Source of the DNA: a virus
Virus record (IMG/VR): IMGVR_UViG_3300032291_001597
Coordinates: 62,001 to 126,000 of that record
Reading direction: 5' to 3' (one strand)
DNA: 64,000 nucleotides
Position numbers and translations under genes: made by a program. The notes below the pieces were generated by a model that was given only the letters and a program-made list of their open reading frames with translations, did not search any database and was not told the DNA's origin. Within the stretch, counting starts at the first letter, position 1. Every line of letters begins with the position of its first letter. Below are positions 1 through 64,000 of this stretch, piece by piece.

Positions 1-9
1 CTAGGTTTT

Positions 10-36
10 CGCTTGGAAAAAGAGAGACCCCTTTAC
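10..36 (-). repeat. Interspersed border element, copy 1
   Basis: On the - strand this reads AAAGGGGT, six variable bases, then TTTTCC and AAGCG, matching the pattern of nine other copies in the first 14 kb. It lies about 105 bp upstream of the promoter of the first gene. No open frame covers it. Confidence 0.65.
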
Positions 37-142
37 GCTTGACCGGGCTTCGAGTCTCGCCGCTGAGATTTTTATTTCGTAATCTCAAATCCTTTGACTC
101 ATCAACTCAGCGACACGCCAAAAAACTTTTTTGAAAATGTGC

Positions 143-172
143 TTGACAAATGTCGCAGGTGTCCCCTATCCT
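143..172 (+). promoter_or_regulatory. Promoter of the 223-669 gene
   Basis: A perfect TTGACA (143-148) and TATCCT (167-172) are separated by 18 bp. The spacer holds ATGTCGCAGGTGT (150-162), which also occurs unchanged in the spacer of the promoter at 2836, so it may be an operator. Confidence 0.6.
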
Positions 173-222
173 GACAGAGTGAAGTTAGATTGGCTTCACG
201 AAAAAAGCAAAAGGAGTTTCAA

Positions 223-669
223 ATGACCAACCCAGCAAGCGAGCGACAGGTCGCATACATCAACACGCTAATCGCAGAGCGTGGCTACCCAGAGCCTATT
301 GACCTAAAAACCTTGACATCAAGAACTGCCAGCGAACTCATCTCCAAGTTGATGGCTATGCCAAAACTTGGGCGTGGGATTGACAAGGCTTTGTCTCAGG
401 GTATGTATCACCTAGCAGGCGACATCTATCGCTTGAAGGAGAGTCGTGAGACAGGTCGTCTTTACGCCAAGCGTCTCACCATTGACCACAAGTTCGAGTA
501 TGCTCCGGGGATTGCCTATCGCCTAACCAGCGAGAACAAAATGACCTTAGAGCAGGCAAAGGCTTATGGGGTCGAGACAGGGTTCTGCTGTGTCTGTGGG
601 GCGTTCCTAACTGACGAGCGTTCTGTTCGTGATGGCATTGGCCCGGTCTGCGCCAAAAAGTATTTTTAG
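223..669 (+). CDS. DUF6011-like zinc-binding protein
   Basis: 148 aa. The start is the ATG at 223 behind AAGGAG (211-216); an in-frame TTG at 190 has no ribosome site. Residues near the N-terminus (ASERQVAYINTLIAERG) resemble a short helical domain often found before zinc-binding tails in phage and actinobacterial proteins. The C-terminus has CCVCG, then a spaced GPVCAKKY, which fits the DUF6011 zinc-finger pattern. The molecular role is unknown; a nucleic-acid-binding accessory function is an inference. It is the first gene of the window, transcribed alone from its own promoter and separated from the next gene by 130 bp. Confidence 0.75.
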   Translation: MTNPASERQVAYINTLIAERGYPEPIDLKTLTSRTASELISKLMAMPKLGRGIDKALSQGMYHLAGDIYRLKESRETGRLYAKRLTIDHKFEYAPGIAYRLTSENKMTLEQAKAYGVETGFCCVCGAFLTDERSVRDGIGPVCAKKYF

Positions 670-707
670 GCGTTATAAATCTGTTATAAAAAAGTTTATA
701 AATGAAC

Positions 708-737
708 TTGACAAGACAGACAATAGCGACAATACTT
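708..737 (+). promoter_or_regulatory. Promoter of the 802-1101 gene
   Basis: A perfect TTGACA at 708-713 is followed after 17-18 bp by AATACTT (731-737), a weak -10 box. The region is A/T rich and no gene lies in it. Confidence 0.45.
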
Positions 738-801
738 AGACCATAACTGAATAACAACTGAATACAAAAAACTCAATCATCAAAAATCCAAGAAGGACAT
801 A

Positions 802-1101
802 ATGAAAGAAATCAAGAAAGTTGAACTCGGTTTCAACGCAGACGCACGACAGGCACTCGCAGAGTTGCTTGAAGCCAAGGCAGTTATCGCTCAGGCTACC
901 GCCAAGAAGGAAGCCGCCCAGAAGGTTCTGTTTGACCTAATCGGCGACAACAACCAAGCAACCTTCGGTGGCGTTCTATCGTTCAAGGTAATTGACGGCA
1001 AGAACCGCCACGCTGACCTGACAATTCTCGAAGAGAAGTATCCCGAGATTTTCGCCGAAGTAATCCGCACAACTGAATACAAGCAAATCCGAACCGCCTA
1101 A
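802..1101 (+). CDS. Conserved-type hypothetical protein
   Basis: 99 aa, ATG at 802 behind AAGAAGGA. Residues 12-45 are alanine- and lysine-rich and look helical, probably a short coiled coil; the rest (GGVLSFKVIDGKN, then EEKYPEIFAEVIRTTEYKQIRTA) looks like a compact alpha/beta tail. I do not recognise the family. The gene stands alone between its own promoter and a strong terminator at 1128-1151, so it is probably a monocistronic, well-expressed early gene. Confidence 0.7.
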   Translation: MKEIKKVELGFNADARQALAELLEAKAVIAQATAKKEAAQKVLFDLIGDNNQATFGGVLSFKVIDGKNRHADLTILEEKYPEIFAEVIRTTEYKQIRTA

Positions 1102-1127
1102 TCCCCCAACGGCGTTCGGTCGGCAAG

Positions 1128-1151
1128 CCCCCAGAGCAATCTGGGGGTTTT
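1128..1151 (+). terminator. Rho-independent terminator
   Basis: CCCCCAG (1128-1134), a six-base loop and CTGGGGG (1141-1147) form a perfect 7-bp stem followed by TTTT. It ends the 802-1101 transcript. Confidence 0.8.
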
Positions 1152-1158
1152 GTCTTTA

Positions 1159-1601
1159 ACGGCTTGCCCTTGACGGCTCGCCCCTATGACCGCCAACGGA
1201 TAAGACCAACGGCTCGCCCTTGACGGCTCGCCTGATACGGATTGACGGCTCGCCCTATGCCAACGGCTAGCCCTTGACGGATAGCACGCCAGCGGGTCGC
1301 TGACGGCTCGCCCTTGACGGCTCGCCCTTGACGGACAGACGGACACAGACGGCTCGCCCTATGACCGCTGACGGCTTGCCCGTAGGAAGTCCAACGGCTT
1401 GCCCTAAGAGACCCTGACGGGTCGCTAACGGCTTGCCTATGACGGCTTGCCCTAAACGCCCAACGGGTGAGCGTGTAGAGCCTGACGGGTCGTGTTTTGA
1501 CGGGTGGGTAGTGGGAGTCGGGAGAGCCTGACGGATAGGTAAAAGGGGGGTGAAGCGATTGACGGGTGGGAAGGGGAAGTCGCCGGGGATTGACGGGTGG
1601 G
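1159..1601 (+). repeat. Array of about 24 ACGGCTYGCC-type repeats
   Basis: The 10-11 bp motif [AG]ACGG[CG]T[CT]GCC recurs about 24 times in the same orientation at irregular spacing of roughly 13-30 bp. The best matches (GACGGCTCGCC, AACGGCTTGCC) are in 1159-1450; further right they decay to GACGGGTGGG. The direct orientation, number and position just after a terminator resemble iterons or a multi-site protein array. On the - strand the repeats leave a 230-codon frame open, which I regard as an artefact of the repeat. Confidence 0.8.
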
Positions 1602-1602
1602 T

Positions 1603-1626
1603 AAAGGGGTAGTGGATTTTCCAGAC
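1603..1626 (+). repeat. Interspersed border element, copy 2
   Basis: AAAGGGGT, AGTGG, ATTTTCC and AGACT follow in order; the 3' AGCG part is degenerate. It sits at the end of the ACGG repeat array. Confidence 0.55.
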
Positions 1627-1772
1627 TAGACGCAGAGGCTGAGTCATGTGAAGGCACTCGAAGAAGGGGGTCGAAGGTGGGGGGACTCATGAAGGGGGGT
1701 TGGGAGTCATGGGGGGGAAGTGGGAAGAAGGGGGGAAGTTCAGGGGGGAAGGGGAAGCCGGGGGAGTTTTGG

Positions 1773-1800
1773 AAAAGGGGTAAGGGATTTTCCAAGCGAG
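1773..1800 (+). repeat. Interspersed border element, copy 3
   Basis: A full copy: AAAAGGGGT, AAGGG, ATTTTCC, AAGCGAG. It closes the G-rich tract and is followed directly by the 32-bp direct repeat. Confidence 0.75.
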
Positions 1801-1811
1801 TTTTTAGGTCT

Positions 1812-1880
1812 AAAAAACACAAGATACACAAAAAGTCAAGTTGAGTCGAAAAAACATAAGATACACAAAAAGTCAAGTTG
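1812..1880 (+). repeat. 32-bp direct repeat pair
   Basis: The units at 1812-1843 and 1849-1880 are identical except for one C/T change. Each contains AAGATACACAAAAAGTCAAG and ends in TTG. They lie 5 bp apart in the purine-rich non-coding region. A partial third match (AAAAGTCAAGTTTG) follows near 2080. Confidence 0.8.
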
Positions 1881-1976
1881 TGGTGAGTCGAAGTTCAGCA
1901 AGAAGCACGCAAGATGAGCAAGATAAGCAATAAAACAGGAGAAGTTCGAGAAAGTTGGGTCGAGAACAGCCTGGAG

Positions 1977-2005
1977 AAAAAGGGGTATAGGTTTTTCCAA
2001 GCGAG
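1977..2005 (+). repeat. Interspersed border element, copy 4
   Basis: A full copy: AAAAAGGGGT, ATAGG, TTTTTCC, AAGCGAG. Confidence 0.75.
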
Positions 2006-2222
2006 CCGCTGGTCTTGGGATTTCGCAAACCAAGTTGCGTCGAGCAAAGTTATTTCACAAAAACACACGAAGTGAAGCAAAAGTCAAGTTTGGGTGGACA
2101 AAAACTTGAAAGAAGTTCAGGAAGTTCAACAAAAAATAAGAAAACAAGAAGAAATTAAGAAAAATAAGAAGAAAGAAGCGAAGCGAAGGAGAAGTTCAGC
2201 AAATTACCCTGGAAGGTATTTT

Positions 2223-2250
2223 CGCGTGGAAAACCAATGACCCTTTTTTT
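2223..2250 (-). repeat. Interspersed border element, copy 5
   Basis: On the - strand it reads AAAAGGGT, CATTGG, TTTTCC, ACGCG. One G of the GGGG run is missing. It lies about 60 bp upstream of the promoter at 2312. Confidence 0.6.
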
Positions 2251-2311
2251 TTTAGTTTCTATCCCTGGCAGGAAACTTTTTGGGACTCAGCGAAAAAGAT
2301 GGCAAATGCGA

Positions 2312-2341
2312 TTGACTTATGTCTGGGGTGGGGGCTATACT
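2312..2341 (+). promoter_or_regulatory. Promoter of the 2386-2604 gene
   Basis: TTGACT (2312-2317) and TATACT (2336-2341) are 18 bp apart, with a G-rich spacer. This placement shows that the upstream in-frame ATG at 2299 cannot be the start. Confidence 0.6.
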
Positions 2342-2385
2342 TTTCGTATCTTGTAAATCTAGTTGGGGGAGATGGGGTGATAAAA

Positions 2386-2604
2386 ATGGCAACTAACAAT
2401 GTTTGGGAAATCGTGGACAACGATTTCGTTGATGTGGCTTGTGCGAAGTGCGCTCACGACTTTCTCGTCGAGCGTGGCGTCAAGGACCACGCAGTAGGCG
2501 AGAACTACTACAACGCAGACGCTGGTCTCTTTGCTCAGGAAGATGTGTTTGGCGAACACGCTGGTCAAGAACACAGATGTAATTGTGGCGTCGATTTGGT
2601 CTAA
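2386..2604 (+). CDS. Small zinc-ribbon-like protein
   Basis: 72 aa. ATG at 2386 follows a GGGGGAG/GGGGTGA ribosome site and lies downstream of the promoter at 2312-2341, which decides it over the ATG at 2299. Cysteines come in two pairs, CAKC near residue 19 and CNC at the end (HRCNCGVDLV), with several histidines between them, so a zinc-binding fold is likely. Many acidic residues follow the first pair. The function is unknown. It is a single-gene unit ending in a terminator at 2621-2654. Confidence 0.6.
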   Translation: MATNNVWEIVDNDFVDVACAKCAHDFLVERGVKDHAVGENYYNADAGLFAQEDVFGEHAGQEHRCNCGVDLV

Positions 2605-2620
2605 TCGCTAATCGCAAGGA

Positions 2621-2654
2621 ACGCTCCACCAGAAATGGCGGGGCGTTTTTTTTT
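2621..2654 (+). terminator. Rho-independent terminator
   Basis: ACGCTCCACC (2621-2630) pairs with TGGCGGGGCGT around a short AGAAA loop, with one wobble and one bulge, and is followed by nine Ts. Confidence 0.75.
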
Positions 2655-2691
2655 GTATTTTGAATCAAATCCCGCCGTGCGCCAGAGTCAG

Positions 2692-2720
2692 AAAAAGGGG
2701 TCGTTGGTTTTCCGAGCGCG
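2692..2720 (+). repeat. Interspersed border element, copy 6
   Basis: A full copy: AAAAAGGGGT, CGTTGG, TTTTCC, GAGCG. It lies between the terminator at 2621 and the promoter at 2836. Confidence 0.75.
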
Positions 2721-2835
2721 TCGTCATGGCTGCGCTGCGCTCGCGTCATGGTTCGGCGCTCGCTGATGGGTGGAGTTGGGCTTCGCGCTCGCGGGGTTGC
2801 GCCGAAAAAATAATTTGAGAAACGCAAGAAATAAC

Positions 2836-2864
2836 TTGCGCGATGTCGCAGGTGTATGTATAAT
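2836..2864 (+). promoter_or_regulatory. Promoter of the 2915-3849 operon
   Basis: TTGCGC (2836-2841) and a perfect TATAAT (2859-2864) are 17 bp apart. The spacer contains ATGTCGCAGGTGT (2843-2855), identical to that in the promoter at 143. Confidence 0.65.
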
Positions 2865-2914
2865 AAAAATGTGCTGATAGCACGAAAAGACAAAAAGAAA
2901 GCAGGACACAAAAA

Positions 2915-3121
2915 ATGGCAAAGCAAGTTTATTTCGTAGTCGCAGTTGAGTTCGACGAAGACAACAAGCCAGAGTTCATTATTGACGAAGGTCGCGCAGA
3001 TGCCGTATTCGGCGACGAATCAGTCTGGGACAACGACAACAGCGAGTGGCAGTCAATCGCCGACAACCAAGACATCTTCGACCAAGCAACTAAGGTTCTC
3101 AACGAAAAGTTCGGAGCGTAA
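2915..3121 (+). CDS. Small acidic hypothetical protein
   Basis: 68 aa, ATG at 2915 behind AAAGCAGGA. It begins with a hydrophobic strand (QVYFVVAVEF) and continues very acidic (DEDNKPEF, ESVWDNDNSEW). I do not recognise the family; a small soluble alpha/beta protein is likely. First of four genes in one operon; its TAA overlaps the ATG of the next gene. Confidence 0.65.
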   Translation: MAKQVYFVVAVEFDEDNKPEFIIDEGRADAVFGDESVWDNDNSEWQSIADNQDIFDQATKVLNEKFGA

Positions 3122-3342
3122 TGATGGCAGTAAAAGTTGGAGAGCAATACTTTATCGAAAACCTTGCCGACCATTTTGGACACAAGGTCGAGATTGCGCG
3201 ATACACAGATTGGAGTTCGGGAGAAGTTAGCGACTACCGCCTACATTGTGCCGAGCCAGATTGTGAATCGCCTGTTGGTATCGCCGTAGAAGTTGTAAGC
3301 CTTCCAGAAGAAGTTGCTTACATCGCAACAAAGCAAATCTAA
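3121..3342 (+). CDS. Small hypothetical protein
   Basis: 73 aa. The ATG at 3121 overlaps the stop of the previous gene, and a second ATG follows at 3124, so either could be used. It begins VKVGEQYFIENLADHFGHKVEIARY and has one cysteine pair (CAEPDCES) near the middle. The family is not recognised. Translational coupling to the gene before it is likely. Confidence 0.6.
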   Translation: MMAVKVGEQYFIENLADHFGHKVEIARYTDWSSGEVSDYRLHCAEPDCESPVGIAVEVVSLPEEVAYIATKQI

Positions 3343-3361
3343 GTAGAAAAGGAAAAGCAAA

Positions 3362-3616
3362 ATGACTGAACAAAAAGTAGTGGGCGGAGTTCCACAAGAC
3401 CAAATGACTGCGGGAGACATCGTAGATTTCTGGGGCGCGATTGTTGGAAGTAATTCCGATGGAGACCTAATCGCTTGGCAACAGGGGTCGAACGAGTTGA
3501 ACATTTTCGGTGCGGACTACAAGAGCGGTCTCTACCGATACGAGAGCAGTATCGAAGAAGATTTCACAGCGCGGGATTTAGATTTCGTGATGGAATACTG
3601 CGATTTCAATTTCTAG
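3362..3616 (+). CDS. Small hypothetical protein
   Basis: 84 aa, ATG at 3362 behind AAAAGGAAAAGC. Acidic, with TAGDIVDFWGAIVGSNSDGDLIAWQQGSNELNI suggesting a small beta-barrel-like domain built around a GD turn. No family is recognised. Third gene of the 2915-3849 operon. Confidence 0.6.
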   Translation: MTEQKVVGGVPQDQMTAGDIVDFWGAIVGSNSDGDLIAWQQGSNELNIFGADYKSGLYRYESSIEEDFTARDLDFVMEYCDFNF

Positions 3617-3627
3617 GAGAAGACAGA

Positions 3628-3849
3628 ATGAAAAATAGAGAGTTCGGATACGCCGACATCGACAAGGGCACAATTCTTGTGTATCAGGATTTAGGTGGCA
3701 CAGAGCGCCGAGTCTTGGTATCAGAAGCCTTCGAGAATGTGAAGAACGAACGCGCGGGTTTCGTGGGCGAGTGGCTGAATGGCGAGTTTCAAGATGGTAG
3801 CAAAGAAGTTTGGGGCTACTGCGAGCAGATAATCAAGGTCGAGCACTAA
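3628..3849 (+). CDS. Small hypothetical protein
   Basis: 73 aa. ATG at 3628 follows AGGAGAAG (3616-3623); the frame is open further upstream but only inside the previous gene. The sequence DIDKGTILVYQDLGGTERRVLVSEAFENV looks like a short beta-rich domain. No family is recognised. It is the last gene of the operon, ended by the terminator at 3863-3898. Confidence 0.6.
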   Translation: MKNREFGYADIDKGTILVYQDLGGTERRVLVSEAFENVKNERAGFVGEWLNGEFQDGSKEVWGYCEQIIKVEH

Positions 3850-3862
3850 ATAAAAAGAAGCG

Positions 3863-3898
3863 CGGGGCTGAGCGAGAGTTCAGTCCCGTTTTTCTTTT
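3863..3898 (+). terminator. Rho-independent terminator
   Basis: CGGGGCTGA (3863-3871) and TCAGTCCCG (3880-3888) form a 9-bp stem with one G-T wobble and an eight-base loop, followed by a T-rich run. Confidence 0.8.
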
Positions 3899-4025
3899 AA
3901 CACGCAAATAATTAGATAATAAAACTCAAATTTCGAGACAAAAAGTATTTTTTAGCAATTTTTATTCACGCGCCGTGATTTTTTAGTGTTCCGCGTCATC
4001 GCAGGTGGTGCGGGGCTGCCGATTT

Positions 4026-4050
4026 GAAGGGGTAGTTGGTTTTCCGAGCG
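4026..4050 (+). repeat. Interspersed border element, copy 7
   Basis: GAAGGGGT, AGTTGG, TTTTCC, GAGCG. It ends 15 bp upstream of the -35 box of the next promoter. Confidence 0.7.
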
Positions 4051-4065
4051 CCGTCGCCGCCGAAC

Positions 4066-4096
4066 TTGACTTTTTTTACCACTGGTGAGATAAAAT
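4066..4096 (+). promoter_or_regulatory. Promoter of the NlpC/P60 gene
   Basis: TTGACT (4066-4071) is followed by GATAAAAT (4089-4096), which gives a 17-19 bp spacer depending on the -10 register. Confidence 0.5.
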
Positions 4097-4190
4097 AGTC
4101 GAACAACTGAATACCGATTTGGGAGAACCAAGACAAAACACGACCAAGAAAAGATAAGAGCCGAAAGGTTCTGGAAAGGTAGGTCGCCTT

Positions 4191-4844
4191 ATGAAATGGT
4201 TGCTAGCAATAGGACTCGTTTTAGTATCTATGATGGTGGGAAGTTTCCCGTATGGAGAAAATTCGAGCGCAAGCGACAGGGCAACACTAATCGCCGAAAA
4301 GCAGATTGATGTTGTTCCACAGCAAAAATCAGAAACAAGAGTTCTTGACTTTCTTCTTTCAGACCCGAGCAGGGAACCTGGAATTATGGAAGTTCTATAT
4401 CAAGCACAGCAAGACAAACTACTTGCGAAGTTGGAGATAGAAAAAGAACTACAACTAAATAGCGTCAAAATCCAAGCAGTGGTTGGGGAACTGAAAAGTC
4501 GTATCGGAAAAACTTGGTATGTATTTTCAGGTTCAACACCGCGGGGTTGGGATTGTTCAGGTATGGTCCGCTGGGCTTACGAACAATTAGGAGTGTCAGT
4601 AGAGCACTCCGCTACCAAGCAAGGCAATTCGGGAACAAAGGTGAGAACCCCGAAGATTGGCGACATAGTGGTATTCGGCTATAAAGGGTCGAAGTCTTAC
4701 TATCACTCGTCTATCTACATTGGCGATGACAAGGTTATTCACGCGGGATTCAAAAAAGGAACTACCACTTCCATAATCGCGCTTGATGACCCTTCATTCA
4801 AAAACAGCACCATTACATTCGTTCGGCTTATTGAATCGAATTAA
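4191..4844 (+). CDS. Secreted NlpC/P60-family cell-wall hydrolase
   Basis: 217 aa. Residues 1-20 form a signal-type hydrophobic segment with one N-terminal lysine, predicting export or anchoring. A helical, charged linker follows (about 30-100). The C-terminal half carries the NlpC/P60 pattern: WDCSG with nucleophile Cys122, YYHSSIYIG with His172, and VIHAG with His184 as the third polar residue. Family members cleave peptide bonds in peptidoglycan stem peptides. Known roles of such phage proteins are lysis, remodelling or superinfection block; a signal peptide on a single-gene early-type operon makes a wall-modifying role during infection plausible. It lies far from the tail genes, so it is probably not a virion lysin. 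Confidence 0.85.
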   Translation: MKWLLAIGLVLVSMMVGSFPYGENSSASDRATLIAEKQIDVVPQQKSETRVLDFLLSDPSREPGIMEVLYQAQQDKLLAKLEIEKELQLNSVKIQAVVGELKSRIGKTWYVFSGSTPRGWDCSGMVRWAYEQLGVSVEHSATKQGNSGTKVRTPKIGDIVVFGYKGSKSYYHSSIYIGDDKVIHAGFKKGTTTSIIALDDPSFKNSTITFVRLIESN

Positions 4845-4861
4845 AAGAATAAGCAAGAGAG

Positions 4862-4896
4862 AACCCTTCGCGCTCGCGGGGGGTTTTCTTTTTTCT
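4862..4896 (+). terminator. Rho-independent terminator
   Basis: AACCC pairs with GGGTT and an inner CGCG pairs with CGCG, followed by a T-rich run. The stem includes one copy of CGCGCTCGCG (4869-4878). Confidence 0.7.
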
Positions 4897-4905
4897 CAAA
4901 TGGGC

Positions 4906-4933
4906 TTGACAGCGAGCGCCGATGTTGTATTAT
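4906..4933 (+). promoter_or_regulatory. Promoter of the 4971-5219 gene
   Basis: A perfect TTGACA (4906-4911) and TATTAT (4928-4933) are 16 bp apart. Confidence 0.65.
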
Positions 4934-4970
4934 TTACTTGTCACCCGAAATAAAAAAGGAGAACAGGGAG

Positions 4971-5219
4971 ATGAGCAAACTAAATTACTCGCCAAACAAA
5001 GCAGATGCCGTGCTGATTGCTAGCGCATTAGAGCACTACGCAAAGGTAGCGCGTGAGAAGAGCACCGAGAGTTATTCAGGAGTAGACAAACTAATCTACG
5101 ACTCAATGGCAATCAATGCCGAGACCATTCACGCCGAGATTCAGAAGGAACTCGACGAGATTGAGCGTCAGGCTTACGAAGACTACAAGGCACTAGTTGG
5201 TTCATCGCCAGAAGCCTAA
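4971..5219 (+). CDS. Small helical hypothetical protein
   Basis: 82 aa. ATG at 4971 lies behind AGGAGAACAGGGAG; an in-frame TTG at 4938 falls at the expected transcription start and is unlikely. The protein looks all-helical and charged (ADAVLIASALEHYAKVAREK, then a long EIQKELDEIERQAYEDYKAL helix). No family is recognised. It is monocistronic, with its own promoter and terminator. Confidence 0.65.
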   Translation: MSKLNYSPNKADAVLIASALEHYAKVAREKSTESYSGVDKLIYDSMAINAETIHAEIQKELDEIERQAYEDYKALVGSSPEA

Positions 5220-5234
5220 GCAATAGTCAGGAAG

Positions 5235-5265
5235 ACCCCCGTAGAGATGCGGGGGTTTTCTTTTT
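5235..5265 (+). terminator. Rho-independent terminator
   Basis: ACCCCCG (5235-5241) and CGGGGGT (5250-5256) form a perfect 7-bp stem with an eight-base loop, then a T-rich tail. Confidence 0.85.
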
Positions 5266-5284
5266 CGACACGATAAAAAAGGAC

Positions 5285-5313
5285 TTGACTTTACGATTCA
5301 GTTTCCATAGACT
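5285..5313 (+). promoter_or_regulatory. Promoter of the 5366-6417 operon, with possible operator
   Basis: TTGACT (5285-5290) and TAGACT (5308-5313) are 17 bp apart. AGTTTCCA (5300-5307) is repeated inverted as TGGAAACT (5340-5347), and a 12-bp near-perfect direct repeat with core AGACTTGTGG (5307-5318, 5331-5342) lies between, so a repressor could bind around the -10 box. Confidence 0.5.
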
Positions 5314-5365
5314 TGTGGCTATCAGGTCAGAAAGACTTGTGGAAACTAACTAAGGAGAAGTAGTT

Positions 5366-5629
5366 ATGGAAACTACCGAAATCAAACAGCGCATCATCGA
5401 GATTAGCGAACGACTAGTCGAAATAAACAGAGAGCAGTCTGCTTCTGGATTCGAACTTGCTCGCGCACAAGGCACAGATGCCGACCTAGGTATTCACATA
5501 GACCCACTCACCAAATGGGCTAGGCGTATGCGCGAACTCAATACCGAGTCTCAGGAACTTGTGGCAGAGCGTCGCCGACTAAGAGACATCAAGCGCGAAC
5601 AGCGTGTATGCGATTGCGCGTGCCACTAA
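5366..5629 (+). CDS. Small coiled-coil protein with Cys-rich tail
   Basis: 87 aa, ATG at 5366 behind AAGGAGAAG. Residues 1-30 and 50-78 are heptad-like and highly charged (KQRIIEISERLVEINRE; ELNTESQELVAERRRLRDIKREQR). It ends in CDCACH, a possible metal-binding tail. No family is recognised. Its TAA overlaps the ATG of the following gene, so the two are probably translated together, and both carry metal-binding cysteines. Confidence 0.65.
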   Translation: METTEIKQRIIEISERLVEINREQSASGFELARAQGTDADLGIHIDPLTKWARRMRELNTESQELVAERRRLRDIKREQRVCDCACH

Positions 5630-6417
5630 TGAAACTCACAACCCCGATTGAGATTGACACCGCGCTCGCGGAACTCTACGACAAGAAGTATGAATTGCGA
5701 TTGTCAGTTGAGCGTGCCGAGCAGGAAGTGATTTTTGTCGAGAAGTATTACCCAAGCAACCAAGTTCGCAAGGAGCAAGCCGAGACTCGTGTAATCGCAG
5801 TCAAGAATAAACTTGCTGAACTGAGTACCAAGATTGCCGAAGTCGAGAAACTCTACACAGGTTGGACTCGCGCGTTTCTAGTTAGCAACGCTAATGGACA
5901 CATTCACTCAACTATGTCTTGCGCCACTTGTTTCGATACCACTCGATTCATTTGGCTACCGAACTTGTCTGGTGAAGACAGATTGAAGATTGCCGAGTTA
6001 GCAGGTGAAGGTGCTTGTACTATTTGCTACCCAGATGCGCCGAGCGAATACTTTTTGCGTAAGTGTCAGTTGGAAGACCCAAAGAAGGTTCAAGCACGCG
6101 AAGAGCGCGAAGCAAAGAAGAAGGAGCGCGACGCAAAGAAGTTGCTAACTGGAATTACTAACCCAGATGGGACAGACCTAGTAATACGCGAGCGCCGATA
6201 CAACAACACCATCAAGACAGAGCGCACAGCACAGATTTGGGCAGTAGACAACCTTTACTGGATTGGTCAGTATGCCGACAAGGACTGGCTGGTTGAGCAG
6301 GTCGAAGAGCGTAAGCAGAACCACGAAATCGTCTTGGCGGCGCTCGCGCACAAGCGCGGAACATCGGTTGAAGAGCAACGCGAGTTGATTGCTAAGAAAT
6401 TGAAGGCAAAGTTCTAA
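5629..6417 (+). CDS. Coiled-coil protein with treble-clef-like zinc site
   Basis: 262 aa. The ATG at 5629 overlaps the upstream stop (TAATG), which decides the start; the frame is open from 5608 only inside the neighbour. Residues about 15-75 form a charged coiled coil. Then come NGHIHSTMSCATCF and GACTICYPDAP, two CxxC pairs about 40 residues apart preceded by HxH, which fits a zinc-binding knuckle. The C-terminal half is basic and helical (AREEREAKKKERDAKK) with RERRYNNTIKTERTAQIWAV beyond it. It looks like a nucleic-acid-binding protein, but I do not recognise the family. End of a two-gene operon. Confidence 0.65.
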   Translation: MKLTTPIEIDTALAELYDKKYELRLSVERAEQEVIFVEKYYPSNQVRKEQAETRVIAVKNKLAELSTKIAEVEKLYTGWTRAFLVSNANGHIHSTMSCATCFDTTRFIWLPNLSGEDRLKIAELAGEGACTICYPDAPSEYFLRKCQLEDPKKVQAREEREAKKKERDAKKLLTGITNPDGTDLVIRERRYNNTIKTERTAQIWAVDNLYWIGQYADKDWLVEQVEERKQNHEIVLAALAHKRGTSVEEQRELIAKKLKAKF

Positions 6418-6436
6418 AAACAAAGAAAAAGTTGAT

Positions 6437-6497
6437 GCGGGAAGCCATGTATTCGCTCGGAAAACCGAAACCCCCTTTCTACTACATGGCCTCCCGC
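6437..6497. other. Large hairpin carrying a border element in its loop
   Basis: GCGGGAAGCCATGTA (6437-6451) pairs with TACATGGCCTCCCGC (6483-6497) as a 15-bp stem with one mismatch. The 31-base loop is border element copy 8. No T run follows, so it is not a standard terminator. Confidence 0.7.
6454..6480 (-). repeat. Interspersed border element, copy 8
   Basis: On the - strand it reads AAAGGGGGT, TTCGG, TTTTCC, GAGCG. This copy sits in the loop of the 6437-6497 hairpin. Confidence 0.7.
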
Positions 6498-6573
6498 TCA
6501 GCCTCGAAGTTTCGCCTCAGAAAATCAGGACTCAGGCTCGAAGACACGCCGACACAAATAAAAAGACAAATAC

Positions 6574-6602
6574 TTGACAGATTGTAAATAAACCTATAAT
6601 CT
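6574..6602 (+). promoter_or_regulatory. Promoter of the 6642-6875 gene
   Basis: A perfect TTGACA (6574-6579) is followed by a perfect TATAAT (6595-6600) after 15 bp, or TAATCT (6597-6602) after 17 bp. Confidence 0.6.
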
Positions 6603-6641
6603 TGATACATAGGGAAATTCCCTAAGGAAAAAGGAGTTGAA

Positions 6642-6875
6642 ATGCCTGAGAACAAATCAAAGTGCTACTACTGCGATGCCGAAGACTTTAACGACAAAGA
6701 GTTGTGTGCCGAGACTTACAAGGGCGAGTTAAATCACGCCGAGCAGAAGTGGTGTGAGTATTGCGAAGAGCAACCTGTCGACAATCAAGACGGGGACAAC
6801 GACCACTGCGCTCAGTGCTACTACGAGTGGAAAGCCGAAGAGCGTGGTCGCAACTGGGATTACTACCACGCCTAA
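6642..6875 (+). CDS. Cysteine-rich zinc-binding protein
   Basis: 77 aa, ATG at 6642 behind AAAAAGGAG. It contains three CxxC pairs (CYYC near residue 8, CEYC near 38, CAQC near 58) plus other Cys and His, and is strongly acidic (VDNQDGDNDH). This is a multi-zinc small protein, probably a protein- or nucleic-acid-binding adaptor. It resembles many uncharacterised phage zinc proteins but I cannot name a family. Single-gene unit with a strong promoter. Confidence 0.7.
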   Translation: MPENKSKCYYCDAEDFNDKELCAETYKGELNHAEQKWCEYCEEQPVDNQDGDNDHCAQCYYEWKAEERGRNWDYYHA

Positions 6876-6894
6876 AAAATCTTTTACGACACGC

Positions 6895-6922
6895 TTGACA
6901 AATGTCAATTAGTTCATAATAA
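6895..6922 (+). promoter_or_regulatory. Promoter of the membrane-protein cluster
   Basis: A perfect TTGACA (6895-6900) is followed by TAATAA (6917-6922) at 16 bp, within an A/T-rich stretch. Confidence 0.55.
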
Positions 6923-6958
6923 TAGTTATGTAGTCAAACAAACTACAAAGGAGAAGAA

Positions 6959-7177
6959 ATGAAGTATGTAATCCGCCGAGCAATCGCGTCAGTAGTTCTA
7001 TCACCTGTGGTGGTAATCGCTTATGTAATTTTCTATGCCGTTCTAGTTGGGCTTGGCGCTCAGCCGGGAAACAATGTCGAAGGCGTTATTGCTAATGGTT
7101 GGCTCATCGCTCTCGGAGTTGGAGTGGTATTCACTTTCTGGACTCAGATACAGAAACTAGTTAGCGGGGTGAAGTAG
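6959..7177 (+). CDS. Small membrane protein, two predicted TM helices
   Basis: 72 aa, ATG at 6959 behind AAAGGAGAAG. Hydrophobic segments at about 10-32 and 47-65 are separated by a short polar loop (GAQPGNNVEG), with a positively charged N-terminus and C-terminus. It could be holin-like, but nothing specific supports that. The stop overlaps the GTG of the next tiny gene. Confidence 0.65.
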   Translation: MKYVIRRAIASVVLSPVVVIAYVIFYAVLVGLGAQPGNNVEGVIANGWLIALGVGVVFTFWTQIQKLVSGVK

Positions 7178-7266
7178 TGCGGGAGATTATCATCGCGCTC
7201 GCGGTCTTCAATGTAATCGCTGGTGCCTACCTATTCGCTTGGTCAATCAAGCAAATCAAGAAATAG
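7177..7266 (+). CDS. 29-aa single-pass membrane peptide
   Basis: GTG at 7177 overlaps the TAG of the previous gene (TAGTG). The peptide is one hydrophobic helix (EIIIALAVFNVIAGAYLFAW) with a basic C-terminus (KQIKK). The tight coupling and clean topology suggest a real micro-protein that might pair with its neighbour. No family is assigned. Confidence 0.45.
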   Translation: MREIIIALAVFNVIAGAYLFAWSIKQIKK

Positions 7267-7268
7267 GA

Positions 7269-7274
7269 TAGAAT
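7269..7274 (+). promoter_or_regulatory. -10 box of a leaderless gene
   Basis: TAGAAT ends exactly 6 nt before the ATG at 7281, where transcription would begin. No ribosome site precedes that ATG. The same geometry recurs at 9573, 11605 and, on the - strand, 13582. Confidence 0.5.
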
Positions 7275-7280
7275 AAAACT

Positions 7281-7535
7281 ATGACAAAGCCAATTTTTGA
7301 AATGGAATCTGACGAAGAAATCGTTCAGTATCTCACCGAATCTCAGACAGATTGGGAAAATGGTCTTACCGACCTACAAAATCTCAACGAGTATCCAGAC
7401 GATGAACTGCTAAACATCTATTCAGCAATGGAGTATGTGCGAGAAGCAAAACTTGGTTCTGAAATCAATGGAGATTTTGAAAAGTCAATTCTTGGTGAAG
7501 CAAGTCGCCGACTTGGGTTTATCCCGTTTAAATAG
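7281..7535 (+). CDS. Small acidic hypothetical protein
   Basis: 84 aa. ATG at 7281 has no Shine-Dalgarno but stands 6 nt after a TAGAAT box, so translation is probably leaderless. The protein is acidic and helical (SDEEIVQYLTESQTDWENGLTDL; DDELLNIYSAMEYVREAK). No family is recognised. It separates two sets of membrane-protein genes. Confidence 0.6.
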   Translation: MTKPIFEMESDEEIVQYLTESQTDWENGLTDLQNLNEYPDDELLNIYSAMEYVREAKLGSEINGDFEKSILGEASRRLGFIPFK

Positions 7536-7563
7536 AAACAAAAAGAAAAGGACAAAAGACAAA

Positions 7564-7782
7564 ATGAAACTTACAAAATCAGACTGGTCTGCTATTAGCG
7601 CCACGATTTATGCCTTAGTTGGGGTGTTCGCAATGCTCGCGCTAGGCAACATTCTTGGCACGCTCAATCCGCTCAATGTGTTTCTGTGCTTAGGCGCAAT
7701 CATTATCTGTCTAGCACTGGCTAGTTTGGCAAAAGAAAAGTCACTAATTGAAGCCGAGTGGGAGTCAGAAGATGAAGTCTAA
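7564..7782 (+). CDS. Small membrane protein, two predicted TM helices
   Basis: 72 aa. ATG at 7564 lies behind AAAAGGACAAAAG; upstream codons in frame belong to the neighbour. TM segments are at about 10-30 and 36-55, with an acidic tail (EAEWESEDEV). Its end overlaps the next gene by 11 nt. Function unknown. Confidence 0.6.
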   Translation: MKLTKSDWSAISATIYALVGVFAMLALGNILGTLNPLNVFLCLGAIIICLALASLAKEKSLIEAEWESEDEV

Positions 7783-7975
7783 GTGGTTCAAGTTCTGGTA
7801 TAGAACTTTCAAAACTTGGAGCAACTATCACTACCGAATGTTCCACGCTTTCTCTTGGCTGTCCTATAATGCTTATGATAAAGTCAAGCGAGACTTGCGG
7901 AGACACGAACGAGTCCGTGATGGGTTGCTTACAATATTCGCGCGATGGGTGCGGAAACTAGTCAGGAGAAGGTAA
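7772..7975 (+). CDS. Small very basic aromatic-rich protein
   Basis: 67 aa, ATG at 7772 inside the end of the previous gene. It is rich in Lys, Arg, Trp, Tyr and Phe (KWFKFWYRTFKTW; RDLRRHERVRDG; ends RKLVRRR). It may bind membranes peripherally or nucleic acid; this cannot be decided from sequence. Its acidic upstream neighbour and the overlap suggest coupled translation, perhaps of partners. Confidence 0.55.
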   Translation: MKSKWFKFWYRTFKTWSNYHYRMFHAFSWLSYNAYDKVKRDLRRHERVRDGLLTIFARWVRKLVRRR

Positions 7976-7976
7976 G

Positions 7977-8117
7977 TTGGAAATCTTTTTTATAGTCTTA
8001 GGGGCAATAGCACTTACGCTGGGTATTTTTGTCGTCGCCACGCTTGCGCTTGGTCTATCAATCATTAGAAATGCGCCGAAATGGTTCGAAAACGCAGAAT
8101 ATGGCGACGAAGACTAA
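7977..8117 (+). CDS. 46-aa single-pass membrane protein
   Basis: TTG at 7977, 2 bp after the previous stop, behind a good AGGAGAAGG (7964-7972). One TM helix (FFIVLGAIALTLGIFVVATLAL is too long for a loop) is followed by a polar acidic tail (NAEYGDED). Last gene of the operon before border element copy 9. Function unknown. Confidence 0.5.
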   Translation: MEIFFIVLGAIALTLGIFVVATLALGLSIIRNAPKWFENAEYGDED

Positions 8118-8143
8118 AAATTAGATGCCGATGGTCCCAGGGT

Positions 8144-8168
8144 AAAGGGGTAGTCGGTTATCCGAGCG
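8144..8168 (+). repeat. Interspersed border element, copy 9
   Basis: AAAGGGGT, AGTCGG, TTATCC, GAGCG. It lies 31 bp upstream of the promoter of the deacetylase-like gene. Confidence 0.7.
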
Positions 8169-8199
8169 AAATCGTCGATTCGCGCTCGCAAAACTCGAC

Positions 8200-8228
8200 T
8201 TGACAACACAATGGCTATTTGATACAGT
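8200..8228 (+). promoter_or_regulatory. Promoter of the deacetylase-fold gene
   Basis: A perfect TTGACA (8200-8205) and TACAGT (8223-8228) are separated by exactly 17 bp. An in-frame TTG at 8219 lies inside this promoter and so cannot be the start. Confidence 0.65.
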
Positions 8229-8263
8229 TATCAGGTAATCAGAAGACGAAAGGACAAAAACTT

Positions 8264-9253
8264 ATGACTACTCACCAACTAAAGGTCGCATATAGCCCCG
8301 ACTACCTGAACTGGCAACTTGGCTCAGGCGATGGCAACCACCCTACTCAGCCGATTCGTGCGCGTATCGCGCTGGAGTGGCTGAAGGAAGACCTAGGCTC
8401 AGAAGTTGATGTTATCGACCCTGATATCAAGCGAGCAGACAGACGCGAGTTGGAGACTATCCACCACCCTGCCTTTGTCAGTGAAGTTCTAGACCTTGGA
8501 GAGTGTGCCGACTGGACAGACTCAAAACCACAGATGGGACAGACTGCGCTAAAGATGTTTTCTGGAACTGCGCGACTAGTCGAGATGATTATTCGTAATC
8601 AGACAAAGATTGGCTTCAACCCACAGGGAGCAAAGCACCACGCGCAATACCGAACTTCAGAAGGTTTCTGCGTGTTCAATGACTTCGCTTGGGCTGCCAA
8701 AGCCTTCAAGCGTGCTGGACTCAAGGTTGTTTACATCGACTGGGATGTAAACGCTGGTGATGGTGTTCAGAACTTGCTTGCCGATACAGACATTCCAACC
8801 TTCAGTATTCACGGGCACGGGATTTACCCAACTCATTCCGACACTTGGAATGGTGACTACGAAAACAAGAAGACCAAAGGAAACTACACTTGGCACAACG
8901 AAGAGAAGCACTGGTATAACTGGTGCTTGGTTCGTGGCGAAGGCGATGCTGGATTCAAGTGGGCTATCGACGAGATTGCCGAGAAGGTCGCCGAGTATCA
9001 GCCTGATGTGATTCTGCTTGCTACTGGAGCAGATGGTCACGAAGGTGAGCGCTGGGGACTGAAATATACCTTCGATGGCTACGCCTATGCGTCAAAGGTC
9101 ATCGCTGAACTAGCAAACAAGTATGCCGATGGTCGCGTGTTGATTGGTGGCGCTGGTGGTTATCAGCCTTACACCCACACCCCGCGTATCTGGGCAAATG
9201 TCGTAAGGGACATCTATACTCAAACTAATGAAGGAGATACTAATGCCAACTAA
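8264..9253 (+). CDS. Histone-deacetylase-fold hydrolase with altered zinc site
   Basis: 329 aa, ATG at 8264 behind GAAAGGA. It belongs to the arginase/deacetylase superfamily, related to class II HDACs, AcuC and acetylpolyamine amidohydrolases. Visible landmarks: the catalytic His pair H125-H126 (AKHHAQYRTSEGFCVFND), D159-W-D161-V-N163-A-GDG for the metal loop, D257 (TGADGHEGE) and Y300 (GGAGGYQPY). In known enzymes the metal ligands are two Asp and one His; here the His position is Asn163. The rest of the site is intact, so the protein may use another metal geometry, have weak activity, or act as a binder. Possible substrates are acetylated host proteins, polyamines or a modified nucleotide. 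It overlaps the next gene by 11 bp. Confidence 0.85.
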   Translation: MTTHQLKVAYSPDYLNWQLGSGDGNHPTQPIRARIALEWLKEDLGSEVDVIDPDIKRADRRELETIHHPAFVSEVLDLGECADWTDSKPQMGQTALKMFSGTARLVEMIIRNQTKIGFNPQGAKHHAQYRTSEGFCVFNDFAWAAKAFKRAGLKVVYIDWDVNAGDGVQNLLADTDIPTFSIHGHGIYPTHSDTWNGDYENKKTKGNYTWHNEEKHWYNWCLVRGEGDAGFKWAIDEIAEKVAEYQPDVILLATGADGHEGERWGLKYTFDGYAYASKVIAELANKYADGRVLIGGAGGYQPYTHTPRIWANVVRDIYTQTNEGDTNAN

Positions 9254-9575
9254 TCAAGAGATTCGCGAACAAGGTATTGGGAGTAACTTCTCAGTGCTGA
9301 ACCCCGAAGATGGTTACCGAAAGGATAACTCTCTATGGTTTGGTAAGTGTAGCGAGTGCGGAGAGAAAGTAAGTCAGTCTCTACACCACAACTACTGGCA
9401 ACACACCAAATTCTTGGAGAAGGGCTATGGCTCTAAGCAACAGTGGGAAGAGAACAGGTGGCACTCACAGGCCACTTCCACTGGCTTGGACTACTGCCCC
9501 GTCGCTAAGGGAGACCCCGACACCTGCGTAGTTTGGTACTATGACGAAAACAATGAGAAGGTTTTTGTATCATAG
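9243..9575 (+). CDS. Small zinc-binding hypothetical protein
   Basis: 110 aa, ATG at 9243 behind AAGGAG, inside the end of the deacetylase-like gene. CSECGEKVSQSLHHNYWQH forms a CxxC plus HH/H cluster, and later Cys residues (DYCPVAKGDPDTC) complete a likely zinc site. Aromatic residues are frequent. The family is not recognised. Overlap suggests coupling, and it may work with the hydrolase. Confidence 0.6.
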   Translation: MPTNQEIREQGIGSNFSVLNPEDGYRKDNSLWFGKCSECGEKVSQSLHHNYWQHTKFLEKGYGSKQQWEENRWHSQATSTGLDYCPVAKGDPDTCVVWYYDENNEKVFVS

Positions 9576-9578
9576 AAT
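9573..9578 (+). promoter_or_regulatory. -10 box of a leaderless gene
   Basis: TAGAAT ends 6 nt before the ATG at 9585, the same arrangement as at 7269. It overlaps the stop codon of the previous gene. Confidence 0.45.
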
Positions 9579-9584
9579 AGAACT

Positions 9585-9728
9585 ATGACCACAGAGTTAC
9601 TGCCGATTCTAATATCAGTCCTAGTGCTGATATTAGTTTGGGCAGTTTTCTTTTTCAGCATTATGTATCTAATCACAGTTGTATTCGAAAAACTTGAAGA
9701 GCATAGAAATCAAAATAAGGAGCGATGA
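9585..9728 (+). CDS. 47-aa single-pass membrane protein
   Basis: ATG at 9585, possibly leaderless. Residues 5-33 are a continuous hydrophobic stretch, followed by a polar helical tail (EKLEEHRNQNKER). The stop overlaps the ribosome site of the next gene. No family assigned. Confidence 0.5.
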   Translation: MTTELLPILISVLVLILVWAVFFFSIMYLITVVFEKLEEHRNQNKER

Positions 9729-9729
9729 A

Positions 9730-9897
9730 ATGGGAGAAGTATTTTTTGTTCTAGTTATTGGACTAGCAGTTGTTGCCTCGATTACTTGGCTGCTCGATGG
9801 CTACAAGAAAGAACTAAGAGACCAACAGAATAAGAGAGATGTATCCCCTATGCTGGGAGTCGTCTTACCGAACAAGAAGGACAAGAAAGATGAATAG
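9730..9897 (+). CDS. 55-aa single-pass membrane protein
   Basis: ATG at 9730 behind AAGGAGCG. One TM helix (VFFVLVIGLAVVASITWLL) is followed by a basic soluble tail (KKELRDQQNKRD; ends KKDKKDE). It overlaps the next gene by 8 nt. Function unknown. Confidence 0.5.
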   Translation: MGEVFFVLVIGLAVVASITWLLDGYKKELRDQQNKRDVSPMLGVVLPNKKDKKDE

Positions 9898-10066
9898 TTG
9901 GATTGTTAGATTGAAAGATGTAGTTTGGACTGCTGTGTTTGCTGTCGCGCTCGCGGTAGTGGCTATTCTCGTATCACTGGTTGTGCCGAGTGCTATTTCG
10001 CTAGTGCTCGCGCTTGGGTTAGCCTCAGTTTCACTCGCCCTACTATCTTGGAGAGTCGCTAGATAG
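9890..10066 (+). CDS. 58-aa membrane protein, two predicted TM helices
   Basis: ATG at 9890 behind AAGAAAG, inside the previous gene. After an amphipathic start (SWIVRLKDVVW) come two hydrophobic segments (14-32, 35-53) and a basic end. It contains CGCGCTCGCG in the VALAV codons. Function unknown. Confidence 0.5.
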   Translation: MNSWIVRLKDVVWTAVFAVALAVVAILVSLVVPSAISLVLALGLASVSLALLSWRVAR

Positions 10067-10068
10067 TT

Positions 10069-10443
10069 ATGAGTGATAAGAGATACAAGGTTCCGATTCC
10101 CGTAAAGCCTGAAGACCTTTATGCCGTAAGGGAAAAGGTCAAGCCTGCTGGAGCGTTCGTCGTAGGCGGGGGAGTGGTTGATGAAGTCAGACTATCTGCT
10201 GTTGTGTATCGCAATTTGATGTCGCGCAAGTCTCTCACCATTCACCACTTACAACGCCGATTGAATGAACTTGGCTTCACTTCCGCCTATCTAGACAAAG
10301 ATGGCTGGTTCGATGAAGGAACTAAGTCAGCAATTAGGTTATTTCAAGAAGCAAATGGACTAGCACCAACTGGGATGGTAGATGCCGATACTATAACTAA
10401 AATCTTCGATGGAGACCCGAACGTAGTAGTTGTTTTAGACTAA
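10069..10443 (+). CDS. Peptidoglycan-binding-domain protein
   Basis: 124 aa, ATG at 10069, two bases after the previous stop. Residues about 58-115 match the PG_binding_1 repeat: HHLQRRLNELGF, then DGWFDEGTKSAIRLFQEANGL and PTGMVDADTITKIF. This domain binds peptidoglycan in many lysins, but here there is no catalytic domain and no signal peptide. The N-terminal 55 residues are unrecognised (glycine-rich AGAFVVGGGVVDE). It could be a lysin accessory subunit or a virion part. It follows directly on a run of membrane proteins, which hints at an envelope-related module. Confidence 0.7.
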   Translation: MSDKRYKVPIPVKPEDLYAVREKVKPAGAFVVGGGVVDEVRLSAVVYRNLMSRKSLTIHHLQRRLNELGFTSAYLDKDGWFDEGTKSAIRLFQEANGLAPTGMVDADTITKIFDGDPNVVVVLD

Positions 10444-10447
10444 AAAT

Positions 10448-10473
10448 AAAAGGGGTGCCAGATTCTCTGTGCG
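10448..10473 (+). repeat. Degenerate border element
   Basis: AAAAGGGGT, GCCAG, ATTCTCT, GTGCG keeps the first half and spacing of the element but has several changes in the second half. It lies just after a stop codon, as other copies do. Confidence 0.35.
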
Positions 10474-10563
10474 ATGTTTCCCACTCGCGAACACCTATTG
10501 CTTTTACCCCCGGCCTGAGTTATCTTTATTGACAGAAAGACTTACTAACAGAAAGAAGAAGAA

Positions 10564-11109
10564 ATGACAGAATTTCTCAAAAGAAATCAAAAATTACCAC
10601 CGAACCTGATTGAAATAGTAGCAACCATCTCGGATATGGAACTTCGCGATACCTACGTTCGTGCGCTTAGAAACAAGGGCTGGACCCTACAAAGTATTGC
10701 CGAAGCCTGCGATGTATCCCGCGAGCGCGTTCGCCAAATCTGCGAGATGCCTGAGTCCAAGTTGTTTGACTCAGTGGTAGTTCCTAGTCCGCCACTGAAG
10801 CAGATACGCGAGAAGGTTGTATACGCAGAGCCAACAAAGGAAACTTTAGACAGGTTGCTGGAACTAAAGCCACTTGCTCAACAGGTGCGCTCTCACGCAA
10901 CTCGTTATCGTGCCGAAGCAGAAGAATACACTCGCCTGCTGAACCACGCTCACAAGGTAGAAGGAGTATCGCTATACAACCTAGCCAGACATCTAGGAGT
11001 TACCTATCCCGCTATTCGATTCCGATTGACTCGATACGGATATCTAGACGCTGGTAATGGAACTAGCAAGGTATACAACCCAATCCTTACTAAGAACCGT
11101 GCTCTCTAA
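10564..11109 (+). CDS. Double helix-turn-helix DNA-binding protein
   Basis: 181 aa, ATG at 10564 behind AGAAAGAAGAAG. A sigma-region-4-like HTH lies at about 40-60 (GWTLQSIAEACDVSRERVRQI), a helical linker follows (LKPLAQQVRSHATRYRAEAEEY), and a second HTH lies at about 138-162 (VSLYNLARHLGVTYPAIRFRL). The protein at 14390-14899 has the same layout, and the two genes flank the large terminase. A role as small terminase subunit or as a late-gene regulator is possible; sequence alone does not decide. Ended by a bidirectional terminator. Confidence 0.7.
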   Translation: MTEFLKRNQKLPPNLIEIVATISDMELRDTYVRALRNKGWTLQSIAEACDVSRERVRQICEMPESKLFDSVVVPSPPLKQIREKVVYAEPTKETLDRLLELKPLAQQVRSHATRYRAEAEEYTRLLNHAHKVEGVSLYNLARHLGVTYPAIRFRLTRYGYLDAGNGTSKVYNPILTKNRAL

Positions 11110-11124
11110 ATCAGAGCAAAAAGA

Positions 11125-11157
11125 AAACCCCTAGACCAAAATCTAGGGGTTTCTTTT
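11125..11157. terminator. Bidirectional terminator between convergent genes
   Basis: AAACCCCTAGA (11125-11135) and TCTAGGGGTTT (11142-11152) form a perfect 11-bp stem with a CCAAAA loop, followed by a T-rich run. The other strand also has a T run, so it serves both the gene ending at 11109 and that ending at 11172. Confidence 0.9.
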
Positions 11158-11171
11158 TAGTTTGCGGATAC

Positions 11172-11522
11172 TTACTTCAGAACCGAGAGCAGTTTGTCTT
11201 CCTGCTCTTTAGTTAGACCTAGAGTCTCGCCTTCGTCGTCTGCTCCACCAGTGATTACTATGTCGCCCATTATTAGGTCAGTCTTGCCGTAAGACAACTC
11301 CCACAAATATGTAGCAACAAAGTTGAATGGCAGACCATCGAGTTTGCCTTCTTCGTTACACCACATAGTTAGGTCATCTACTGGCTTCTCCAGTGGGACA
11401 GCCTGAATGTAGCCACCAACCGATGACTTCAGGTATTGGTATTCTGCTTTGTCAGAACCTTCTGGTATCGTCTCAATAATTATTTCGCTATTAGTTGTAA
11501 TGCGGATAGCCGTCTTTGACAT
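11172..11522 (-). CDS. DUF3846-like protein
   Basis: 116 aa, ATG at 11522 behind AAGGAGACA on the - strand. The pattern YLKSSVGGYIQAVPL, LTMWCNEEGKLDGLPFN and MGDIVITGG fits DUF3846, a family of small proteins of phages, plasmids and integrative elements that some authors link to anti-restriction contexts; the activity is not established. It is transcribed opposite to its neighbours from its own promoter (11563-11591). Confidence 0.75.
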   Translation of the reverse strand: MSKTAIRITTNSEIIIETIPEGSDKAEYQYLKSSVGGYIQAVPLEKPVDDLTMWCNEEGKLDGLPFNFVATYLWELSYGKTDLIMGDIVITGGADDEGETLGLTKEQEDKLLSVLK

Positions 11523-11562
11523 CTTGTCTCCTTGTTCAATAAGCGATGATGCTTATGGAATA

Positions 11563-11591
11563 AGTAAACCATAATCTATCGCTCTTGTCAA
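11563..11591 (-). promoter_or_regulatory. Promoter of the DUF3846-like gene
   Basis: On the - strand, TTGACA (11591-11586) and TTTACT (11568-11563) are 17 bp apart. The -35 box overlaps that of the divergent terminase promoter within CTTGTCAAG. Confidence 0.55.
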
Positions 11592-11611
11592 GCGTGTCTT
11601 ATGTAATAATA
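11585..11611 (+). promoter_or_regulatory. Promoter of the terminase gene, probably leaderless
   Basis: TTGTCA (11585-11590) overlaps the - strand -35 box. TAATAAT (11605-11611 by the reading of the line, last base 6 nt before the ATG) gives a start of transcription at or near the A of ATG at 11617. No Shine-Dalgarno is present. Confidence 0.45.
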
Positions 11612-11616
11612 GACCT

Positions 11617-13014
11617 ATGGCTAAATCTATTATGGAACAAATTGCGATGCTCCCCGATGATGAGCGAGCAGTCGTTCTTGCTGGAATGGATGCGGACACC
11701 CTTATGTGGGACTGGTCAGTTTGGGGAAGACCAGAGCAACAGGCTCCACAGGGGGACTGGAACATCTGGATGTATATGGCTGGTCGTGGTGCTGGTAAGA
11801 CTAGGACTGCTGCTGAGTGGGTTAGAGAAGAAGCCAAATACACCAATACGGGTCAGAGAAGATTCGGACTAGTTGCTAGAACTGCTGCCGATGTTCGTGA
11901 CGTTATCGTTGAAGGTGAGTCAGGAATTATGAATGTGTCTGCTCCAAGTGAGAAGCCACTCTATGAACCATCAAAGCGAAGACTCACTTGGCCCAATGGC
12001 AACACTGCCACTCTCTTCACAGCCGATGAACCAGACTCACTTCGTGGACCCCAGTTCACTCACGCTTGGGGAGATGAGATTGCTTCTTGGAGACAGACCC
12101 CAGATGGCGCTGGTATGACAGCCTTCGACAACCTTCGTGTTGGAACTCGTCTAGGCGCACACCCAAAGATTATGATTACCACTACGCCTAAGCGCGTGCC
12201 AGTTCTATATCAGTTGTTGGCTGAGAATACCAAAGACCCTAGCCGTGTAGTTATCACTCGCGGTTCAACACTCGACAACTCAGGTAACTTGTCTAACGCA
12301 TACCTTGACGCAATCACTGGAGTGTATGCGGGCACTCGTCTTGCCCAACAGGAACTCTATGGTGAGATGCTGGACAATGTTGAAGGCGCACTATGGACCG
12401 ATGAGTTACTGAGTAGGTATCGCGAAAACGTAATGCCACTTAGTGCTCCACTTCGCATCATAGGTGTAGACCCTTCAGTAGCAGAGAACCCAAGGGATGA
12501 ATGTGGAATTGTTGTGTGTGCTTCAACTGCCGAGCGTGACTTGTATAAGCGCAATGCTTGGGTGTTAGAAGACGCAACCATCCACGGTTCACCTGAAGTG
12601 TGGGCGAACAAAGTAGTTCAGATGGCACGCAAGTGGGGTTGCCCAGTCGTAGCCGAAATCAACCAAGGTGGTGCCTTAGTTCGTAATGCCATCAATGCGA
12701 TTGACCCGAACATCAAGGTGCTGGAAGTTCACTCTAAATATGGCAAAGCCCTACGTGCCGAGCCAGTAGTTCTTGGATATGAACAAGGTCGCGTTCACCA
12801 CTTGGGATACCACGCAGACCTAGAGAGTCAGATGCTTGCTTGGATTCCAGGAGAAGGCAAATCACCAGACCGTGTAGACGCGTTAGTTCACGCGCTAACA
12901 GCACTGATGATTAAGCCACCTGCTGGATTCGTTGGGGGAAAACTTACTGCTAGGTCATTCGCATCTCGGAGAATTCCAGAAGCGAAGAGCACCTTCTTCA
13001 GACTTAGTAAGTAA
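11617..13014 (+). CDS. terL: Terminase large subunit
   Basis: 465 aa. The ATPase that drives DNA into the prohead and the nuclease that cuts concatemers. Walker A is GRGAGKT (56-62); Walker B is HAWGDE with D153 and E154; TTTPKR (about 188-193) fits the coupling motif. The C-terminal RNase H-like nuclease shows D285 (IIGVDPSV) and D421 (PDRVDALVHA). Length and motifs agree with phage large terminases. The start is the ATG at 11617, which lacks a ribosome site and is probably leaderless. It is unusual that the portal does not follow directly: a - strand phosphatase and an 0.8-kb gap intervene. Confidence 0.95.
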   Translation: MAKSIMEQIAMLPDDERAVVLAGMDADTLMWDWSVWGRPEQQAPQGDWNIWMYMAGRGAGKTRTAAEWVREEAKYTNTGQRRFGLVARTAADVRDVIVEGESGIMNVSAPSEKPLYEPSKRRLTWPNGNTATLFTADEPDSLRGPQFTHAWGDEIASWRQTPDGAGMTAFDNLRVGTRLGAHPKIMITTTPKRVPVLYQLLAENTKDPSRVVITRGSTLDNSGNLSNAYLDAITGVYAGTRLAQQELYGEMLDNVEGALWTDELLSRYRENVMPLSAPLRIIGVDPSVAENPRDECGIVVCASTAERDLYKRNAWVLEDATIHGSPEVWANKVVQMARKWGCPVVAEINQGGALVRNAINAIDPNIKVLEVHSKYGKALRAEPVVLGYEQGRVHHLGYHADLESQMLAWIPGEGKSPDRVDALVHALTALMIKPPAGFVGGKLTARSFASRRIPEAKSTFFRLSK

Positions 13015-13575
13015 TTACTTACGCCAGTCCTGCGGGTCGATAGATAGCAACCACTCGTTAAAGTTTTCGTTAGTTAGGGATGCGCTTCCGCGATTGTCCT
13101 TCACCAACTGGATTGCTTCTTCTGCCGAGTAGCCTTCGCGAATTAGAACCAATGCGGTTACTATCCCTGAGCGGTTCAGTCCTGCTTGGCATCTAACTAG
13201 GACTCGTTTACCACGCTTCCAATTAGAGTGCGCTACTAGAACTATGTCCCGTAGGTCTTCGACATCGAAGTCAGTCATATCGCCGTCATAGATGCCGAAC
13301 CTAATCTCCTTCACCCACCAGTCCACAGGTTGTGCCGATGAATACATCGTCACTACTAAGTCGAAGTCTTCAGGGGTAATGAAAGCACCAGAGCCGAACC
13401 TTTGTGTGCGGACAGTGTCAGTTGAGTCAGTGCCACCTTGCCACAGACCCGGAGCAATCTCATCCCAGAGTCTCATAGGCATACGGTGACCCTTGTAGGT
13501 CTCGTTAGTCAATGCCGATAGGCTTGTGTTAGTTAGGTTAGTTGTCAATTCAGATTTCCTTTCGTAATTTCTCAT
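13015..13575 (-). CDS. Dual-specificity-type protein phosphatase
   Basis: 186 aa on the - strand, its stop touching the end of the terminase gene. The Cx5R active-site loop is C129-QAGLN-R135 followed by SG; the usual His before the Cys is Arg128. IYDGDMTDFD upstream supplies candidate general-acid aspartates. Members remove phosphate from protein Tyr/Ser/Thr, and some from nucleotides or lipids. A phage copy could act on host or phage phosphoproteins, perhaps opposing the kinase-like domains of the giant proteins; that is speculation. ATG at 13575 sits 6 nt after TAACAT (leaderless); an alternative is TTG at 13548 behind GAAAGGAAA. Confidence 0.85.
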   Translation of the reverse strand: MRNYERKSELTTNLTNTSLSALTNETYKGHRMPMRLWDEIAPGLWQGGTDSTDTVRTQRFGSGAFITPEDFDLVVTMYSSAQPVDWWVKEIRFGIYDGDMTDFDVEDLRDIVLVAHSNWKRGKRVLVRCQAGLNRSGIVTALVLIREGYSAEEAIQLVKDNRGSASLTNENFNEWLLSIDPQDWRK

Positions 13576-13581
13576 AACCCA

Positions 13582-13610
13582 ATGTTATCGAGTCATATCT
13601 CGTCTGTCAA
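13582..13610 (-). promoter_or_regulatory. Promoter of the phosphatase gene
   Basis: On the - strand, TTGACA (13610-13605) and TAACAT (13587-13582) are 17 bp apart. The -10 box ends 6 nt before the ATG at 13575, so the transcript would be leaderless. Confidence 0.6.
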
Positions 13611-13926
13611 GTCAATGCCGATACTTATTTTGGCTTCGGCACGTCTTATGCCGATAGCCCCTTCTTATGCCGTTGATGATTTTCAATACTTGTCTCCCAA
13701 CCAATTCGCAAGCAGAGTTGATGACTGGCCCGATGACTTTGTTATTTCATAAGCAATAAACAACCAGTTGGAAGCCCTTGCTTCTCCCCCAAAACTTGTA
13801 GACATCCTAGGAACCAGTTATCTACTAGCAATCACATAGCAATAAGCCCAGTTGTCTTCTAGTTTCAGCCCATAACCAGAGAACCAGAAGCCAAAAAGAA
13901 AGGTCGAGCGCGAACGACGGGTGGTT

Positions 13927-13951
13927 ACTGGAAAACCATAGACCCCTTTTT
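13927..13951 (-). repeat. Interspersed border element, copy 10
   Basis: On the - strand it reads AAAAAGGGGT, CTATGG, TTTTCC, AGT. The terminal AGCG is lost. It is the rightmost copy found. Confidence 0.65.
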
Positions 13952-13960
13952 ATCTCACCT

Positions 13961-14018
13961 GAGGCAGCCAGGGAGGCAGCCAGGGAGGCGGCCAGGAGGC
14001 TATTTTTAGGCTATTTTT
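13961..14018 (+). repeat. Tandem 12-bp and 11-bp repeats
   Basis: GAGGCAGCCAGG occurs three times head to tail (the third as GAGGCGGCCAGG), then AGGCTATTTTT twice. They follow border element copy 10 directly. Confidence 0.85.
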
Positions 14019-14389
14019 AGGCTTGTTTTGGGCTTCTTCTAGTCTTCTTAGGCTAGTCAAGGGCTACTTGACTTGTTTTTTGGCTACTTTTATGATAGAT
14101 TAGACATCTCAAAAGGCTCACTCGAAGCCCAAACCAGCCAAAACCCAACAAAACAATCCAAAACGACCATTTTTGGAGTCAAAATCGGCACTCAAAACGG
14201 CATTTTGACGGCATTTTTATGGCATTAGGAAACAATTTCGGTTTGGCTTAAACCCCACGATACCCAACTCGCACGCCAAAGCCAAAATACGATAATGTAT
14301 CATTTTTCTAATCAGTCCCATTATGAAAAACGCCCCTCCCGGATTTTTAGAAAAATTCGTCCCAATACAGATGCTAAAATAGATACATT

Positions 14390-14899
14390 ATGGACCGCCA
14401 ATACGCACGTGAGCAAAAACTACCTCCCGAAGAGGCAAAAACTCTCCAAGAGATGAGCAAGAAGCAACGAGCCGAGCGTGCTAAGCAGTTGTTCGAGCGT
14501 GGATGGACCCTCCAAGCGATTGGGGATGCCTTCACTCCTCCGATTCGACGCTCCACCATTCAGTATTGGGTCAAAAATGCAAAATCGTCGACGCCCCTAT
14601 TTCCAGTGCCATCACCTTGGGGTGACGAACCAGATTCTGAGGCTAGACCTCGTGGTTATTTACGTAAAACCGCTATTTCGCCTGGTATCTCGCCTGAAAA
14701 CCAAGAACGTCTAGCACATTTGGCTCCGCTCGCACGTTTGTATCGAAGTGGGATGTCGTCGACGTCCCTATCGGCTCAAGCAAACGAGGAATTCAACCAA
14801 TTGATACAGGACCTATACAATGAGGATGTAAAGATTGCTGAAATCGCAAAAGCATCGAACGTTACGAACCGAGCGATTGCTCGCAGATTGGGAAAATAG
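14390..14899 (+). CDS. Double helix-turn-helix DNA-binding protein, second copy
   Basis: 169 aa, ATG at 14390 with no ribosome site, 9 nt after TAAAAT, so it may be leaderless. HTH one is at about 44-66 (RGWTLQAIGDAF, IRRSTIQYWVKN) and HTH two at the C-terminus (VKIAEIAKASNVTNRAIARRLGK). The middle shares LAPLARLYRS and an AxEE(F/Y) pattern with the 10564-11109 protein, so the two are probable paralogues. Position before the portal operon suggests a small terminase subunit or late activator. It opens the long structural operon. Confidence 0.7.
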   Translation: MDRQYAREQKLPPEEAKTLQEMSKKQRAERAKQLFERGWTLQAIGDAFTPPIRRSTIQYWVKNAKSSTPLFPVPSPWGDEPDSEARPRGYLRKTAISPGISPENQERLAHLAPLARLYRSGMSSTSLSAQANEEFNQLIQDLYNEDVKIAEIAKASNVTNRAIARRLGK

Positions 14900-14902
14900 C
14901 AA

Positions 14903-15265
14903 ATGAAGATAGAACACGACATATTTCCTGCCCACGCTTCGGTTGCTTCCGCCTCTTACGTCGGTGAACTCAAAGCGCATCCGCCAGTTGACGGAACTGC
15001 CTACATTCAGACGTCCAGAGTTATAGTTTTCGCAACAGAGGACGCTCAGGTTCTGATGATTGCCCAAGACACGCCCGATGGTGCTCAGGTTGTTTTCCAA
15101 GAACGTATTGCCGAGTTTGATATCGACGACGTCCAGTATTTTGGAACTACCGATTCTGGCAAACGCTTTGCTTTCAAGAAGGACACGAACTGCGGTTGTG
15201 GTTCACGTTTACGTTCTTGGAATCCCTACAAAACTCTTTCATCTATTAAGGACCCGACTTTCTAA
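14903..15265 (+). CDS. Hypothetical structural-operon protein
   Basis: 120 aa, ATG at 14903, 3 bp after the previous stop. The body reads as beta-rich (AYIQTSRVIVFATEDAQVLMIAQ). The C-terminus holds NCGCGSRLRSWNPY, a cysteine pair near the end that I associate with conserved small proteins beside actinophage portal genes. The function is unknown. It overlaps the next gene by one base. Confidence 0.65.
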   Translation: MKIEHDIFPAHASVASASYVGELKAHPPVDGTAYIQTSRVIVFATEDAQVLMIAQDTPDGAQVVFQERIAEFDIDDVQYFGTTDSGKRFAFKKDTNCGCGSRLRSWNPYKTLSSIKDPTF

Positions 15266-15555
15266 TGCCTATTGACTTATTTACGTTTACGATTCTTGCT
15301 CTGGCGACGTTCAGAATCTCGCGCCTGTTCACTACCGACGTCATTTTTGAGGGATTGCGTGAGCGGGTGTGGAAGAAGTATCCACCAAGCACGAAACTCG
15401 GTTACTTGTTTACCTGTAACTGGTGCATGAGCATTTGGGTGGCATCACTGCTCACTATTTGCTATACAATAATAACTACAGCAACTGTGGTCGTTGCCAT
15501 ACCTTTCGCATTATCCGCGGTTGCTGGCCTCATAGCCGCACGTTTAGACCACTAA
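15265..15555 (+). CDS. DUF1360-like membrane protein
   Basis: 96 aa, ATG at 15265 overlapping the upstream stop (TAATG). Hydrophobic segments at about 5-20, 50-70 and 73-93 surround LFTCNWCMSIWVA, whose CxxC and following hydrophobic helix are typical of DUF1360, a small membrane family of Firmicutes, actinobacteria and their phages. The role is unknown. Its position just before the portal is common for such genes in actinophages, by my recollection. Confidence 0.7.
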   Translation: MPIDLFTFTILALATFRISRLFTTDVIFEGLRERVWKKYPPSTKLGYLFTCNWCMSIWVASLLTICYTIITTATVVVAIPFALSAVAGLIAARLDH

Positions 15556-15583
15556 CGTTCCGTTAGACGACAGGAGACCCACG

Positions 15584-17347
15584 TTGGGCATCTTTAGGCG
15601 AGAAGACCAGTCTTCTTCAAATCCGAAGCCTTCTCAAGGTATTCGCGCATCTGCCCCGAAGTCTTCGAGCGCACCCAGTTCTTCTACTCCAGTTTTTCTT
15701 CCTGCCAACGTCAACGCGGCTTCGCCTGTTGCGTATAACGCTCCCCGACCTATCACCGCTGCTGCTACTCAGGTAAAGATGGGCGACCGCGCTGAAGCGG
15801 ATATGTTCAAGCAACGTCGCAACGCTGGCTCTTCTATGTGGCAGAGCGAGGCGTGGGAGTATTACGACGCAATCGGTGAAATCAAATACGCTTTCAACCT
15901 TGTAGCGTCTGTTGTTTCGCGTATTCGTCTTTATCCAGCGGTTGTCTCTGACCCTTCCGAGGCTCCTAGTCCTATTCGTAACGTTGAAGAGTATGACCAG
16001 CGTTTAGTTGCCGCAGCCGAGCGTGCGATTGCTCGTTTGGACAGCGCGTATGGTGGTCAGGCAGGTCTGCTCAAGGACGCTGCTCTGAACCTTCAGGTTA
16101 CTGGCGAGTGCTATTTGACTCAGGTGCCTGAGCGTATCGGCTCTGGACTTCCAGAGTCTTGGGACATCCGTTCGGTTGATGAAATCAACACTGACGCTAA
16201 GGGTAACTACATCATCACTCCACGTCGCGAGTTAAAGATTGGTGCTGCTACTTCGGGTAAGCCTGGAGTTATCGGTCTACCTAAGGGCGCTTTCATTGGT
16301 CGCATTTGGCGTGCCCACCCACGCTTTTCTGAAGAGGCGGATTCGTCACTACGTGGTGTTCTCGACCTCTGCTCTGAGTTGCTACTTCTAAACCGCACTT
16401 TCCGTGCTACCGCACGTTCACGTCTAAACGCTGGTGCTCTTTACTTGCCAGATGGTTTGTCTGTTGCTGCGACGCCTGACCCAGACTATCCGTATGATGA
16501 CGCCGATGGCATCTATTCGGAACCTACTCCAGAGGAAGTAGAAGACGAGTTTGAGGACCAACTAATCGACGCGATGACTACTCCTATCAAGGATGAGGAT
16601 TCTGCGAGCGCCGTTGTTCCACTTATCATTCGTGGTCCTGCCGAACTTGGTGACAAGATTAAGCAGTTCAAGTTTGAGCGTTCATTCGACCCTGCCCTTG
16701 CCGCGCGTTCTGACCGTGTGCTTGAGCGCATTATGCAGGGCATCGACGTCCCTAAGGACATCGTTACTGGTTTGGCTAACGTCAAGTATTCGAACGCACT
16801 TCAGATTGACGAGTCGCTTTACAAGGCACACATCGAGCCAATGATGTTGCTAATTGCTGACGCTCTTACTGTTGTTTACTTGCGCCCTTACCTTTTGGCT
16901 AATGGCTTCACCGAGGCAGACGTCGACCGCATTGTTGTTTGGTATGACCCGTCTCTAGTTGCTACTCGTAACGACCGCGCAGCAGATGCTGACTCTGGTT
17001 TCGAGAAGATGGCTATTTCGTTCGAGACTTGGAGACGTGCTCACGGCTTTGCCGAGGCAGAGGCTCCTAGCCCGACCGAAGTTGCTCTACGTCTGCTCGT
17101 AGAGAAGGGAATGATTACCCCAGAACTAACTGAGGCAATGCTTGGCGTTGTTGCCCCAGATGTTATGGAGAAGATTCGTAGCGCTGCTCAGGCTGCGAAT
17201 CCCGCTCCGCTTCCTGAAGGTCTAGACCAGATGCTTCAGGGTGCTCCAGTAGGTGGCGAGGCCCCAGCCCCAGCACCAGAAGCGCCAGTTGAAGAGGCTC
17301 CTCCAGTATTGGCAGAGCCAACCCCGCCAACCGAGACTGAAATCTAA
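15584..17347 (+). CDS. Portal protein
   Basis: 587 aa. TTG at 15584 follows AGGAG (15572-15576) at normal distance. The portal is the dodecameric ring at one capsid vertex through which DNA enters and leaves. After a proline/serine-rich, probably disordered N-terminus (1-75), the sequence shows portal-like features: WQSEAWEYYDAIGEIKYAFNLVASVVSRIRL, LNLQVTGECYLTQVPE, IWRAHPRFSEEADSSLRG, then VPKDIVTGLANVKYSNALQIDESLYKAHIEPM near 390-420. The tail is Pro/Ala/Glu-rich. Family membership rests on these patterns plus location downstream of terminase. Confidence 0.85.
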   Translation: MGIFRREDQSSSNPKPSQGIRASAPKSSSAPSSSTPVFLPANVNAASPVAYNAPRPITAAATQVKMGDRAEADMFKQRRNAGSSMWQSEAWEYYDAIGEIKYAFNLVASVVSRIRLYPAVVSDPSEAPSPIRNVEEYDQRLVAAAERAIARLDSAYGGQAGLLKDAALNLQVTGECYLTQVPERIGSGLPESWDIRSVDEINTDAKGNYIITPRRELKIGAATSGKPGVIGLPKGAFIGRIWRAHPRFSEEADSSLRGVLDLCSELLLLNRTFRATARSRLNAGALYLPDGLSVAATPDPDYPYDDADGIYSEPTPEEVEDEFEDQLIDAMTTPIKDEDSASAVVPLIIRGPAELGDKIKQFKFERSFDPALAARSDRVLERIMQGIDVPKDIVTGLANVKYSNALQIDESLYKAHIEPMMLLIADALTVVYLRPYLLANGFTEADVDRIVVWYDPSLVATRNDRAADADSGFEKMAISFETWRRAHGFAEAEAPSPTEVALRLLVEKGMITPELTEAMLGVVAPDVMEKIRSAAQAANPAPLPEGLDQMLQGAPVGGEAPAPAPEAPVEEAPPVLAEPTPPTETEI

Positions 17348-17355
17348 GGAAGAAA

Positions 17356-17853
17356 ATGTATAATCACTCACACGGCACCTCTGGAAAGCAGGAACTGGCA
17401 ATGAAGTTGTCAGTTATTTTGGCTGACGTTGTTGCTTATCGCGCACTGGCTCACGGATTCCACTGGAACGTCAAAGGACCTGAGTTTATTCAGTTCCACG
17501 AGTTCTTTGCGACTCTTTATGAAGATGCTGACTCAAGCATTGACCCGCTAGCGGAGAACATTCGCAAGTTGGGCTACGACGCTCCAGTTACTCTTGAAGA
17601 CTTCGTAAGTCTGTCTTGCGTTCAGGGCAAAACTTCTACTGGTAGCCCTATGGAGATGTCTACCATTCTTTACGAAGTCAATCAGCACATCCGTGGCTGC
17701 TTGCTAGACGGTTTCCGTTTGGCAGACGAGTGTGACCAGCAGGGTATCGCTGATTTCCTAGCAGGTCGTATTGACATGCACGACAAGTGGATTTGGCAGT
17801 TGGGCACCACCATTGGAGCAGACGCCACCACTATTCAAACTCTGATTCAGTAG
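17356..17853 (+). CDS. Dps-like ferritin protein
   Basis: 165 aa, ATG at 17356 behind AAGGAAGA. It matches the Dps/ferritin family over its length: HGFHWNVKGPEFIQFHEFF and DPLAENIRKLG. The ferroxidase ligands known from Dps (H31, H43, D58, E62 in Listeria) appear here as H36, H48, D63 and E67 with the same spacing, so metal oxidation is likely intact. Dps proteins form 12-mers that oxidise iron with peroxide and can coat DNA. The gene lies between portal and giant genes in the late operon, so it may be virion-associated, protecting DNA, or made late to limit oxidative damage. The length is normal for Dps. Confidence 0.85.
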   Translation: MYNHSHGTSGKQELAMKLSVILADVVAYRALAHGFHWNVKGPEFIQFHEFFATLYEDADSSIDPLAENIRKLGYDAPVTLEDFVSLSCVQGKTSTGSPMEMSTILYEVNQHIRGCLLDGFRLADECDQQGIADFLAGRIDMHDKWIWQLGTTIGADATTIQTLIQ

Positions 17854-17860
17854 GAGCATC

Positions 17861-18445
17861 ATGGAACACCAAGAGCCTAGGGAGTTCATTAACGAGATGA
17901 TTGAGTCTGGTAATGAACCAGCCATTCCATCTATTTACACTGACAAGCCTACTTTCTCTATTGGTGACGAGATTCAGTCGCTAGTTGCTTCTGTCAACAG
18001 GACTATTCCTATTCGACGTCAGGTCCCTATTTACGATGCTCTAGCCGTTGCTGGGCGCTCGCTGGCTAGGACCGTTAGGGAATTCACTAACCCCAGCAAG
18101 CGTGCTTTCGCTGCTCTGCGCGAGGTCTCGGACTTTGTGAACACCGCTGTCAGTGGCAAACCTACTCGCATCGGCATCGAGCACTATGACTTGTTGCCTA
18201 TCGGTCACCCACTCTCTACTAAAGAGGTAGAGATTTCTGCTCAGGATAGGCGAGAGTTTGAGGCAGATTGGTTTGCTGCTGACCCTAGAATTTCTGAAGA
18301 ATACAGACCTGTTGTTGCTTCGGCTTATTTATCCGCACCAGATAGCGTAGAAAGAAAATACGCATTGGCTCACTTAGAGGCTTTAGGCTATGAAGACATT
18401 CCTATGGAAGTAGTTGTGGCATTACTCGACGACAATGAAATCTAA
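17861..18445 (+). CDS. Hypothetical late protein
   Basis: 194 aa, ATG at 17861 behind GTAGGAGCATC. It is acidic at both ends with a central helical part (RSLARTVREFTNPSKRAFAALREVSDFVN) and a helical C-terminus (RKYALAHLEALGYEDIPMEVVVALL). No family is recognised. Only 3 bp separate it from the giant gene, so it may assist or accompany the giant's packaging; this is inferred from position. Confidence 0.6.
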   Translation: MEHQEPREFINEMIESGNEPAIPSIYTDKPTFSIGDEIQSLVASVNRTIPIRRQVPIYDALAVAGRSLARTVREFTNPSKRAFAALREVSDFVNTAVSGKPTRIGIEHYDLLPIGHPLSTKEVEISAQDRREFEADWFAADPRISEEYRPVVASAYLSAPDSVERKYALAHLEALGYEDIPMEVVVALLDDNEI

Positions 18446-18448
18446 TAT

Positions 18449-21400
18449 ATGGCAATCAATCCGTACGCAGGAGAGAACTCGTTTCTTGCTCGTTCTGCAA
18501 GAGCGAAACGTCAGCGACGCGACCGCAAGGGTCGCTTTGCTTGGATGGGTGGCGCTGCCCGCTTCTTTCTAGCGGTCGAGGGTGTTGGCAAGGGTTTATC
18601 TATTCCAAGTCGCTTTGCTGGCTATGACAAAAAATCTGACTCTTTTGATTTGGAACTTCAGGATGCTGAAGATATTGCCAAGTACGGAAAACTTGTCCGC
18701 GTTCCTGCCTCCAAGGTAGAGGGTCTCAAGGCTTATCTAAATCTTCCTAGCCTCGGCAAGCGAACCCCCACTAACGTTGAGAGCGACGTTCTTGTTAGCC
18801 CAGATGAAATAAAAAAGATTGATGCCCCTTCTGGTTGGAACCTTACTAAGACCGAAAATGGCGTCGAGTTTTATGAGTCTGAAGATGGTTGGATAGCAGA
18901 AAAGTATTCGAATTTAGATGCTTACAAAAAGTCTGGAAAGTCCCCCAACAAGTTCAAGGGTTCTGGCGTAAACGGCGTTCCGCAATCTAGTCAGCCCGTT
19001 TATCACGTTTATCGCAATCCTAAGGCAGATGCCTTGATGTATGACGATTCTGTAAGGTTCGGAGACGTTTCTGTCGCTGCTCAGACTTGGGGCGACACTC
19101 AAGCCGTTGTCGAGAAGTTGGCTAGAAGAAAGTCCGACTCTTTCAAGTCTAATTTGTCTTCTCTGCGTGCTTTGCCTTCGGCTTGGACTGACTATGACCC
19201 CTCTAGTCGTGGCTTGTTTAGTGACACTAAGTGGACGCTGTACAAGTATGAGTCTGGTAAGACCCCGACCCCCGCAAGAATTATGAAGATGTCTTCAATT
19301 CAGCGTAATAATTTATATAAGAAACTTAGCGAAAACCTTCGCAATCCCGAAGCGACCGCTAATTGGTATAAAGATGACCGAACCCTGAGAACCTCTTTCC
19401 AAGTACGTCAGATGCCCGTGAATAGCGCAGATGCTAGGACGGCTTTGAACAAGGCTCGCGTTGAAGGCAAGAAAATACAGACTTTTGATGGGACCAGTAA
19501 GTTGGACCCGAAGGAAGACGTTCTAGAACTTAGTTACTACAAGACAGATGGCAGTGAACCGATTGCTTACTTCCAAGACTGGGAAGATTTAGAGGATTGG
19601 ATTGAGGAAGAACGCTTTTCCGCTAAGGAAAAACTTAAAAAAGAGCAAGAAGCCGCTAAAAATCTAGAGCCTATGCCCAGAAGGGCTATGGAACTCCCAG
19701 ATAGAAGCGATAGCGACATAATTCAGGACTTGGAGCCTGTTTCTACGCCTGCTATCTCTAAATCTTCTTTCTTCAAGACTGAAAATTCAGATTTTGAAGG
19801 CGTTGCCAGTGAAAAAGCAGATAATCCTCGCTCTAGTAAATACATTGACGGTCCAGATGTTGTAAACGAGATAATGAATGAGGCTGCCAAGGTTGCTTTT
19901 GAGCAGGGCAGGTTCCCGATTCCTAGAAAAGGAGGTATCTCCACCTCCGCAGACGGCAAGTTTTTGGCTCCCGACGTCAAGATTGCGTTACAACGCCAAT
20001 ACAAGCGTGTTTTTGACTATTTGAAGGAGTCAAATCCAGACTTTATGGCGAACTATGACACTTTTGATAAGTTTTGGGCTGATGTAGATAAAAATAGCGT
20101 TAGTACGTCTACTCCTTTTGGCGATGGACCAGAAAGTGAGTTCCGTCAGACTGTAAATAAGGCATACGCTAAAGAAATACTTGGGCTAGATGAAGACGGA
20201 TTCATTGAAGTTTATCGAAACTCGATTCGTGGTGGTAGTAGAGAAGGTCAGTCTGAAGTAGACGCGGCCGCAGGATACTCGTCGCTCGACAAAAATATGG
20301 CTTGGGACTACCAAAGCCAAGCCACTGGAGATGGCCCGTTCTCTGGACGTTACTCAATCAAGGTAAAGCCTGAAGAGTATGGCGGAATGATTGGTCATAG
20401 CGGTGGTTTGGATGAATTTGGCGTAGTTCTAGGTAAAAACGTGACCAGTATCGATGGTCGCATAGAAAAGCACGGAAAATTAGAGACTTTACCGATTTTA
20501 GATGGAGTAACTTTCGGTGCTAGGGGCACTGGCGGCGGCCCATACAGATTTTTCAATGAAGGTTTTAGGTTTATTAAGCCAGCGGGCGAGTTTGATTACA
20601 CAAGTTTTGACGACCTTATTGCCCGCGCTGGTGGAAAAGACAAAGTTAGAGCCAAGATTTCTGAATTCTGGCCTAATACCACTTTTGACAGAGTAGAAAA
20701 AGATTCTTTTGGTTTGAATGGCAGTTCTTTCGAGAAATACATAACAAAACTTCCTAACGGCAAGGCTATTTTTAATCCAGCATCCTTGACTTTGACCGAG
20801 TCTGGTTTCGGCGCTGAAGGTATTGACCAGAGGGGTGACCGAATGGACAACGTTCTAAAGGGAGCGTTGGCTTTCCAAGAATTAACTGGTCAAAAAATTA
20901 TTGAGTGGCGTCGCGGTGGGAATCCATTTACCGATAAGAAGGCTTCTACAGCCCCAGAGACGACTGCAACTACCGAGAGGGCAGGAATTAGAGACCTATC
21001 TGGTTTCAAGCCCACAGGAGGTCCTCTAGGGTCTAATGAAGGTGGCACCTACGAAGATGCTAACGGCAACAAAATCTATGTCAAGAAGCCGAGAACAAAA
21101 CTTCACGGAGAGAACGAAGTTCTTGCTTCGATGCTTTATGAACGCTTAGGTGTCAACACAGCGAAAATTCGTTTTGGACGTTTAGAAGATGGCACTGAGG
21201 TAACTTACTCAGAGTGGATTGACTCTAAGAAAGATTTGCGACAAAGGCTGAGCGACCCAGAGTATGTCCAGAAGATTCAAGAAGGCTTCGGTGTGGATGC
21301 TTGGCTTGCCAACTGGGACGTCGCTGGTGGCGCGTTAGACAACATCGTCACTGACAATAACGGTGACCCTGTTCGCGTTGACCCAGGTGGTGCTCTTTGG

Positions 21401-24400
21401 TTCCGCGCTCGCGGTGAAGCGAAGGGTGATGCTTTCGGCGAAAAGGTTGGAGAACTAGACACTCTTACTGACGGAAGCAATCCTCAGTCGAAGTTAGTTT
21501 TTGGAAGTATGACTAACGACGAGAAGCGCGACGCTGTCTCGGACCTTATAAATATTTCTCCTGACGAAATCGAGAGACTAGTAAATCAAAATATCTCTGA
21601 CCGTGGCGTTGCCCAGAAAATGTCAGAGACTCTTATTGCTAGAAGAAAGAACGCTCTAGATAGATTTGGTATATCTGATTCAGTTCCTTTGGCTACCCCT
21701 AGACAAGCACCTTTGTTTGGTCCGAGAAGAGAGCCGAGACATCGCAAGCGTAGAATCAGTGGATACAAATACTTAGTTGACCGCCGTGGCGTCCACTACC
21801 CAAGCAAGCCTCTAAGTGCTCAGGACTATTCTGACCTTAGGGCAGGTAGAGCGATGCCTAAGCATCTGCCTTTTGCTTTTGCTCCTACTAAAAATGGAAA
21901 CGTTCACTACCTAGATAGCAACGGCAAACTCCACTGGGGGCAGTACGGCGCTGCTGGCGCTTTGCTACGTCGCAAGAACCCTGAAGGTGACTACGAGTAT
22001 CTGATGATTCAGAGAGGTAGAACTTCTACTGGACCTGGTAGGTGGTCATCGCCCGGCGGAGCACACGACAGTTTTGACGATTCTCAGAACCCAGAAATTA
22101 CGGCGAAGCGAGAATTGCAAGAGGAAGTCGGGTTGAACCTCGAAGACAGAATTCCTTCTTTTGTTTTGAGAAAAGAAGACGCCCCCGACTGGGCCTACAA
22201 CATGATTGTTTATGACGTTGAGTTTGGAGAGTTTGACAGAATTGCGTTGGAGCGCGACAAAAAAGGCAGGTTAGTTGGAGATGCCATCGACGCTACTTGG
22301 CTAGACATTGATGAAATCAGATACATGAAAGACCGCGGGATGCTTCACGATGGCTTCTCTTCTGACTTGATAGAACAAATCAACGAAGACAACGTCGGGG
22401 CTGGAACGATTGAGTTGATTTCTCCTATTCGTTATGCAAGAAGTAGAGTTCCTCAAGATTTGGGCGTTGAGTTAGTTCCAGCAACTATGGACAACAACAG
22501 AGTAAAAGCGCCTTCTAAGCCTTTTACTGGTTCTGTAGAGCGCGAGTTGGACGGGCTTACTAAGCAGGAAGCCATCGAAAAACTTAGAGGTATGGAAATA
22601 TCTTTCATCGACTTCGAAACCAACGGTATCGACGACTTCGATGGTGACTTGAATGGAAACAGACCAGTTCAGGTAGGTATAGTAAAAGTCAAAGACGGCA
22701 AAGTCATAGACAGACTAAACGTTTATATGAATCCAGGTGCTCCGCTTGGAGAGTGGTCTAGTAAAAACTTGCAGAGAGATGTAGTTGCCCCTGATGGCAG
22801 TAGAACTCCCACTTTAGTTACTGACGCATGGTTGAAGAAACAAATTAGCCAAGATGATGCTCTAAAGCAGATAACTGATTTTATGGGCGAGAACCCTATC
22901 GTTGGCGGTCAAAACGTTTTGTTTGACTTAGAGATTCTTGACCGAATGGCTGGCAACGCTGGTTCCGATTACAAGGTTTCTGGAACTGTTGATTCAATGA
23001 CTTTGGCTGAATATTTATTGCCTAGATACGACTCGACTAAGGGAGTGGACGGACCTAAAAAGAAGAACGCCGACGGCACTTTTACTCCAAGTTATAGTTT
23101 GGGCACAATCACTCAGTTCCTAGGATTTGAACCAACTAAATGGCACAGCGCAGACGGCGACGCCGAAGACTCGGCTTCTATGCTTTCTAAGATGCTCGAG
23201 CGAGCCGAGAATGACGACTCGATTGGTAATGACGCTTTCAACTCGGATTTGAATACAGAACGTTATCGCGATGGACTAGAGAAATATAAAGCCGCCACTG
23301 ACCCAGCCAGTCCTTCTACTATAAAGCAGAACGAGGGTTTGGAAAAGATTTTGGCTAAGTACCCAGCCTCTCCAGAAAAAACAGAAGCACTTAGAGCAGA
23401 CGTAGGGATTGCCACTAGAGGTGGCGCTACTGAAATTATGCAGGAGTATGTAGAGGCTGAAGAGGCAAAGAGAAGGCGCTACGATAACGACCCAGAACTA
23501 GACCAGATTAAGAGGGAAGTGTTTGGCTTGGCTGTAGGTCTGCCGACTGACACCAATGACTCGTCTAATCCTTATCTGCAGGGTCCTATACGTGACTTAG
23601 GTATTGAACTCTTTCCTAACCTAAGCCCATCAGAGAGACCAGAACTAGTTCAGGCAACACCCGAGTGGAAAGAACTGAATAAAAAAGTCACGGCTGCTGG
23701 CGCTGTACTAGGCAAAAAAGTCAGGGATGCTGTAACTGCCGAGCACAAAGAAAACTACGGAACTGACCCGTATCAAGAACTCGAGTCGTTAGATAAAAAA
23801 GTTTTAGATGCTAAAGACTTTTACTATAAGAAACTAAAAAACTCTAAAGCAATCTTTGCTAGATGGCGTAGTGGCTGGTTGGCTAGAAATCGCAATAACG
23901 TTGAAACCGTGTCTGCCCAACTGCTTGCTGAAATGAATAGAAACGAAACACCAAACGACACTAATGCATTGGGACGTTCACCTGAAATTTATGATGAACT
24001 ACTAAACATCAAGGCTAGTTCTGCCAATGACCAAGAGGCGTTAGCCAAAATTTTTGAAGTTTTTGTTCAGAGCAAGGTCTCTGATGAAAAAATATTTCTT
24101 TCGCTAAGGCAGGGGGCTAGAAGTGGAGGTATTAGACCTGGAACCCCAGACCACAACGATTGGCTGGCTCTTTCTGAGGTCTCTATGGCTAGGAACAAAC
24201 TGGATGGACTAAAAACAAAGCAGTCAGATTTGGCAACTAGGGTATCGACTTTACAGGCTATAGAGACTAGAAGACTACTGAGCGCGTTGGGCGTGGAGTT
24301 CAATCACGGTGTCCAGATAGAAGCCCAGTTCGGAAGACCCGGTCAGGTTTTGGCTACTTTCAATCCAGCCACTGAAAAGTGGGAAAAAACATTTTCTCCA

Positions 24401-25219
24401 CTGGATGAAGATAGACAAGAGATGCTTGTCGAAGAATATGGTTTTGAAATACTTGAAGAAAAAAGTGCTAGGGATGCTTTGAATTTTGGAACCGATTCTC
24501 TTCCTAAATCTTTGGTCTCTTTGATTAGTAGGAGAGTATCTAAAAATGGAAACAAACTTCAGTTAAGTGTAAATTCAAGAGGCGGAACTGTAGTTATTAG
24601 AAACGACAGTTCTACTGGAAAAGCCTCTAGAAACCCTTTTCTGGAAGAAATTAGTGCTGACTCGGTTGTTTCTCTGTCGGTAAGTCCTAGTTCGACTGGT
24701 ATGCCTAATGCTGGAGAGATGGGTGGGGCCGCTCTGCACGAACTAACGCACTTGATGGCAGAGACTGTAAAAATGGCTTCTTTCCTAGAGTGGGCAAAAT
24801 TAAGCGAATTAGGTTTAGAGAAAACGAAGCCAGATGGCTCACCTGATGTCCCCCTGATTAGGGCAGACTCGGTTGACAAGTCGGAGGCTGGCTCTTCTAT
24901 TCCTGCCGAATTGATGGACAGAGCAAAAATTATGGCACTAGAAGCGGGCATACCGCTCAGCACTATTCTGAGATACGCTGGAAAGTTCAATACCGACTCC
25001 ACAGGAATGAGGGTTGGCTTTGGGCCTAACAGCAACGGAGAACTTTTGACGACAGTTTTGGAGAGCCTATTGAGTGGTACTACTGGAAACTTGATTAGGA
25101 ACCACGAAACAGAGAGGTTCGAGAGAGACTCGAATTCTCCAGTAGTAGACACTGGCCTAATGGACTGGGGCTTGGCTTCGCTACTATTATTAGACGCATA
25201 CGCTAAGGGACAACTCTAG
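18449..25219 (+). CDS. Giant multidomain (polyvalent) protein 1
   Basis: 2256 aa. ATG at 18449 lacks a clear ribosome site; coupling to the upstream gene is likely. Domains seen in order: N-terminal tag ending QRRDRKGRFAWMGG (22-35); ADP-ribosyltransferase-like region (585-665; VYRNSIRGG, GYSSLD at 609-614, E656); kinase-like domain (865-1080; D957, N965, D978 in NWDVAGG, DNIV, VRVDPGG); Nudix hydrolase (1165-1310; Nudix box ends R1221-E-L-Q-E-E-V-G-L); DnaQ-type exonuclease with the full DEDDh set D1388, E1390, D1493, H1566, D1571; and an HExxH metallopeptidase signature H2097-ELT-H2101. Such mixtures are known as polyvalent proteins of phages and conjugative elements, thought to enter the cell with the DNA. 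The substrates are unknown. Confidence 0.85.
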   Translation: MAINPYAGENSFLARSARAKRQRRDRKGRFAWMGGAARFFLAVEGVGKGLSIPSRFAGYDKKSDSFDLELQDAEDIAKYGKLVRVPASKVEGLKAYLNLPSLGKRTPTNVESDVLVSPDEIKKIDAPSGWNLTKTENGVEFYESEDGWIAEKYSNLDAYKKSGKSPNKFKGSGVNGVPQSSQPVYHVYRNPKADALMYDDSVRFGDVSVAAQTWGDTQAVVEKLARRKSDSFKSNLSSLRALPSAWTDYDPSSRGLFSDTKWTLYKYESGKTPTPARIMKMSSIQRNNLYKKLSENLRNPEATANWYKDDRTLRTSFQVRQMPVNSADARTALNKARVEGKKIQTFDGTSKLDPKEDVLELSYYKTDGSEPIAYFQDWEDLEDWIEEERFSAKEKLKKEQEAAKNLEPMPRRAMELPDRSDSDIIQDLEPVSTPAISKSSFFKTENSDFEGVASEKADNPRSSKYIDGPDVVNEIMNEAAKVAFEQGRFPIPRKGGISTSADGKFLAPDVKIALQRQYKRVFDYLKESNPDFMANYDTFDKFWADVDKNSVSTSTPFGDGPESEFRQTVNKAYAKEILGLDEDGFIEVYRNSIRGGSREGQSEVDAAAGYSSLDKNMAWDYQSQATGDGPFSGRYSIKVKPEEYGGMIGHSGGLDEFGVVLGKNVTSIDGRIEKHGKLETLPILDGVTFGARGTGGGPYRFFNEGFRFIKPAGEFDYTSFDDLIARAGGKDKVRAKISEFWPNTTFDRVEKDSFGLNGSSFEKYITKLPNGKAIFNPASLTLTESGFGAEGIDQRGDRMDNVLKGALAFQELTGQKIIEWRRGGNPFTDKKASTAPETTATTERAGIRDLSGFKPTGGPLGSNEGGTYEDANGNKIYVKKPRTKLHGENEVLASMLYERLGVNTAKIRFGRLEDGTEVTYSEWIDSKKDLRQRLSDPEYVQKIQEGFGVDAWLANWDVAGGALDNIVTDNNGDPVRVDPGGALWFRARGEAKGDAFGEKVGELDTLTDGSNPQSKLVFGSMTNDEKRDAVSDLINISPDEIERLVNQNISDRGVAQKMSETLIARRKNALDRFGISDSVPLATPRQAPLFGPRREPRHRKRRISGYKYLVDRRGVHYPSKPLSAQDYSDLRAGRAMPKHLPFAFAPTKNGNVHYLDSNGKLHWGQYGAAGALLRRKNPEGDYEYLMIQRGRTSTGPGRWSSPGGAHDSFDDSQNPEITAKRELQEEVGLNLEDRIPSFVLRKEDAPDWAYNMIVYDVEFGEFDRIALERDKKGRLVGDAIDATWLDIDEIRYMKDRGMLHDGFSSDLIEQINEDNVGAGTIELISPIRYARSRVPQDLGVELVPATMDNNRVKAPSKPFTGSVERELDGLTKQEAIEKLRGMEISFIDFETNGIDDFDGDLNGNRPVQVGIVKVKDGKVIDRLNVYMNPGAPLGEWSSKNLQRDVVAPDGSRTPTLVTDAWLKKQISQDDALKQITDFMGENPIVGGQNVLFDLEILDRMAGNAGSDYKVSGTVDSMTLAEYLLPRYDSTKGVDGPKKKNADGTFTPSYSLGTITQFLGFEPTKWHSADGDAEDSASMLSKMLERAENDDSIGNDAFNSDLNTERYRDGLEKYKAATDPASPSTIKQNEGLEKILAKYPASPEKTEALRADVGIATRGGATEIMQEYVEAEEAKRRRYDNDPELDQIKREVFGLAVGLPTDTNDSSNPYLQGPIRDLGIELFPNLSPSERPELVQATPEWKELNKKVTAAGAVLGKKVRDAVTAEHKENYGTDPYQELESLDKKVLDAKDFYYKKLKNSKAIFARWRSGWLARNRNNVETVSAQLLAEMNRNETPNDTNALGRSPEIYDELLNIKASSANDQEALAKIFEVFVQSKVSDEKIFLSLRQGARSGGIRPGTPDHNDWLALSEVSMARNKLDGLKTKQSDLATRVSTLQAIETRRLLSALGVEFNHGVQIEAQFGRPGQVLATFNPATEKWEKTFSPLDEDRQEMLVEEYGFEILEEKSARDALNFGTDSLPKSLVSLISRRVSKNGNKLQLSVNSRGGTVVIRNDSSTGKASRNPFLEEISADSVVSLSVSPSSTGMPNAGEMGGAALHELTHLMAETVKMASFLEWAKLSELGLEKTKPDGSPDVPLIRADSVDKSEAGSSIPAELMDRAKIMALEAGIPLSTILRYAGKFNTDSTGMRVGFGPNSNGELLTTVLESLLSGTTGNLIRNHETERFERDSNSPVVDTGLMDWGLASLLLLDAYAKGQL

Positions 25220-25227
25220 GGAAAATA

Positions 25228-25566
25228 ATGAATGAAATCGCTTATTACAGCATCACTTTGAAAGACGGTAGTGAACTCTACTGGACTAAATCATTTGGGC
25301 TAAACGTCTTCGTAAACTACTTGGAAAATAAGGAGTTAGACGAAACTAGCGACGCTTTTCAGTTGGCGCTTGATGTCGAGGTCTTTATGACATCTGGTGG
25401 GGACTCTTTTTCATTCAAGTATCTTGACGCTAGTATAAAGAAAGACATAAAAGACCCCGTAGCAGTGAAATTAGCAATTCTAAAGTTTTACCCTGACGCA
25501 GTGTTTTCTAGCACCGCGCCTAACACAGATGGTTTCACTAAAAAATCAGGAAACGTAGTCAACTAA
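25228..25566 (+). CDS. Small protein following giant protein 1
   Basis: 112 aa, ATG at 25228, 8 bp after the giant gene, weak ribosome site (GGGAAAATA). Acidic, with beta-like starts (IAYYSITLKDGSELYW) and a helical middle; ends FTKKSGNVVN. No family is recognised. A comparable small acidic gene (38849-39127) follows giant 2, so each giant may have a partner or chaperone; this is an inference from position. A weak TATACT (25601-25606) lies after it, upstream of giant 2. Confidence 0.6.
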   Translation: MNEIAYYSITLKDGSELYWTKSFGLNVFVNYLENKELDETSDAFQLALDVEVFMTSGGDSFSFKYLDASIKKDIKDPVAVKLAILKFYPDAVFSSTAPNTDGFTKKSGNVVN

Positions 25567-25658
25567 AGGCAAGCAGTCAATAGCAATACAATAAAGTTGC
25601 TATACTGTTTTTTATACAGATTGACGCTGACTGTAGTCGTTTTAGGAGAAATTTTCAT

Positions 25659-28600
25659 ATGACTGACGCTTTCGGGCTGTCCCACCCTGACGACTCGCCA
25701 ATTGTCGCAGCAAGCAATGCTTACTCTGGTAAGAACTCGGCAGCAGCGAGACGTCTTAGAGTAAAACTTCAGCGCCGTGACCGTTATGGCCGCTGGGTCG
25801 AGATGGGTGGCGTACTCAGTTTCAAGGTGCGCGTCAATGGCGAAGTTCAGACCAAGATTGGTCGAGCAGTTGGTGGCTCCCAGCGTGACGGATATATTCG
25901 CGTCGTAATTCCAGAAGGTCAGGGCATTAGACCCGGCACTTACCACATCTCTGAAAAGGTATCCCGCACTGCTAAGGCGATGCTTGGCGAAGAATACCTA
26001 GAAGAAAAGGGCGTCAAGGTCGATGCTAACGGAAACAGTATTGGCGAAGTACTTGACCGTGATATTGAAGATGTTAAGGACCTGTTTAGAGAAGACACTT
26101 CTGACCTAGACCGCGCGCTGCTTGACGGAGTTCTGAGCGAGGACGAAAAGTCTGCCCTAGAAAAGTCACGCAAGACTGCCCCTACCCACAAGTCTTACAA
26201 CGTTGTGGACGAATCTGGTAAGCGCGTCGACGAGGACGAGGTCGGTGGACTGGACTTCACTGACATCGCAGACTCTAGGAACTGGCGTCTACGTAAAAAC
26301 AGGGATGGCTCAATCAAGTCTGGTAAGTACCTTTCTCCAGACAAGAAACTAAGAGCAGAAATCTACCAGACCGAGTCTGGCAAGACCTACATGAAGGTGT
26401 CTTACCCTTCAGATAAGAACCTAATTGAGAACGAAGAGGTTGGTGCTCTTACCGAGGACGACCTACTTGGTGACTCTCGCAACCTAAGCACTGGCTACGG
26501 ACGTTCGCTAGATAGCGTCGACAAGACCGTGAAGGGCGCTAAAGCCGTTCTACCTGCTCCAGATAAAGAAGAGCAGAAGAAGATTGACGCAGAGCGCAAG
26601 GCTATGGAGGACTTGGTAAAGGCTTCGCCAGTGCGCGAGTCTTACGCTATGCCAGAACTTTACATGGCTGAAGCAACTGACGACGAACTCTTTGCTCGAC
26701 TAAAGTCCTTGGAAGAACGAGACACCAACAATGACTCGCTATTTATTAAGGATGGAGAAATCCGCAACCTTAGGGCCGAGCGCGAGAGCGTAATTATTGA
26801 CGACATCCGTCGTGAACTAAAGGGCCGTGGCTTGGCTATTCCTAAGTCAGTAAAGCCTGCTAAGCGTCCACTAAAGAAGCCAGCAAAACCTTCGGAGCAA
26901 CCAGACAACTGGCTAAGCGCCCCTAGCCTCCGCGTTGGAGACCAGATTGTTGACGCTGACGGCAAGCGTAAGAAGATTGCTTCCATCACCCCTGAGCCAG
27001 AAGGCGACCGCGCACTAATCAAGTTCGCTGATGGTAGCGAAAGAATGTACGAGGGTGAAGAACTTGTACAGATTGCTAGCAAGAGCCTAATCAAGGAAGA
27101 CGTTCCAGTAGAGCCAGTTGCACCTAAGTTCCCTGACGCTAACCGCTCTAACGTTTACGACAACGCTGCCAAGGCTCTTGGCATTACGCCAGAAGAACTC
27201 AAGGCTGACGAAAGAATCTTTGACGCTGTAGAGCACACTTCGGACCTTATCGACAAGCGCCAAGAAGACGCTTTGCCAGAGTTTATGGGCGAAGACGGGA
27301 CCACCAGACTCTACAGTTCTTTGACTGATGCTATTGCTAAGCACTACGCACTGACTAAAAACGGCGAACTTTATGAGCCAGAGCCTTTGGGCAGAGATAA
27401 CAAGGATTTGCTGGAGAAGGCTCGCGCTGGCGGGGCAACCATCAATCCGCTCAGCCGACGCAACAGGCTTCAGGGCTGGGCCGTCGCTGTTAGAGGCAAC
27501 AACGACGAGATTATTGACACCGTGGCTCTTGAGGACGGTATCGGCGACCTACTTATGAATGACTATGTCAATAGAAACATTGACAAGTTTGGCGGAAACA
27601 AGTATCTTGGTCTTTGGCACGATAAAAAGAACCACGAATTGGTATTTGACGTCAGCGAAGTTTTCAAGGAGACTGATGTTGAGGCAGCAACCAAGGCTGG
27701 GCAAGATAGAAACCAAAAAGCCATCTTCAACCTAAGAACTTGGGATGAGATTGAAACAGGAGGAACTGGAGACAATGGAAGAGCAAGAGAAGAGCGTGAA
27801 TCAGCGCGTCTGGGCGGAGATAAGCCCAGAGGAGTGGAAGAACCTGAGCCAGCGAGAGCAGATTCTGCGGATGAAGAGCGCACGCCTGTCTCTGATTCAG
27901 GAGTCGACGGAGCAAGAGCCGAGGACGAGCAAGGACTAAGCGATAATCTTCGCGAACTTCCTTCTTATCTTCGAGACAACCTATTAGAACTCTTACCTAC
28001 TGGCATTTATGAGTCAGACAAGAAATCTATTGGGGAGAACATTGACAGGCTAGAGAACTCTCTTGATAAGGGTAGTTCTGCAATTACTCAGGCTTTGAAG
28101 GCACTAAGCCGTTCTTTGGCTAAAGCAGAGAAAAAGCAAAACGAAAAAGACGCCGACAACCGAGAGGTCGCTGACCTACTCGACGAAACTATTATGCAGG
28201 TCTCTCTTGCACACAACTACGCTAAGTCAATTACCGTAGCACCTTCGGCACCTGGTCAACCAGAAGGTAAACTAACTCAACCGGGTAGCGCAAGTAGCAG
28301 AAGGATTAGCCCTTCTAGCGACGGTAGCGAATTCATAGCAGTTCCTAGGATGGCTAGGGATTCTGGTGGAGGCACTGACGACTCGATTTCTGATTTGTCA
28401 GATATCGTTGACGACACTGACCCAGAGATTGTTCGCCAACTTAGGGCGATGGATTTGGCTGTTGATTATGACAGTCTTAGTGATTCTCAAAAAAATACTT
28501 ACAACAACCTAAAAACTTTCCAAGAGAAGGCGGTTAGGGCTTTAACTATTTCTGCCGTCTCAGACAATATGGAAAAGTACAAGCGCCAGCGCACGATTGC

Positions 28601-31600
28601 CCTGAGTGTTACTAGGGCACTTAATGGATTTATTACTGCCATCAACACTGGTAATCCAAGAGAAGATTATATTTCTAGCGGTTCTCTGGAAAACAGAACT
28701 AGAAACCTGACTTTTATCGAAGACTCGATAACTACTAAAACTGGTAGAGACACTAGAACTACGATTATTAATAAAGCAAAGGCAATTTTTGTTGCTCGCG
28801 ATGGCGGGGTATATGAAATTAGCATAGACAGTCACAACGCTGACATTGTGGCAAGACAACTTGATGCTAGCGGAAATTATGTGACTCTTCGCAGTGGTAC
28901 GGAACGAGCAGCATTCTTAAATCAATACGGCGGTAGTGGAGACGGGTTCCACTCCGAGGACGATGGATATTTAGACCCGTATAGCCCTAATTCCGATAAA
29001 ATTAGGCCCGTTACTCCAGGAATGATTAGAACAGACGACTCTGTTCAATCAAGTGGATTGGGAGGAGCGCTTTACGCTTTCCTAGGCTATCTACACGACC
29101 AAAATGGTCGTGGATTTATGCACAGTGCTCATTTGCTAGGACCTGGCAATATGGCAAGCAAACTTGTAAATAAAAACCTAAAGTATCACAACCCATCCCA
29201 GAGGGAAAAAGCCCTTACAGTAATAAATCCTAATTCCGACATTATTCAGTCAATGAGTGACGCTGGCTGGTTTGGTCGCAGTTACAATGCTTTCACTACT
29301 TTGACTCTGTATCCTGGTAGCCACAGTTCGCTGGACATTGCTGGAAAGATGACGTTCCAAAACTTCCTAAAGCCTTTGGACGGTAGCCTCGGCGGTGGGA
29401 ACAACATCGGTCCACTTTGGAATATGGACAAATCTATCCACGAACTTGCAGACCTGCTTCACGACTCGATTTCTATGGAGTCACCTGACGTGGCTGACTA
29501 CTTTAAAGAGTATTTCGATGGCAACAGGGAAGACTGGGAACTAATAAGCATCCAAGGCACTCTTCTTGACACTGCCTTCTTGGGCGGAGCGACCAAAGAA
29601 GATGCTCTTACTAAGTTACGTAACCTAAAAAAGGTTACAGATTCACTCTTGTCCCCCGATGCTCGCATACCTGCTAGGGGGAACGTCAAGAAGATTGCTA
29701 CTGGTCTATCTGAGGCTCTAAATCAACTAATTCCTGCTATCGATGCTAGAAGTTTTGATGACAGCACTAGGGTAGAGCGTCCTAAAGACATGGACTTCAA
29801 GTCGTTTAGCAAGGTCTTCGCTGACCCGTTTGAATCTAAGAATGGCTATGAGCCGTTTAGAACCGACTTTATTATGCCAGAGGGCGTTCCTCCTATTGAC
29901 TCTTCTGATTCATATATGCCAAAGAGAAATTACCCTAGTGAGTGGATAAACTCAGACGTTCCTGCCCCTAGTTCTTGGAGCGACGAAGGCGGAACCCTAG
30001 AACTACAGTCAGAGGAAAGATTGGTTGGTGCTTTAAGAAAGAGCATACAAAATAAATCTGACTTGGCAGTTATGGATTTTGATGGCGTAGACCGAAACAT
30101 CCAAGCACGCTCTATTTATGATGCGCTACGTCGCAAGAGCCTAGACCACAATATGATTCTCGCCAAACTTTACGACGAGGTTTTGGGCGGGAACGAGAAC
30201 CAAACAAGACTAGAAGAGTTTAGAAGAACCGCCCCGTCTCTTAAGAGCGAGGCTGCCGAACTAATCGAGTCCGTTGGAATCGTAGTTCCGCCAGCAGACT
30301 TTGAGTTTGGTGGTATGTACGACGAGGATGCCCATAAACTTTCCGCTGGCTCCGCAGTCTATGATGATGAAGTCACTGGAGAGGGTTTCGGTCTCCAACT
30401 AACCAAACTTTCGGAGAACGAGAACCTACGTACACCTAACTACGCGACGTTGGACCGTAAGCCCTACGTTAGCGTAGATGAAGCGGACAACTGGTCCCGC
30501 TTGGGAACAAGTGACAATCCTAGAATTATTGCTAGAAACTTCTCTCGCTCTGGGCTGTCTCAGGGGCTTGTTAGTGCTCTAAAGAGAAACAGTAGTTATG
30601 TGAACCTACAGTTTGCTAATGGCACAGAGAGAAGAATCTCAATTCTTGCAATTAGAGATGCGCTTCAGCACCAAGGCGTAGACACTAACGCGCTTCTAAA
30701 GTCCGCTGGGGCGACTAGGGTTCGCGAGTACATCAGGTCTGTGAACGTGGCAGATAACGGTGAAAGAGTGACCAACACTTTCAAGGTCGGAGAAAAGCCA
30801 GGCTTTATAAGAACTAACACTTACGCTAACCCAGAGGCAGAGTCTAACGGGCGAGCAACTGTTCTTATCGATGACCCTAATGCAACTTCTTATGATTCTT
30901 TGGGTTCTGGTTCTAAGGTTATCGGTCTCACTCGTTTAGACACTACGGCAGACCCGTTGCGACCTTACGCTGTAGTTTGGTTCGGTAAAAAAGATGCTGT
31001 CGCACTAAGCAGATTCAATGTTGAGGACCACGGCAGTAGAGTTGTAGAGCGCTATGAGACAAGAGCAGAGGCAGACGCCGTGCTTGGCGATTTGGCTAGA
31101 GACGATATGTTCTTTGTCGACCAGATTATGCAGGACTCGGCAATCCTGCCTCCACTAAAAGTTACAAAGAGACTTCCTTCTACTTTGCCTATGACGGAGA
31201 GACTTCTGGGTTCTAGGACAATCAGCCACCAAATTGGAATTATTGACCCTAGAGTTGTCCACTTTTCCGACAACAGCGGGGTGCCTGGGGAAGGCGGTAA
31301 GGACGACCTGTTCCGTGATGACAATGGCAACATACTTGCAACCGTAACTGCTAACGAAGACGGACAGTTCCAAGCCAAAGTAGACTCGCTCACCGAAACT
31401 TTTACTGACAGACAAATTGCTCAGCGGTGGGCTGGCGAAGAGTTGGCAAGAAAATTAGAAGCAAATCTAAACCTTGCTGATAGTAGTAAAGTCCCTGCGG
31501 AACGACCTAAGAGAGTTTTGTCTGGCTACGAAGAGTCAGAAACTCTAAAGACTGACCTAACTCTTTCTACTTATGGAGTTCTTTACTACAACGAAGGCTC

Positions 31601-34600
31601 TGTAGTAAGAGCCATTAAGGTTACTGGTCAGCGGGCTAAGGCTTCTCCTTACAGAAGAGCCGAACCTGATTACCGACTTTTGTCTGTTAGCGTCACTGAC
31701 CCGTCCAATCCTACTGTTAGTAAGTTTAACTTAGGGATTAGTAGAACTGGTAGAAGCGAATGGTACCTAACTGCTAGTGGTGGTGAAGTAGCGGTCGGCG
31801 AGCCTATGAATGTATCTAAAGTCTTTACCTCGCCAGAGGCAGCGATAAAGCAGGCAAGAAAACTTTCCGAGGACCGTCTAGGAAAAGACATGGTCCCTGA
31901 CTTTGGTCCTATTGGATACAAGTCTTTGCCAGATGAAGTAATTCCTAGCCTCCCTAACGCCAAGGACTTGGATGAAGTGCTTACCCACGCTTCAACCGTT
32001 ATTGACTCGACAGATGCGGTCGAATTATCTAGTTTGAGTGGCGTGAATGGTGCCAAAAAAATTCAACTACCAGACGGAAGAATATTTAAGCGTAAAGGTG
32101 GTGGCATTACTTCTGGTCCTGCGGGCATTAGAAACGCAGAGAACAAGAGAAGAGTAGATGCTGAAGTATTTGCTCACGCTGTCTATAACTTTGCTGGAAT
32201 CCAAGCAACTAACGCACAAAAGGGTAAAAACGGCTCCGCTCCTGTAGTCATGGACCCTTGGGTGGATGTTGACGGTAGCAAAAATTGGATGAAAATCACC
32301 GAACGTTCTGGGTCTGGCACCCAAATTGGTGAAGACGTTCAGCGCGGTTTTGTGCTCGATGCTCTATTTGACAATCGTGATGTTGCTACTAACTCTGGAA
32401 ACATTATTGTCGGAACCGATGGTCGCGCTCGCCGTTGCGACATGGGTGGTGCTGGTCTGTTTAAGGCTGGTGGAGACCGCGGTGTTAGGGCAACTACCTT
32501 CCAGGCTGATAGAGGAGAATCTTCTGTAGATTTTTATATGGGCAACTATATGGACTGGAGCCGTTCTACTGTCTACAAAGGTTTTAGTGAAGAGAAGCGT
32601 AAGCAATACGCTATCGACCACCTAGCCCCTCTTACTGACGAGGCGCTAGACAAACTTGGTGCTCTTATCGAAAACGAAGAAGACAGGAAGAAAACTCTTG
32701 ACACTCTAAAGGCTCGCAGAGACGGTATTCTCCGCAAGTTGGGAATTGACATCGAGGAAGAACGAAGAAAGCGTGCTGGTTCATCTGCCGCCGAGCCTGA
32801 GTCTGAAGATGTTGTAGAAGTTCCAGACACTTCAGAAGAAACCATCGATGAGCCATTATTGTTGGAAGAACCCGTACGCGTACCCGTACCTTCTGGTCCT
32901 AAGAGGGTAAGTATGGCTGACCGTCTGCCTTTGAAGAGAACTCCTGATGGAGTTTATTACCCAGAACGTCACTCAGACCTATTCCCCTACACTCAGAAGA
33001 TAAGAAACGGCGAGATTGTTCCTGAAGAACTTCCTTTCGCTTTCAAGCAACCTATACCTGTCATAGACGCTGGTGGATTCTATATGAGTACCCCACCGAG
33101 TTACGTTGACGCTAACGGAATCTACAGAACTTCTGCTTTCGGAACTTTCAATACTTTTATTAGAAGAAAGAACGCTGACGGAAGTTACTCAATCCTTGGA
33201 TTTGGCAGAGGCATAGGCGACAGAGAAGTTCTCGGTGGATTGATTGAAGATAGAGGTGCTTACAGCCACGACGCTGACGCTGAACACCTACGTCAAGTTT
33301 TGGATTCTAAAACTCACGGACTTGAGGGCAAAACTCCTGTGACGCACGAAGTGGAGTTGGCTCCTGGTTACAAGTCACGAGTTTCTATCTACGACTTGTC
33401 AGAAGATGAGGCTAGAGACTTGAACTTAGCCAATGAACGACTCCTCCCTACCGACGATGGTGGAAAATACAGAAACAGGGAGTGGATGCCCCTGAACGAT
33501 TTCTTAGAACGAATCTCTGACCCTGAGTGGATTGCCAACCCAGACAACCTTCAAGGACTTAGAGGCATCTTCTCTATGCCTACAATGCCACACCCACGGT
33601 CAAAGCCTCTAGGCGTGCCTCGTTCTGAAGATGAAGACATTGAAGTTGGAACTATCGAGTGGTCAAGAACCTCTGAGGTACTAGGTAAGTCTTATACAGT
33701 ATCTAAACTAACCAACGGAACTTACTCTATTAATGATTCGTCTGGTAAGACAATTGCTGAAGTGAGACCTGCTAAGGGGCTTTACAAGTTTGAAGCGTAT
33801 ATTCTTCCAAACAACATTGGCACTCCGGGCAACCCTGGAGCAAGACTAGCGTTCTTTGACAATGACAGACAAGCCACCGCTTGGGCTGGAGACTTAGCCA
33901 CAGAAATGATTGGCGGAGACAAAAACCTATTCAACGAATTAGGTGTTGGCGAAGTTGACTTAGGTCCTATTAGCCCAGTAGTTCACAAGGGCGGACACCT
34001 AGACAAGGCAACTGAAGACCAAATCGCTACGCTAACTAGATTGGTCAACACTAAAGAAATGGTCGGTGCTACTCGCGCTCAGTACAGAGAGCACCTAAGA
34101 AAGCCAAACCTTGTAAAGGGTGAGGTTGGTTCTTTGATTAGGCAACTATCTAGAACTCCAGACCGTAGCGATGATGTTACTGCTTCGGAGCGAGATGGCG
34201 AATCAGTAACTCCTTCGAAGCCAACCGATGGTGGCATTGTTCCACCTAAGGGTCCTTCGGGCGACGAAGATATGACCACTAGTCCTTTCATTAGAAAGAA
34301 GGCTTCCGAACTCGCACCTGGTGACAAGATTGTCAATGCTAAGGGTGAATACATCGGCAAGGTAGCAATTACCTACGTCGACAAGGAAAACGGCAAAGTT
34401 ACCGTTGCGATGATTGATAAGACTGGTGCTTCTGTAAACCTAGAAGAAGCCCTGATGGACGACTCTTACCTAGTCGACCCTAGAGTTCCAGCCGCTGTTG
34501 CCGTGCCTGAAGGTAAGGACAAGGAAGAGGGCGCTGGAGGCGCTGGTGGCGGAGACACCACTGCTCTACCTGGCGGACTAAGAGCGTTTAGGGCACGTAG

Positions 34601-37600
34601 CAGTTACATTATTGACCAAGTCAAGGCTGCCTACCCTGCTGCTGTTCAGTTGCCAAACGGTGACCTAGTTATTGCTGAGCGTCAATACACCGAGCGTTCA
34701 AGACTAAGAAGAACTTTCAAGTATCAGGTGGTGGTTCACCGCCTACCAAACGAGCGTTTTGTTGCTTACGCTCGAGAAGTATTGCTTAAGCCAGATGGTT
34801 CGATTGACCCTGACTACACTCCTCGCGCAGGTAGAGTAACTCCTCAGACCCACTCTCCTTTGGCGTTGCTAAACGACATTCCACCACTGCTAAGTGGCGA
34901 TGGTCCAGAGCAGGGTATTTTGAAGCGCAACCCTAGACAGTGGCTGTCTAATAGTGGTGACTTGCAGAACGAGGTAGTGAACCCTGCTACTGGTCAGTTG
35001 TTGCCTGAAACTCTTTCCCCTAGGGTTGGGGAAAAGTTTATTGGGGACACTGGTATCAAGACCACTGGCGACGGTGTGAAGGATGCTCTAATCGGATACA
35101 TCGCTGAGTTGGTAGATAGAGGCGTTCTCGATAGAGACATTATTTCTCGTATGACTTCTGGTCGTCAGACTGCCCTAAACAAAGAGCAGGTAATTGACCT
35201 AGTAGAACGTATCGAGGCTAACCGAAACTTCCCTGGCGTGAACGCTATTCCTTATGTTGCTAGAGACAATGCTTCTATTGTTCGAATTGGTGACAAGGTC
35301 AGACACTACTCACCTAGTGGTCGAATCAAGGAAGGTGTGGTCATGGACCGCATCCAGTTGGTTATCAACAGGAAGCCTTCTGGACAATACGAGTACACCG
35401 ATAAGGTTTGGGTTCAATTCCCTGGACGCGCTGGTTGGACTGAGATTACTACTCGTAACCTTGAGATTTTGAAGCGTAAGGACGGTAGCGACCCGCTACC
35501 AGCAATTGATGCTGAAACCAAGAGACCTATTTCTCCAATTCCCCCTGCTGCCCCTGAGACCGACAGAACTCCTATTCCTACGAGAGACGGCTCTGGAACT
35601 CCAGAGGCTTCCGATGAGTTCCTAAATGGACTAGATGAGTTCGGTGATGCTCACGTAGATGCTATGAATGGCGGACACTCTAAGTACGGTCTACCTGAAG
35701 GCTATAAGGCCAGCGTTCGAGCAGGCGGAGGAATGCAAGTCACTCAAGCCTCTGGTTACACGTCAGGACTATTTGCACCTAATCCTGATGGCACAGTTTC
35801 GGTGTATTTTACGTATCCAGGTTTTGTTGGAATTAATAAGAGCAAGACGGTAGCCACTAAGACAGAGGCCATGAGGCTTGTGGCTGAGGCGATGAAAATT
35901 GATGCTGGATTAATTCCAGCCCCAACTAATGTCCACAAAAAAGGCGAGGCAGTGTCCGTGGACGATGTTTATGATTACACAGGTGCCGAAGACAGTTCAG
36001 GTGTAGTTCACGAAATTACTAGAACTGGGCTTAGCACTACTTTTTCTAATCCTGCTACTGGCGAGAAACATCCTATTAGTGTGAGCAATAACTTAGATGG
36101 CACGTGGAAAGTTACGGGGATATCTGGCATCGGAGAAACTCTCTACTCCCCTTCTTCTAGACAAGAAGCCGAAGCAGTCGCTATTAGCGCCCTTAGCAGG
36201 GGAGATAGTGCTCCTTCTGCACCTGCCGTAGATGAATCTTCAACCCCTGCCCCAGACTTTGATGCCGCGCTTGCTTCGCTTTCTAGAGACCCTGTATTTA
36301 ATGACAAGCACGTAGAACTTATGTACAGGGAAGATGCGCCAGAAGAGTTTAAGATTCCTATCGGATACAAAGCCACCCTCTCTGCGGCGGGTGAAGGTCT
36401 GAAACTGGAACACATTGACAGACCTTCAGATAATCTAAATGCCACTGCCTTTAGGAAAGATGACGGCAGTTGGGAAATCAGAGTCAATAGACCTGCTGGT
36501 CGTATGGTAACTATTCCGCCTATCTATAGGAACAGAACAGCATCTGACCCTATCGATGCCATCAAGATGCTGAATAGTGACTTGAAGAACGCTGTAAAGG
36601 GCGCCCCTCACGACGGTATGAGTTTGGAAGACCGTATGGTCGACCTAACTAACAATGACCGTTTCCTTGAGGACATGCACACTTACTTGTTCACTGACAC
36701 TTCTCTTCCTACGGAACTGAGAAACAGATACAAGTTGCCTGAGGGCTACTCAGCGGTGAGAAGAACTTCTAGCGGTAGTTATGGAAGCGTGTTTATTACC
36801 AAGAAAGATGCTGACGGAAATACCGACCCTGACTCCCCTATTGCTGAAATTTCTGGCGTTATAGACGGAAAGCGGACTATCACTGTTTGGGCAAACGATT
36901 CAGACAGAATGGCTAGTAGACCAGTATTTGAAGGTAGAACTGCCCTAGACCCAGAGCACGCTATTGCTATGGTTTCTTCTGACTTGCGCTCAGCAATTCA
37001 AGGTAGACCCCCTCGTGACATCAAGCAGTATTGGGACCTAGGTTTGTCACCTGCTCCTGCCCCTGCTAGCCCAGAGGCACCAGCAGTTCCAAGCACTCCT
37101 GCCTCCCCAGCAGTCCCTAGCGCACCTTCTCTTCCAGAAGGTTACACGGTTCGTGGCGGAGAGGGCGATGCCCCTACCATTGTTCGTTCTAACGATATGT
37201 CTAAGCCATATATGCGTATCGAGAAGTCGACCGACGAGAACGGTAACGAAATCTTCAAGGGCAAGGTTTGGAACACTGGTAAGGATGCTTTGGACGACTT
37301 ATCACCTGCTGAAGAAAAGAACTTTACTGACCGCGAGAAGGCTATGAAGTGGGCTACTCGTAGGGCAGAGGACCCTTCAAGAATTGGTAAGCCTGACGAG
37401 CCAGAGACTAAGTGGGACACAGACGCCGATGGCAGAGAGATTCTTACCGTTACTGGCATTGAAGGTAGCGAAGATGACAACAACCCTGCCGCTCTTATTA
37501 CCGACGTCCCCGGTGTAGGAACTCTTGCTGCTGTCTACAACAAGAAGTCTGGTATTGGTGGCACTCCTTACGAAGTTCGCACTTTCCGTAGCAGAGATGA

Positions 37601-38843
37601 AGCCAAGGAATGGGCTAATGGTCTAATCAACGGCGAGTTGCAGAAGTTCAATAATGGCGAAGAATCCGACTTGTTTAAGAAGCCTGTGGCTAATCGTGAC
37701 CCTAATATGCCAGACGTGTCACCAGAAATGATTGACAGATATCTAAGTGCCCCCGGTGTCTTTAAGCGTTTTGGTGGATTTGCCAGAGTCACCGAAGCAG
37801 ACATTGAAGTCTTAGAAAGAAACGACCCGACTGGAGAGTTCGGTAGATTTAGGGATTATGACGCTGATGCTCTAAGAGAGTTAATAAAACAAGAAGCAGC
37901 CTCTATTCCTTTCGATACCACTAAATTTGACGCTTCTACTATTCGTAAATTTAGAGAAGCATACGAAACCAGAAAGCGTAAGCAGATTGCCAACTATGTG
38001 ACGCGAGTAAACGGTAGGGCACAAGCATTTATAAGCATTATTAACGGTAACAGAGACCCCGAAAAGAGGGCTAAAGAACTAGACGCTTTTAGATACGCTG
38101 AAAACAGAATTGTGGACAGAATGTCTAGAGCAAAACTGGGCTACAACATTAGTTTTGACGCTCTTAAGCAAGTTCTAACTGCCCCAGACCCAGCAGAAAG
38201 AAGATTTAAAAACCAGTTCGAAACCAGAACTACTAGAGGGCACGACGCACACTATTCTGACCCACTAGGAATGAGCAGAAGAGGACCAGAACTTGAGTTT
38301 GGTAACGTTCCCATAGATACTGACTCCAAAAATAGACCTAAGTACGGTTTCCCATTAAATAATGGAGTGAATGGCATTGGAGAGGTCACCGACTTTGATG
38401 GCCCAGAGGACGTTCTAGGTTTTAGAAAAGTCTCCTCCGAGTTTGCTAGAGACTTAGATAAAAACCTAAACCGCGCTATGGACAATAGCACCGCGTCTCA
38501 CTACGGTGAAATTACTGTCGTGTTTAAGGACGAAGTAAAGTCTAGGACCACCCTAACTGCTTATGATTCTCTAGGCGCTAGCATATTGTCCGCTCCTATG
38601 GACAATATAACTAAAGAGAGCCTGTGGGCTGCTGGTATTAGAGATAACTTCCTTATGGTAGATAGCAACGGTAAAGTTAGTAGTGGTTACAGCAGTTACG
38701 CTGAAATTCAAATGCACGGTCTTTTGGGGCTAGATGATGTTGAGGTTATTTATGCCCCAAACGCCACTTCTCAGGAAAGATTAGAAAGCCTTTTACGTAC
38801 CCTTGGTATAGGAATAGAAGTCAAAATTAAGGGTAGGAGATAG
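25659..38843 (+). CDS. Giant multidomain (polyvalent) protein 2
   Basis: 4394 aa, 13.2 kb without a stop. ATG at 25659 behind TTTTAGGAGAA. The N-terminus repeats the tag of giant 1 (NAYSGKNS at 20-27, QRRDRYGRWVEMGG at 38-51). Three SH3-like GD-type segments lie near 425, 2885 and 3208. A kinase-like domain spans about 2140-2370 (D2241, N2248, D2261 in NRDVATN, GNIIV, CDMGG). A Nudix-like domain with a ruined box follows (2495-2550; EVLGGLIEDRG, no REUxEE). Degenerate tandem beta-rich repeats beginning LPEGY run from about 3330 to 4000. The end (4237-4394) resembles DUF3626 (E4349-I-Q-M-H). The large region 900-1700 is unrecognised. Probably a virion-delivered counter-defence or structural giant. 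Confidence 0.85.
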   Translation: MTDAFGLSHPDDSPIVAASNAYSGKNSAAARRLRVKLQRRDRYGRWVEMGGVLSFKVRVNGEVQTKIGRAVGGSQRDGYIRVVIPEGQGIRPGTYHISEKVSRTAKAMLGEEYLEEKGVKVDANGNSIGEVLDRDIEDVKDLFREDTSDLDRALLDGVLSEDEKSALEKSRKTAPTHKSYNVVDESGKRVDEDEVGGLDFTDIADSRNWRLRKNRDGSIKSGKYLSPDKKLRAEIYQTESGKTYMKVSYPSDKNLIENEEVGALTEDDLLGDSRNLSTGYGRSLDSVDKTVKGAKAVLPAPDKEEQKKIDAERKAMEDLVKASPVRESYAMPELYMAEATDDELFARLKSLEERDTNNDSLFIKDGEIRNLRAERESVIIDDIRRELKGRGLAIPKSVKPAKRPLKKPAKPSEQPDNWLSAPSLRVGDQIVDADGKRKKIASITPEPEGDRALIKFADGSERMYEGEELVQIASKSLIKEDVPVEPVAPKFPDANRSNVYDNAAKALGITPEELKADERIFDAVEHTSDLIDKRQEDALPEFMGEDGTTRLYSSLTDAIAKHYALTKNGELYEPEPLGRDNKDLLEKARAGGATINPLSRRNRLQGWAVAVRGNNDEIIDTVALEDGIGDLLMNDYVNRNIDKFGGNKYLGLWHDKKNHELVFDVSEVFKETDVEAATKAGQDRNQKAIFNLRTWDEIETGGTGDNGRAREERESARLGGDKPRGVEEPEPARADSADEERTPVSDSGVDGARAEDEQGLSDNLRELPSYLRDNLLELLPTGIYESDKKSIGENIDRLENSLDKGSSAITQALKALSRSLAKAEKKQNEKDADNREVADLLDETIMQVSLAHNYAKSITVAPSAPGQPEGKLTQPGSASSRRISPSSDGSEFIAVPRMARDSGGGTDDSISDLSDIVDDTDPEIVRQLRAMDLAVDYDSLSDSQKNTYNNLKTFQEKAVRALTISAVSDNMEKYKRQRTIALSVTRALNGFITAINTGNPREDYISSGSLENRTRNLTFIEDSITTKTGRDTRTTIINKAKAIFVARDGGVYEISIDSHNADIVARQLDASGNYVTLRSGTERAAFLNQYGGSGDGFHSEDDGYLDPYSPNSDKIRPVTPGMIRTDDSVQSSGLGGALYAFLGYLHDQNGRGFMHSAHLLGPGNMASKLVNKNLKYHNPSQREKALTVINPNSDIIQSMSDAGWFGRSYNAFTTLTLYPGSHSSLDIAGKMTFQNFLKPLDGSLGGGNNIGPLWNMDKSIHELADLLHDSISMESPDVADYFKEYFDGNREDWELISIQGTLLDTAFLGGATKEDALTKLRNLKKVTDSLLSPDARIPARGNVKKIATGLSEALNQLIPAIDARSFDDSTRVERPKDMDFKSFSKVFADPFESKNGYEPFRTDFIMPEGVPPIDSSDSYMPKRNYPSEWINSDVPAPSSWSDEGGTLELQSEERLVGALRKSIQNKSDLAVMDFDGVDRNIQARSIYDALRRKSLDHNMILAKLYDEVLGGNENQTRLEEFRRTAPSLKSEAAELIESVGIVVPPADFEFGGMYDEDAHKLSAGSAVYDDEVTGEGFGLQLTKLSENENLRTPNYATLDRKPYVSVDEADNWSRLGTSDNPRIIARNFSRSGLSQGLVSALKRNSSYVNLQFANGTERRISILAIRDALQHQGVDTNALLKSAGATRVREYIRSVNVADNGERVTNTFKVGEKPGFIRTNTYANPEAESNGRATVLIDDPNATSYDSLGSGSKVIGLTRLDTTADPLRPYAVVWFGKKDAVALSRFNVEDHGSRVVERYETRAEADAVLGDLARDDMFFVDQIMQDSAILPPLKVTKRLPSTLPMTERLLGSRTISHQIGIIDPRVVHFSDNSGVPGEGGKDDLFRDDNGNILATVTANEDGQFQAKVDSLTETFTDRQIAQRWAGEELARKLEANLNLADSSKVPAERPKRVLSGYEESETLKTDLTLSTYGVLYYNEGSVVRAIKVTGQRAKASPYRRAEPDYRLLSVSVTDPSNPTVSKFNLGISRTGRSEWYLTASGGEVAVGEPMNVSKVFTSPEAAIKQARKLSEDRLGKDMVPDFGPIGYKSLPDEVIPSLPNAKDLDEVLTHASTVIDSTDAVELSSLSGVNGAKKIQLPDGRIFKRKGGGITSGPAGIRNAENKRRVDAEVFAHAVYNFAGIQATNAQKGKNGSAPVVMDPWVDVDGSKNWMKITERSGSGTQIGEDVQRGFVLDALFDNRDVATNSGNIIVGTDGRARRCDMGGAGLFKAGGDRGVRATTFQADRGESSVDFYMGNYMDWSRSTVYKGFSEEKRKQYAIDHLAPLTDEALDKLGALIENEEDRKKTLDTLKARRDGILRKLGIDIEEERRKRAGSSAAEPESEDVVEVPDTSEETIDEPLLLEEPVRVPVPSGPKRVSMADRLPLKRTPDGVYYPERHSDLFPYTQKIRNGEIVPEELPFAFKQPIPVIDAGGFYMSTPPSYVDANGIYRTSAFGTFNTFIRRKNADGSYSILGFGRGIGDREVLGGLIEDRGAYSHDADAEHLRQVLDSKTHGLEGKTPVTHEVELAPGYKSRVSIYDLSEDEARDLNLANERLLPTDDGGKYRNREWMPLNDFLERISDPEWIANPDNLQGLRGIFSMPTMPHPRSKPLGVPRSEDEDIEVGTIEWSRTSEVLGKSYTVSKLTNGTYSINDSSGKTIAEVRPAKGLYKFEAYILPNNIGTPGNPGARLAFFDNDRQATAWAGDLATEMIGGDKNLFNELGVGEVDLGPISPVVHKGGHLDKATEDQIATLTRLVNTKEMVGATRAQYREHLRKPNLVKGEVGSLIRQLSRTPDRSDDVTASERDGESVTPSKPTDGGIVPPKGPSGDEDMTTSPFIRKKASELAPGDKIVNAKGEYIGKVAITYVDKENGKVTVAMIDKTGASVNLEEALMDDSYLVDPRVPAAVAVPEGKDKEEGAGGAGGGDTTALPGGLRAFRARSSYIIDQVKAAYPAAVQLPNGDLVIAERQYTERSRLRRTFKYQVVVHRLPNERFVAYAREVLLKPDGSIDPDYTPRAGRVTPQTHSPLALLNDIPPLLSGDGPEQGILKRNPRQWLSNSGDLQNEVVNPATGQLLPETLSPRVGEKFIGDTGIKTTGDGVKDALIGYIAELVDRGVLDRDIISRMTSGRQTALNKEQVIDLVERIEANRNFPGVNAIPYVARDNASIVRIGDKVRHYSPSGRIKEGVVMDRIQLVINRKPSGQYEYTDKVWVQFPGRAGWTEITTRNLEILKRKDGSDPLPAIDAETKRPISPIPPAAPETDRTPIPTRDGSGTPEASDEFLNGLDEFGDAHVDAMNGGHSKYGLPEGYKASVRAGGGMQVTQASGYTSGLFAPNPDGTVSVYFTYPGFVGINKSKTVATKTEAMRLVAEAMKIDAGLIPAPTNVHKKGEAVSVDDVYDYTGAEDSSGVVHEITRTGLSTTFSNPATGEKHPISVSNNLDGTWKVTGISGIGETLYSPSSRQEAEAVAISALSRGDSAPSAPAVDESSTPAPDFDAALASLSRDPVFNDKHVELMYREDAPEEFKIPIGYKATLSAAGEGLKLEHIDRPSDNLNATAFRKDDGSWEIRVNRPAGRMVTIPPIYRNRTASDPIDAIKMLNSDLKNAVKGAPHDGMSLEDRMVDLTNNDRFLEDMHTYLFTDTSLPTELRNRYKLPEGYSAVRRTSSGSYGSVFITKKDADGNTDPDSPIAEISGVIDGKRTITVWANDSDRMASRPVFEGRTALDPEHAIAMVSSDLRSAIQGRPPRDIKQYWDLGLSPAPAPASPEAPAVPSTPASPAVPSAPSLPEGYTVRGGEGDAPTIVRSNDMSKPYMRIEKSTDENGNEIFKGKVWNTGKDALDDLSPAEEKNFTDREKAMKWATRRAEDPSRIGKPDEPETKWDTDADGREILTVTGIEGSEDDNNPAALITDVPGVGTLAAVYNKKSGIGGTPYEVRTFRSRDEAKEWANGLINGELQKFNNGEESDLFKKPVANRDPNMPDVSPEMIDRYLSAPGVFKRFGGFARVTEADIEVLERNDPTGEFGRFRDYDADALRELIKQEAASIPFDTTKFDASTIRKFREAYETRKRKQIANYVTRVNGRAQAFISIINGNRDPEKRAKELDAFRYAENRIVDRMSRAKLGYNISFDALKQVLTAPDPAERRFKNQFETRTTRGHDAHYSDPLGMSRRGPELEFGNVPIDTDSKNRPKYGFPLNNGVNGIGEVTDFDGPEDVLGFRKVSSEFARDLDKNLNRAMDNSTASHYGEITVVFKDEVKSRTTLTAYDSLGASILSAPMDNITKESLWAAGIRDNFLMVDSNGKVSSGYSSYAEIQMHGLLGLDDVEVIYAPNATSQERLESLLRTLGIGIEVKIKGRR
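27775..27939 (+). CDS. Possible 54-aa gene nested in giant gene 2
   Basis: ATG at 27775 in the +1 frame relative to the giant gene, with AGGAGG at 27758-27763 and GGAG at 27768-27771 ahead of it. The product (VWAEISPEEWKNLSQREQIL, MKSARLSLIQEST) looks like an ordinary amphipathic helical protein. In the giant frame the same bases encode a low-complexity, probably disordered linker (RAREERESARLGGDKPRG), which would tolerate a second coding layer. It might be a true overlapping gene or a chance frame; no homologue is known to me. Confidence 0.35.
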   Translation: MEEQEKSVNQRVWAEISPEEWKNLSQREQILRMKSARLSLIQESTEQEPRTSKD

Positions 38844-38848
38844 AGGAC

Positions 38849-39127
38849 ATGGATAACTTGGAGATTTATACTCTAAAAGACGATACTGACCTATCGATTG
38901 TTTATGATTTTTCGATTGGCGAAATTTATTACGTCCACTTGGAAGATAAGAAAGACCCCGAGACTAAGTATCAGATAGTGCCGCTTGAATTTATTTTTCA
39001 AAAAATGCCTGGCGACTGGGAAATAATTAATGAAGGTAAACTAGAAATCAAACAAATAAGCCAAGAACAAGCAGAAGAGCAGGGCCTAGACGTGAGATTT
39101 TTTATAAAAGATGAGGTGCAAGGCTAA
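38849..39127 (+). CDS. Small acidic protein following giant protein 2
   Basis: 92 aa, ATG at 38849, 5 bp after the giant gene, behind GAGGAC. Beta-rich at first (DNLEIYTLKDDTDLSIVYDF, IGEIYYVHLEDKK), acidic at the end. No family is recognised. Its TAA overlaps the ATG of the next gene. It occupies the same place relative to giant 2 as 25228-25566 does to giant 1. Confidence 0.6.
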   Translation: MDNLEIYTLKDDTDLSIVYDFSIGEIYYVHLEDKKDPETKYQIVPLEFIFQKMPGDWEIINEGKLEIKQISQEQAEEQGLDVRFFIKDEVQG

Positions 39128-39819
39128 TGCCAGAAAACAAAAACTTCACTTTAGATTCTGCAACACTGGGGACCCTATTCAAGACAGTTGGCGTTATCAC
39201 CGCTCAGGGCAAGGAAAACTATAACAGCACCATTCTAGGCGCTTATTACGACAGAGCCGAGGAAACTAGAGGTCTATACGTAGTTATGCCAAACGGTGAA
39301 ATCAAGTATTTTGATGTCGAGGACGTAAACATCAAGTCCGAGGGAACCGACGAACTAATTGGTTTTTCTTTAGATGAGACTGAGTACATTCTAAGAACTT
39401 TGATGGAAGATGATGGCGAGTGGATTTCTTCCTACAAAATGCCAATTCCAGAACTCATTATAGAAAAAAAGATTATTGGCGAGTCTTTGCCAGCAATCAA
39501 TAAACTTACTGGCTTTGAGTTACCTGAGTTGCCTCCGTTCTTTGAGGCGTTCTTTGTCTATAAGTCAGAGACTTCGGACTACTTGATGTCTATTAATTAC
39601 CTAACAAACTATCGCAACTACGTACGTTCAAACGCCCGATGGGTGTTTGAGGACATGTCTCAGGACTATTACGAAGACCTAGAGGTCTTTGAAGTGGATA
39701 AAGAACGGGCTAAGGCTTTTCTGTATTTATATGACCGTCAAAAGGGTTATTTAAAGTTCTCAGAAGTCAAGACTTACTTATCGACCCCGTCTACATCTAC
39801 TATAATCAATAATGACTAA
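39127..39819 (+). CDS. Hypothetical late protein
   Basis: 230 aa, ATG at 39127 overlapping the upstream stop. Acidic, mixed alpha/beta; conspicuous segments are LGAYYDRAEETRGLYVVMPNGEIKYFD and FFVYKSETSDYLMSINYLTNYRNYVRSNARWVFEDM. No signal peptide, TM helix or known motif. Placed between giant 2 and the capsid protease, so a virion or assembly role is likely but unproven. A TATAAT (39801-39806) lies within its last codons, upstream of the protease gene. Confidence 0.6.
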   Translation: MPENKNFTLDSATLGTLFKTVGVITAQGKENYNSTILGAYYDRAEETRGLYVVMPNGEIKYFDVEDVNIKSEGTDELIGFSLDETEYILRTLMEDDGEWISSYKMPIPELIIEKKIIGESLPAINKLTGFELPELPPFFEAFFVYKSETSDYLMSINYLTNYRNYVRSNARWVFEDMSQDYYEDLEVFEVDKERAKAFLYLYDRQKGYLKFSEVKTYLSTPSTSTIINND

Positions 39820-39842
39820 TAACCTTTGGTAAGGAACGGGTA

Positions 39843-42800
39843 ATGTCCCATTTTCTGGGTAGACACAACTCTTTATTGCTTTTTAGCAATGAGACGCACT
39901 CCGTGGTTATTGATGAAACCGTCGGGCTTGTAGTTGAAATCGGGGAGACCCCGTCGCTAATCGCGTCCGCTGACTGGATTTTGTCAGAGGAAACTTACGA
40001 TGAGGCATCGATTGTTGACTTGGCTGAAGTGGCTTTGAGCCGCGTAAAAATTGATTCTTTAACGGCTTCGGCACGTTTATACACTATACCTTCAGGCGTA
40101 CAGTCAGAGGCAAAAAAGGCTTTGGAATGGCGTAAGGAAGAGAAGCGCGGTGGCACCCCTGTAGGTCTGAACACTGCACGCACTCTTGCTAAGGGCGGAC
40201 AGATTGGTATCGAGAAGGTTCGCCACATTGCCAAGTATTTCCCTCGTCACGAAGTTGACAAAAAGGGTAAGGGCTGGAGACCGGGCGAGGACAACTTCCC
40301 TAGCAACGGGCGTATCGCTTGGGCGCTTTGGGGTGGTGACGCTGGTTGGCGTTGGGCTAAGGCTATCGTCGAGCGCGAAGACAAGAAGAGTCTTAGGGCA
40401 GATGCTTACCCTATGCCTGAATTAGAAGACTTTAAAGTTTCTTATGAATTAGATGAGTCAGTTGCTCCAGAGTTTATGGCTCGCGTTCGACTAGATGGCT
40501 CTGGAATTGACCGTATCTACAAAGTAGATATTGATGGACACGTTTTTGCTTGGGACGACGGAACTTGGGACGACCTAGGTCACGCCGATGGAGACATTTG
40601 GACTTACGACCGTGCTCTAGACGATGCCTACGACACCGTTCCTAAGGAACACATTCTTATTGACCCAGAGTCTGCTCTAATTATTTGCGCCAAGTTACAG
40701 GCTAAGCCTTTCGACAAGGTAACCATTTTAGAAATCGATGAAGAAGAGGCGATGCTTGCTGCTGGCGCTGTTGCTGGCGAAGACTGGGACTTTATTGACT
40801 ACGCAGTGACTGCTGCTGGCGAGGACCCTATTGGCGCTACGGTTCAGAATCCTAACAACTTGCCTGCCGATGGAACCGCTGGATACACTCCAGCGGACCG
40901 TAGTAAGAACGCAGCCAAGCAGGTCAGAGATGCTCGCGGTCTATTCGCTGCCCAAGGAAACAAGGTTTCGGTAGTTGGTAGACCAAATGGTGTCATCACC
41001 GCAATCAACGCTGCCAACAAGACTGTTACCGTAAAGCACGACGACGGAACTAGTTCTACAGTTCCAGCAACCGATACCCGCAAGTTGGAAGAGCCTAAGG
41101 CTCAGGTCACAGGTCGCTCTGACTTTGAGCCAGACCCTAATGAAATTGCTCCGATGGATACGAGGGGAATCCTCGGAGAGCCTAGAACTCCAATCAATCA
41201 GCCTAAGGCTCACTTGCCTGGAACTCTTCCGCCTCTGACCAGAAACGACTTGGCTTCTATTTTGGCTGACTATCCAGCGTGGGTAGCAAGTCAGAGAAAC
41301 TCGTTCAAGCCTCTTGGAACTGGAACTGGAACTGGAACTGGAACTGGAACTGGAACTGGAACTGGAACTGGAACTGGAACTGGAATCAACACGGGCGGGG
41401 CACCTACTGGAACTCCTACTTCAAACCTAAGAAGTGGTGAGAAGCCTTACTTCAACCCTAAAACCCCTTACGACACTGCTCCTCGCTCACGTCTTGACAC
41501 AGGTGAGACTGGCAAGTTTTTGGAAAATCTTACTGGCATCAAACAAAAGCCTGGTGATTACGACGCCTACAAGCACCCTCTTCTAAAAGACTGGCTAAAC
41601 AAGACCGTCAAGAAGGACGGAAAAACTTACACCCCAAACGCTCTTTGGTATCAGCCAATTACCTCTGCTGCTGAAGCAGAAGTGAAAGAGGCAGTAAAAG
41701 AAGAGACCGCTGAAGAGCGTCCAGTTGGAGAGAAAAAAGTATCTGACGTTCAGCCTTTGTATTTAGCAATTGTTGCGCCAGATGACCCTCGCGCGGTTTT
41801 GGATTTGGTAAGCATTGTTCCAGCAGGCGTCACCTCTAACCAGCCTATGACTTATGTTCGTAAAGATAAGAAGTGGGTTCGTGACGCTAAATACTTGGAC
41901 GACCTACGTTCGGCTACCCCACCGCCAGTAGTCCCTATGGACAACGAAACTCTTAACGATGTCTTGACCCAGATTGATGGCTTGGTTGCTAGTGCCTATA
42001 GCCAAGCCTTGATGGTTTTGTTTGGACCCAACCCCGCTGTTATGGAAGCCTTTGAAAATGACTATTTAGAGGAAATTTTCCCTGATTTCGAATCACTTTT
42101 AGCAGCGGGTGGGTTGGACCGAAACAGGGGAGGCGCTGAGGCTCTACGACGTTATTGGACCACTGGTAAGGGAGCGACAAAGATTCGCTGGGGGACTCCG
42201 GGCGACTGGAAGCGCTGCGTTCGTTACTTAGGAAAATATCTTGGTGTCCGCTCTAAGGGCTATTGCCAACTCCGTCACAAGGAAGCCACTGGTGTTTACA
42301 CTGGCTCGCGTCTAAATCCAGGTAATGAAAACTCTTCTCAGGAATTCTTGATGGAAGAAGTTTGGGGCGAGAACATTGGCGAGCCTACAAAGATTACCGA
42401 AAAAGATTTGCTTATGCCTCTGCCAGAAATTATGGGAGAGAAGGATGACATCTATGACCACCACTGGGAGCCAGAAGAAGAAATTGTTGCTGGTCTAAAG
42501 ACGCTCAATGATTTCTCAGACGAAGAGTTCGAAGTTTTGGTTGCTGGTGCTAGACCGCCTAGTGGCTACAACATTGACCGCAACCGTAGAAGTGCTGAAA
42601 AGTTACGTCGCTACTGGACCAAGGGTAGAGGCGCTGCCAAGATTCGTTGGAACACTGGTGGCGACTGGACCAGATGTGTCCGCTATTTGTCTAAGTACAT
42701 CGGACCTCGCGCTAGAGGTTACTGCGCCTTGCGTCACAAAGAAGTCACTGGTCTTTGGACTGGGGATAAGGCCCACCTAAAGATGTATGGCGGTCGTACC

Positions 42801-45173
42801 CGTGGCGGTAGAAACGTATTTAGCAATGAAGTAATCAATAGCGAAGAAAAAGTTTTGGAACTTGTGAACCTACAAGCAACTGCTAACGCTCTGAAAGAGA
42901 GAGTTGGCCTTATTGCGGGTGGAGCGGAGTCTGGCTCTAGATTCAGCATTCCTCTAGTCATACCAGAAGACCACGAGTCTGGCGATGGTCGTAAGTTCAA
43001 GAAGGGCGCTATTAGTTGGCGCGAACTTCCACTACCTCTTATGTGGCAAATTCAGACTGCTGACGGTCACCAAGGTTCTGTAGTTGTCGGTCGAATCGAC
43101 AGTATGGAAAGAACTGAAAAAGGTATCGGAAACTGCTACGGAGTATTCGACACTGGGTCTCACGCTAGAGAAGTAGAGAGACTAATTCGCAATGGTTTCG
43201 TTCGTGGAGTGTCTGCCGACATGGACCAATTTGAGGCAACCGAACACAGCGAAAAGGAAGATGAAGACACCGCTTCCAAAAACTCAAAGTCCGTGGGCAA
43301 GGGTAAAATTATTATAGATAAGGCTCGCATTATGGGCATAACTATTGTTGCCAAGCCTGCCTTCCAAGAGTGCAAGATTCTTTTGCTAAACGAAGCAGAA
43401 GATACCACCGATAATCAACAGGAGGAAAACGTGATTCCACAAGACGGAATCTACGCGGACGACGCTGATTTCAACGATGCCGAAAGCCTAGTGGCTTGCG
43501 GTTTTGTTGCAGGCGCTATCCCCGTATCACCGCCTGCTAATTGGTTCAAAAACCCAAAACTGACCAAAGCGACGCCTCTCACTGTTGATGACACTGGTAG
43601 GGTCTATGGTCACATTGCTTCATGGGACACGAACCACATTGGTATGGCTTATGGCACCCGTCCGCCACGTAGCAAGAGTGGATATGCTTACTTCCACACT
43701 GGCGTGGTCAGGACTGAAGATGGTGCTGACATTCCAGTAGGACAACTAACTCTTGCTGGAGGACACGCTTCGCTAGAAGCAAGCGCAATGGAAGCAGTCA
43801 AGCACTATGACGACACCGCTTCGTCTGTGGCAGACGTTCACGCTGGAGAGGACTCATACGGCATTTGGGTTGCTGGTGCTCTCCGCCCTGGAACTCAGCC
43901 TGAGCAGATTCGCGCTCTCCGTGCGTCCGCACCTTCGGGTGACTGGCGTCCAATTCGTGGCTCGCTAGAACTTGTTGCCGTATGTCAGGTCAATGTTCCA
44001 GGCTTCCCGATTGCCCGTGCTCGCGTTGCGTCTGGTGCTGTTATGGCATTGGTTGCGGCAGGTGCTGCTACTTTGGCAAGGATGAAGGGTAGCCCTGTAG
44101 ACGAGTTATCTGACCGTCTAAACGCTATCGAGCAACTAGTTGCTGGGCAGAAGAATGAAGAGTTGTCGGCTAAGGTCGCAGAACTTTCTGCTCGCGTAAA
44201 GTCCGAAGAAGAGTTCCAGTATGACGACCAGTTCGCTTTTATTTCTCGCAAAACGAGAGAGAAGTTGGCTGAAGAAGGTAAGGCACTGCCAGACGGCTCT
44301 TACCCGATTCGTAACGTCGCTGACTTGAAGAACGCTATTCAGGCTTACGGTCGCGCTAAGAACAAGTCGGCTGCTAGAAAGCACATCGAAAAGCGTGCTC
44401 GCGCTCTAAAAAAGGGTGACCTCATTCCGCAAGAGTGGAGCACCGCTTCTATCGACGAAGAGGCTTTGGTCTCTAGCGCAGATGACTTGAGAGCAAGAAT
44501 TGCCAGTGCTCAGGGCCGCTTGGGAAAAGCATTAGCGGTTGAGTCTCCTAAACAGGGAGATGAGTTTATTCCTTACACCGACGAACAGGGCGAAGTTCTA
44601 CCAGAAGTGGTAGATGGAGTCCCAGAAAACGCTCCTACTGTAAAGAGCGGAAGTCGCGCTAAAGGCGTATACACTCCCCAGACTCAACCGCGTGACGAGG
44701 CTGGTAAGTTCCGCAAGGTTCTTGCTCGCCTAAAGCAAGACCTAGGTGTTGCTGGTCTTCAAAAAGTTGTGGAAGAAGCCAAGTATATTGACAAACTACA
44801 TGAAGTAGGTAACTACGCTGAGGCCGCTGGCGCAGGCGTCAAGTTACTGGACATTGTGGACCGTCTAGATGCTGGTGCCCTAAACAAAATTTCGTTGGAG
44901 AACGTCCGTTCTTCAGCGGCAGAACTTGGAAAAGTTATTGCTAACCTACCTCTGGGATTTAACAACCAGAATGAAAAGGTTCGTTACAGCGACTTGCCAC
45001 CTGCACTTCGCGATTTGATGGATTCAATGGTCGAACGTGTAGAAGCCAAGATTGGTAAGAAAGACGCGGATATCGCTACTAAGGCTCTTATGAGTTTTAA
45101 GAGCGGTTCTGACGTTTTCAGTCAAGGTGAGATTTCGGCAGAAATGTCAAAACTCCTGAGATTGCTTACTTAA
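39843..45173 (+). CDS. Capsid maturation protease with large N-terminal extension
   Basis: 1776 aa; ATG at 39843 behind AAGGAACGG. The protease core lies at about 1033-1413: IPLVIPEDHESGDGRKF, then ADGHQGSVVVGR (candidate catalytic His), VRGVSADMDQFE (candidate Ser), and the long conserved block TPLTVDDTGRVYGHIASWDT, HYDDTASSVADV, SGDWRPIRG, VNVPGFPIARARVA. This block marks actinophage capsid maturation proteases, which trim scaffold and capsid. Upstream are a helical domain (85-185), 11 Gly-Thr repeats (492-513) and two copies of a basic DWxRCVRYLxKYxG...GYCxLRHKExTG domain (757-820, 909-975). RDARGLF (near 360) and RDEAGKF (near 1618) echo the giants' tag. Far longer than usual for this family. 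Confidence 0.85.
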   Translation: MSHFLGRHNSLLLFSNETHSVVIDETVGLVVEIGETPSLIASADWILSEETYDEASIVDLAEVALSRVKIDSLTASARLYTIPSGVQSEAKKALEWRKEEKRGGTPVGLNTARTLAKGGQIGIEKVRHIAKYFPRHEVDKKGKGWRPGEDNFPSNGRIAWALWGGDAGWRWAKAIVEREDKKSLRADAYPMPELEDFKVSYELDESVAPEFMARVRLDGSGIDRIYKVDIDGHVFAWDDGTWDDLGHADGDIWTYDRALDDAYDTVPKEHILIDPESALIICAKLQAKPFDKVTILEIDEEEAMLAAGAVAGEDWDFIDYAVTAAGEDPIGATVQNPNNLPADGTAGYTPADRSKNAAKQVRDARGLFAAQGNKVSVVGRPNGVITAINAANKTVTVKHDDGTSSTVPATDTRKLEEPKAQVTGRSDFEPDPNEIAPMDTRGILGEPRTPINQPKAHLPGTLPPLTRNDLASILADYPAWVASQRNSFKPLGTGTGTGTGTGTGTGTGTGTGTGINTGGAPTGTPTSNLRSGEKPYFNPKTPYDTAPRSRLDTGETGKFLENLTGIKQKPGDYDAYKHPLLKDWLNKTVKKDGKTYTPNALWYQPITSAAEAEVKEAVKEETAEERPVGEKKVSDVQPLYLAIVAPDDPRAVLDLVSIVPAGVTSNQPMTYVRKDKKWVRDAKYLDDLRSATPPPVVPMDNETLNDVLTQIDGLVASAYSQALMVLFGPNPAVMEAFENDYLEEIFPDFESLLAAGGLDRNRGGAEALRRYWTTGKGATKIRWGTPGDWKRCVRYLGKYLGVRSKGYCQLRHKEATGVYTGSRLNPGNENSSQEFLMEEVWGENIGEPTKITEKDLLMPLPEIMGEKDDIYDHHWEPEEEIVAGLKTLNDFSDEEFEVLVAGARPPSGYNIDRNRRSAEKLRRYWTKGRGAAKIRWNTGGDWTRCVRYLSKYIGPRARGYCALRHKEVTGLWTGDKAHLKMYGGRTRGGRNVFSNEVINSEEKVLELVNLQATANALKERVGLIAGGAESGSRFSIPLVIPEDHESGDGRKFKKGAISWRELPLPLMWQIQTADGHQGSVVVGRIDSMERTEKGIGNCYGVFDTGSHAREVERLIRNGFVRGVSADMDQFEATEHSEKEDEDTASKNSKSVGKGKIIIDKARIMGITIVAKPAFQECKILLLNEAEDTTDNQQEENVIPQDGIYADDADFNDAESLVACGFVAGAIPVSPPANWFKNPKLTKATPLTVDDTGRVYGHIASWDTNHIGMAYGTRPPRSKSGYAYFHTGVVRTEDGADIPVGQLTLAGGHASLEASAMEAVKHYDDTASSVADVHAGEDSYGIWVAGALRPGTQPEQIRALRASAPSGDWRPIRGSLELVAVCQVNVPGFPIARARVASGAVMALVAAGAATLARMKGSPVDELSDRLNAIEQLVAGQKNEELSAKVAELSARVKSEEEFQYDDQFAFISRKTREKLAEEGKALPDGSYPIRNVADLKNAIQAYGRAKNKSAARKHIEKRARALKKGDLIPQEWSTASIDEEALVSSADDLRARIASAQGRLGKALAVESPKQGDEFIPYTDEQGEVLPEVVDGVPENAPTVKSGSRAKGVYTPQTQPRDEAGKFRKVLARLKQDLGVAGLQKVVEEAKYIDKLHEVGNYAEAAGAGVKLLDIVDRLDAGALNKISLENVRSSAAELGKVIANLPLGFNNQNEKVRYSDLPPALRDLMDSMVERVEAKIGKKDADIATKALMSFKSGSDVFSQGEISAEMSKLLRLLT
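41316..41381 (+). repeat. GGAACT hexanucleotide microsatellite, 11 units
   Basis: Eleven perfect GGAACT units inside the protease gene encode (Gly-Thr)11. Perfect identity at the DNA level suggests recent expansion. Because the unit is 6 bp, slippage would change linker length without shifting the frame. Confidence 0.95.
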
Positions 45174-45181
45174 ATAATAAC

Positions 45182-45203
45182 CAATAGAAATCTATTGTAA
45201 AAT
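45182..45203 (+). promoter_or_regulatory. Palindrome next to a -10-like box upstream of the capsid gene
   Basis: CAATAGA (45182-45188), AA, TCTATTG (45191-45197) is a perfect 7-bp inverted repeat directly followed by TAAAAT (45198-45203). A -35 box is not clear. The arrangement suits an operator at a capsid-gene promoter. Confidence 0.4.
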
Positions 45204-45212
45204 AAAGACTAG

Positions 45213-45292
45213 GTGGAGTGCCTCCACGCCCAGTTGCGTGCGTAGTCCCTTTTCACCTTGTACCGAAAGCGAATGAGTGAAATCCGCTCATT
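45213..45292 (+). other. Structured leader of the capsid mRNA
   Basis: Two hairpins precede the capsid start: GTGGAG (45213-45218) with CTCCAC (45222-45227), and AATGAG (45272-45277) with CTCATT (45287-45292). Together with the palindrome they fill the 142-base gap between protease and capsid genes. The second lies 13 bases before AGGAGG and could affect ribosome access. Confidence 0.5.
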
Positions 45293-45315
45293 TACAACTG
45301 TCCTTAGGAGGCACA

Positions 45316-47370
45316 GTGGACCAGATTAAATCGCAAGTAGATAATCTGTCTGAACTCAGCGACGAGCAAGTCGCCGAACTACAGCAGGCTATCGTTAGCG
45401 AATTTGAATCGGTTGAGGGTCAAGACCCTACTCCAGAGTCAGTTGACGCTATGACCGCTCTTGCAGACATGCTAGACACCGTTCGCGGTGAAGGCGTACG
45501 TCGCGAAGCAGCAGCCGAGGAACTCGCATCGCGAGCAGCCGAAGCCGCTATGCGCGTGCGTGGCGAGGGCGAGGAGAAAGCAGGAGAAGAAGAGATGATT
45601 CCAACCGAAGGTGAAATGCCAGTTATGGGAGAGGACGCAGTTCCTATGCCAGTCGACGAGGTAGCACCACTAGAAGAGGAAACACCTGTTGTTCCTGCGG
45701 AAGATGACAAGCCAGAAGAGGCAATGGGCGATATGCCAGTTGTCGACGAGGACAAGGAAGAAATTTCCGCTGTCACTACTCCTGAGGAAGAGGACAAGGG
45801 GAAGCACGCTGGTGCTTATGCCGCTGACTCAACCGAAGCGTCTGCTACTACTGACGAGAATACTGAATTCTCAACCGACACACAGGGCGAGGTCGTTGTT
45901 TCGACTGAGTCTGAGCAACCAACTGAAGCAGTAACTGCTTCGACCGAAGCCGTAGAAGAGTTCTCGGCAGAGGAAATTTCAACCCCAATCGCTCAAGCAG
46001 AGCAGGAAGAGCAGGCACCCGTGACCGCCGCAGCCGATGAGACTCCAGTAGTCCCCGCTGACCGCCAGCCTGTAATCGAAGTTTCAGAGTCTTATGCAAA
46101 GGTGGCAATCACCGCAGGCGCTGACATCCCAGGTTACACCGCAGGTAGCACAATTGACAGCGTCTCAGACGTCGCTGTCGCAATGGAGAAGAGAATTCAC
46201 TCTCTTCGCCGTGTAAACGGAGGAGATGGAGAGCAGCACATCGTTGCATCTTTCACCACCTCTTACCCAGAGGAGAGAACCCTCACCACCGACGCCGAGT
46301 CGAACCAACTAAAGATTAGCGCTGTTGCAGGCCCTGAGGCACTTGTTGCTTCTGGTGGTCACGCTACGCCATTCGAGGTTAAGTACGACATTTTCGGTCT
46401 AGGTTCTACCACTGACCGTCCAGTTCGTGACGCTCTACCGAAGTTCCAGGCTGACCGTGGCGGTATCCGCTTCGTGACTCCTCCTTCGCTAGTCACCTAC
46501 TCAAGCGGCACTGTCTACAACTATGACAGCGCAGTTGGAGTATGGACCGCAGCGAATGACTCGGCTGAGACCCCAAGCCCAGCAGCCAAGGCTAGCCTAA
46601 CCGTAACAGCAGCAGCAGAGAACACCGTCTCAACCGACGCTGTTACCCTACAGTTGCAGTTCGGTAACCTAATGACCCGTGCTTACCCAGAGTTGATTGC
46701 TCGTCACAACGAGTTGGCTCTAGTTCAGCACGCTCGTGAGGCTGAGTTGAACCTAATCAGCAAGATTGGCACCGCTTCGACTGCTGTCAACGCACACGTT
46801 GCCACCACTGAGGCTGCTAGCCTGATTGGTTTCGCTCGTGACTTCCTAGTACAGGTTCGTAAGGCAGCAGTTGCTTACCGTTCACGTCACCGCATCGACG
46901 CTGGAACTCGCCTAAAGGCAATCGTTCCTGCGTGGATTTTTGACGCAATGGCAGCAGACCTTGCTCTAAACATGCCTGGCGACAACACCCTAGGTGCAGG
47001 AAAGGCTGAAATCGAGGGTTACCTAGCAGGTTCAGCAGTGGACATGGTTCCATCGCTTGACCTCAACTCATTCGGTGCTCAGCAGGGTTCAGCAGCCAAG
47101 TTGCTTGAATTCCCTGACCAAATCACTTGGTACCTCTTCGCAGAGGGCACCTTCTTGTTCCTCGATGGTGGAACTCTCGACCTAGGTATCATCCGTGACT
47201 CATCTCTAGTCGGCACCAACGACTACAAGATGTTCATCGAAACCTTCGAGAACGTAGCAAAGGTTGGTATCGAGTCTCTCGCTATCACTTCTTCGCTAAG
47301 CATCAACGGTGTAGCCGCAGCACTGCGCGACACCACTGGTGGCGCAACCGCTGCCGCAATCGAGGAGTAA
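45316..47370 (+). CDS. Major capsid protein with N-terminal scaffold region
   Basis: 684 aa. The start is GTG at 45316 behind a perfect AGGAGG (45306-45311); an in-frame GTG at 45277 has no ribosome site and lies in a hairpin. Residues 1-275 are very acidic, Glu/Ala/Pro-rich and low complexity, as expected of a fused scaffold (delta) domain that the upstream protease would remove. The HK97-type capsid part follows (KVAITAGADIPGYTAG, YPELIARHNELALVQHAREAELN, FARDFLVQVRKAAVAYRSRHRID, DMVPSLDLN, EFPDQITWYLFAEGTFLFLDGGTLDLGIIRDS). The gene sits directly after the protease and before tail genes. Mature subunit size cannot be read from sequence. Confidence 0.9.
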   Translation: MDQIKSQVDNLSELSDEQVAELQQAIVSEFESVEGQDPTPESVDAMTALADMLDTVRGEGVRREAAAEELASRAAEAAMRVRGEGEEKAGEEEMIPTEGEMPVMGEDAVPMPVDEVAPLEEETPVVPAEDDKPEEAMGDMPVVDEDKEEISAVTTPEEEDKGKHAGAYAADSTEASATTDENTEFSTDTQGEVVVSTESEQPTEAVTASTEAVEEFSAEEISTPIAQAEQEEQAPVTAAADETPVVPADRQPVIEVSESYAKVAITAGADIPGYTAGSTIDSVSDVAVAMEKRIHSLRRVNGGDGEQHIVASFTTSYPEERTLTTDAESNQLKISAVAGPEALVASGGHATPFEVKYDIFGLGSTTDRPVRDALPKFQADRGGIRFVTPPSLVTYSSGTVYNYDSAVGVWTAANDSAETPSPAAKASLTVTAAAENTVSTDAVTLQLQFGNLMTRAYPELIARHNELALVQHAREAELNLISKIGTASTAVNAHVATTEAASLIGFARDFLVQVRKAAVAYRSRHRIDAGTRLKAIVPAWIFDAMAADLALNMPGDNTLGAGKAEIEGYLAGSAVDMVPSLDLNSFGAQQGSAAKLLEFPDQITWYLFAEGTFLFLDGGTLDLGIIRDSSLVGTNDYKMFIETFENVAKVGIESLAITSSLSINGVAAALRDTTGGATAAAIEE

Positions 47371-47386
47371 AAACTCCCCTTAGGTT

Positions 47387-47416
47387 GGGGTGGGGCTTAT
47401 TCGTAAGCCTCACCCC
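47387..47416 (+). terminator. Strong hairpin after the capsid gene
   Basis: GGGGTGGGGCTTA (47387-47399) and TAAGCCTCACCCC (47404-47416) pair over 13 bp with one mismatch around a TTCG tetraloop. The downstream T run is weak (AATTTTAG), so it may be a partial terminator or an mRNA-stabilising 3' end that raises capsid dosage over the genes that follow. Confidence 0.65.
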
Positions 47417-47444
47417 CACCCCCTAATTTTAGATAAGGAATGAA

Positions 47445-48536
47445 ATGGCTTTCCCAAAGAATGGCGTTGTAGAGGCACCGAAGATTGTGCCCTCCGCTTT
47501 TGGCCTACTTGCCGTAGTCAAGCCTGAGAACTCTAACGATGAAGACCAATGGATTCGTGGCTTTTCGCAAGAATACGAGACTGAACTTTACTCAGCAAAA
47601 AACTGGGACGACACTGACACTACTAGTGGTGTAGTTGTAGCCACAGGTGTCCCTAACTACTTCACTAAAATTGACCCTTTCTTTATTGAAGCAGAAGAAT
47701 ACCGCTCGACTCTAGGCTTCCTAGGACTAGACAGAATTGCTCGTCTAAAGCGCCAACTCGAAGGCGTCACTCAGCACGCTTTAGAAGCAGAACTTTGGGA
47801 TGGAACTATCCGAATTAGCGAAAGCCACCCTAACCGTGCTCTAGTTTCTTCTGGTGTTACTGTGCTCGACGGTACAGGGCTTGCATCAAAGCGTGCTTTG
47901 GCAGTGCTAGAAAACGGTATTGGTTCAGCATCAGATGCTGGCGAGCAGGGAATTATTCACGCTACTCGCGACGTAGTTGCTCTTCTTTCAAGCAACTCAA
48001 ATATGCTCTTCCACGAAACTGAAAAAGACCACCTACAAACTATGGGTGGAACTCCTGTCGTCGTTGGTGGCGGCTATAGCGGTAACGGTCCTCGCATTGC
48101 TGTCGCTACTGCAACTATTAGCAGTAACACTACGCTGACTATCAACACGTCGGGCGACCACTACCTGCTTGCAGGCGACACTGTTCGCTACTCTGTTGTC
48201 GGAGCAAACATCAACCAGTCTTCTACTTCTACAGCAGTCGTCACTAAAGTCGACGCTGACACAGTAACAATTACTATTGCAAGCGCCACTAACCGTGCTC
48301 AAGAAGCGGTAACTGGCTATATTCAGCAGTTGGGAACCAACTCTGCAAAATGGATTTACGGCACAGGGACCGCCCGAGTTTACTTGGGCGATATTGATGT
48401 CGTAAACGACAATCTGGCTCAGGCTTATGATGTGTCGGGTAACGCGAATGACATGAGGCTAAAAGCAATCCGCCCTGCTGCGGTTTACTTCGATACCTCC
48501 ATCCACCTTGCTGTCAGGGTCGACCTAACAGCCTAA
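47445..48536 (+). CDS. Virion structural protein, unassigned
   Basis: 363 aa, ATG at 47445 behind ATAAGGAATGAA. It begins MAFPKNGVVEAPKIVPSAFG and carries a beta-rich inserted module at about 213-297 (TISSNTTLTINTSGDHYLLAGD), the same type seen in the tail proteins downstream. The flanking core (LWDGTIRISESHPNRAL, KWIYGTGTARVYLGDIDVVNDN) is unrecognised. Placed between capsid and tail-tube candidates, it could be a capsid decoration, vertex or second capsid protein. I favour virion structural with no further claim. Confidence 0.65.
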   Translation: MAFPKNGVVEAPKIVPSAFGLLAVVKPENSNDEDQWIRGFSQEYETELYSAKNWDDTDTTSGVVVATGVPNYFTKIDPFFIEAEEYRSTLGFLGLDRIARLKRQLEGVTQHALEAELWDGTIRISESHPNRALVSSGVTVLDGTGLASKRALAVLENGIGSASDAGEQGIIHATRDVVALLSSNSNMLFHETEKDHLQTMGGTPVVVGGGYSGNGPRIAVATATISSNTTLTINTSGDHYLLAGDTVRYSVVGANINQSSTSTAVVTKVDADTVTITIASATNRAQEAVTGYIQQLGTNSAKWIYGTGTARVYLGDIDVVNDNLAQAYDVSGNANDMRLKAIRPAAVYFDTSIHLAVRVDLTA

Positions 48537-48557
48537 ACCAAAGGAGAATAGTCCTAA

Positions 48558-49685
48558 ATGGCTACTCAAGAATATGCTGCTAGCATCCAGGGTGTGTCAA
48601 TTCGTGTCACCCGCCTAGACGCTAACGGTAACTTACTAAACGGCGCTGGTGATTCATACACCACGTCAGCATTTATGCGTGTTTCGTTCACTCCAGAATA
48701 TGAAGAGGGCGACGAAATCACCGAGAAGAACGCTAACGGCGTTGTTTGTGTGACCTACAAGTCTCCAGACACCCTAAAGCGTATTACTATGGAACTTGCC
48801 ATCTGTGAGCCAGACCCAGAAATCTCTGCTCTAATTTCAGGTGGTTTGTTGCTTCGCAAGAACCTAGGAACCTTTGCTAACCCAGACCTAAAGTCTGTCG
48901 GTTGGGCATCTCCTGGTGTTGGTGACGACCCTGCTGGTAACGGTGTTGCGATTGAGGCTTGGTCTCACGCAATCGCTAACGGTAAGAAGGCTTCTAACCT
49001 TCCTTACTTCCACTGGGTATTCCCATACGCTAAGTTGCGTCAGTCGGGTGACCGTGTAATTGAGAATGGTATGCTCGCTACCACTTTCGAAGGCTACGGT
49101 CTTGGAAACACTCAGTTCCTATCTGGTCCAGACGGACGCTGGGAGTTCCCAGTTGCCGCAGAGCGTCCATACTCTTATGCACGTACTGATTGGGCACCTA
49201 CTGGCTTGAAGGGCTTCTACACTTGGTCTGACAATGCCACCAACCCAATGTACTTCACTAAGGCTGGCGTAATTGACGCATCAACTATCACCATCTCTGG
49301 CGCTACTATTACCGCCAACACTACTAACGCAGTTGTCACCTTCTCTGGTGCACACGCTCTAGTTGCTAGCGATGTTGTGAAGGTTGAGAACCTTGGCGTT
49401 GACTTCAACACTGACAGTGTCGTTTTGACTTCTGTAAACGCTGCTGCCAACACCATCACTTACACCATCCCTGGTAGCGCTCCAGCAGCAAACGTAACCG
49501 CTACCGTAGGAAACACTGCTCGAATCGTTGTTATCAACAGCGTGACCGAAGTGCCTTCATACAACGTAGTTACTACCTTGCCTAACTCAAACACCACTGG
49601 TTACAACGTCCCTGGTAACGTCGCCTTCAATGCTGATGCTGCTATCGACCGTGTAATCACCTCTAACGAGGACCCAACCGCTTAG
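48558..49685 (+). CDS. Probable major tail (tube) protein
   Basis: 375 aa, ATG at 48558 behind AAAGGAGAATAG. The N-terminal half has the tail-tube pattern: VTRLDANGNLL, FMRVSFTPEYEEGDEITEKNANG, DTLKRITMELAICEPDPEISALISGG. A beta-rich module at about 241-318 (GAHALVASDVVKVENLGVDF) follows. No other tube candidate lies between the connectors and tail chaperones, where it usually is, which supports this call. The position before the connector genes is unusual. A large GAAA-capped hairpin follows the gene. Confidence 0.7.
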   Translation: MATQEYAASIQGVSIRVTRLDANGNLLNGAGDSYTTSAFMRVSFTPEYEEGDEITEKNANGVVCVTYKSPDTLKRITMELAICEPDPEISALISGGLLLRKNLGTFANPDLKSVGWASPGVGDDPAGNGVAIEAWSHAIANGKKASNLPYFHWVFPYAKLRQSGDRVIENGMLATTFEGYGLGNTQFLSGPDGRWEFPVAAERPYSYARTDWAPTGLKGFYTWSDNATNPMYFTKAGVIDASTITISGATITANTTNAVVTFSGAHALVASDVVKVENLGVDFNTDSVVLTSVNAAANTITYTIPGSAPAANVTATVGNTARIVVINSVTEVPSYNVVTTLPNSNTTGYNVPGNVAFNADAAIDRVITSNEDPTA

Positions 49686-49697
49686 TAGTTGGTTGAT

Positions 49698-49739
49698 ACG
49701 GGCGGCACGAGTTGTAGAAATACAAAGCGTGTCGCCCGT
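49698..49739 (+). other. Long intergenic RNA hairpin with GAAA tetraloop
   Basis: ACGGGCGGCACG (49698-49709) pairs with CGTGTCGCCCGT (49728-49739), one mismatch; inside, TTGTA (49712-49716) pairs with TACAA (49721-49725) around a GAAA loop, with a 2x2 internal loop between. No T run follows. It probably blocks 3' exonucleases, directs processing, or lowers read-through from the tail-tube gene to the connectors. Confidence 0.75.
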
Positions 49740-49765
49740 AACACTAGTGAGAGATATAGATATTT

Positions 49766-50872
49766 ATGACTGCATTATGGGTACAACCTAGTGACCTAGG
49801 TGACTACGAACTAACCGAGTATGCCCAAGAAGCCTGCGAAACCGCATCATTTTTGATGTGGGCTTTGTCTGGTCGTAAATACACTGGAACCACCACCGTT
49901 ACCGAGCGTTACGTTTGCGCTAAGCGTGCCTACCGTCTTGGCGCATCTTCTCGCAACTACGGCGGTATTTTGGTTGGTGGCGAGGTCTACAACATCCCAA
50001 TCAATGACTTTGATAACTATGCCGAACTAGTCGCCGATGGCCTAGCCCCTGAATCTAGAATTCGTCTACGCGGTAAAAATGTTACAAAAATCCACGCTGT
50101 TAGAGACAGAACTGGAAACATTCTCGACCCTTCTACTTACTACTTAGTAGACCATTCGGTCCTACAGGCAACCGCTGGAGTTCCTTGGACTCCTTGTAAC
50201 GTAGAAATTACTTACACTTATGGCTCTCCAGTCCCTGCTGCTGGTCGTATGGCTGCTAGAACTTTGGCTTTAGAATTCGCTCGACTATGGTCTGGCGACG
50301 ACGACTGTGCTCTCCCGCAACGCGTTACTTCTATCTCACGTCAGGGAGTTTCCTACACGCTTTTAGACAGTCAAGACTTTATTGACGATATGCGTACTGG
50401 CGTCTATGCCGTTGACCTATTCCTAAAGTCAGTAAACCCTGATGGAGCCAAGCGTCGCTCAAAAGTGTTTTCACCTGACGTGCCACGCGCTCGCAGATAC
50501 ACTCCTAAAGCACTCCCACTAACCGCAAACACCAAACTAGACCTTAGTGTTGTAAAGACCACTCCAGCAACTTGGAACTCTAATACCGCTACCGCAGATG
50601 TGACCATTTTCTTTGACGAAGTTGGTTGGACCCCACAACTGACCTTGTCTAACTATGGAGGCACTAAATCAGTGAATGTGTCTAGTTCAAATATCACGGT
50701 GAACAACGCTAGTGAAAGAATTACTTTTTCAATCCCTTATGCGGACGCTTACAACGCACTAGGAATCATAGACCCTGGAACATGGACACTCTACGCCACA
50801 AAAACGGTGGGAAACGTAGATACTGTCTCCGAAGTAGTTACTGGGAACTTAACCATCAAGTTATACAACTAA
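49766..50872 (+). CDS. Head-to-tail adaptor protein
   Basis: 368 aa, ATG at 49766; upstream is TATAGATAT rather than a clear ribosome site. The first 230 residues match the adaptor family that docks under the portal: ALWVQPSDLGDYELTEYAQEACETASFLMWALSGRKY, CNVEITYTYGSPVPAAGRMAARTLALEFARLW, RVTSISRQGVSYTLLDSQDFIDDMRTGVYAVDLFLKSVNPDG. The C-terminal 130 residues are an extra Ig-like beta domain (LDLSVVKTTPATWNSNTATADVTIFFDEVGW), absent from most adaptors I know, which may project from the neck. Confidence 0.8.
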   Translation: MTALWVQPSDLGDYELTEYAQEACETASFLMWALSGRKYTGTTTVTERYVCAKRAYRLGASSRNYGGILVGGEVYNIPINDFDNYAELVADGLAPESRIRLRGKNVTKIHAVRDRTGNILDPSTYYLVDHSVLQATAGVPWTPCNVEITYTYGSPVPAAGRMAARTLALEFARLWSGDDDCALPQRVTSISRQGVSYTLLDSQDFIDDMRTGVYAVDLFLKSVNPDGAKRRSKVFSPDVPRARRYTPKALPLTANTKLDLSVVKTTPATWNSNTATADVTIFFDEVGWTPQLTLSNYGGTKSVNVSSSNITVNNASERITFSIPYADAYNALGIIDPGTWTLYATKTVGNVDTVSEVVTGNLTIKLYN

Positions 50873-50889
50873 TAAAGAAAGAGGAAAAA

Positions 50890-51093
50890 ATGGCAGGATT
50901 TATGACTAACTTCCGCGCTGAAGACATGCCAGGTCGACCAAAGAAGACCGTAGCAAAGAAGCCAGCAGCGAAGAAGCCAGAACCAAAGCCCGTTGTAGTT
51001 GAGCCAGTGGTAGAAGCAGAAGTAAAGACTGCTAAGCCAGAGGTTAAGCGCACAACTGGTGGTGGCGGAACCACCGCATTGGTAGCGGAGTAA
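50890..51093 (+). CDS. Small Lys/Pro/Ala-rich neck-region protein
   Basis: 67 aa, ATG at 50890 behind AAAGAGGAAA. After MAGFMTNFRAEDMPGRP it is a low-complexity Lys/Pro/Ala/Val tract (KKTVAKKPAAKKPEPKP) and ends TTGGGGTTALVAE. Probably disordered. Between adaptor and connector genes, it may be a minor virion or assembly factor. The frame is open upstream only within the adaptor gene. Confidence 0.6.
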   Translation: MAGFMTNFRAEDMPGRPKKTVAKKPAAKKPEPKPVVVEPVVEAEVKTAKPEVKRTTGGGGTTALVAE

Positions 51094-51100
51094 CAAAAAA

Positions 51101-51607
51101 ATGGCGACTGAAATCGATAACTGGGGTGTCTCTGCTGACGCCATGAACCTCAAGGAATTCTTAGAAGGAGTCCTTGAGCGCGTTGTCAACACTTTTCAGT
51201 CTTACAATGTCAACTTACCAGCGCGTCAGTATTGGAATATGGGACAGCCAGCCGTGGATTGTGAGCAGTTGGTTGTTTCGTATCTCCAAATGTATCTAGG
51301 AACACCCGGTGCCGAAATCTCTCAGCCTATGAGGTGTCACGTTCCTAGAAGCGCAACTTTAAATATTTCTATCTCTAGAGCCACTCCCGTAGTTAGCCAG
51401 AACGGTAGACCTCCTTCGGCAGACAAAGTCGAAGCAGCCTCTACAATGCTGGCAATCGACTCTTGGGTTTTGATGCAGTCAATCAATGAGTTAGACCAGT
51501 GGGATGACACTGGATTTGGTATTGGGGTAATTGCTACTTCTGAAGTTGGAGAGCCTCAGGGTGGATTCCAAACCGTTTCCCTAAACATCACTATGGCGGT
51601 CCCATAA
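51101..51607 (+). CDS. Head-tail connector or tail terminator protein
   Basis: 168 aa, ATG at 51101. Features: DAMNLKEFLEGVLERVVNTFQSYNVNLPARQYW, CEQLVVSYLQMYLGTPGAEI and SATLNISISRATPVV with a conserved Trp-bearing helix near 140 (SWVLMQSINELDQWDDTG). This pattern fits the tail-terminator/minor connector proteins found at this place in actinophages. It abuts the next gene by 1 bp. Confidence 0.65.
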   Translation: MATEIDNWGVSADAMNLKEFLEGVLERVVNTFQSYNVNLPARQYWNMGQPAVDCEQLVVSYLQMYLGTPGAEISQPMRCHVPRSATLNISISRATPVVSQNGRPPSADKVEAASTMLAIDSWVLMQSINELDQWDDTGFGIGVIATSEVGEPQGGFQTVSLNITMAVP

Positions 51608-51608
51608 A

Positions 51609-52142
51609 ATGCCTGCTGGTGGTTTAATTCCAGATAGCCCGTGGATTTATGGGGCACAAAGAATCCTTAGAGGTAGTCGTAAGGCTGCTAAAAAGGGCGT
51701 TTTTGCTGGCGGTGGCAAGTTTAGTTACACCGTTGCAAGGGTCATTATCTACGACGCTAAATTAAACTCTTTCCTTAACACTCGCTCTGGACCGCTTTGG
51801 TGGTATCTAGAAAAGCGCCTCGAGAAGGCTATGAAAGGCGCAAGAGTTGCCGCTAAGGGTAGAAAAGGTTATGGAACTGGAGCACTTAGTAACTCTCTTA
51901 GTAGTTATCACTTAGGAAACGCTAAAGGCCAGTTTCTAGGGATTAAAGCAGAAAAACCTTACGCTGCTGCCGTTCACGAGGGCGCTCTACCACACGTAAT
52001 AAGACCTAAAGACCCTAACGGAAAACTAGTGTTTTTTAGGAAGGGAAGATTGATTGTTACTAGGCAGGTAAATCACCCCGGAATACAGCAAAGAAGCACC
52101 ACTAAGTACCTCTCCAGTCAACTCAGGCACTTCCTGGACTAG
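51609..52142 (+). CDS. HK97 gp10-like head-tail joining protein
   Basis: 177 aa, ATG at 51609 just after the upstream stop. The pattern AAKGRKGYGTGALSNSLSSYHLG, then AEKPYAAAVHEGALPHVIRPKD, then LVFFRKGRLIVTRQVNHPG matches the gp10-like neck/tail completion family. It is basic. In siphoviruses such proteins connect the head-completion ring with the tail. A 69-bp gap with a TATTT-rich stretch separates it from the chaperone gene. Confidence 0.8.
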   Translation: MPAGGLIPDSPWIYGAQRILRGSRKAAKKGVFAGGGKFSYTVARVIIYDAKLNSFLNTRSGPLWWYLEKRLEKAMKGARVAAKGRKGYGTGALSNSLSSYHLGNAKGQFLGIKAEKPYAAAVHEGALPHVIRPKDPNGKLVFFRKGRLIVTRQVNHPGIQQRSTTKYLSSQLRHFLD

Positions 52143-52211
52143 TAAAATAATAAAGAGGAAATACTTATTTTCTACATAAGACAACGCATATAGCGAGAAA
52201 GAGAAACAAAA

Positions 52212-52553
52212 ATGACTGATAACAAATTCAAAGATTTTGGTGTTGGACCAGACACATCCTCACTACCAAAAATTTCTTTCAAAATTCACGGTGAAGATTT
52301 TTCTGCCGTTCCAGCGGTTCAGGGAAAACTTCTCATTGACCTAGTTAGAGACGCGAACTCGGACGACCCTGTAAAGCAGAGCGCAAGCATCGAGATGTTC
52401 TTTAATTCGGTTTTGGAAGACGAAAGCCTAGTTAGATTCAATGCTCTTCTTACCGACAAGCACAGAATTGTTACTACCGAGACTTTGGGAGAAGTTGTTG
52501 GATGGCTAGTGGAGCAGTATGGTGACCGCCCGGAAGCGCAGCCAGGGGCTTAG
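52212..52553 (+). CDS. Tail assembly chaperone, short form
   Basis: 113 aa, ATG at 52212 behind AGAAAGAGAAAC. Homologous in position and style to lambda gpG: an acidic alpha-helical protein (GKLLIDLVRDANSDDPVKQSASIEMFFNSVLEDESLVRFNALL; ETLGEVVGWLVEQYGDRP) that coats the tape measure during tail assembly. The gene directly upstream of the tape measure is where it is always found. A -1 frameshift would extend it into the 52583-52960 frame. Confidence 0.85.
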   Translation: MTDNKFKDFGVGPDTSSLPKISFKIHGEDFSAVPAVQGKLLIDLVRDANSDDPVKQSASIEMFFNSVLEDESLVRFNALLTDKHRIVTTETLGEVVGWLVEQYGDRPEAQPGA

Positions 52554-52582
52554 CGATTTGGGCGCTTGACCTCTGGCCTTAT

Positions 52583-52960
52583 GTGAATGGTAAAGCGTTG
52601 ATGAATGGATTACGACTAAATCAGATGGAAATGTCTGAGATGTTAGATGTAATCCATTACATCTTCGAAGAAGATATGACGTTCAGCACTGGAGAGCAGG
52701 CTGACGCCCAAACTGATATTAGAAAATCTTTGTATAAAGAGTTGTATCACAAAGACTACAAATACAACAGAAGTTCTGGAAAAAAGAATAGAGCAAGCGG
52801 ATTTGACGACATCGATGGATTGATGGAGGAAGAACAGCCTGTAGTTCCTGTTGACCCCGTTAAGGAGTCTCAGAAAGTGAAGGCTTACACCCCTCCAACA
52901 AACTTGAACGCTGACAGTCCATTACCGTTTGGAAATGTGCTAGACGCGCCTATCGGCTAG
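52583..52960 (+). CDS. Tail assembly chaperone, frameshift extension
   Basis: The -1 frame relative to the short chaperone is open from 52526 (just after TGA at 52523-52525) to 52960 and encodes AIWALDLWPYVNGKALMNGL and DVIHYIFEEDMTF, typical of gpT-like extensions. The GTG at 52583 has no ribosome site, so the product is almost surely the long fusion from 52212. Shift must occur within 52526-52553. No canonical XXXYYYZ site is seen; CCCGGAA (52529-52535) and AGGGGCT (52544-52550) are the best candidates. Confidence 0.75.
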   Translation: MNGKALMNGLRLNQMEMSEMLDVIHYIFEEDMTFSTGEQADAQTDIRKSLYKELYHKDYKYNRSSGKKNRASGFDDIDGLMEEEQPVVPVDPVKESQKVKAYTPPTNLNADSPLPFGNVLDAPIG

Positions 52961-52992
52961 CACTATTTGTATTTGCGAAGGAGGTGAGATAG

Positions 52993-55900
52993 TTGGCAGT
53001 AGTCGGTGAAGCGCACATTATTGTTCGCGCCATAACTGATGGCGTGAAGGATGACATAAAGCGCGGCTTCAGTGGTGGAGGCACTTCTGGTAGACGTGCT
53101 GGTGAGAGCATCGGTCAAGCCTTCAAACGCGGATTTAACGACGGTGCTTATAAAGATAAAAGCATGTTCGGTAAATTAGCGGCTGGTCTTCGCACTGCTT
53201 TTCCTCAAGCGCAAGCAACTGCCAAAGCATTTACTCGACTGACTAGGGTCAGTTTCGCACTAGGACCAATTCTAAGCATTTTGGGACAATCCATATATAG
53301 TGTTGTTGGTGGATTAGTTGCTTTAGGTGGTTCCGTTCTCGCCGCCGTGCCGTCTTTGATGACCCTAGTAAGCGCATTTGTTGCGATAAAAGTTGCAAGC
53401 GCTATTGCTAAATTTGCTTTAGGTGGAATTGGCAAGGCTGTATCTCAGGCGGCGGCGGCTTCATCAAAAGCAGCAGAACGCGAGAAAGCAATTAATGATG
53501 CTAAAAAGCGCCTCACCAGAGTCATTGAAGGCAACATCGAGCGTTTGGCTCAGGCCACTAAGCGTCTAACAAAGGCAGAATTAGATTTAGCCAAGGCAAC
53601 TAGACAAGCATATGAAGAATTCCAGCAACTCGGCTTTGATGCCGAAGACGCAGCGATTGCTGAAAAGCGTGCCGCTATGGAACTCGAAGATGCTAGGGCC
53701 GCTCTAGCCAGAGTACAGGACCTACCGCCTAACTCACGTGCTCGAAAAGAAGCAGAACTCGCTTTTGCTGAGGCTGAATTAAACTTACGTAAAGCCAAGG
53801 ACAGAGTCAGCGACTTGTCAGAGGAGCAAGACAAGTACGCTCAAAATGGAATTATGGCTAATGAGGGCCTACAGTCTGCTACTGAAGCGTATGCGGAGGC
53901 TCAGGATGGCGTTGCCGATGCAGTAATTCAGAATCAGAGAGATTTAGTAGAAGCGGAAGAAGGCGTAGCCGAGGCTAAAAAAGACTCCGCTGGGGTCGAC
54001 CCATATGCTGGTTTGACTGCATCTCAAAAATCGTTTGCTAAGTACTTATTCGGTATTAGAGGCAAACTAGACGAACTGAAAGAAGCCGCGGCCAAGGGAT
54101 TCTTGCCAGTTCTCCAAGAACAAATGGACCGTCTTATGAAGAACGGTTTTTATGATGTTCTAAAGCAAGGCTTCGCTGATGCTGGCGTTGCGTTAGGTGG
54201 CTTCGTTACCAAACTGGCTGACGCTTTTTCTGAGCCAAAATCTCAGCAGGACCTAGCCGCGTTTTTTGCTTCCCTAAAAACTATTCTTCCAATTGTTGGA
54301 GAAATCCTAGGCAACGTTTTCAAGAGTTTCTTGTCTCTCCTCAAGGCTTCTGGACCAGCCACTGAGCGCTTTCTAAACTTCATCAATAAAAACACTGGTG
54401 CGTTCGCTGACTTCTTGGGCGCGTCTGAGGCAGATGGTACTCTGCAAACATTCTTTGACAAATCAGAATTAATGGCTGAAAAGATTCTTGGAGTCTTTGG
54501 CAATGTCTTCAAGGGCATCGGTGGAATCATTATGACCAACTTGGACATAGATTCGCCGGGTGGAAGAATTATTAGTTATCTAGATGAGATAACTGGCAAG
54601 TTTGCCACCTTCGCTGAGCAACCAGGCTTCACCGAAAGCATGGACGCTATGGCTACCAACTTCATAGCCATAAGCGACTTTGTTTTAGGTTTGATTGACT
54701 CCCTAGGTGGACTAGCCGTAGACACTAACGTCGCCGAGTTCTTCAATACTCTTACTTCAGAGGGTCTACCTATTTTTGAGTCCATCGTCACGGAACTTGG
54801 TGCCGTAGGTCCGTCGCTGGCTGACTTTATCGTAAATATGCTTGAGTTGATTGCTATATTTACGGACTCCGAGGCTCCTAGCACATTCTTTGACACTCTG
54901 AATGGCGCTCTAGAATTTCTAAACCCGATTCTAAAAAATGACACGGTTAAGGGTTTTATTGATGGCGCATCTCAGGTGTTTGCGTTTACAACTGCCATCT
55001 CCCTAATAGGTCAAGTTGGTGGAAAAGCCTTTGACGTAGTTATCGGAAACCTTGCCAATGTTTTTGAGAAGTTTGAAACGGTCAAGAACGTTGCTGGAAA
55101 GGTCGGAGAGGGCTTTAAGAAGGTTGGTGACGTTTGGAAGAGCGGCCCTTGGGGCAAGGTAGCGATTATTCTTGGTGTAATTATTGCCGCCTTTACTGCT
55201 CTTTACGCAACAAACGAAGAATTTAGAACAGCAGTAGATGCCGCTTGGAAGACAATCCAAGATGCTTTCGGCGAGGCAATGAAAACAATTGGTCCAGTAT
55301 TAGCAACTATCGGAACTGCTTTCGGAGACCTAATCAAGAGTTTGATGGGCGGTGGAGAAGGTGGTGGAGAAAGTTTCTTGACTGGCATCGTCACTTTCCT
55401 TGCCGAGGGAATTCAGAAACTTGCAGAGTTTATCGCTCCGCTTCTTCCTATGCTTGCCGATTTTGTTGCTGACGGACTAACTGCTCTATTTGACATCCTA
55501 AAAGACCTCGCTCCAGTCTTTATGGACATGATTAATAACCTTCTACCAATCTTCAAGGACTTGTTCGCTACTCTTGCTCCTATCTTTGCTGACCTAATGA
55601 GGACTCTTGCCCCGTTGGTTGTACAAATTATCAAGTCTTTGATGCCAGCGTTCAAGGGAATAATGGATGCCATTATGCCTTTGATTCCTATTCTTATTCA
55701 GTCGCTAGTCCCAATTATCAAAGTTTTGGCAGACGTATTCAAGGCTGTGGTTCCTTTTATTGTTGACATAGTTAAGCAGTTGGCTAAGTTCCTAGCGCCG
55801 ATTCTGGTCACAGTTGGCGAGTTTATTGGTGAGATTGCTAAGCAACTCCCAGGTATGTTCAAACTCTTTATGGAAGGATTCAAGAAGGTAATTGACTTCA

Positions 55901-56361
55901 TCAAGCCAATTATCAATGGAATCCTCGGAGGTATTGAGGGATTCGTAAACGGAATTATTGACGGTCTAAACTTCCTAATCAAGGGAGTAAACAAGATTAA
56001 GTTCAAGGTCCCAGACTGGGTGCCTTTCATTGGTGGAAATGAAATCAAGTTCACCATCCCAGAGGTTGGCAAAATCAAACTTCCTAGACTTGCTCAGGGT
56101 GGAACTGTAATGCCAAGCCCAGGCGGAACCATTGCTCAGATTGCCGAGGCTGGACGTCCAGAGCGTGTAGAGCCACTAGACCCTAGCGGGCTATCTAAGC
56201 GTGACCGCGCAATGATTGAACTATTGGCTGGTCGCAATGTGGGGGGCGGTCAGGGTGTAACTGTAAACGTCTATCCAAGTGCTGGAATGGATGAAAGAGA
56301 CTTGGCAGAAAAGGTCTCTAGACAACTACAACTTATGATGCGTAAAGGTGCTACAACATAA
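52993..56361 (+). CDS. Tape measure protein
   Basis: 1122 aa. TTG at 52993 follows a strong GAAGGAGGTGAG (52977-52988). It fixes tail length and leaves with the DNA. Visible parts: a basic N-terminus (GFSGGGTSGRRAGESIGQAFKRGFNDG), a hydrophobic stretch (about 95-150), a long coiled coil (about 155-320), repeated hydrophobic helices (570-1000) that could enter the membrane, and a C-terminal GTVMPSPGGTIAQIAEAGRPERVEPLDPSG block common in tape measures. A tail of roughly 165 nm follows if 1.5 A per residue applies (general rule, not measured). It overlaps the next gene by one base. Confidence 0.9.
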   Translation: MAVVGEAHIIVRAITDGVKDDIKRGFSGGGTSGRRAGESIGQAFKRGFNDGAYKDKSMFGKLAAGLRTAFPQAQATAKAFTRLTRVSFALGPILSILGQSIYSVVGGLVALGGSVLAAVPSLMTLVSAFVAIKVASAIAKFALGGIGKAVSQAAAASSKAAEREKAINDAKKRLTRVIEGNIERLAQATKRLTKAELDLAKATRQAYEEFQQLGFDAEDAAIAEKRAAMELEDARAALARVQDLPPNSRARKEAELAFAEAELNLRKAKDRVSDLSEEQDKYAQNGIMANEGLQSATEAYAEAQDGVADAVIQNQRDLVEAEEGVAEAKKDSAGVDPYAGLTASQKSFAKYLFGIRGKLDELKEAAAKGFLPVLQEQMDRLMKNGFYDVLKQGFADAGVALGGFVTKLADAFSEPKSQQDLAAFFASLKTILPIVGEILGNVFKSFLSLLKASGPATERFLNFINKNTGAFADFLGASEADGTLQTFFDKSELMAEKILGVFGNVFKGIGGIIMTNLDIDSPGGRIISYLDEITGKFATFAEQPGFTESMDAMATNFIAISDFVLGLIDSLGGLAVDTNVAEFFNTLTSEGLPIFESIVTELGAVGPSLADFIVNMLELIAIFTDSEAPSTFFDTLNGALEFLNPILKNDTVKGFIDGASQVFAFTTAISLIGQVGGKAFDVVIGNLANVFEKFETVKNVAGKVGEGFKKVGDVWKSGPWGKVAIILGVIIAAFTALYATNEEFRTAVDAAWKTIQDAFGEAMKTIGPVLATIGTAFGDLIKSLMGGGEGGGESFLTGIVTFLAEGIQKLAEFIAPLLPMLADFVADGLTALFDILKDLAPVFMDMINNLLPIFKDLFATLAPIFADLMRTLAPLVVQIIKSLMPAFKGIMDAIMPLIPILIQSLVPIIKVLADVFKAVVPFIVDIVKQLAKFLAPILVTVGEFIGEIAKQLPGMFKLFMEGFKKVIDFIKPIINGILGGIEGFVNGIIDGLNFLIKGVNKIKFKVPDWVPFIGGNEIKFTIPEVGKIKLPRLAQGGTVMPSPGGTIAQIAEAGRPERVEPLDPSGLSKRDRAMIELLAGRNVGGGQGVTVNVYPSAGMDERDLAEKVSRQLQLMMRKGATT

Positions 56362-58238
56362 TGACTCGTATAAATCTCGTACCTAATCCGTCATTCAAGA
56401 ACGGGGACACTACCAGGTGGGCTGTAGTAGGTGGCTCGACCATTGCTGCTAGCACGGCTGAATACTTTATCGGCTCGCACTCGCTATTCGTTACTACCGC
56501 TTCTTCTGCCAACACAGGTGCGGCAACTTCTACTACCCAAGTGCCAGTATCACCGTCTCGTCAATATATGGTGTCCGCTCACGTCAAACTGCCTGCCGAT
56601 GCTGACCCTGCCAACCTGAAACTGCTAATTGCTTGGTACACAGACGTCAGCGGTGTGACTCAGGTTGGCTCTACTTCTTATTCTGAAATATTTACTGTTT
56701 ATGCTGTAGATGGCTGGCTTAGGCTTTCTTATTTAGCAACTGCCCCCTCTGGTGCTAACGGTCTAAAAGTTGGCGTTGTAAACCAAGACGCTATATCAGT
56801 TGAGTTTTATCTAGACGCCGTTATGGTAGAACAAGACATATATCTAAACGGTTACACAGATGACTTAACTCAAGAGCAAGAAAACAAGTTTGTAAACGAC
56901 GCCCTAAGACCAACGCCAAATCCATACATCACTGGTATGCAACTCAATGCGGACGTCATACTAAACGGTCTGGTATTGAACACGGTGGATGAAGACAATG
57001 TGCTTTGGGTGTGTACTGGAATCGACGGTTGGTGGACTATGCCAGACGTTGAAATGCAGGACATTCCTCGAGGACTGGGCGACGGTTCATACGATGTCAA
57101 CGGCAGATACGCTCACAGAAACATCACTCTAACTGGTTCGATTATCCCTCCAAGCCCGTCATACGTCTCTGCTGCTAGAGACAAACTAGTGCGTACTTTA
57201 GATTTGGTAAGAAAGAGTGGCTGGTTGCTTACCGACGAAAAACCAGTTCGTGGCTCAAAAGTCAGACTTAATGGTGCTCCGTCTATTGAAGTAGTAAACC
57301 CTAGAGGTCGTATCGACTTCAACATATCTCTCAAGGCAGTAGACCCAGTGAAGTATGAGTGGGTTGTTGGAGACCCTGAGGGCTACCAAGTAAACACTGT
57401 AAACGTTGGTAGTAACGTGATTCTAACTAATAACGGAAACACTAACGTCAGTATGTACTTGACCGTGAATGGATTTATAAATGGTGGAACTGTTATTAGA
57501 AATAACACCACTAATCAAGAAATTGAAATTATCAATGACATTAATGGTGAATACTCTTACGTCGGAGACATCACTCAGGTCTCACGAACTGGAAACGTAG
57601 CCACTATTATTGCTGACAGCACGTATCCGTTTGTTGCTGGAGACTTAATACAGGTGCTTCACGTAAACACCGCTGGGTTCAACACAAACACGGTAGCAAC
57701 TATTATTTCTGTGGCAGACGTAGATGCTGACACTATATCTATAAGTTACGCAAACTCTGGCACCAACGTTGCCAACACCGTTCCATCGCCTACTGGCGTG
57801 TTGGCTCTAGGCCAGAATGAGTTTATAGAAGTAGATACTTATGAACGTTCAGTAGCGTTTATTGGTCTTAGCGGTTACCGCTCTAAGTTGGCTACGCTGG
57901 TTGATTGGATAGTTCTACAGCCGGGCGAGAACGAAATTCAGTTGGTAGAGAGTACTTCTCCTACCTCGGCGGTTGTGACTAATAAGGCTCTGACCAATAA
58001 CGTTGCTACTCTGACTTTTAGTGCTTATCCCGATTTTCCAGTAGGTGCTTCTATAGTCGTGTCTGACGTGGATGCCACGTTCAATGGGACTTATACTGTT
58101 GCTAGCGCCCCGACCAAGACAACTATTACTTATGCAAAAACTGCTAGCAACGTTGCTTCTTCTGTCTCTACTGGAAGTGTGTATAGGGTCGGGGACGGTA
58201 ATTTAGAGATTTTGTTTAAGTCGGGTTGGCTCGCGTAA
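56361..58238 (+). CDS. Distal tail (Dit-like) protein with N-terminal beta domain
   Basis: 625 aa, ATG at 56361 overlapping the tape measure stop (TAATG). Residues 1-165 begin INLVPNPSFKNGDTTRW and look like a carbohydrate-binding-module-type jelly roll. The Dit-like core follows (about 180-360; WWTMPDVEMQDIPRGLGDGSYDVNGRYAHRNITLTG, RIDFNISLKAVDP). Two copies of the beta-rich repeat module are at about 405-480 and 538-610. Dit proteins form the hub that links tube and tip; the extra N-terminal domain could touch the cell surface. Confidence 0.8.
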   Translation: MTRINLVPNPSFKNGDTTRWAVVGGSTIAASTAEYFIGSHSLFVTTASSANTGAATSTTQVPVSPSRQYMVSAHVKLPADADPANLKLLIAWYTDVSGVTQVGSTSYSEIFTVYAVDGWLRLSYLATAPSGANGLKVGVVNQDAISVEFYLDAVMVEQDIYLNGYTDDLTQEQENKFVNDALRPTPNPYITGMQLNADVILNGLVLNTVDEDNVLWVCTGIDGWWTMPDVEMQDIPRGLGDGSYDVNGRYAHRNITLTGSIIPPSPSYVSAARDKLVRTLDLVRKSGWLLTDEKPVRGSKVRLNGAPSIEVVNPRGRIDFNISLKAVDPVKYEWVVGDPEGYQVNTVNVGSNVILTNNGNTNVSMYLTVNGFINGGTVIRNNTTNQEIEIINDINGEYSYVGDITQVSRTGNVATIIADSTYPFVAGDLIQVLHVNTAGFNTNTVATIISVADVDADTISISYANSGTNVANTVPSPTGVLALGQNEFIEVDTYERSVAFIGLSGYRSKLATLVDWIVLQPGENEIQLVESTSPTSAVVTNKALTNNVATLTFSAYPDFPVGASIVVSDVDATFNGTYTVASAPTKTTITYAKTASNVASSVSTGSVYRVGDGNLEILFKSGWLA

Positions 58239-58281
58239 TTTATAATGGTTTATAGAGACAACAGACAGAAGGTCGTAGATT

Positions 58282-61200
58282 ATGGCAGATAACCTAATTC
58301 AGTATCGCTACTTCACTACTGACCTGCTTACCAACCAAGTTTTGGCAGAAATACCTTTTAAAAGTGTCTCGTACGAACGTGCTCTAAAGGCTGCTGGAGG
58401 TTTCTCTGGCAGTGTGCCAGTTATTTCTGAGACTGACACTTACGATTTGTATGACTCTACTATGCCAGGTAACACTGGTCTTTATGTAGTTAGAGACGGA
58501 GTTTGCGTATGGGGAGGCATTATTTGGTCTCGCTCTTACAACGTAATTACCAGAACTCTTTCGGTCACTGCCAACGAATTTCCTAGTTATTTCCAGCACA
58601 GAAAAATTTGGAAAACTTGGGCGCACGATTTTGAGGCATCACTAGCAGTGGCAAACAATATTTGCACTGGAACTTTGGCTTTAGGTTCTACTTACGAATT
58701 TGCCGTTGGCTCTAAAGTAAAAATTGATTTTGTGGACGCTCAGGCCGTTAGCGGTTTTTACTATGAAATTACCTCTTTCAATAGCAACAACGACACTTAT
58801 ACGTTCACAACCAGTAGTACTTCAAAACCAAATGCTAGTGGAACTACTTACACTATACCTAACGGTGATTATCAGGTCGCTCAGGTAACGGTTCGAGTAG
58901 ATACCTATGACTATTTTAGGAGCCTAGTTTCTGCGGTCTCTTCTGACTTTTCTGGCATCTCTTTTGCTAATGATGAAATAAATCCTGAACTTCGAATAGA
59001 AGACTACATAGTCTCTAAATCTAAAACTAATAACATCGTTACGCTTTCGGTGTCTGACACTCACGAACTAATTCCAGGTCAAGAAATTCTTGTAGAAAAC
59101 GTTGGACCAGAGTTTGATGGAACCTACAACGTGATTGACGTCACGTCTAGCACTTTTACTTATAGCGCACCTGGCGCGAACGTCGCGGTGGCCGCGGTTG
59201 CTAACTCGACTGTAGTCATTAACACCGCTTCTGCTATTCAGGCTAGCGCGACCCTTACCACAAACGTGGCACACAACTTCTATGACGGTCAAGTCCTGTC
59301 TATCAGTGGTGTAGACCAAACAGGGTCTCAGGTGTTTGACGTGGCTTCGGTGATTGACGTCACATCTAATACTGCCTTTAAGTACTCAGTAGGCACTCCT
59401 AGCGAATACCCGACCATCAACTTGGTTCCGGGCACGGCAACCGTTGGTGCTAGTACTAAATTTGTGGTGGTTAGGGATGTCTACGCAAATGCTGTGACGC
59501 TCACTACTGCTGATACTCACGGCTTTAGCGTAGGCAACACCGTCAACGTTACTAATATATTTGACACCGCTGAGATAACTTTTAGGGAAGTAAATAACGG
59601 AAAGATTACTTACACCACTTCGGGTGCTCACGGATTTACTGCAAACAATCAAGTTATTGTTTCTGGAATTCTAGACTTCTCGAATGTTATTTCTAAGTCT
59701 TTGACCGTAACTGGCGCTGGCGTCGGTAATCTAACGGTCTCTACTAGCGTCCCTCACGGGCTATCTGTGGGTAGCGCGTTGACAATTGCTGAAATGTATG
59801 ACACCTATGCCGTAAGCAATTATTCATACAATAAGACTTCAGATACTCTTACTATAACTACAACAACTGACCACAACATGGCTCCAGATGCTCAGGCGGT
59901 CTTTACGCTAACTGGAATCCCCATTCTTAGTTACCCTGTGGCAAACGTTGCTGTAACTAACGGAATAGTAAATCTTAGTATCTCTTCCGTTGGTCACAAC
60001 ATTAGAAATAATGACTCGATTACAGTCACTGGTTATCCGTCTACTTCTGGTGCTAAACAATTCAATGCCATTGTCAGGGAAGATTACGTAACTACTGTAA
60101 GTATGGCCCAACCGCATGGAATACCTCAGAGCCTGTTTGATGCGAGACGCATAACCGCAACTATTGATGTTACTAATAACAGCGCGATACCTAACGAACC
60201 GCCGAGTTTTGACAGGTCTTCTTTTGAACGAGACAACGTAATTTGCTCATACCTGACCCCTACGGCTTTTACTTTTACTTCTTTCCAAGGAGCGCAGACT
60301 ACCAACCCTTATCAAAATAGTTCTTCTGGACTAGGTACAGTTGTGTTTGGTGGCGCTGTTGGTGGTGGAATCAACGGAACCCACAAGGTGTCCAACGTCT
60401 CTGCAAACACGGTTACCTTTATTCCTACCGAGGCTGTGTCTGATGTTGCCGCTGTTGTCATTGCTGGAATGACGGTCCAGCAAGACGTCAACCCGCTAAA
60501 TAAGTCTTACACTGGCATTGCCTCTGTCACTGCTAATACTGTTTCTGTAACGTTTGATGGCTTTGAAAATGACATAACCACAACCTCAGCGCCTAGTGCT
60601 AGCATAAACACCACAAGTATTTTTAATTCATCTGCTGCCACCGTTACCGCCGTCCCTAGTAGCACCAGCATCACTTATTCTAAGAGCGCCGAGGGCGTTC
60701 GAGCAAATGTTTCAGCGACCGCTTCTAATAGCGGTCAAGTCACGGTTCTAAGCCCCGTGATGAACGGTACGTTTACTATCAATGCCGTGCCTGCCACTAA
60801 CGCATTTATTGTGAACACAAACAGCACGTCTGCCGTAGGTTACGGAAAAGCGTCTCCATCTAGCGTTGCTAAGTCTTTGGCTGATGTCACTGGTAACAAC
60901 CTGACTATTACTGCTGTCAATGTCACGGCAAAAACATTTACCTACTCTAAATCAGCAAATAATTTCATTAGAGCAAATGTTTCTGGATACGCTACCGCGG
61001 TCTCTACACCTAGAGTTATTTATGGAACTTACGGAGGATTCACATCTAACTCAGACGTAGGTAACTTCGGATTTAGCACCAGTGGCTACTCTGGCAACAA
61101 CGTAAACGCTGCTGACTTTTTGTATCGCGGATTTTCTCTCACCAACGTCGGCGAGGCTTTAGATAAGTACTCAGACGGTCTTACTGGATTTGACTATCGA

Positions 61201-61872
61201 ATCGACTGCGGTATTGACCCAGAGACTGGCGTTTTTACGAGAACTTTTGTGCTGATTCCTATCGACACAATTGCTGCTAATCCACCAGCCCCTGGTCAAC
61301 CAGCATCGATACAAGCATTTGGCGCGGACGAATTTGTATTTGAATTTCCGGGCAACATTAGCGACATTCAACTAGAAGAGAGTGCTGAAAACTCGGCTAC
61401 AAGATTCTTTATGGTTGGAAGTTTGGAAGGCGGAGGAAGCGACCCTAGCCAACCTTATGCCGTGGCTTCTGCTAAGGACCTGCTATATCCAACAAAGCGC
61501 GGTCAGAGAGCGTGGCCTCTTCTAGACGAAGATGCTAACGATAGCAATATCTACGATGAAACAACTCTTTATTCTTACGCTGAAAGATACCTAAAAGAAA
61601 ACAGACCACCAGACGGCAGAATCAGCGTTTCTGTAAATGGCTCGGTTGAGCCGATAGTCGGAACTTACTATCCTGGCGACTGGTGTAGCCTAGTTATAAA
61701 TGATTCTTTTTTCCAACTACGTCTATCAAGCGACCTTGAGCCAAGAGACGACGTTTTAGTTAGAAAAATCGAGTCTTACTCTGTCTCTGTTCCAGACAGC
61801 ATTACTTTCCCCGAGAAAGTTACTTTGAACCTATTAGCAGATTGGCAGGTGGACCGAATTGGCGAGTCGTAG
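58282..61872 (+). CDS. Tail-tip (Tal-like) minor tail protein with repeat modules
   Basis: 1196 aa, ATG at 58282 behind GAAGGTCG; TATAAT lies at 58240-58246. The ends match actinophage minor tail proteins after Dit (NLIQYRYFTTDLLTNQVLAEIPF; C-terminus GFDYRIDCGIDPETGVFTRTF, FEFPGNISDIQLEESAENSATRFF, RPPDGRISVSVNGSVEP). Between about 240 and 910 lie at least eight degenerate copies of a 60-75 residue beta module with the pattern THGFSVGNTVNVTN. These look like an insertion into the tip protein that could form a fibre-like or adhesive extension. It overlaps the next gene by 14 bp. Confidence 0.8.
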   Translation: MADNLIQYRYFTTDLLTNQVLAEIPFKSVSYERALKAAGGFSGSVPVISETDTYDLYDSTMPGNTGLYVVRDGVCVWGGIIWSRSYNVITRTLSVTANEFPSYFQHRKIWKTWAHDFEASLAVANNICTGTLALGSTYEFAVGSKVKIDFVDAQAVSGFYYEITSFNSNNDTYTFTTSSTSKPNASGTTYTIPNGDYQVAQVTVRVDTYDYFRSLVSAVSSDFSGISFANDEINPELRIEDYIVSKSKTNNIVTLSVSDTHELIPGQEILVENVGPEFDGTYNVIDVTSSTFTYSAPGANVAVAAVANSTVVINTASAIQASATLTTNVAHNFYDGQVLSISGVDQTGSQVFDVASVIDVTSNTAFKYSVGTPSEYPTINLVPGTATVGASTKFVVVRDVYANAVTLTTADTHGFSVGNTVNVTNIFDTAEITFREVNNGKITYTTSGAHGFTANNQVIVSGILDFSNVISKSLTVTGAGVGNLTVSTSVPHGLSVGSALTIAEMYDTYAVSNYSYNKTSDTLTITTTTDHNMAPDAQAVFTLTGIPILSYPVANVAVTNGIVNLSISSVGHNIRNNDSITVTGYPSTSGAKQFNAIVREDYVTTVSMAQPHGIPQSLFDARRITATIDVTNNSAIPNEPPSFDRSSFERDNVICSYLTPTAFTFTSFQGAQTTNPYQNSSSGLGTVVFGGAVGGGINGTHKVSNVSANTVTFIPTEAVSDVAAVVIAGMTVQQDVNPLNKSYTGIASVTANTVSVTFDGFENDITTTSAPSASINTTSIFNSSAATVTAVPSSTSITYSKSAEGVRANVSATASNSGQVTVLSPVMNGTFTINAVPATNAFIVNTNSTSAVGYGKASPSSVAKSLADVTGNNLTITAVNVTAKTFTYSKSANNFIRANVSGYATAVSTPRVIYGTYGGFTSNSDVGNFGFSTSGYSGNNVNAADFLYRGFSLTNVGEALDKYSDGLTGFDYRIDCGIDPETGVFTRTFVLIPIDTIAANPPAPGQPASIQAFGADEFVFEFPGNISDIQLEESAENSATRFFMVGSLEGGGSDPSQPYAVASAKDLLYPTKRGQRAWPLLDEDANDSNIYDETTLYSYAERYLKENRPPDGRISVSVNGSVEPIVGTYYPGDWCSLVINDSFFQLRLSSDLEPRDDVLVRKIESYSVSVPDSITFPEKVTLNLLADWQVDRIGES

Positions 61873-62386
61873 ATATAGAAGCAAGAACTCTCTGAATGGA
61901 AATATCGTTCACGTAAACAATCGTTTAGCAGACGTAGAAAAGCGCAAAACTATCAGCACCTTGGGAGAGGGTGTGGTTGATTCTGTCGTAATTGGAAACG
62001 AGGCAGTTGGCACAGGTTCTATCCAAAAGCAGTCAATTACTTCTGACTTGATTGCTTCAGATGCTGTCGGAACTAGTGCTATTCAAAACTACGCGGTCAC
62101 TGACCAAAAAATCTTTAGCGTGGACGGCAGTAAAATAACTGGAACTATTTCTGGTGCCAGAATTGGTAGCGGTGTAAATGCTAACAACATTAGCGTAGGC
62201 ACTCTCTCTGTCAGCGTTTTCCCCACCACTGGCGTAAGCGCAAACATTATTACTGTCGGAACTATTGGTGCTAACGTCATCGTTTCTAACTCGGTTAGGT
62301 GGGGTGGCTACAGACTTATTGCGGTCGCAAATACCAACCCTGTTGGTGGGTCAAACGGCGACGTTTGGATTAAGATAGCGGACTAG
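61859..62386 (+). CDS. Minor tail protein, small
   Basis: 175 aa. TTG at 61859 behind AGGTGG (61846-61851), inside the end of the tip gene. The start is basic (ASRRYRSKNSLNG); a heptad-like stretch follows (HVNNRLADVEKRK), then a repeating beta pattern (VGTGSIQKQSITSDLIASDAVGTSAIQNYAVTDQKI) typical of trimeric tail-fibre shafts. It ends in GGSNGDVWIKIAD. Probably a trimeric fibre base or shaft. Confidence 0.7.
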   Translation: MASRRYRSKNSLNGNIVHVNNRLADVEKRKTISTLGEGVVDSVVIGNEAVGTGSIQKQSITSDLIASDAVGTSAIQNYAVTDQKIFSVDGSKITGTISGARIGSGVNANNISVGTLSVSVFPTTGVSANIITVGTIGANVIVSNSVRWGGYRLIAVANTNPVGGSNGDVWIKIAD

Positions 62387-62387
62387 T

Positions 62388-64000
62388 ATGGCAATTACTG
62401 GTTCCATAAGTTTTGTTAGTGCTACCACTAGTAGCATTACTGTTTCTTGGTTTATAAATACCAATACCTCTGGCTTTATTGAGGCTGGTGGCTCTGGTGC
62501 TGGGCAGACACTTTTTGATTACCCTTTTGGTGCCAGTAAGCCAATCAGTGGCACTGCAACAGTTTCTGGACTAAGCCCTGGCACTTCTTATAGTTTCTCT
62601 TGGTTTGCCATTGACAGTGGCAACAGTTTTGGTGGCGATTCTTACAGTTTTAGTACCGAGGCTGGTGCGCCCCCTTTCTTTCCACCGATTTTTATTGCAC
62701 CCCCTGTTTGGACAGACAACACAGTATTCGGGTTTGCCGCCAAAAACGGTTCGTACTCTGACGGAGTATCAGCAACTAACTCGCCGACTTTCTCAGTAAT
62801 ATCTGGGTCCCTACCTCCAGGCATATCACTCAATACTTCTACTGGTGCTATTACGGGCACCGCCACCACGCTAGGAACTTATAACTTTACTGTTCAGGCG
62901 GCCAATGGTGGTGGCTCCATTACAGCCGCCTTGTCTATTCAAGTAATAGTTCCATTCAGTATTGGCTTTGGAAACATTACTAACGTCACCGAAAATAGTT
63001 TTTCTTTTGGATATATCGCTAGCAACGAAGATAACGGCAGTTCCGCGACCGTATCTTTCTCTATTTCGCCTGCTGGAACTATAGGCGCTCCAACTTCCTT
63101 TACTGTCGCTGCTGGCGCGGTCGCAAATGGCACTAGAAATGTTACTGGTCTATCTGCGGGCACAACTTATACCTTAACTGCCAGTATGTCATCTGGTGGC
63201 GACACCATCACTGATACAGAATTTGTCACCACCACTACTCCAGCCCCGAGTTTTACAGATAGTTCTGTAACTTTTTCTGCAACTATTACTAGAAACTACA
63301 GCGACGGGGTTTCTGCCACTTTTACTACGTCTTATTCTGTGGTTTCTGGCTCGTTACCTGCTGGTATAAACCTAAATACCTCTACAGGCACGCTGACTGG
63401 CACACCTACTACACCTGGAACTTACAACTTTGTAATTAGAGCGACTGGTGCTGGCGGTACTGCTGACACTGGCACGCTCACAATTGTTGTCTATGGTGAC
63501 CTAACTACCTTGATGAGCGTTTCGCTATTCAATCTGACAAACTTTTTAGATGACCCTTTTCAGGCTCAGTCTTGTAACTTTAGTTATTATGCGTCTAACG
63601 ACACTACCATTACTGCCACTCTCACGCTATCCGTCTCCCCCGGTGCGTCAATAAGCGGGGCTACCACATATTCTGTCGCATCTGGTGGCGGGGAAGTTGG
63701 ACCAGACTTCAAAACTCTTGGCGGAATGGACCACGGTAGGCGTTATACAATAACTGCCACGCTAACTTTGTCTGGTGACTTAGGTACTGTAACTGACACC
63801 CTTGTGGTTGAGAGAATGAATTACGTATTCAGCACTCCAAACCCCGGCATCAAAGACTGTCCTTACGATGATTTTGCTTTTGAAATTCTGTCATACACGC
63901 CAATTACTTACAGCATTGTAAGCGGGTCTTTGCCGCCAGGATTGAGTTTAGGCTCGCCAGTTCAGGATACCGAACTTTATTACACTCCGTCATACTCGGC
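62388..64000 (+). CDS. Ig-domain tail-fibre protein, truncated by window end
   Basis: At least 537 codons from the ATG at 62388 (2 bp after the previous stop) without a stop to the window end. After an FN3-like domain (TATVSGLSPGTSYSFSWFA), three putative Ig repeats of the He_PIG type appear: VISGSLPPGISLNTSTGAITG, VVSGSLPAGINLNTSTGTLTG and IVSGSLPPGLSLGSP, separated by FN3-like units. Such surface domains bind carbohydrates or pack fibres in tailed phages. It is probably a receptor-binding or adhesion fibre; the full length and the C-terminus are not visible. Confidence 0.75.
   Translation, partial: MAITGSISFVSATTSSITVSWFINTNTSGFIEAGGSGAGQTLFDYPFGASKPISGTATVSGLSPGTSYSFSWFAIDSGNSFGGDSYSFSTEAGAPPFFPPIFIAPPVWTDNTVFGFAAKNGSYSDGVSATNSPTFSVISGSLPPGISLNTSTGAITGTATTLGTYNFTVQAANGGGSITAALSIQVIVPFSIGFGNITNVTENSFSFGYIASNEDNGSSATVSFSISPAGTIGAPTSFTVAAGAVANGTRNVTGLSAGTTYTLTASMSSGGDTITDTEFVTTTTPAPSFTDSSVTFSATITRNYSDGVSATFTTSYSVVSGSLPAGINLNTSTGTLTGTPTTPGTYNFVIRATGAGGTADTGTLTIVVYGDLTTLMSVSLFNLTNFLDDPFQAQSCNFSYYASNDTTITATLTLSVSPGASISGATTYSVASGGGEVGPDFKTLGGMDHGRRYTITATLTLSGDLGTVTDTLVVERMNYVFSTPNPGIKDCPYDDFAFEILSYTPITYSIVSGSLPPGLSLGSPVQDTELYYTPSYS

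What the first reader, a model, noticed from the sequence alone, without database searches (positions are those of the whole stretch)
18449..38843. Two neighbouring giant proteins (2256 and 4394 aa) form a polyvalent counter-defence candidate system
Directly seen: an open 6.8-kb and 13.2-kb gene in the late operon, with ADP-ribosyltransferase-like, kinase-like, Nudix, DEDDh exonuclease and HExxH signatures in the first and kinase-like, Nudix-like and DUF3626-like parts in the second. Established: polyvalent proteins of phages and conjugative elements combine such domains and are thought to be injected. Inference: here two such proteins act as a pair, together about a third of the window, delivering enzymes that could modify host targets, destroy signalling nucleotides (Nudix) and nucleic acids.
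Basis: partly seen in the sequence, partly recalled or inferred. Interest (0 to 1): 0.78.

Follow-up and report, generated by a model that had tools for sequence, protein, structure and literature searches.

The report
Tagged giant phage-head cargo enzymes
A virus, probably of freshwater actinobacteria, carries two giant multi-enzyme proteins that begin with the same short domain found in its capsid-maturing protease, probably a loading tag that packs them into the virus head for injection, and each ends in an exchangeable toxin-like part followed by a small candidate antidote gene.

Summary
Both ORFs are real (18449-25219, 2256 aa; 25659-38843, 4394 aa) and under purifying selection. P1 has Nudix and DEDDh-exonuclease domains (Pfam), a HipA/CtkA-fold kinase (AlphaFold/Foldseek), an unproven ART-like region and a conserved HExxH end. 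P2 is a partial paralogue: same N-terminus, related kinase, degenerate Nudix, C-terminal DUF3626 module (the domain of SopF). 'Polyvalent proteins' is right; 'pair' and 'counter-defence' go beyond the evidence. In 18 phage records searched whole it occurs only in giant (or two smaller) cargo ORFs and in ORFs of protease size; a blind IMG/VR scan places it between portal and protease, in front of many unrelated enzymes. I propose a prohead-loading domain. (2) The C-terminal modules diverge between close relatives together with the small gene behind them: DUF3626 with g92 (strongly), HExxH with g112 (mildly); in the loci read, those small families occur only behind their module. Best reading: packaged polyvalent effectors with a common loading tag and polymorphic-toxin-like tips with candidate antidotes. 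Packaging, injection and antidote activity are inferred.

The parts
15584..17347 (+). portal protein, upstream border of the slot
   Evidence: phrog_776 9e-102
17861..18445 (+). g194: separate gene here, fused in front of the N-terminal domain in DSL-LC01 and many relatives
   Evidence: 39% identical to residues 22-181 of DSL-LC01 3289-aa protein; 100% identical in the close relative
18449..25219 (+). P1, 2256-aa polyvalent-type protein
18449..18898 (+). P1 N-terminal tag domain (residues 1-150)
   Evidence: alignment A1; profile hit 1.1e-37
19709..20668 (+). P1 ART-like region (residues 421-740), unproven
   Evidence: conserved R / S-T / E pattern; no significant fold match
20987..21829 (+). 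P1 HipA/CtkA-fold kinase (residues 847-1127)
21953..22318 (+). P1 Nudix domain, catalytic core present
   Evidence: Pfam NUDIX 1.4e-8; RELQEEVGL
22604..23179 (+). P1 DEDDh exonuclease
   Evidence: Pfam RNase_T 4.2e-5; phrog_192 1.4e-22
24152..25216 (+). P1 C-terminal HExxH module (residues 1902-2256), 65% identical to the relative
25228..25566 (+). g112, small partner gene of the HExxH module (candidate antidote)
   Evidence: family found only behind HExxH-ended cargo; 84% identical in the relative
25659..38843 (+). P2, 4394-aa polyvalent-type protein
25686..26108 (+). P2 N-terminal tag domain (residues 10-150)
   Evidence: alignment A1; profile hit 1.8e-51
32085..32858 (+). P2 kinase, homologous to P1's
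32976..33578 (+). P2 Nudix-like domain without the catalytic Glu motif
38103..38831 (+). P2 C-terminal DUF3626 module
   Evidence: homologues match DUF3626; SopF chain 7dn8 at E 0.058
37640..39140 (+). divergent tract: DUF3626 end of P2 plus g92
   Evidence: nucleotide identity falls from 97% to about 52% and recovers
38849..39127 (+). g92, small partner gene of the DUF3626 module (candidate antidote)
   Evidence: 34% identical in the relative while neighbour g230 is 98.7%; family found only behind DUF3626 cargo in the first loci set
39843..45173 (+). capsid maturation protease, downstream border of the slot
   Evidence: phrog_859, phrog_18402
40875..41132 (+). tag-like domain inside the protease
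   Evidence: profile comparison with cargo tags 1.8e-7, probability 93.7
44691..44753 (+). second related motif in the protease, QPRDEAGKFRKVLARLKQDLG

Best explanation
P1 and P2 are polyvalent effector proteins packed into the phage head and ejected with the DNA. Step 1 (inferred): during assembly their N-terminal domain, shared with the capsid maturation protease, docks them inside the prohead by the contact the protease itself uses. Step 2 (inferred): they leave with the genome, perhaps cut into pieces by the head protease or by the C-terminal HExxH domain. Step 3 (domains shown for the kinase, Nudix and exonuclease; targets inferred): in the cell the HipA-fold kinases phosphorylate, the DUF3626 end and possibly the ART-like region ADP-ribosylate, the Nudix hydrolyses nucleotide-diphosphate compounds and the exonuclease trims nucleic acid, reprogramming the host early. 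Step 4 (linkage shown, activity inferred): the C-terminal modules are the exchangeable, toxin-like tips, and the small genes behind them (g112, g92) neutralise them while the virus is being built.
For: Slot between portal and protease. Tag domain only in cargo ORFs and protease-size ORFs in 18 records searched whole and at the N-terminus of giant ORFs behind the portal in a scan blind to context. Same domain in the protease. Unrelated enzymes behind it, including ArdcN and MPTase-PolyVal. Kinase fold. Kinase homologue annotated as particle associated in Yersinia phage fHe-Yen8-01. C-terminal ends and g92 diverge together; small families follow their module.
Against: No virion proteomics for these phages. 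The fold of the tag was not predicted. ART-like and HExxH regions lack fold support. Only 15 of 65 DUF3626 genes in the fresh scan have a recognisable small partner. g112 diverges only mildly (84%). The seeds of the tag profile all came from slot genes and only the best 80 of 330 relatives were read.
Confidence: 0.55

Rival explanations
1. Head-borne but mainly structural: the giant proteins are internal head or ejection components held by the tag, and the enzyme modules serve virion maturation or DNA entry rather than attack on the host.
For: Place in the head operon and a domain shared with the maturation protease; one block of P2 (residues 1391-1700) recurs in many cargo proteins like a scaffold element.
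Against: The modules are host-directed kinds (zeta toxin, ADP-ribosyltransferase, ArdcN, GNAT) and are shuffled freely.
Confidence: 0.2
2. The small genes are not antidotes but chaperones or loading adaptors for the terminal modules, or simply travel in the same recombination tract.
For: Chaperone genes also sit beside and co-diverge with their client modules; at P2 one divergent tract covers both module and g92.
Against: Each small family follows one kind of terminal module across phages that differ elsewhere, which passive hitch-hiking does not explain; an adaptor for tag loading should follow the tag instead. Chaperones are not excluded.
Confidence: 0.3
3. Not packaged: the proteins are late cytosolic enzymes that the tag merely holds at the assembly site.
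For: No virion data for these phages.
Against: Particle-associated annotation of a kinase homologue; published precedent of head-packaged ART, Nudix and MuF proteins (PMC9503650).
Confidence: 0.1
4. One reading: an injected pair dedicated to countering host defence.
For: Nudix and ART domains are proposed to act on defence signals in phages (PMC9503650); polyvalent class supported.
Against: P2's Nudix is degenerate; number of cargo proteins varies from one to three; toxin-like ends with small partners point to host takeover as much as to counter-defence.
Confidence: 0.15

Closest known systems
Polyvalent proteins (Iyer et al. 2017, PMC5512222)
   Same: Several unrelated enzyme activities in one long protein coded among late virion genes; tagged relatives carry ArdcN and MPTase-PolyVal.
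   Different: A common N-terminal domain shared with the capsid maturation protease, and exchangeable C-terminal modules with small partner genes; the paper states that its proteins did not follow the delivery-domain plus C-terminal-toxin layout.
MuF polymorphic toxins (Jamet et al. 2017, PMC5576092)
   Same: Head-linked N-terminal part, variable C-terminal toxin part, small gene behind.
   Different: No MuF domain found; many modules per protein; a different N-terminal domain.
T4 internal proteins and Alt with a capsid targeting sequence (PMC3012670, PMC9958956; not read in full)
   Same: Works alike if the tag loads cargo into the prohead.
   Different: About 130 aa with a beta-rich part, against a short peptide in T4 (own knowledge); cleavage not shown.
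HipA/CtkA-like kinases
   Same: Fold (Foldseek 6.9e-7) and active-site residues.
   Different: A separate, widespread phage family (526 confirmed viral stretches, 57 genome loci), here inside giant proteins.
DUF3626 (SopF domain, PMC6682159)
   Same: Homologues of the P2 end match the family.
   Different: Phage head operon, C-terminal tip of a giant protein, small partner gene behind.

Membership tests
Polyvalent proteins | Two or more unrelated enzyme domains in one polypeptide | tested here: met
   Nudix, exonuclease and kinase in P1
Polyvalent proteins | Coded near late or virion genes | tested here: met
   portal upstream, protease and capsid protein downstream
Polyvalent proteins | Hallmark PolyVal domains | tested here: inconclusive
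   none in P1 or P2 themselves; ArdcN and MPTase-PolyVal in tagged relatives
Polyvalent proteins | Packed in the virion and injected | not testable with these tools
   only a particle-associated annotation of a homologue
MuF polymorphic toxins | N-terminal MuF domain | tested here: not met
   no MuF hit in Pfam or PHROGs for P1 or P2
MuF polymorphic toxins | Small gene directly behind the toxin gene | tested here: met
   g112 and g92
T4-type capsid targeting system | Common N-terminal signal that loads cargo into the prohead and is cut by the head protease | not testable with these tools
   a common N-terminal domain was shown; loading and cleavage were not
HipA/CtkA-like kinases | Fold and ATP-site residues | tested here: met
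   model pLDDT 84.8; CtkA 6.9e-7; invariant K, E, D, N, D
Nudix hydrolases | REUxEExGU catalytic core | tested here: met
   P1 RELQEEVGL, with a longer loop before it; P2 lacks it
DEDDh exonucleases | Family profile match and DEDDh residues | tested here: met
   Pfam RNase_T just above cut-off, phrog_192 1.4e-22; FIDFETNG, NVLFDLEIL, WHSADGDAED read in the sequence
ADP-ribosyltransferases (P1 421-740) | ART fold | tested here: inconclusive
   model pLDDT 68.7; known ARTs only among non-significant hits
DUF3626 (P2 C-terminus) | Family profile match | tested here: inconclusive
   six of seven aligned members match, best 3.4e-11; window copy below threshold but aligned with them
Zincin metallopeptidases (P1 C-terminus) | HExxH plus zincin fold | tested here: inconclusive
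   HExxH and downstream GE invariant; no significant profile match

The most novel reading that the evidence does not exclude
Large actinophages have a dedicated head-import domain, shared by the maturation protease and by giant cargo proteins, behind which almost any enzyme can be loaded; they use it for polymorphic-toxin-like effectors whose C-terminal tips are swapped together with their own small antidote genes, including a DUF3626 (SopF-family) module with a new antidote family.
Probability: 0.45. Interest if true: 0.82.

Novelty: new variant of a known kind. Interest (0 to 1): 0.68.

Why it matters
How polyvalent effectors get into a phage head is open. Here one sequence domain, shared with the maturation protease, predicts which proteins are cargo, in cultured Microbacterium and Arthrobacter phages as well as uncultured ones, so the question can be tested by mass spectrometry and a tag-reporter fusion. 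If right, it offers a way to load chosen proteins into actinophage heads and to find many new effector and antidote families in a poorly annotated group of viruses.

Tried and rejected
MuF, portal or T4-like head domains at the N-termini: no profile hit. Known defence or anti-defence homologues: only Nudix/exonuclease-region PADLOC models match P1, none matches P2, g92 or g112. ART fold of P1 421-740: model of medium confidence, best PDB hits E above 2 with true ARTs (C3, VIP2) among them below significance, and nothing significant among viral models; left open. Zincin fold: no support in Pfam or PDB profiles. PDB profile searches for the kinase, ART-like and tag alignments gave nothing; the kinase was settled by structure. 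Iyer-type C-lobe-less kinase: not the same, the model has a C-terminal helical part and the best matches are CtkA/HipT. Kinase hits in cellular genomes: none has the tag and one has a portal nearby, so they add nothing on packaging. A paper on the particle proteins of fHe-Yen8-01: none held.

Full report
The observation. The window is part of a 132,624-bp virus record. Two ORFs of 2256 aa (P1, 18449-25219) and 4394 aa (P2, 25659-38843) are present as described. They lie in the head operon: portal 15584-17347, ferritin/Dps-like 17356-17853, g194 17861-18445, P1, g112, P2, g92, g230, capsid maturation protease 39843-45173, major capsid protein 45277-47370. The protease is closest to Actinomycetia phage DSL-LC01 and to large Microbacterium phages, so the host is probably an actinobacterium, perhaps of fresh water (inference). 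A close uncultured relative, IMGVR_UViG_3300032323_001487, keeps both ORFs open with dN/dS of 0.17 and 0.24.

What the proteins contain. P1 has a Nudix domain (Pfam 1.4e-8) with its RELQEEVGL core and a DEDDh exonuclease (Pfam 4.2e-5, phrog_192 1.4e-22). Its kinase-like domain belongs to a large family that Pfam hardly sees, with invariant Gly-loop, K, E, D, N and D residues; an AlphaFold model (pLDDT 84.8) matches the solved kinase CtkA at 6.9e-7, with HipT and CotH among the other hits, so it is a HipA-fold kinase. An ART-like region keeps an R / S-T / E pattern in eight homologues, but the model has no significant structural neighbour. The C-terminal HExxH is invariant in six homologues without fold support. 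P2 shares with P1 the N-terminus (52% over 44 aa) and a kinase-Nudix stretch (3e-13; kinase profiles 8.3e-33), so the two are partial paralogues. P2's Nudix has lost its catalytic motif. Its C-terminus is a DUF3626 domain by its homologues; DUF3626 is the domain of SopF (PMC6682159), and the YxEAQIHG motif aligns weakly (E 0.058) with the solved chain 7dn8, a 'putative cytoplasmic protein' that I take to be SopF from memory. SopF is reported to ADP-ribosylate (papers listed, not read in full).

The shared N-terminal domain. P1, P2 and counterparts in DSL-LC01, Cece, Pumpernickel and Mimi carry the same domain of about 130 aa, R-x3-A-x2-Q-x-R-D-x2-G followed by [RK][FW]..MGG in most and by a beta-rich-looking stretch. 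In DSL-LC01 and many uncultured phages a g194-like domain of about 180 aa is fused in front; here g194 is a separate gene ending just before P1. Gordonia phages have a looser form, HPRGADGRF..KGG, directly before the kinase. The capsid maturation protease carries a related domain at about residue 350 (profile comparison 1.8e-7, probability 93.7) and a second related motif near its end.

Specificity of the domain. In the window's own record only P1 and P2 pass E<=1 with the profile. In 18 phage records searched whole, every hit lies in a long cargo ORF or, more weakly, in an ORF of protease size; the two smaller cargo genes are WJZ48507 (466 aa) and Mimi gp79 (805 aa). Assignment of the weaker hits to the protease rests on ORF length and place; it was checked directly only where the locus had been read. 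A scan of IMG/VR by sequence alone gave 501 pattern stretches and 330 confirmed relatives; the best 80 loci were read. Among 97 tagged ORFs without a protease-core hit, 83 have a portal upstream on the same strand; in 88 of 93 with a visible start the domain lies at residues <=40 or 120-210. The other five, at 326-364, are probably mostly N-terminal halves of proteases.

What follows the domain varies: ArdcN and MPTase-PolyVal, UvrD helicase, RNase_T, GNAT, zeta toxin, DRAT, ADP-ribosyltransferase exoenzyme, Nudix, sigma-70 region 4, pentapeptide repeats. The modules of P1 occur separately and in other orders elsewhere. A domain common to the head protease and to otherwise unrelated enzymes in the head operon is best explained as a prohead-loading domain. 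This is inference; I found no virion data for these phages. The nearest direct hint is that the kinase-bearing giant protein of Yersinia phage fHe-Yen8-01 and the next two genes are annotated as particle associated in the record.

Exchangeable ends with small partners. Between this phage and the relative, tag, ART-like region, P1 kinase and protease are 97-98% identical with dS about 0.2, but the HExxH end is 65% (dS about 1.1) and the DUF3626 end 46% (dS about 2.8). Raised dS points to replacement, not only to fast protein change. Other stretches of P2 are also mosaic. At P2 the divergent tract begins near 37640 and ends near 39140, thus includes g92; g92 is 34% identical while its neighbour g230 is 98.7%; g112 is 84%. 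Profiles of the two small families were run over 23,448 ORFs from 243 stretches: the g92 family occurs only behind DUF3626 cargo, including L156 and L153 that were not in its seed, and the g112 family only behind HExxH-ended cargo, including L023-L025 that were not in its seed. Two genomes with a P2-like protein without DUF3626 (L237, L239) have no such gene there. In a fresh scan of DUF3626 loci, 10 of 65 complete non-redundant genes are followed by a small ORF with RGYW and five by a looser form (some of these loci overlap the earlier ones), while only 14 of 3,685 small ORFs in those loci have RGYW at all. The partner is thus real for a subset of DUF3626 genes, not for all. Cognate antidotes are the simplest reading; adaptors or chaperones are not excluded.

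Comparison with what is known. Polyvalent proteins (PMC5512222) and head-packaged ART and Nudix proteins (PMC9503650) are established ideas, and P1 and P2 fit them by domain mix and place. PMC5512222 states that its proteins do not conform to the N-terminal delivery and C-terminal toxin layout; these do, in part. MuF toxins (PMC5576092) have that layout, but no MuF domain is present here. The searches made of the held literature showed no description of the shared protease/cargo domain or of a DUF3626 partner; the library is incomplete, so novelty is provisional.

Verdict. The new content is a sequence-defined candidate loading domain and module-linked small genes.

Noticed in passing
window 8219-9253 (+): Histone-deacetylase-family gene (Pfam Hist_deacetyl 3.5e-47) in the phage; this superfamily also includes acetylpolyamine amidohydrolases.
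   Followed up: no
window 17356-17853 (+): Ferritin/Dps-like gene (Pfam 8.5e-17, phrog_3636) between portal and cargo genes, 97% identical in the relative; possibly a further head or DNA-protecting component.
   Followed up: no
L011-L016 (Pseudomonas, Yersinia, Aeromonas, Morganella, Enterobacter phages): The same kinase sits in giant genes, often annotated ADP-ribosyltransferase, next to a separate gene annotated as NUDIX or phosphatase in several; the giant proteins share an N-terminal FAHxxGYxLxxGRW-like motif and the neighbours a KGYxRxDGxYVxPH motif, perhaps other loading signals.
   Followed up: partly
window 29829-30758 (P2 residues 1391-1700): Block of unknown function found in 85 BLAST rows across the cargo proteins read, almost as widespread as the tag.
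   Followed up: no
window about 41300-41400, in the protease gene: Long run of Gly-Thr repeats (GTGTGTGTG...) in the protease-polyprotein linker.
   Followed up: no
window 13015-13575 (-): Dual-specificity phosphatase-like gene on the opposite strand, next to the terminase (Pfam DSPc 1.7e-11).
   Followed up: no
L236 6746-7571: A 202-aa stand-alone DUF3626 ORF with a 71-aa ORF behind it, just after a P2-like gene: possibly a detached or decaying tip module.
   Followed up: partly
L201, L202, L208, L222, L235: The kinase family is also present in Pseudomonas genomes of the P. syringae group and relatives, and in many uncultured gut bacteria (L206-L233).
   Followed up: no
L161 8001-8765, L175 8001-8753: A stop codon inside the kinase match in two viral contigs: broken copies, sequencing errors or another genetic code.
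   Followed up: no
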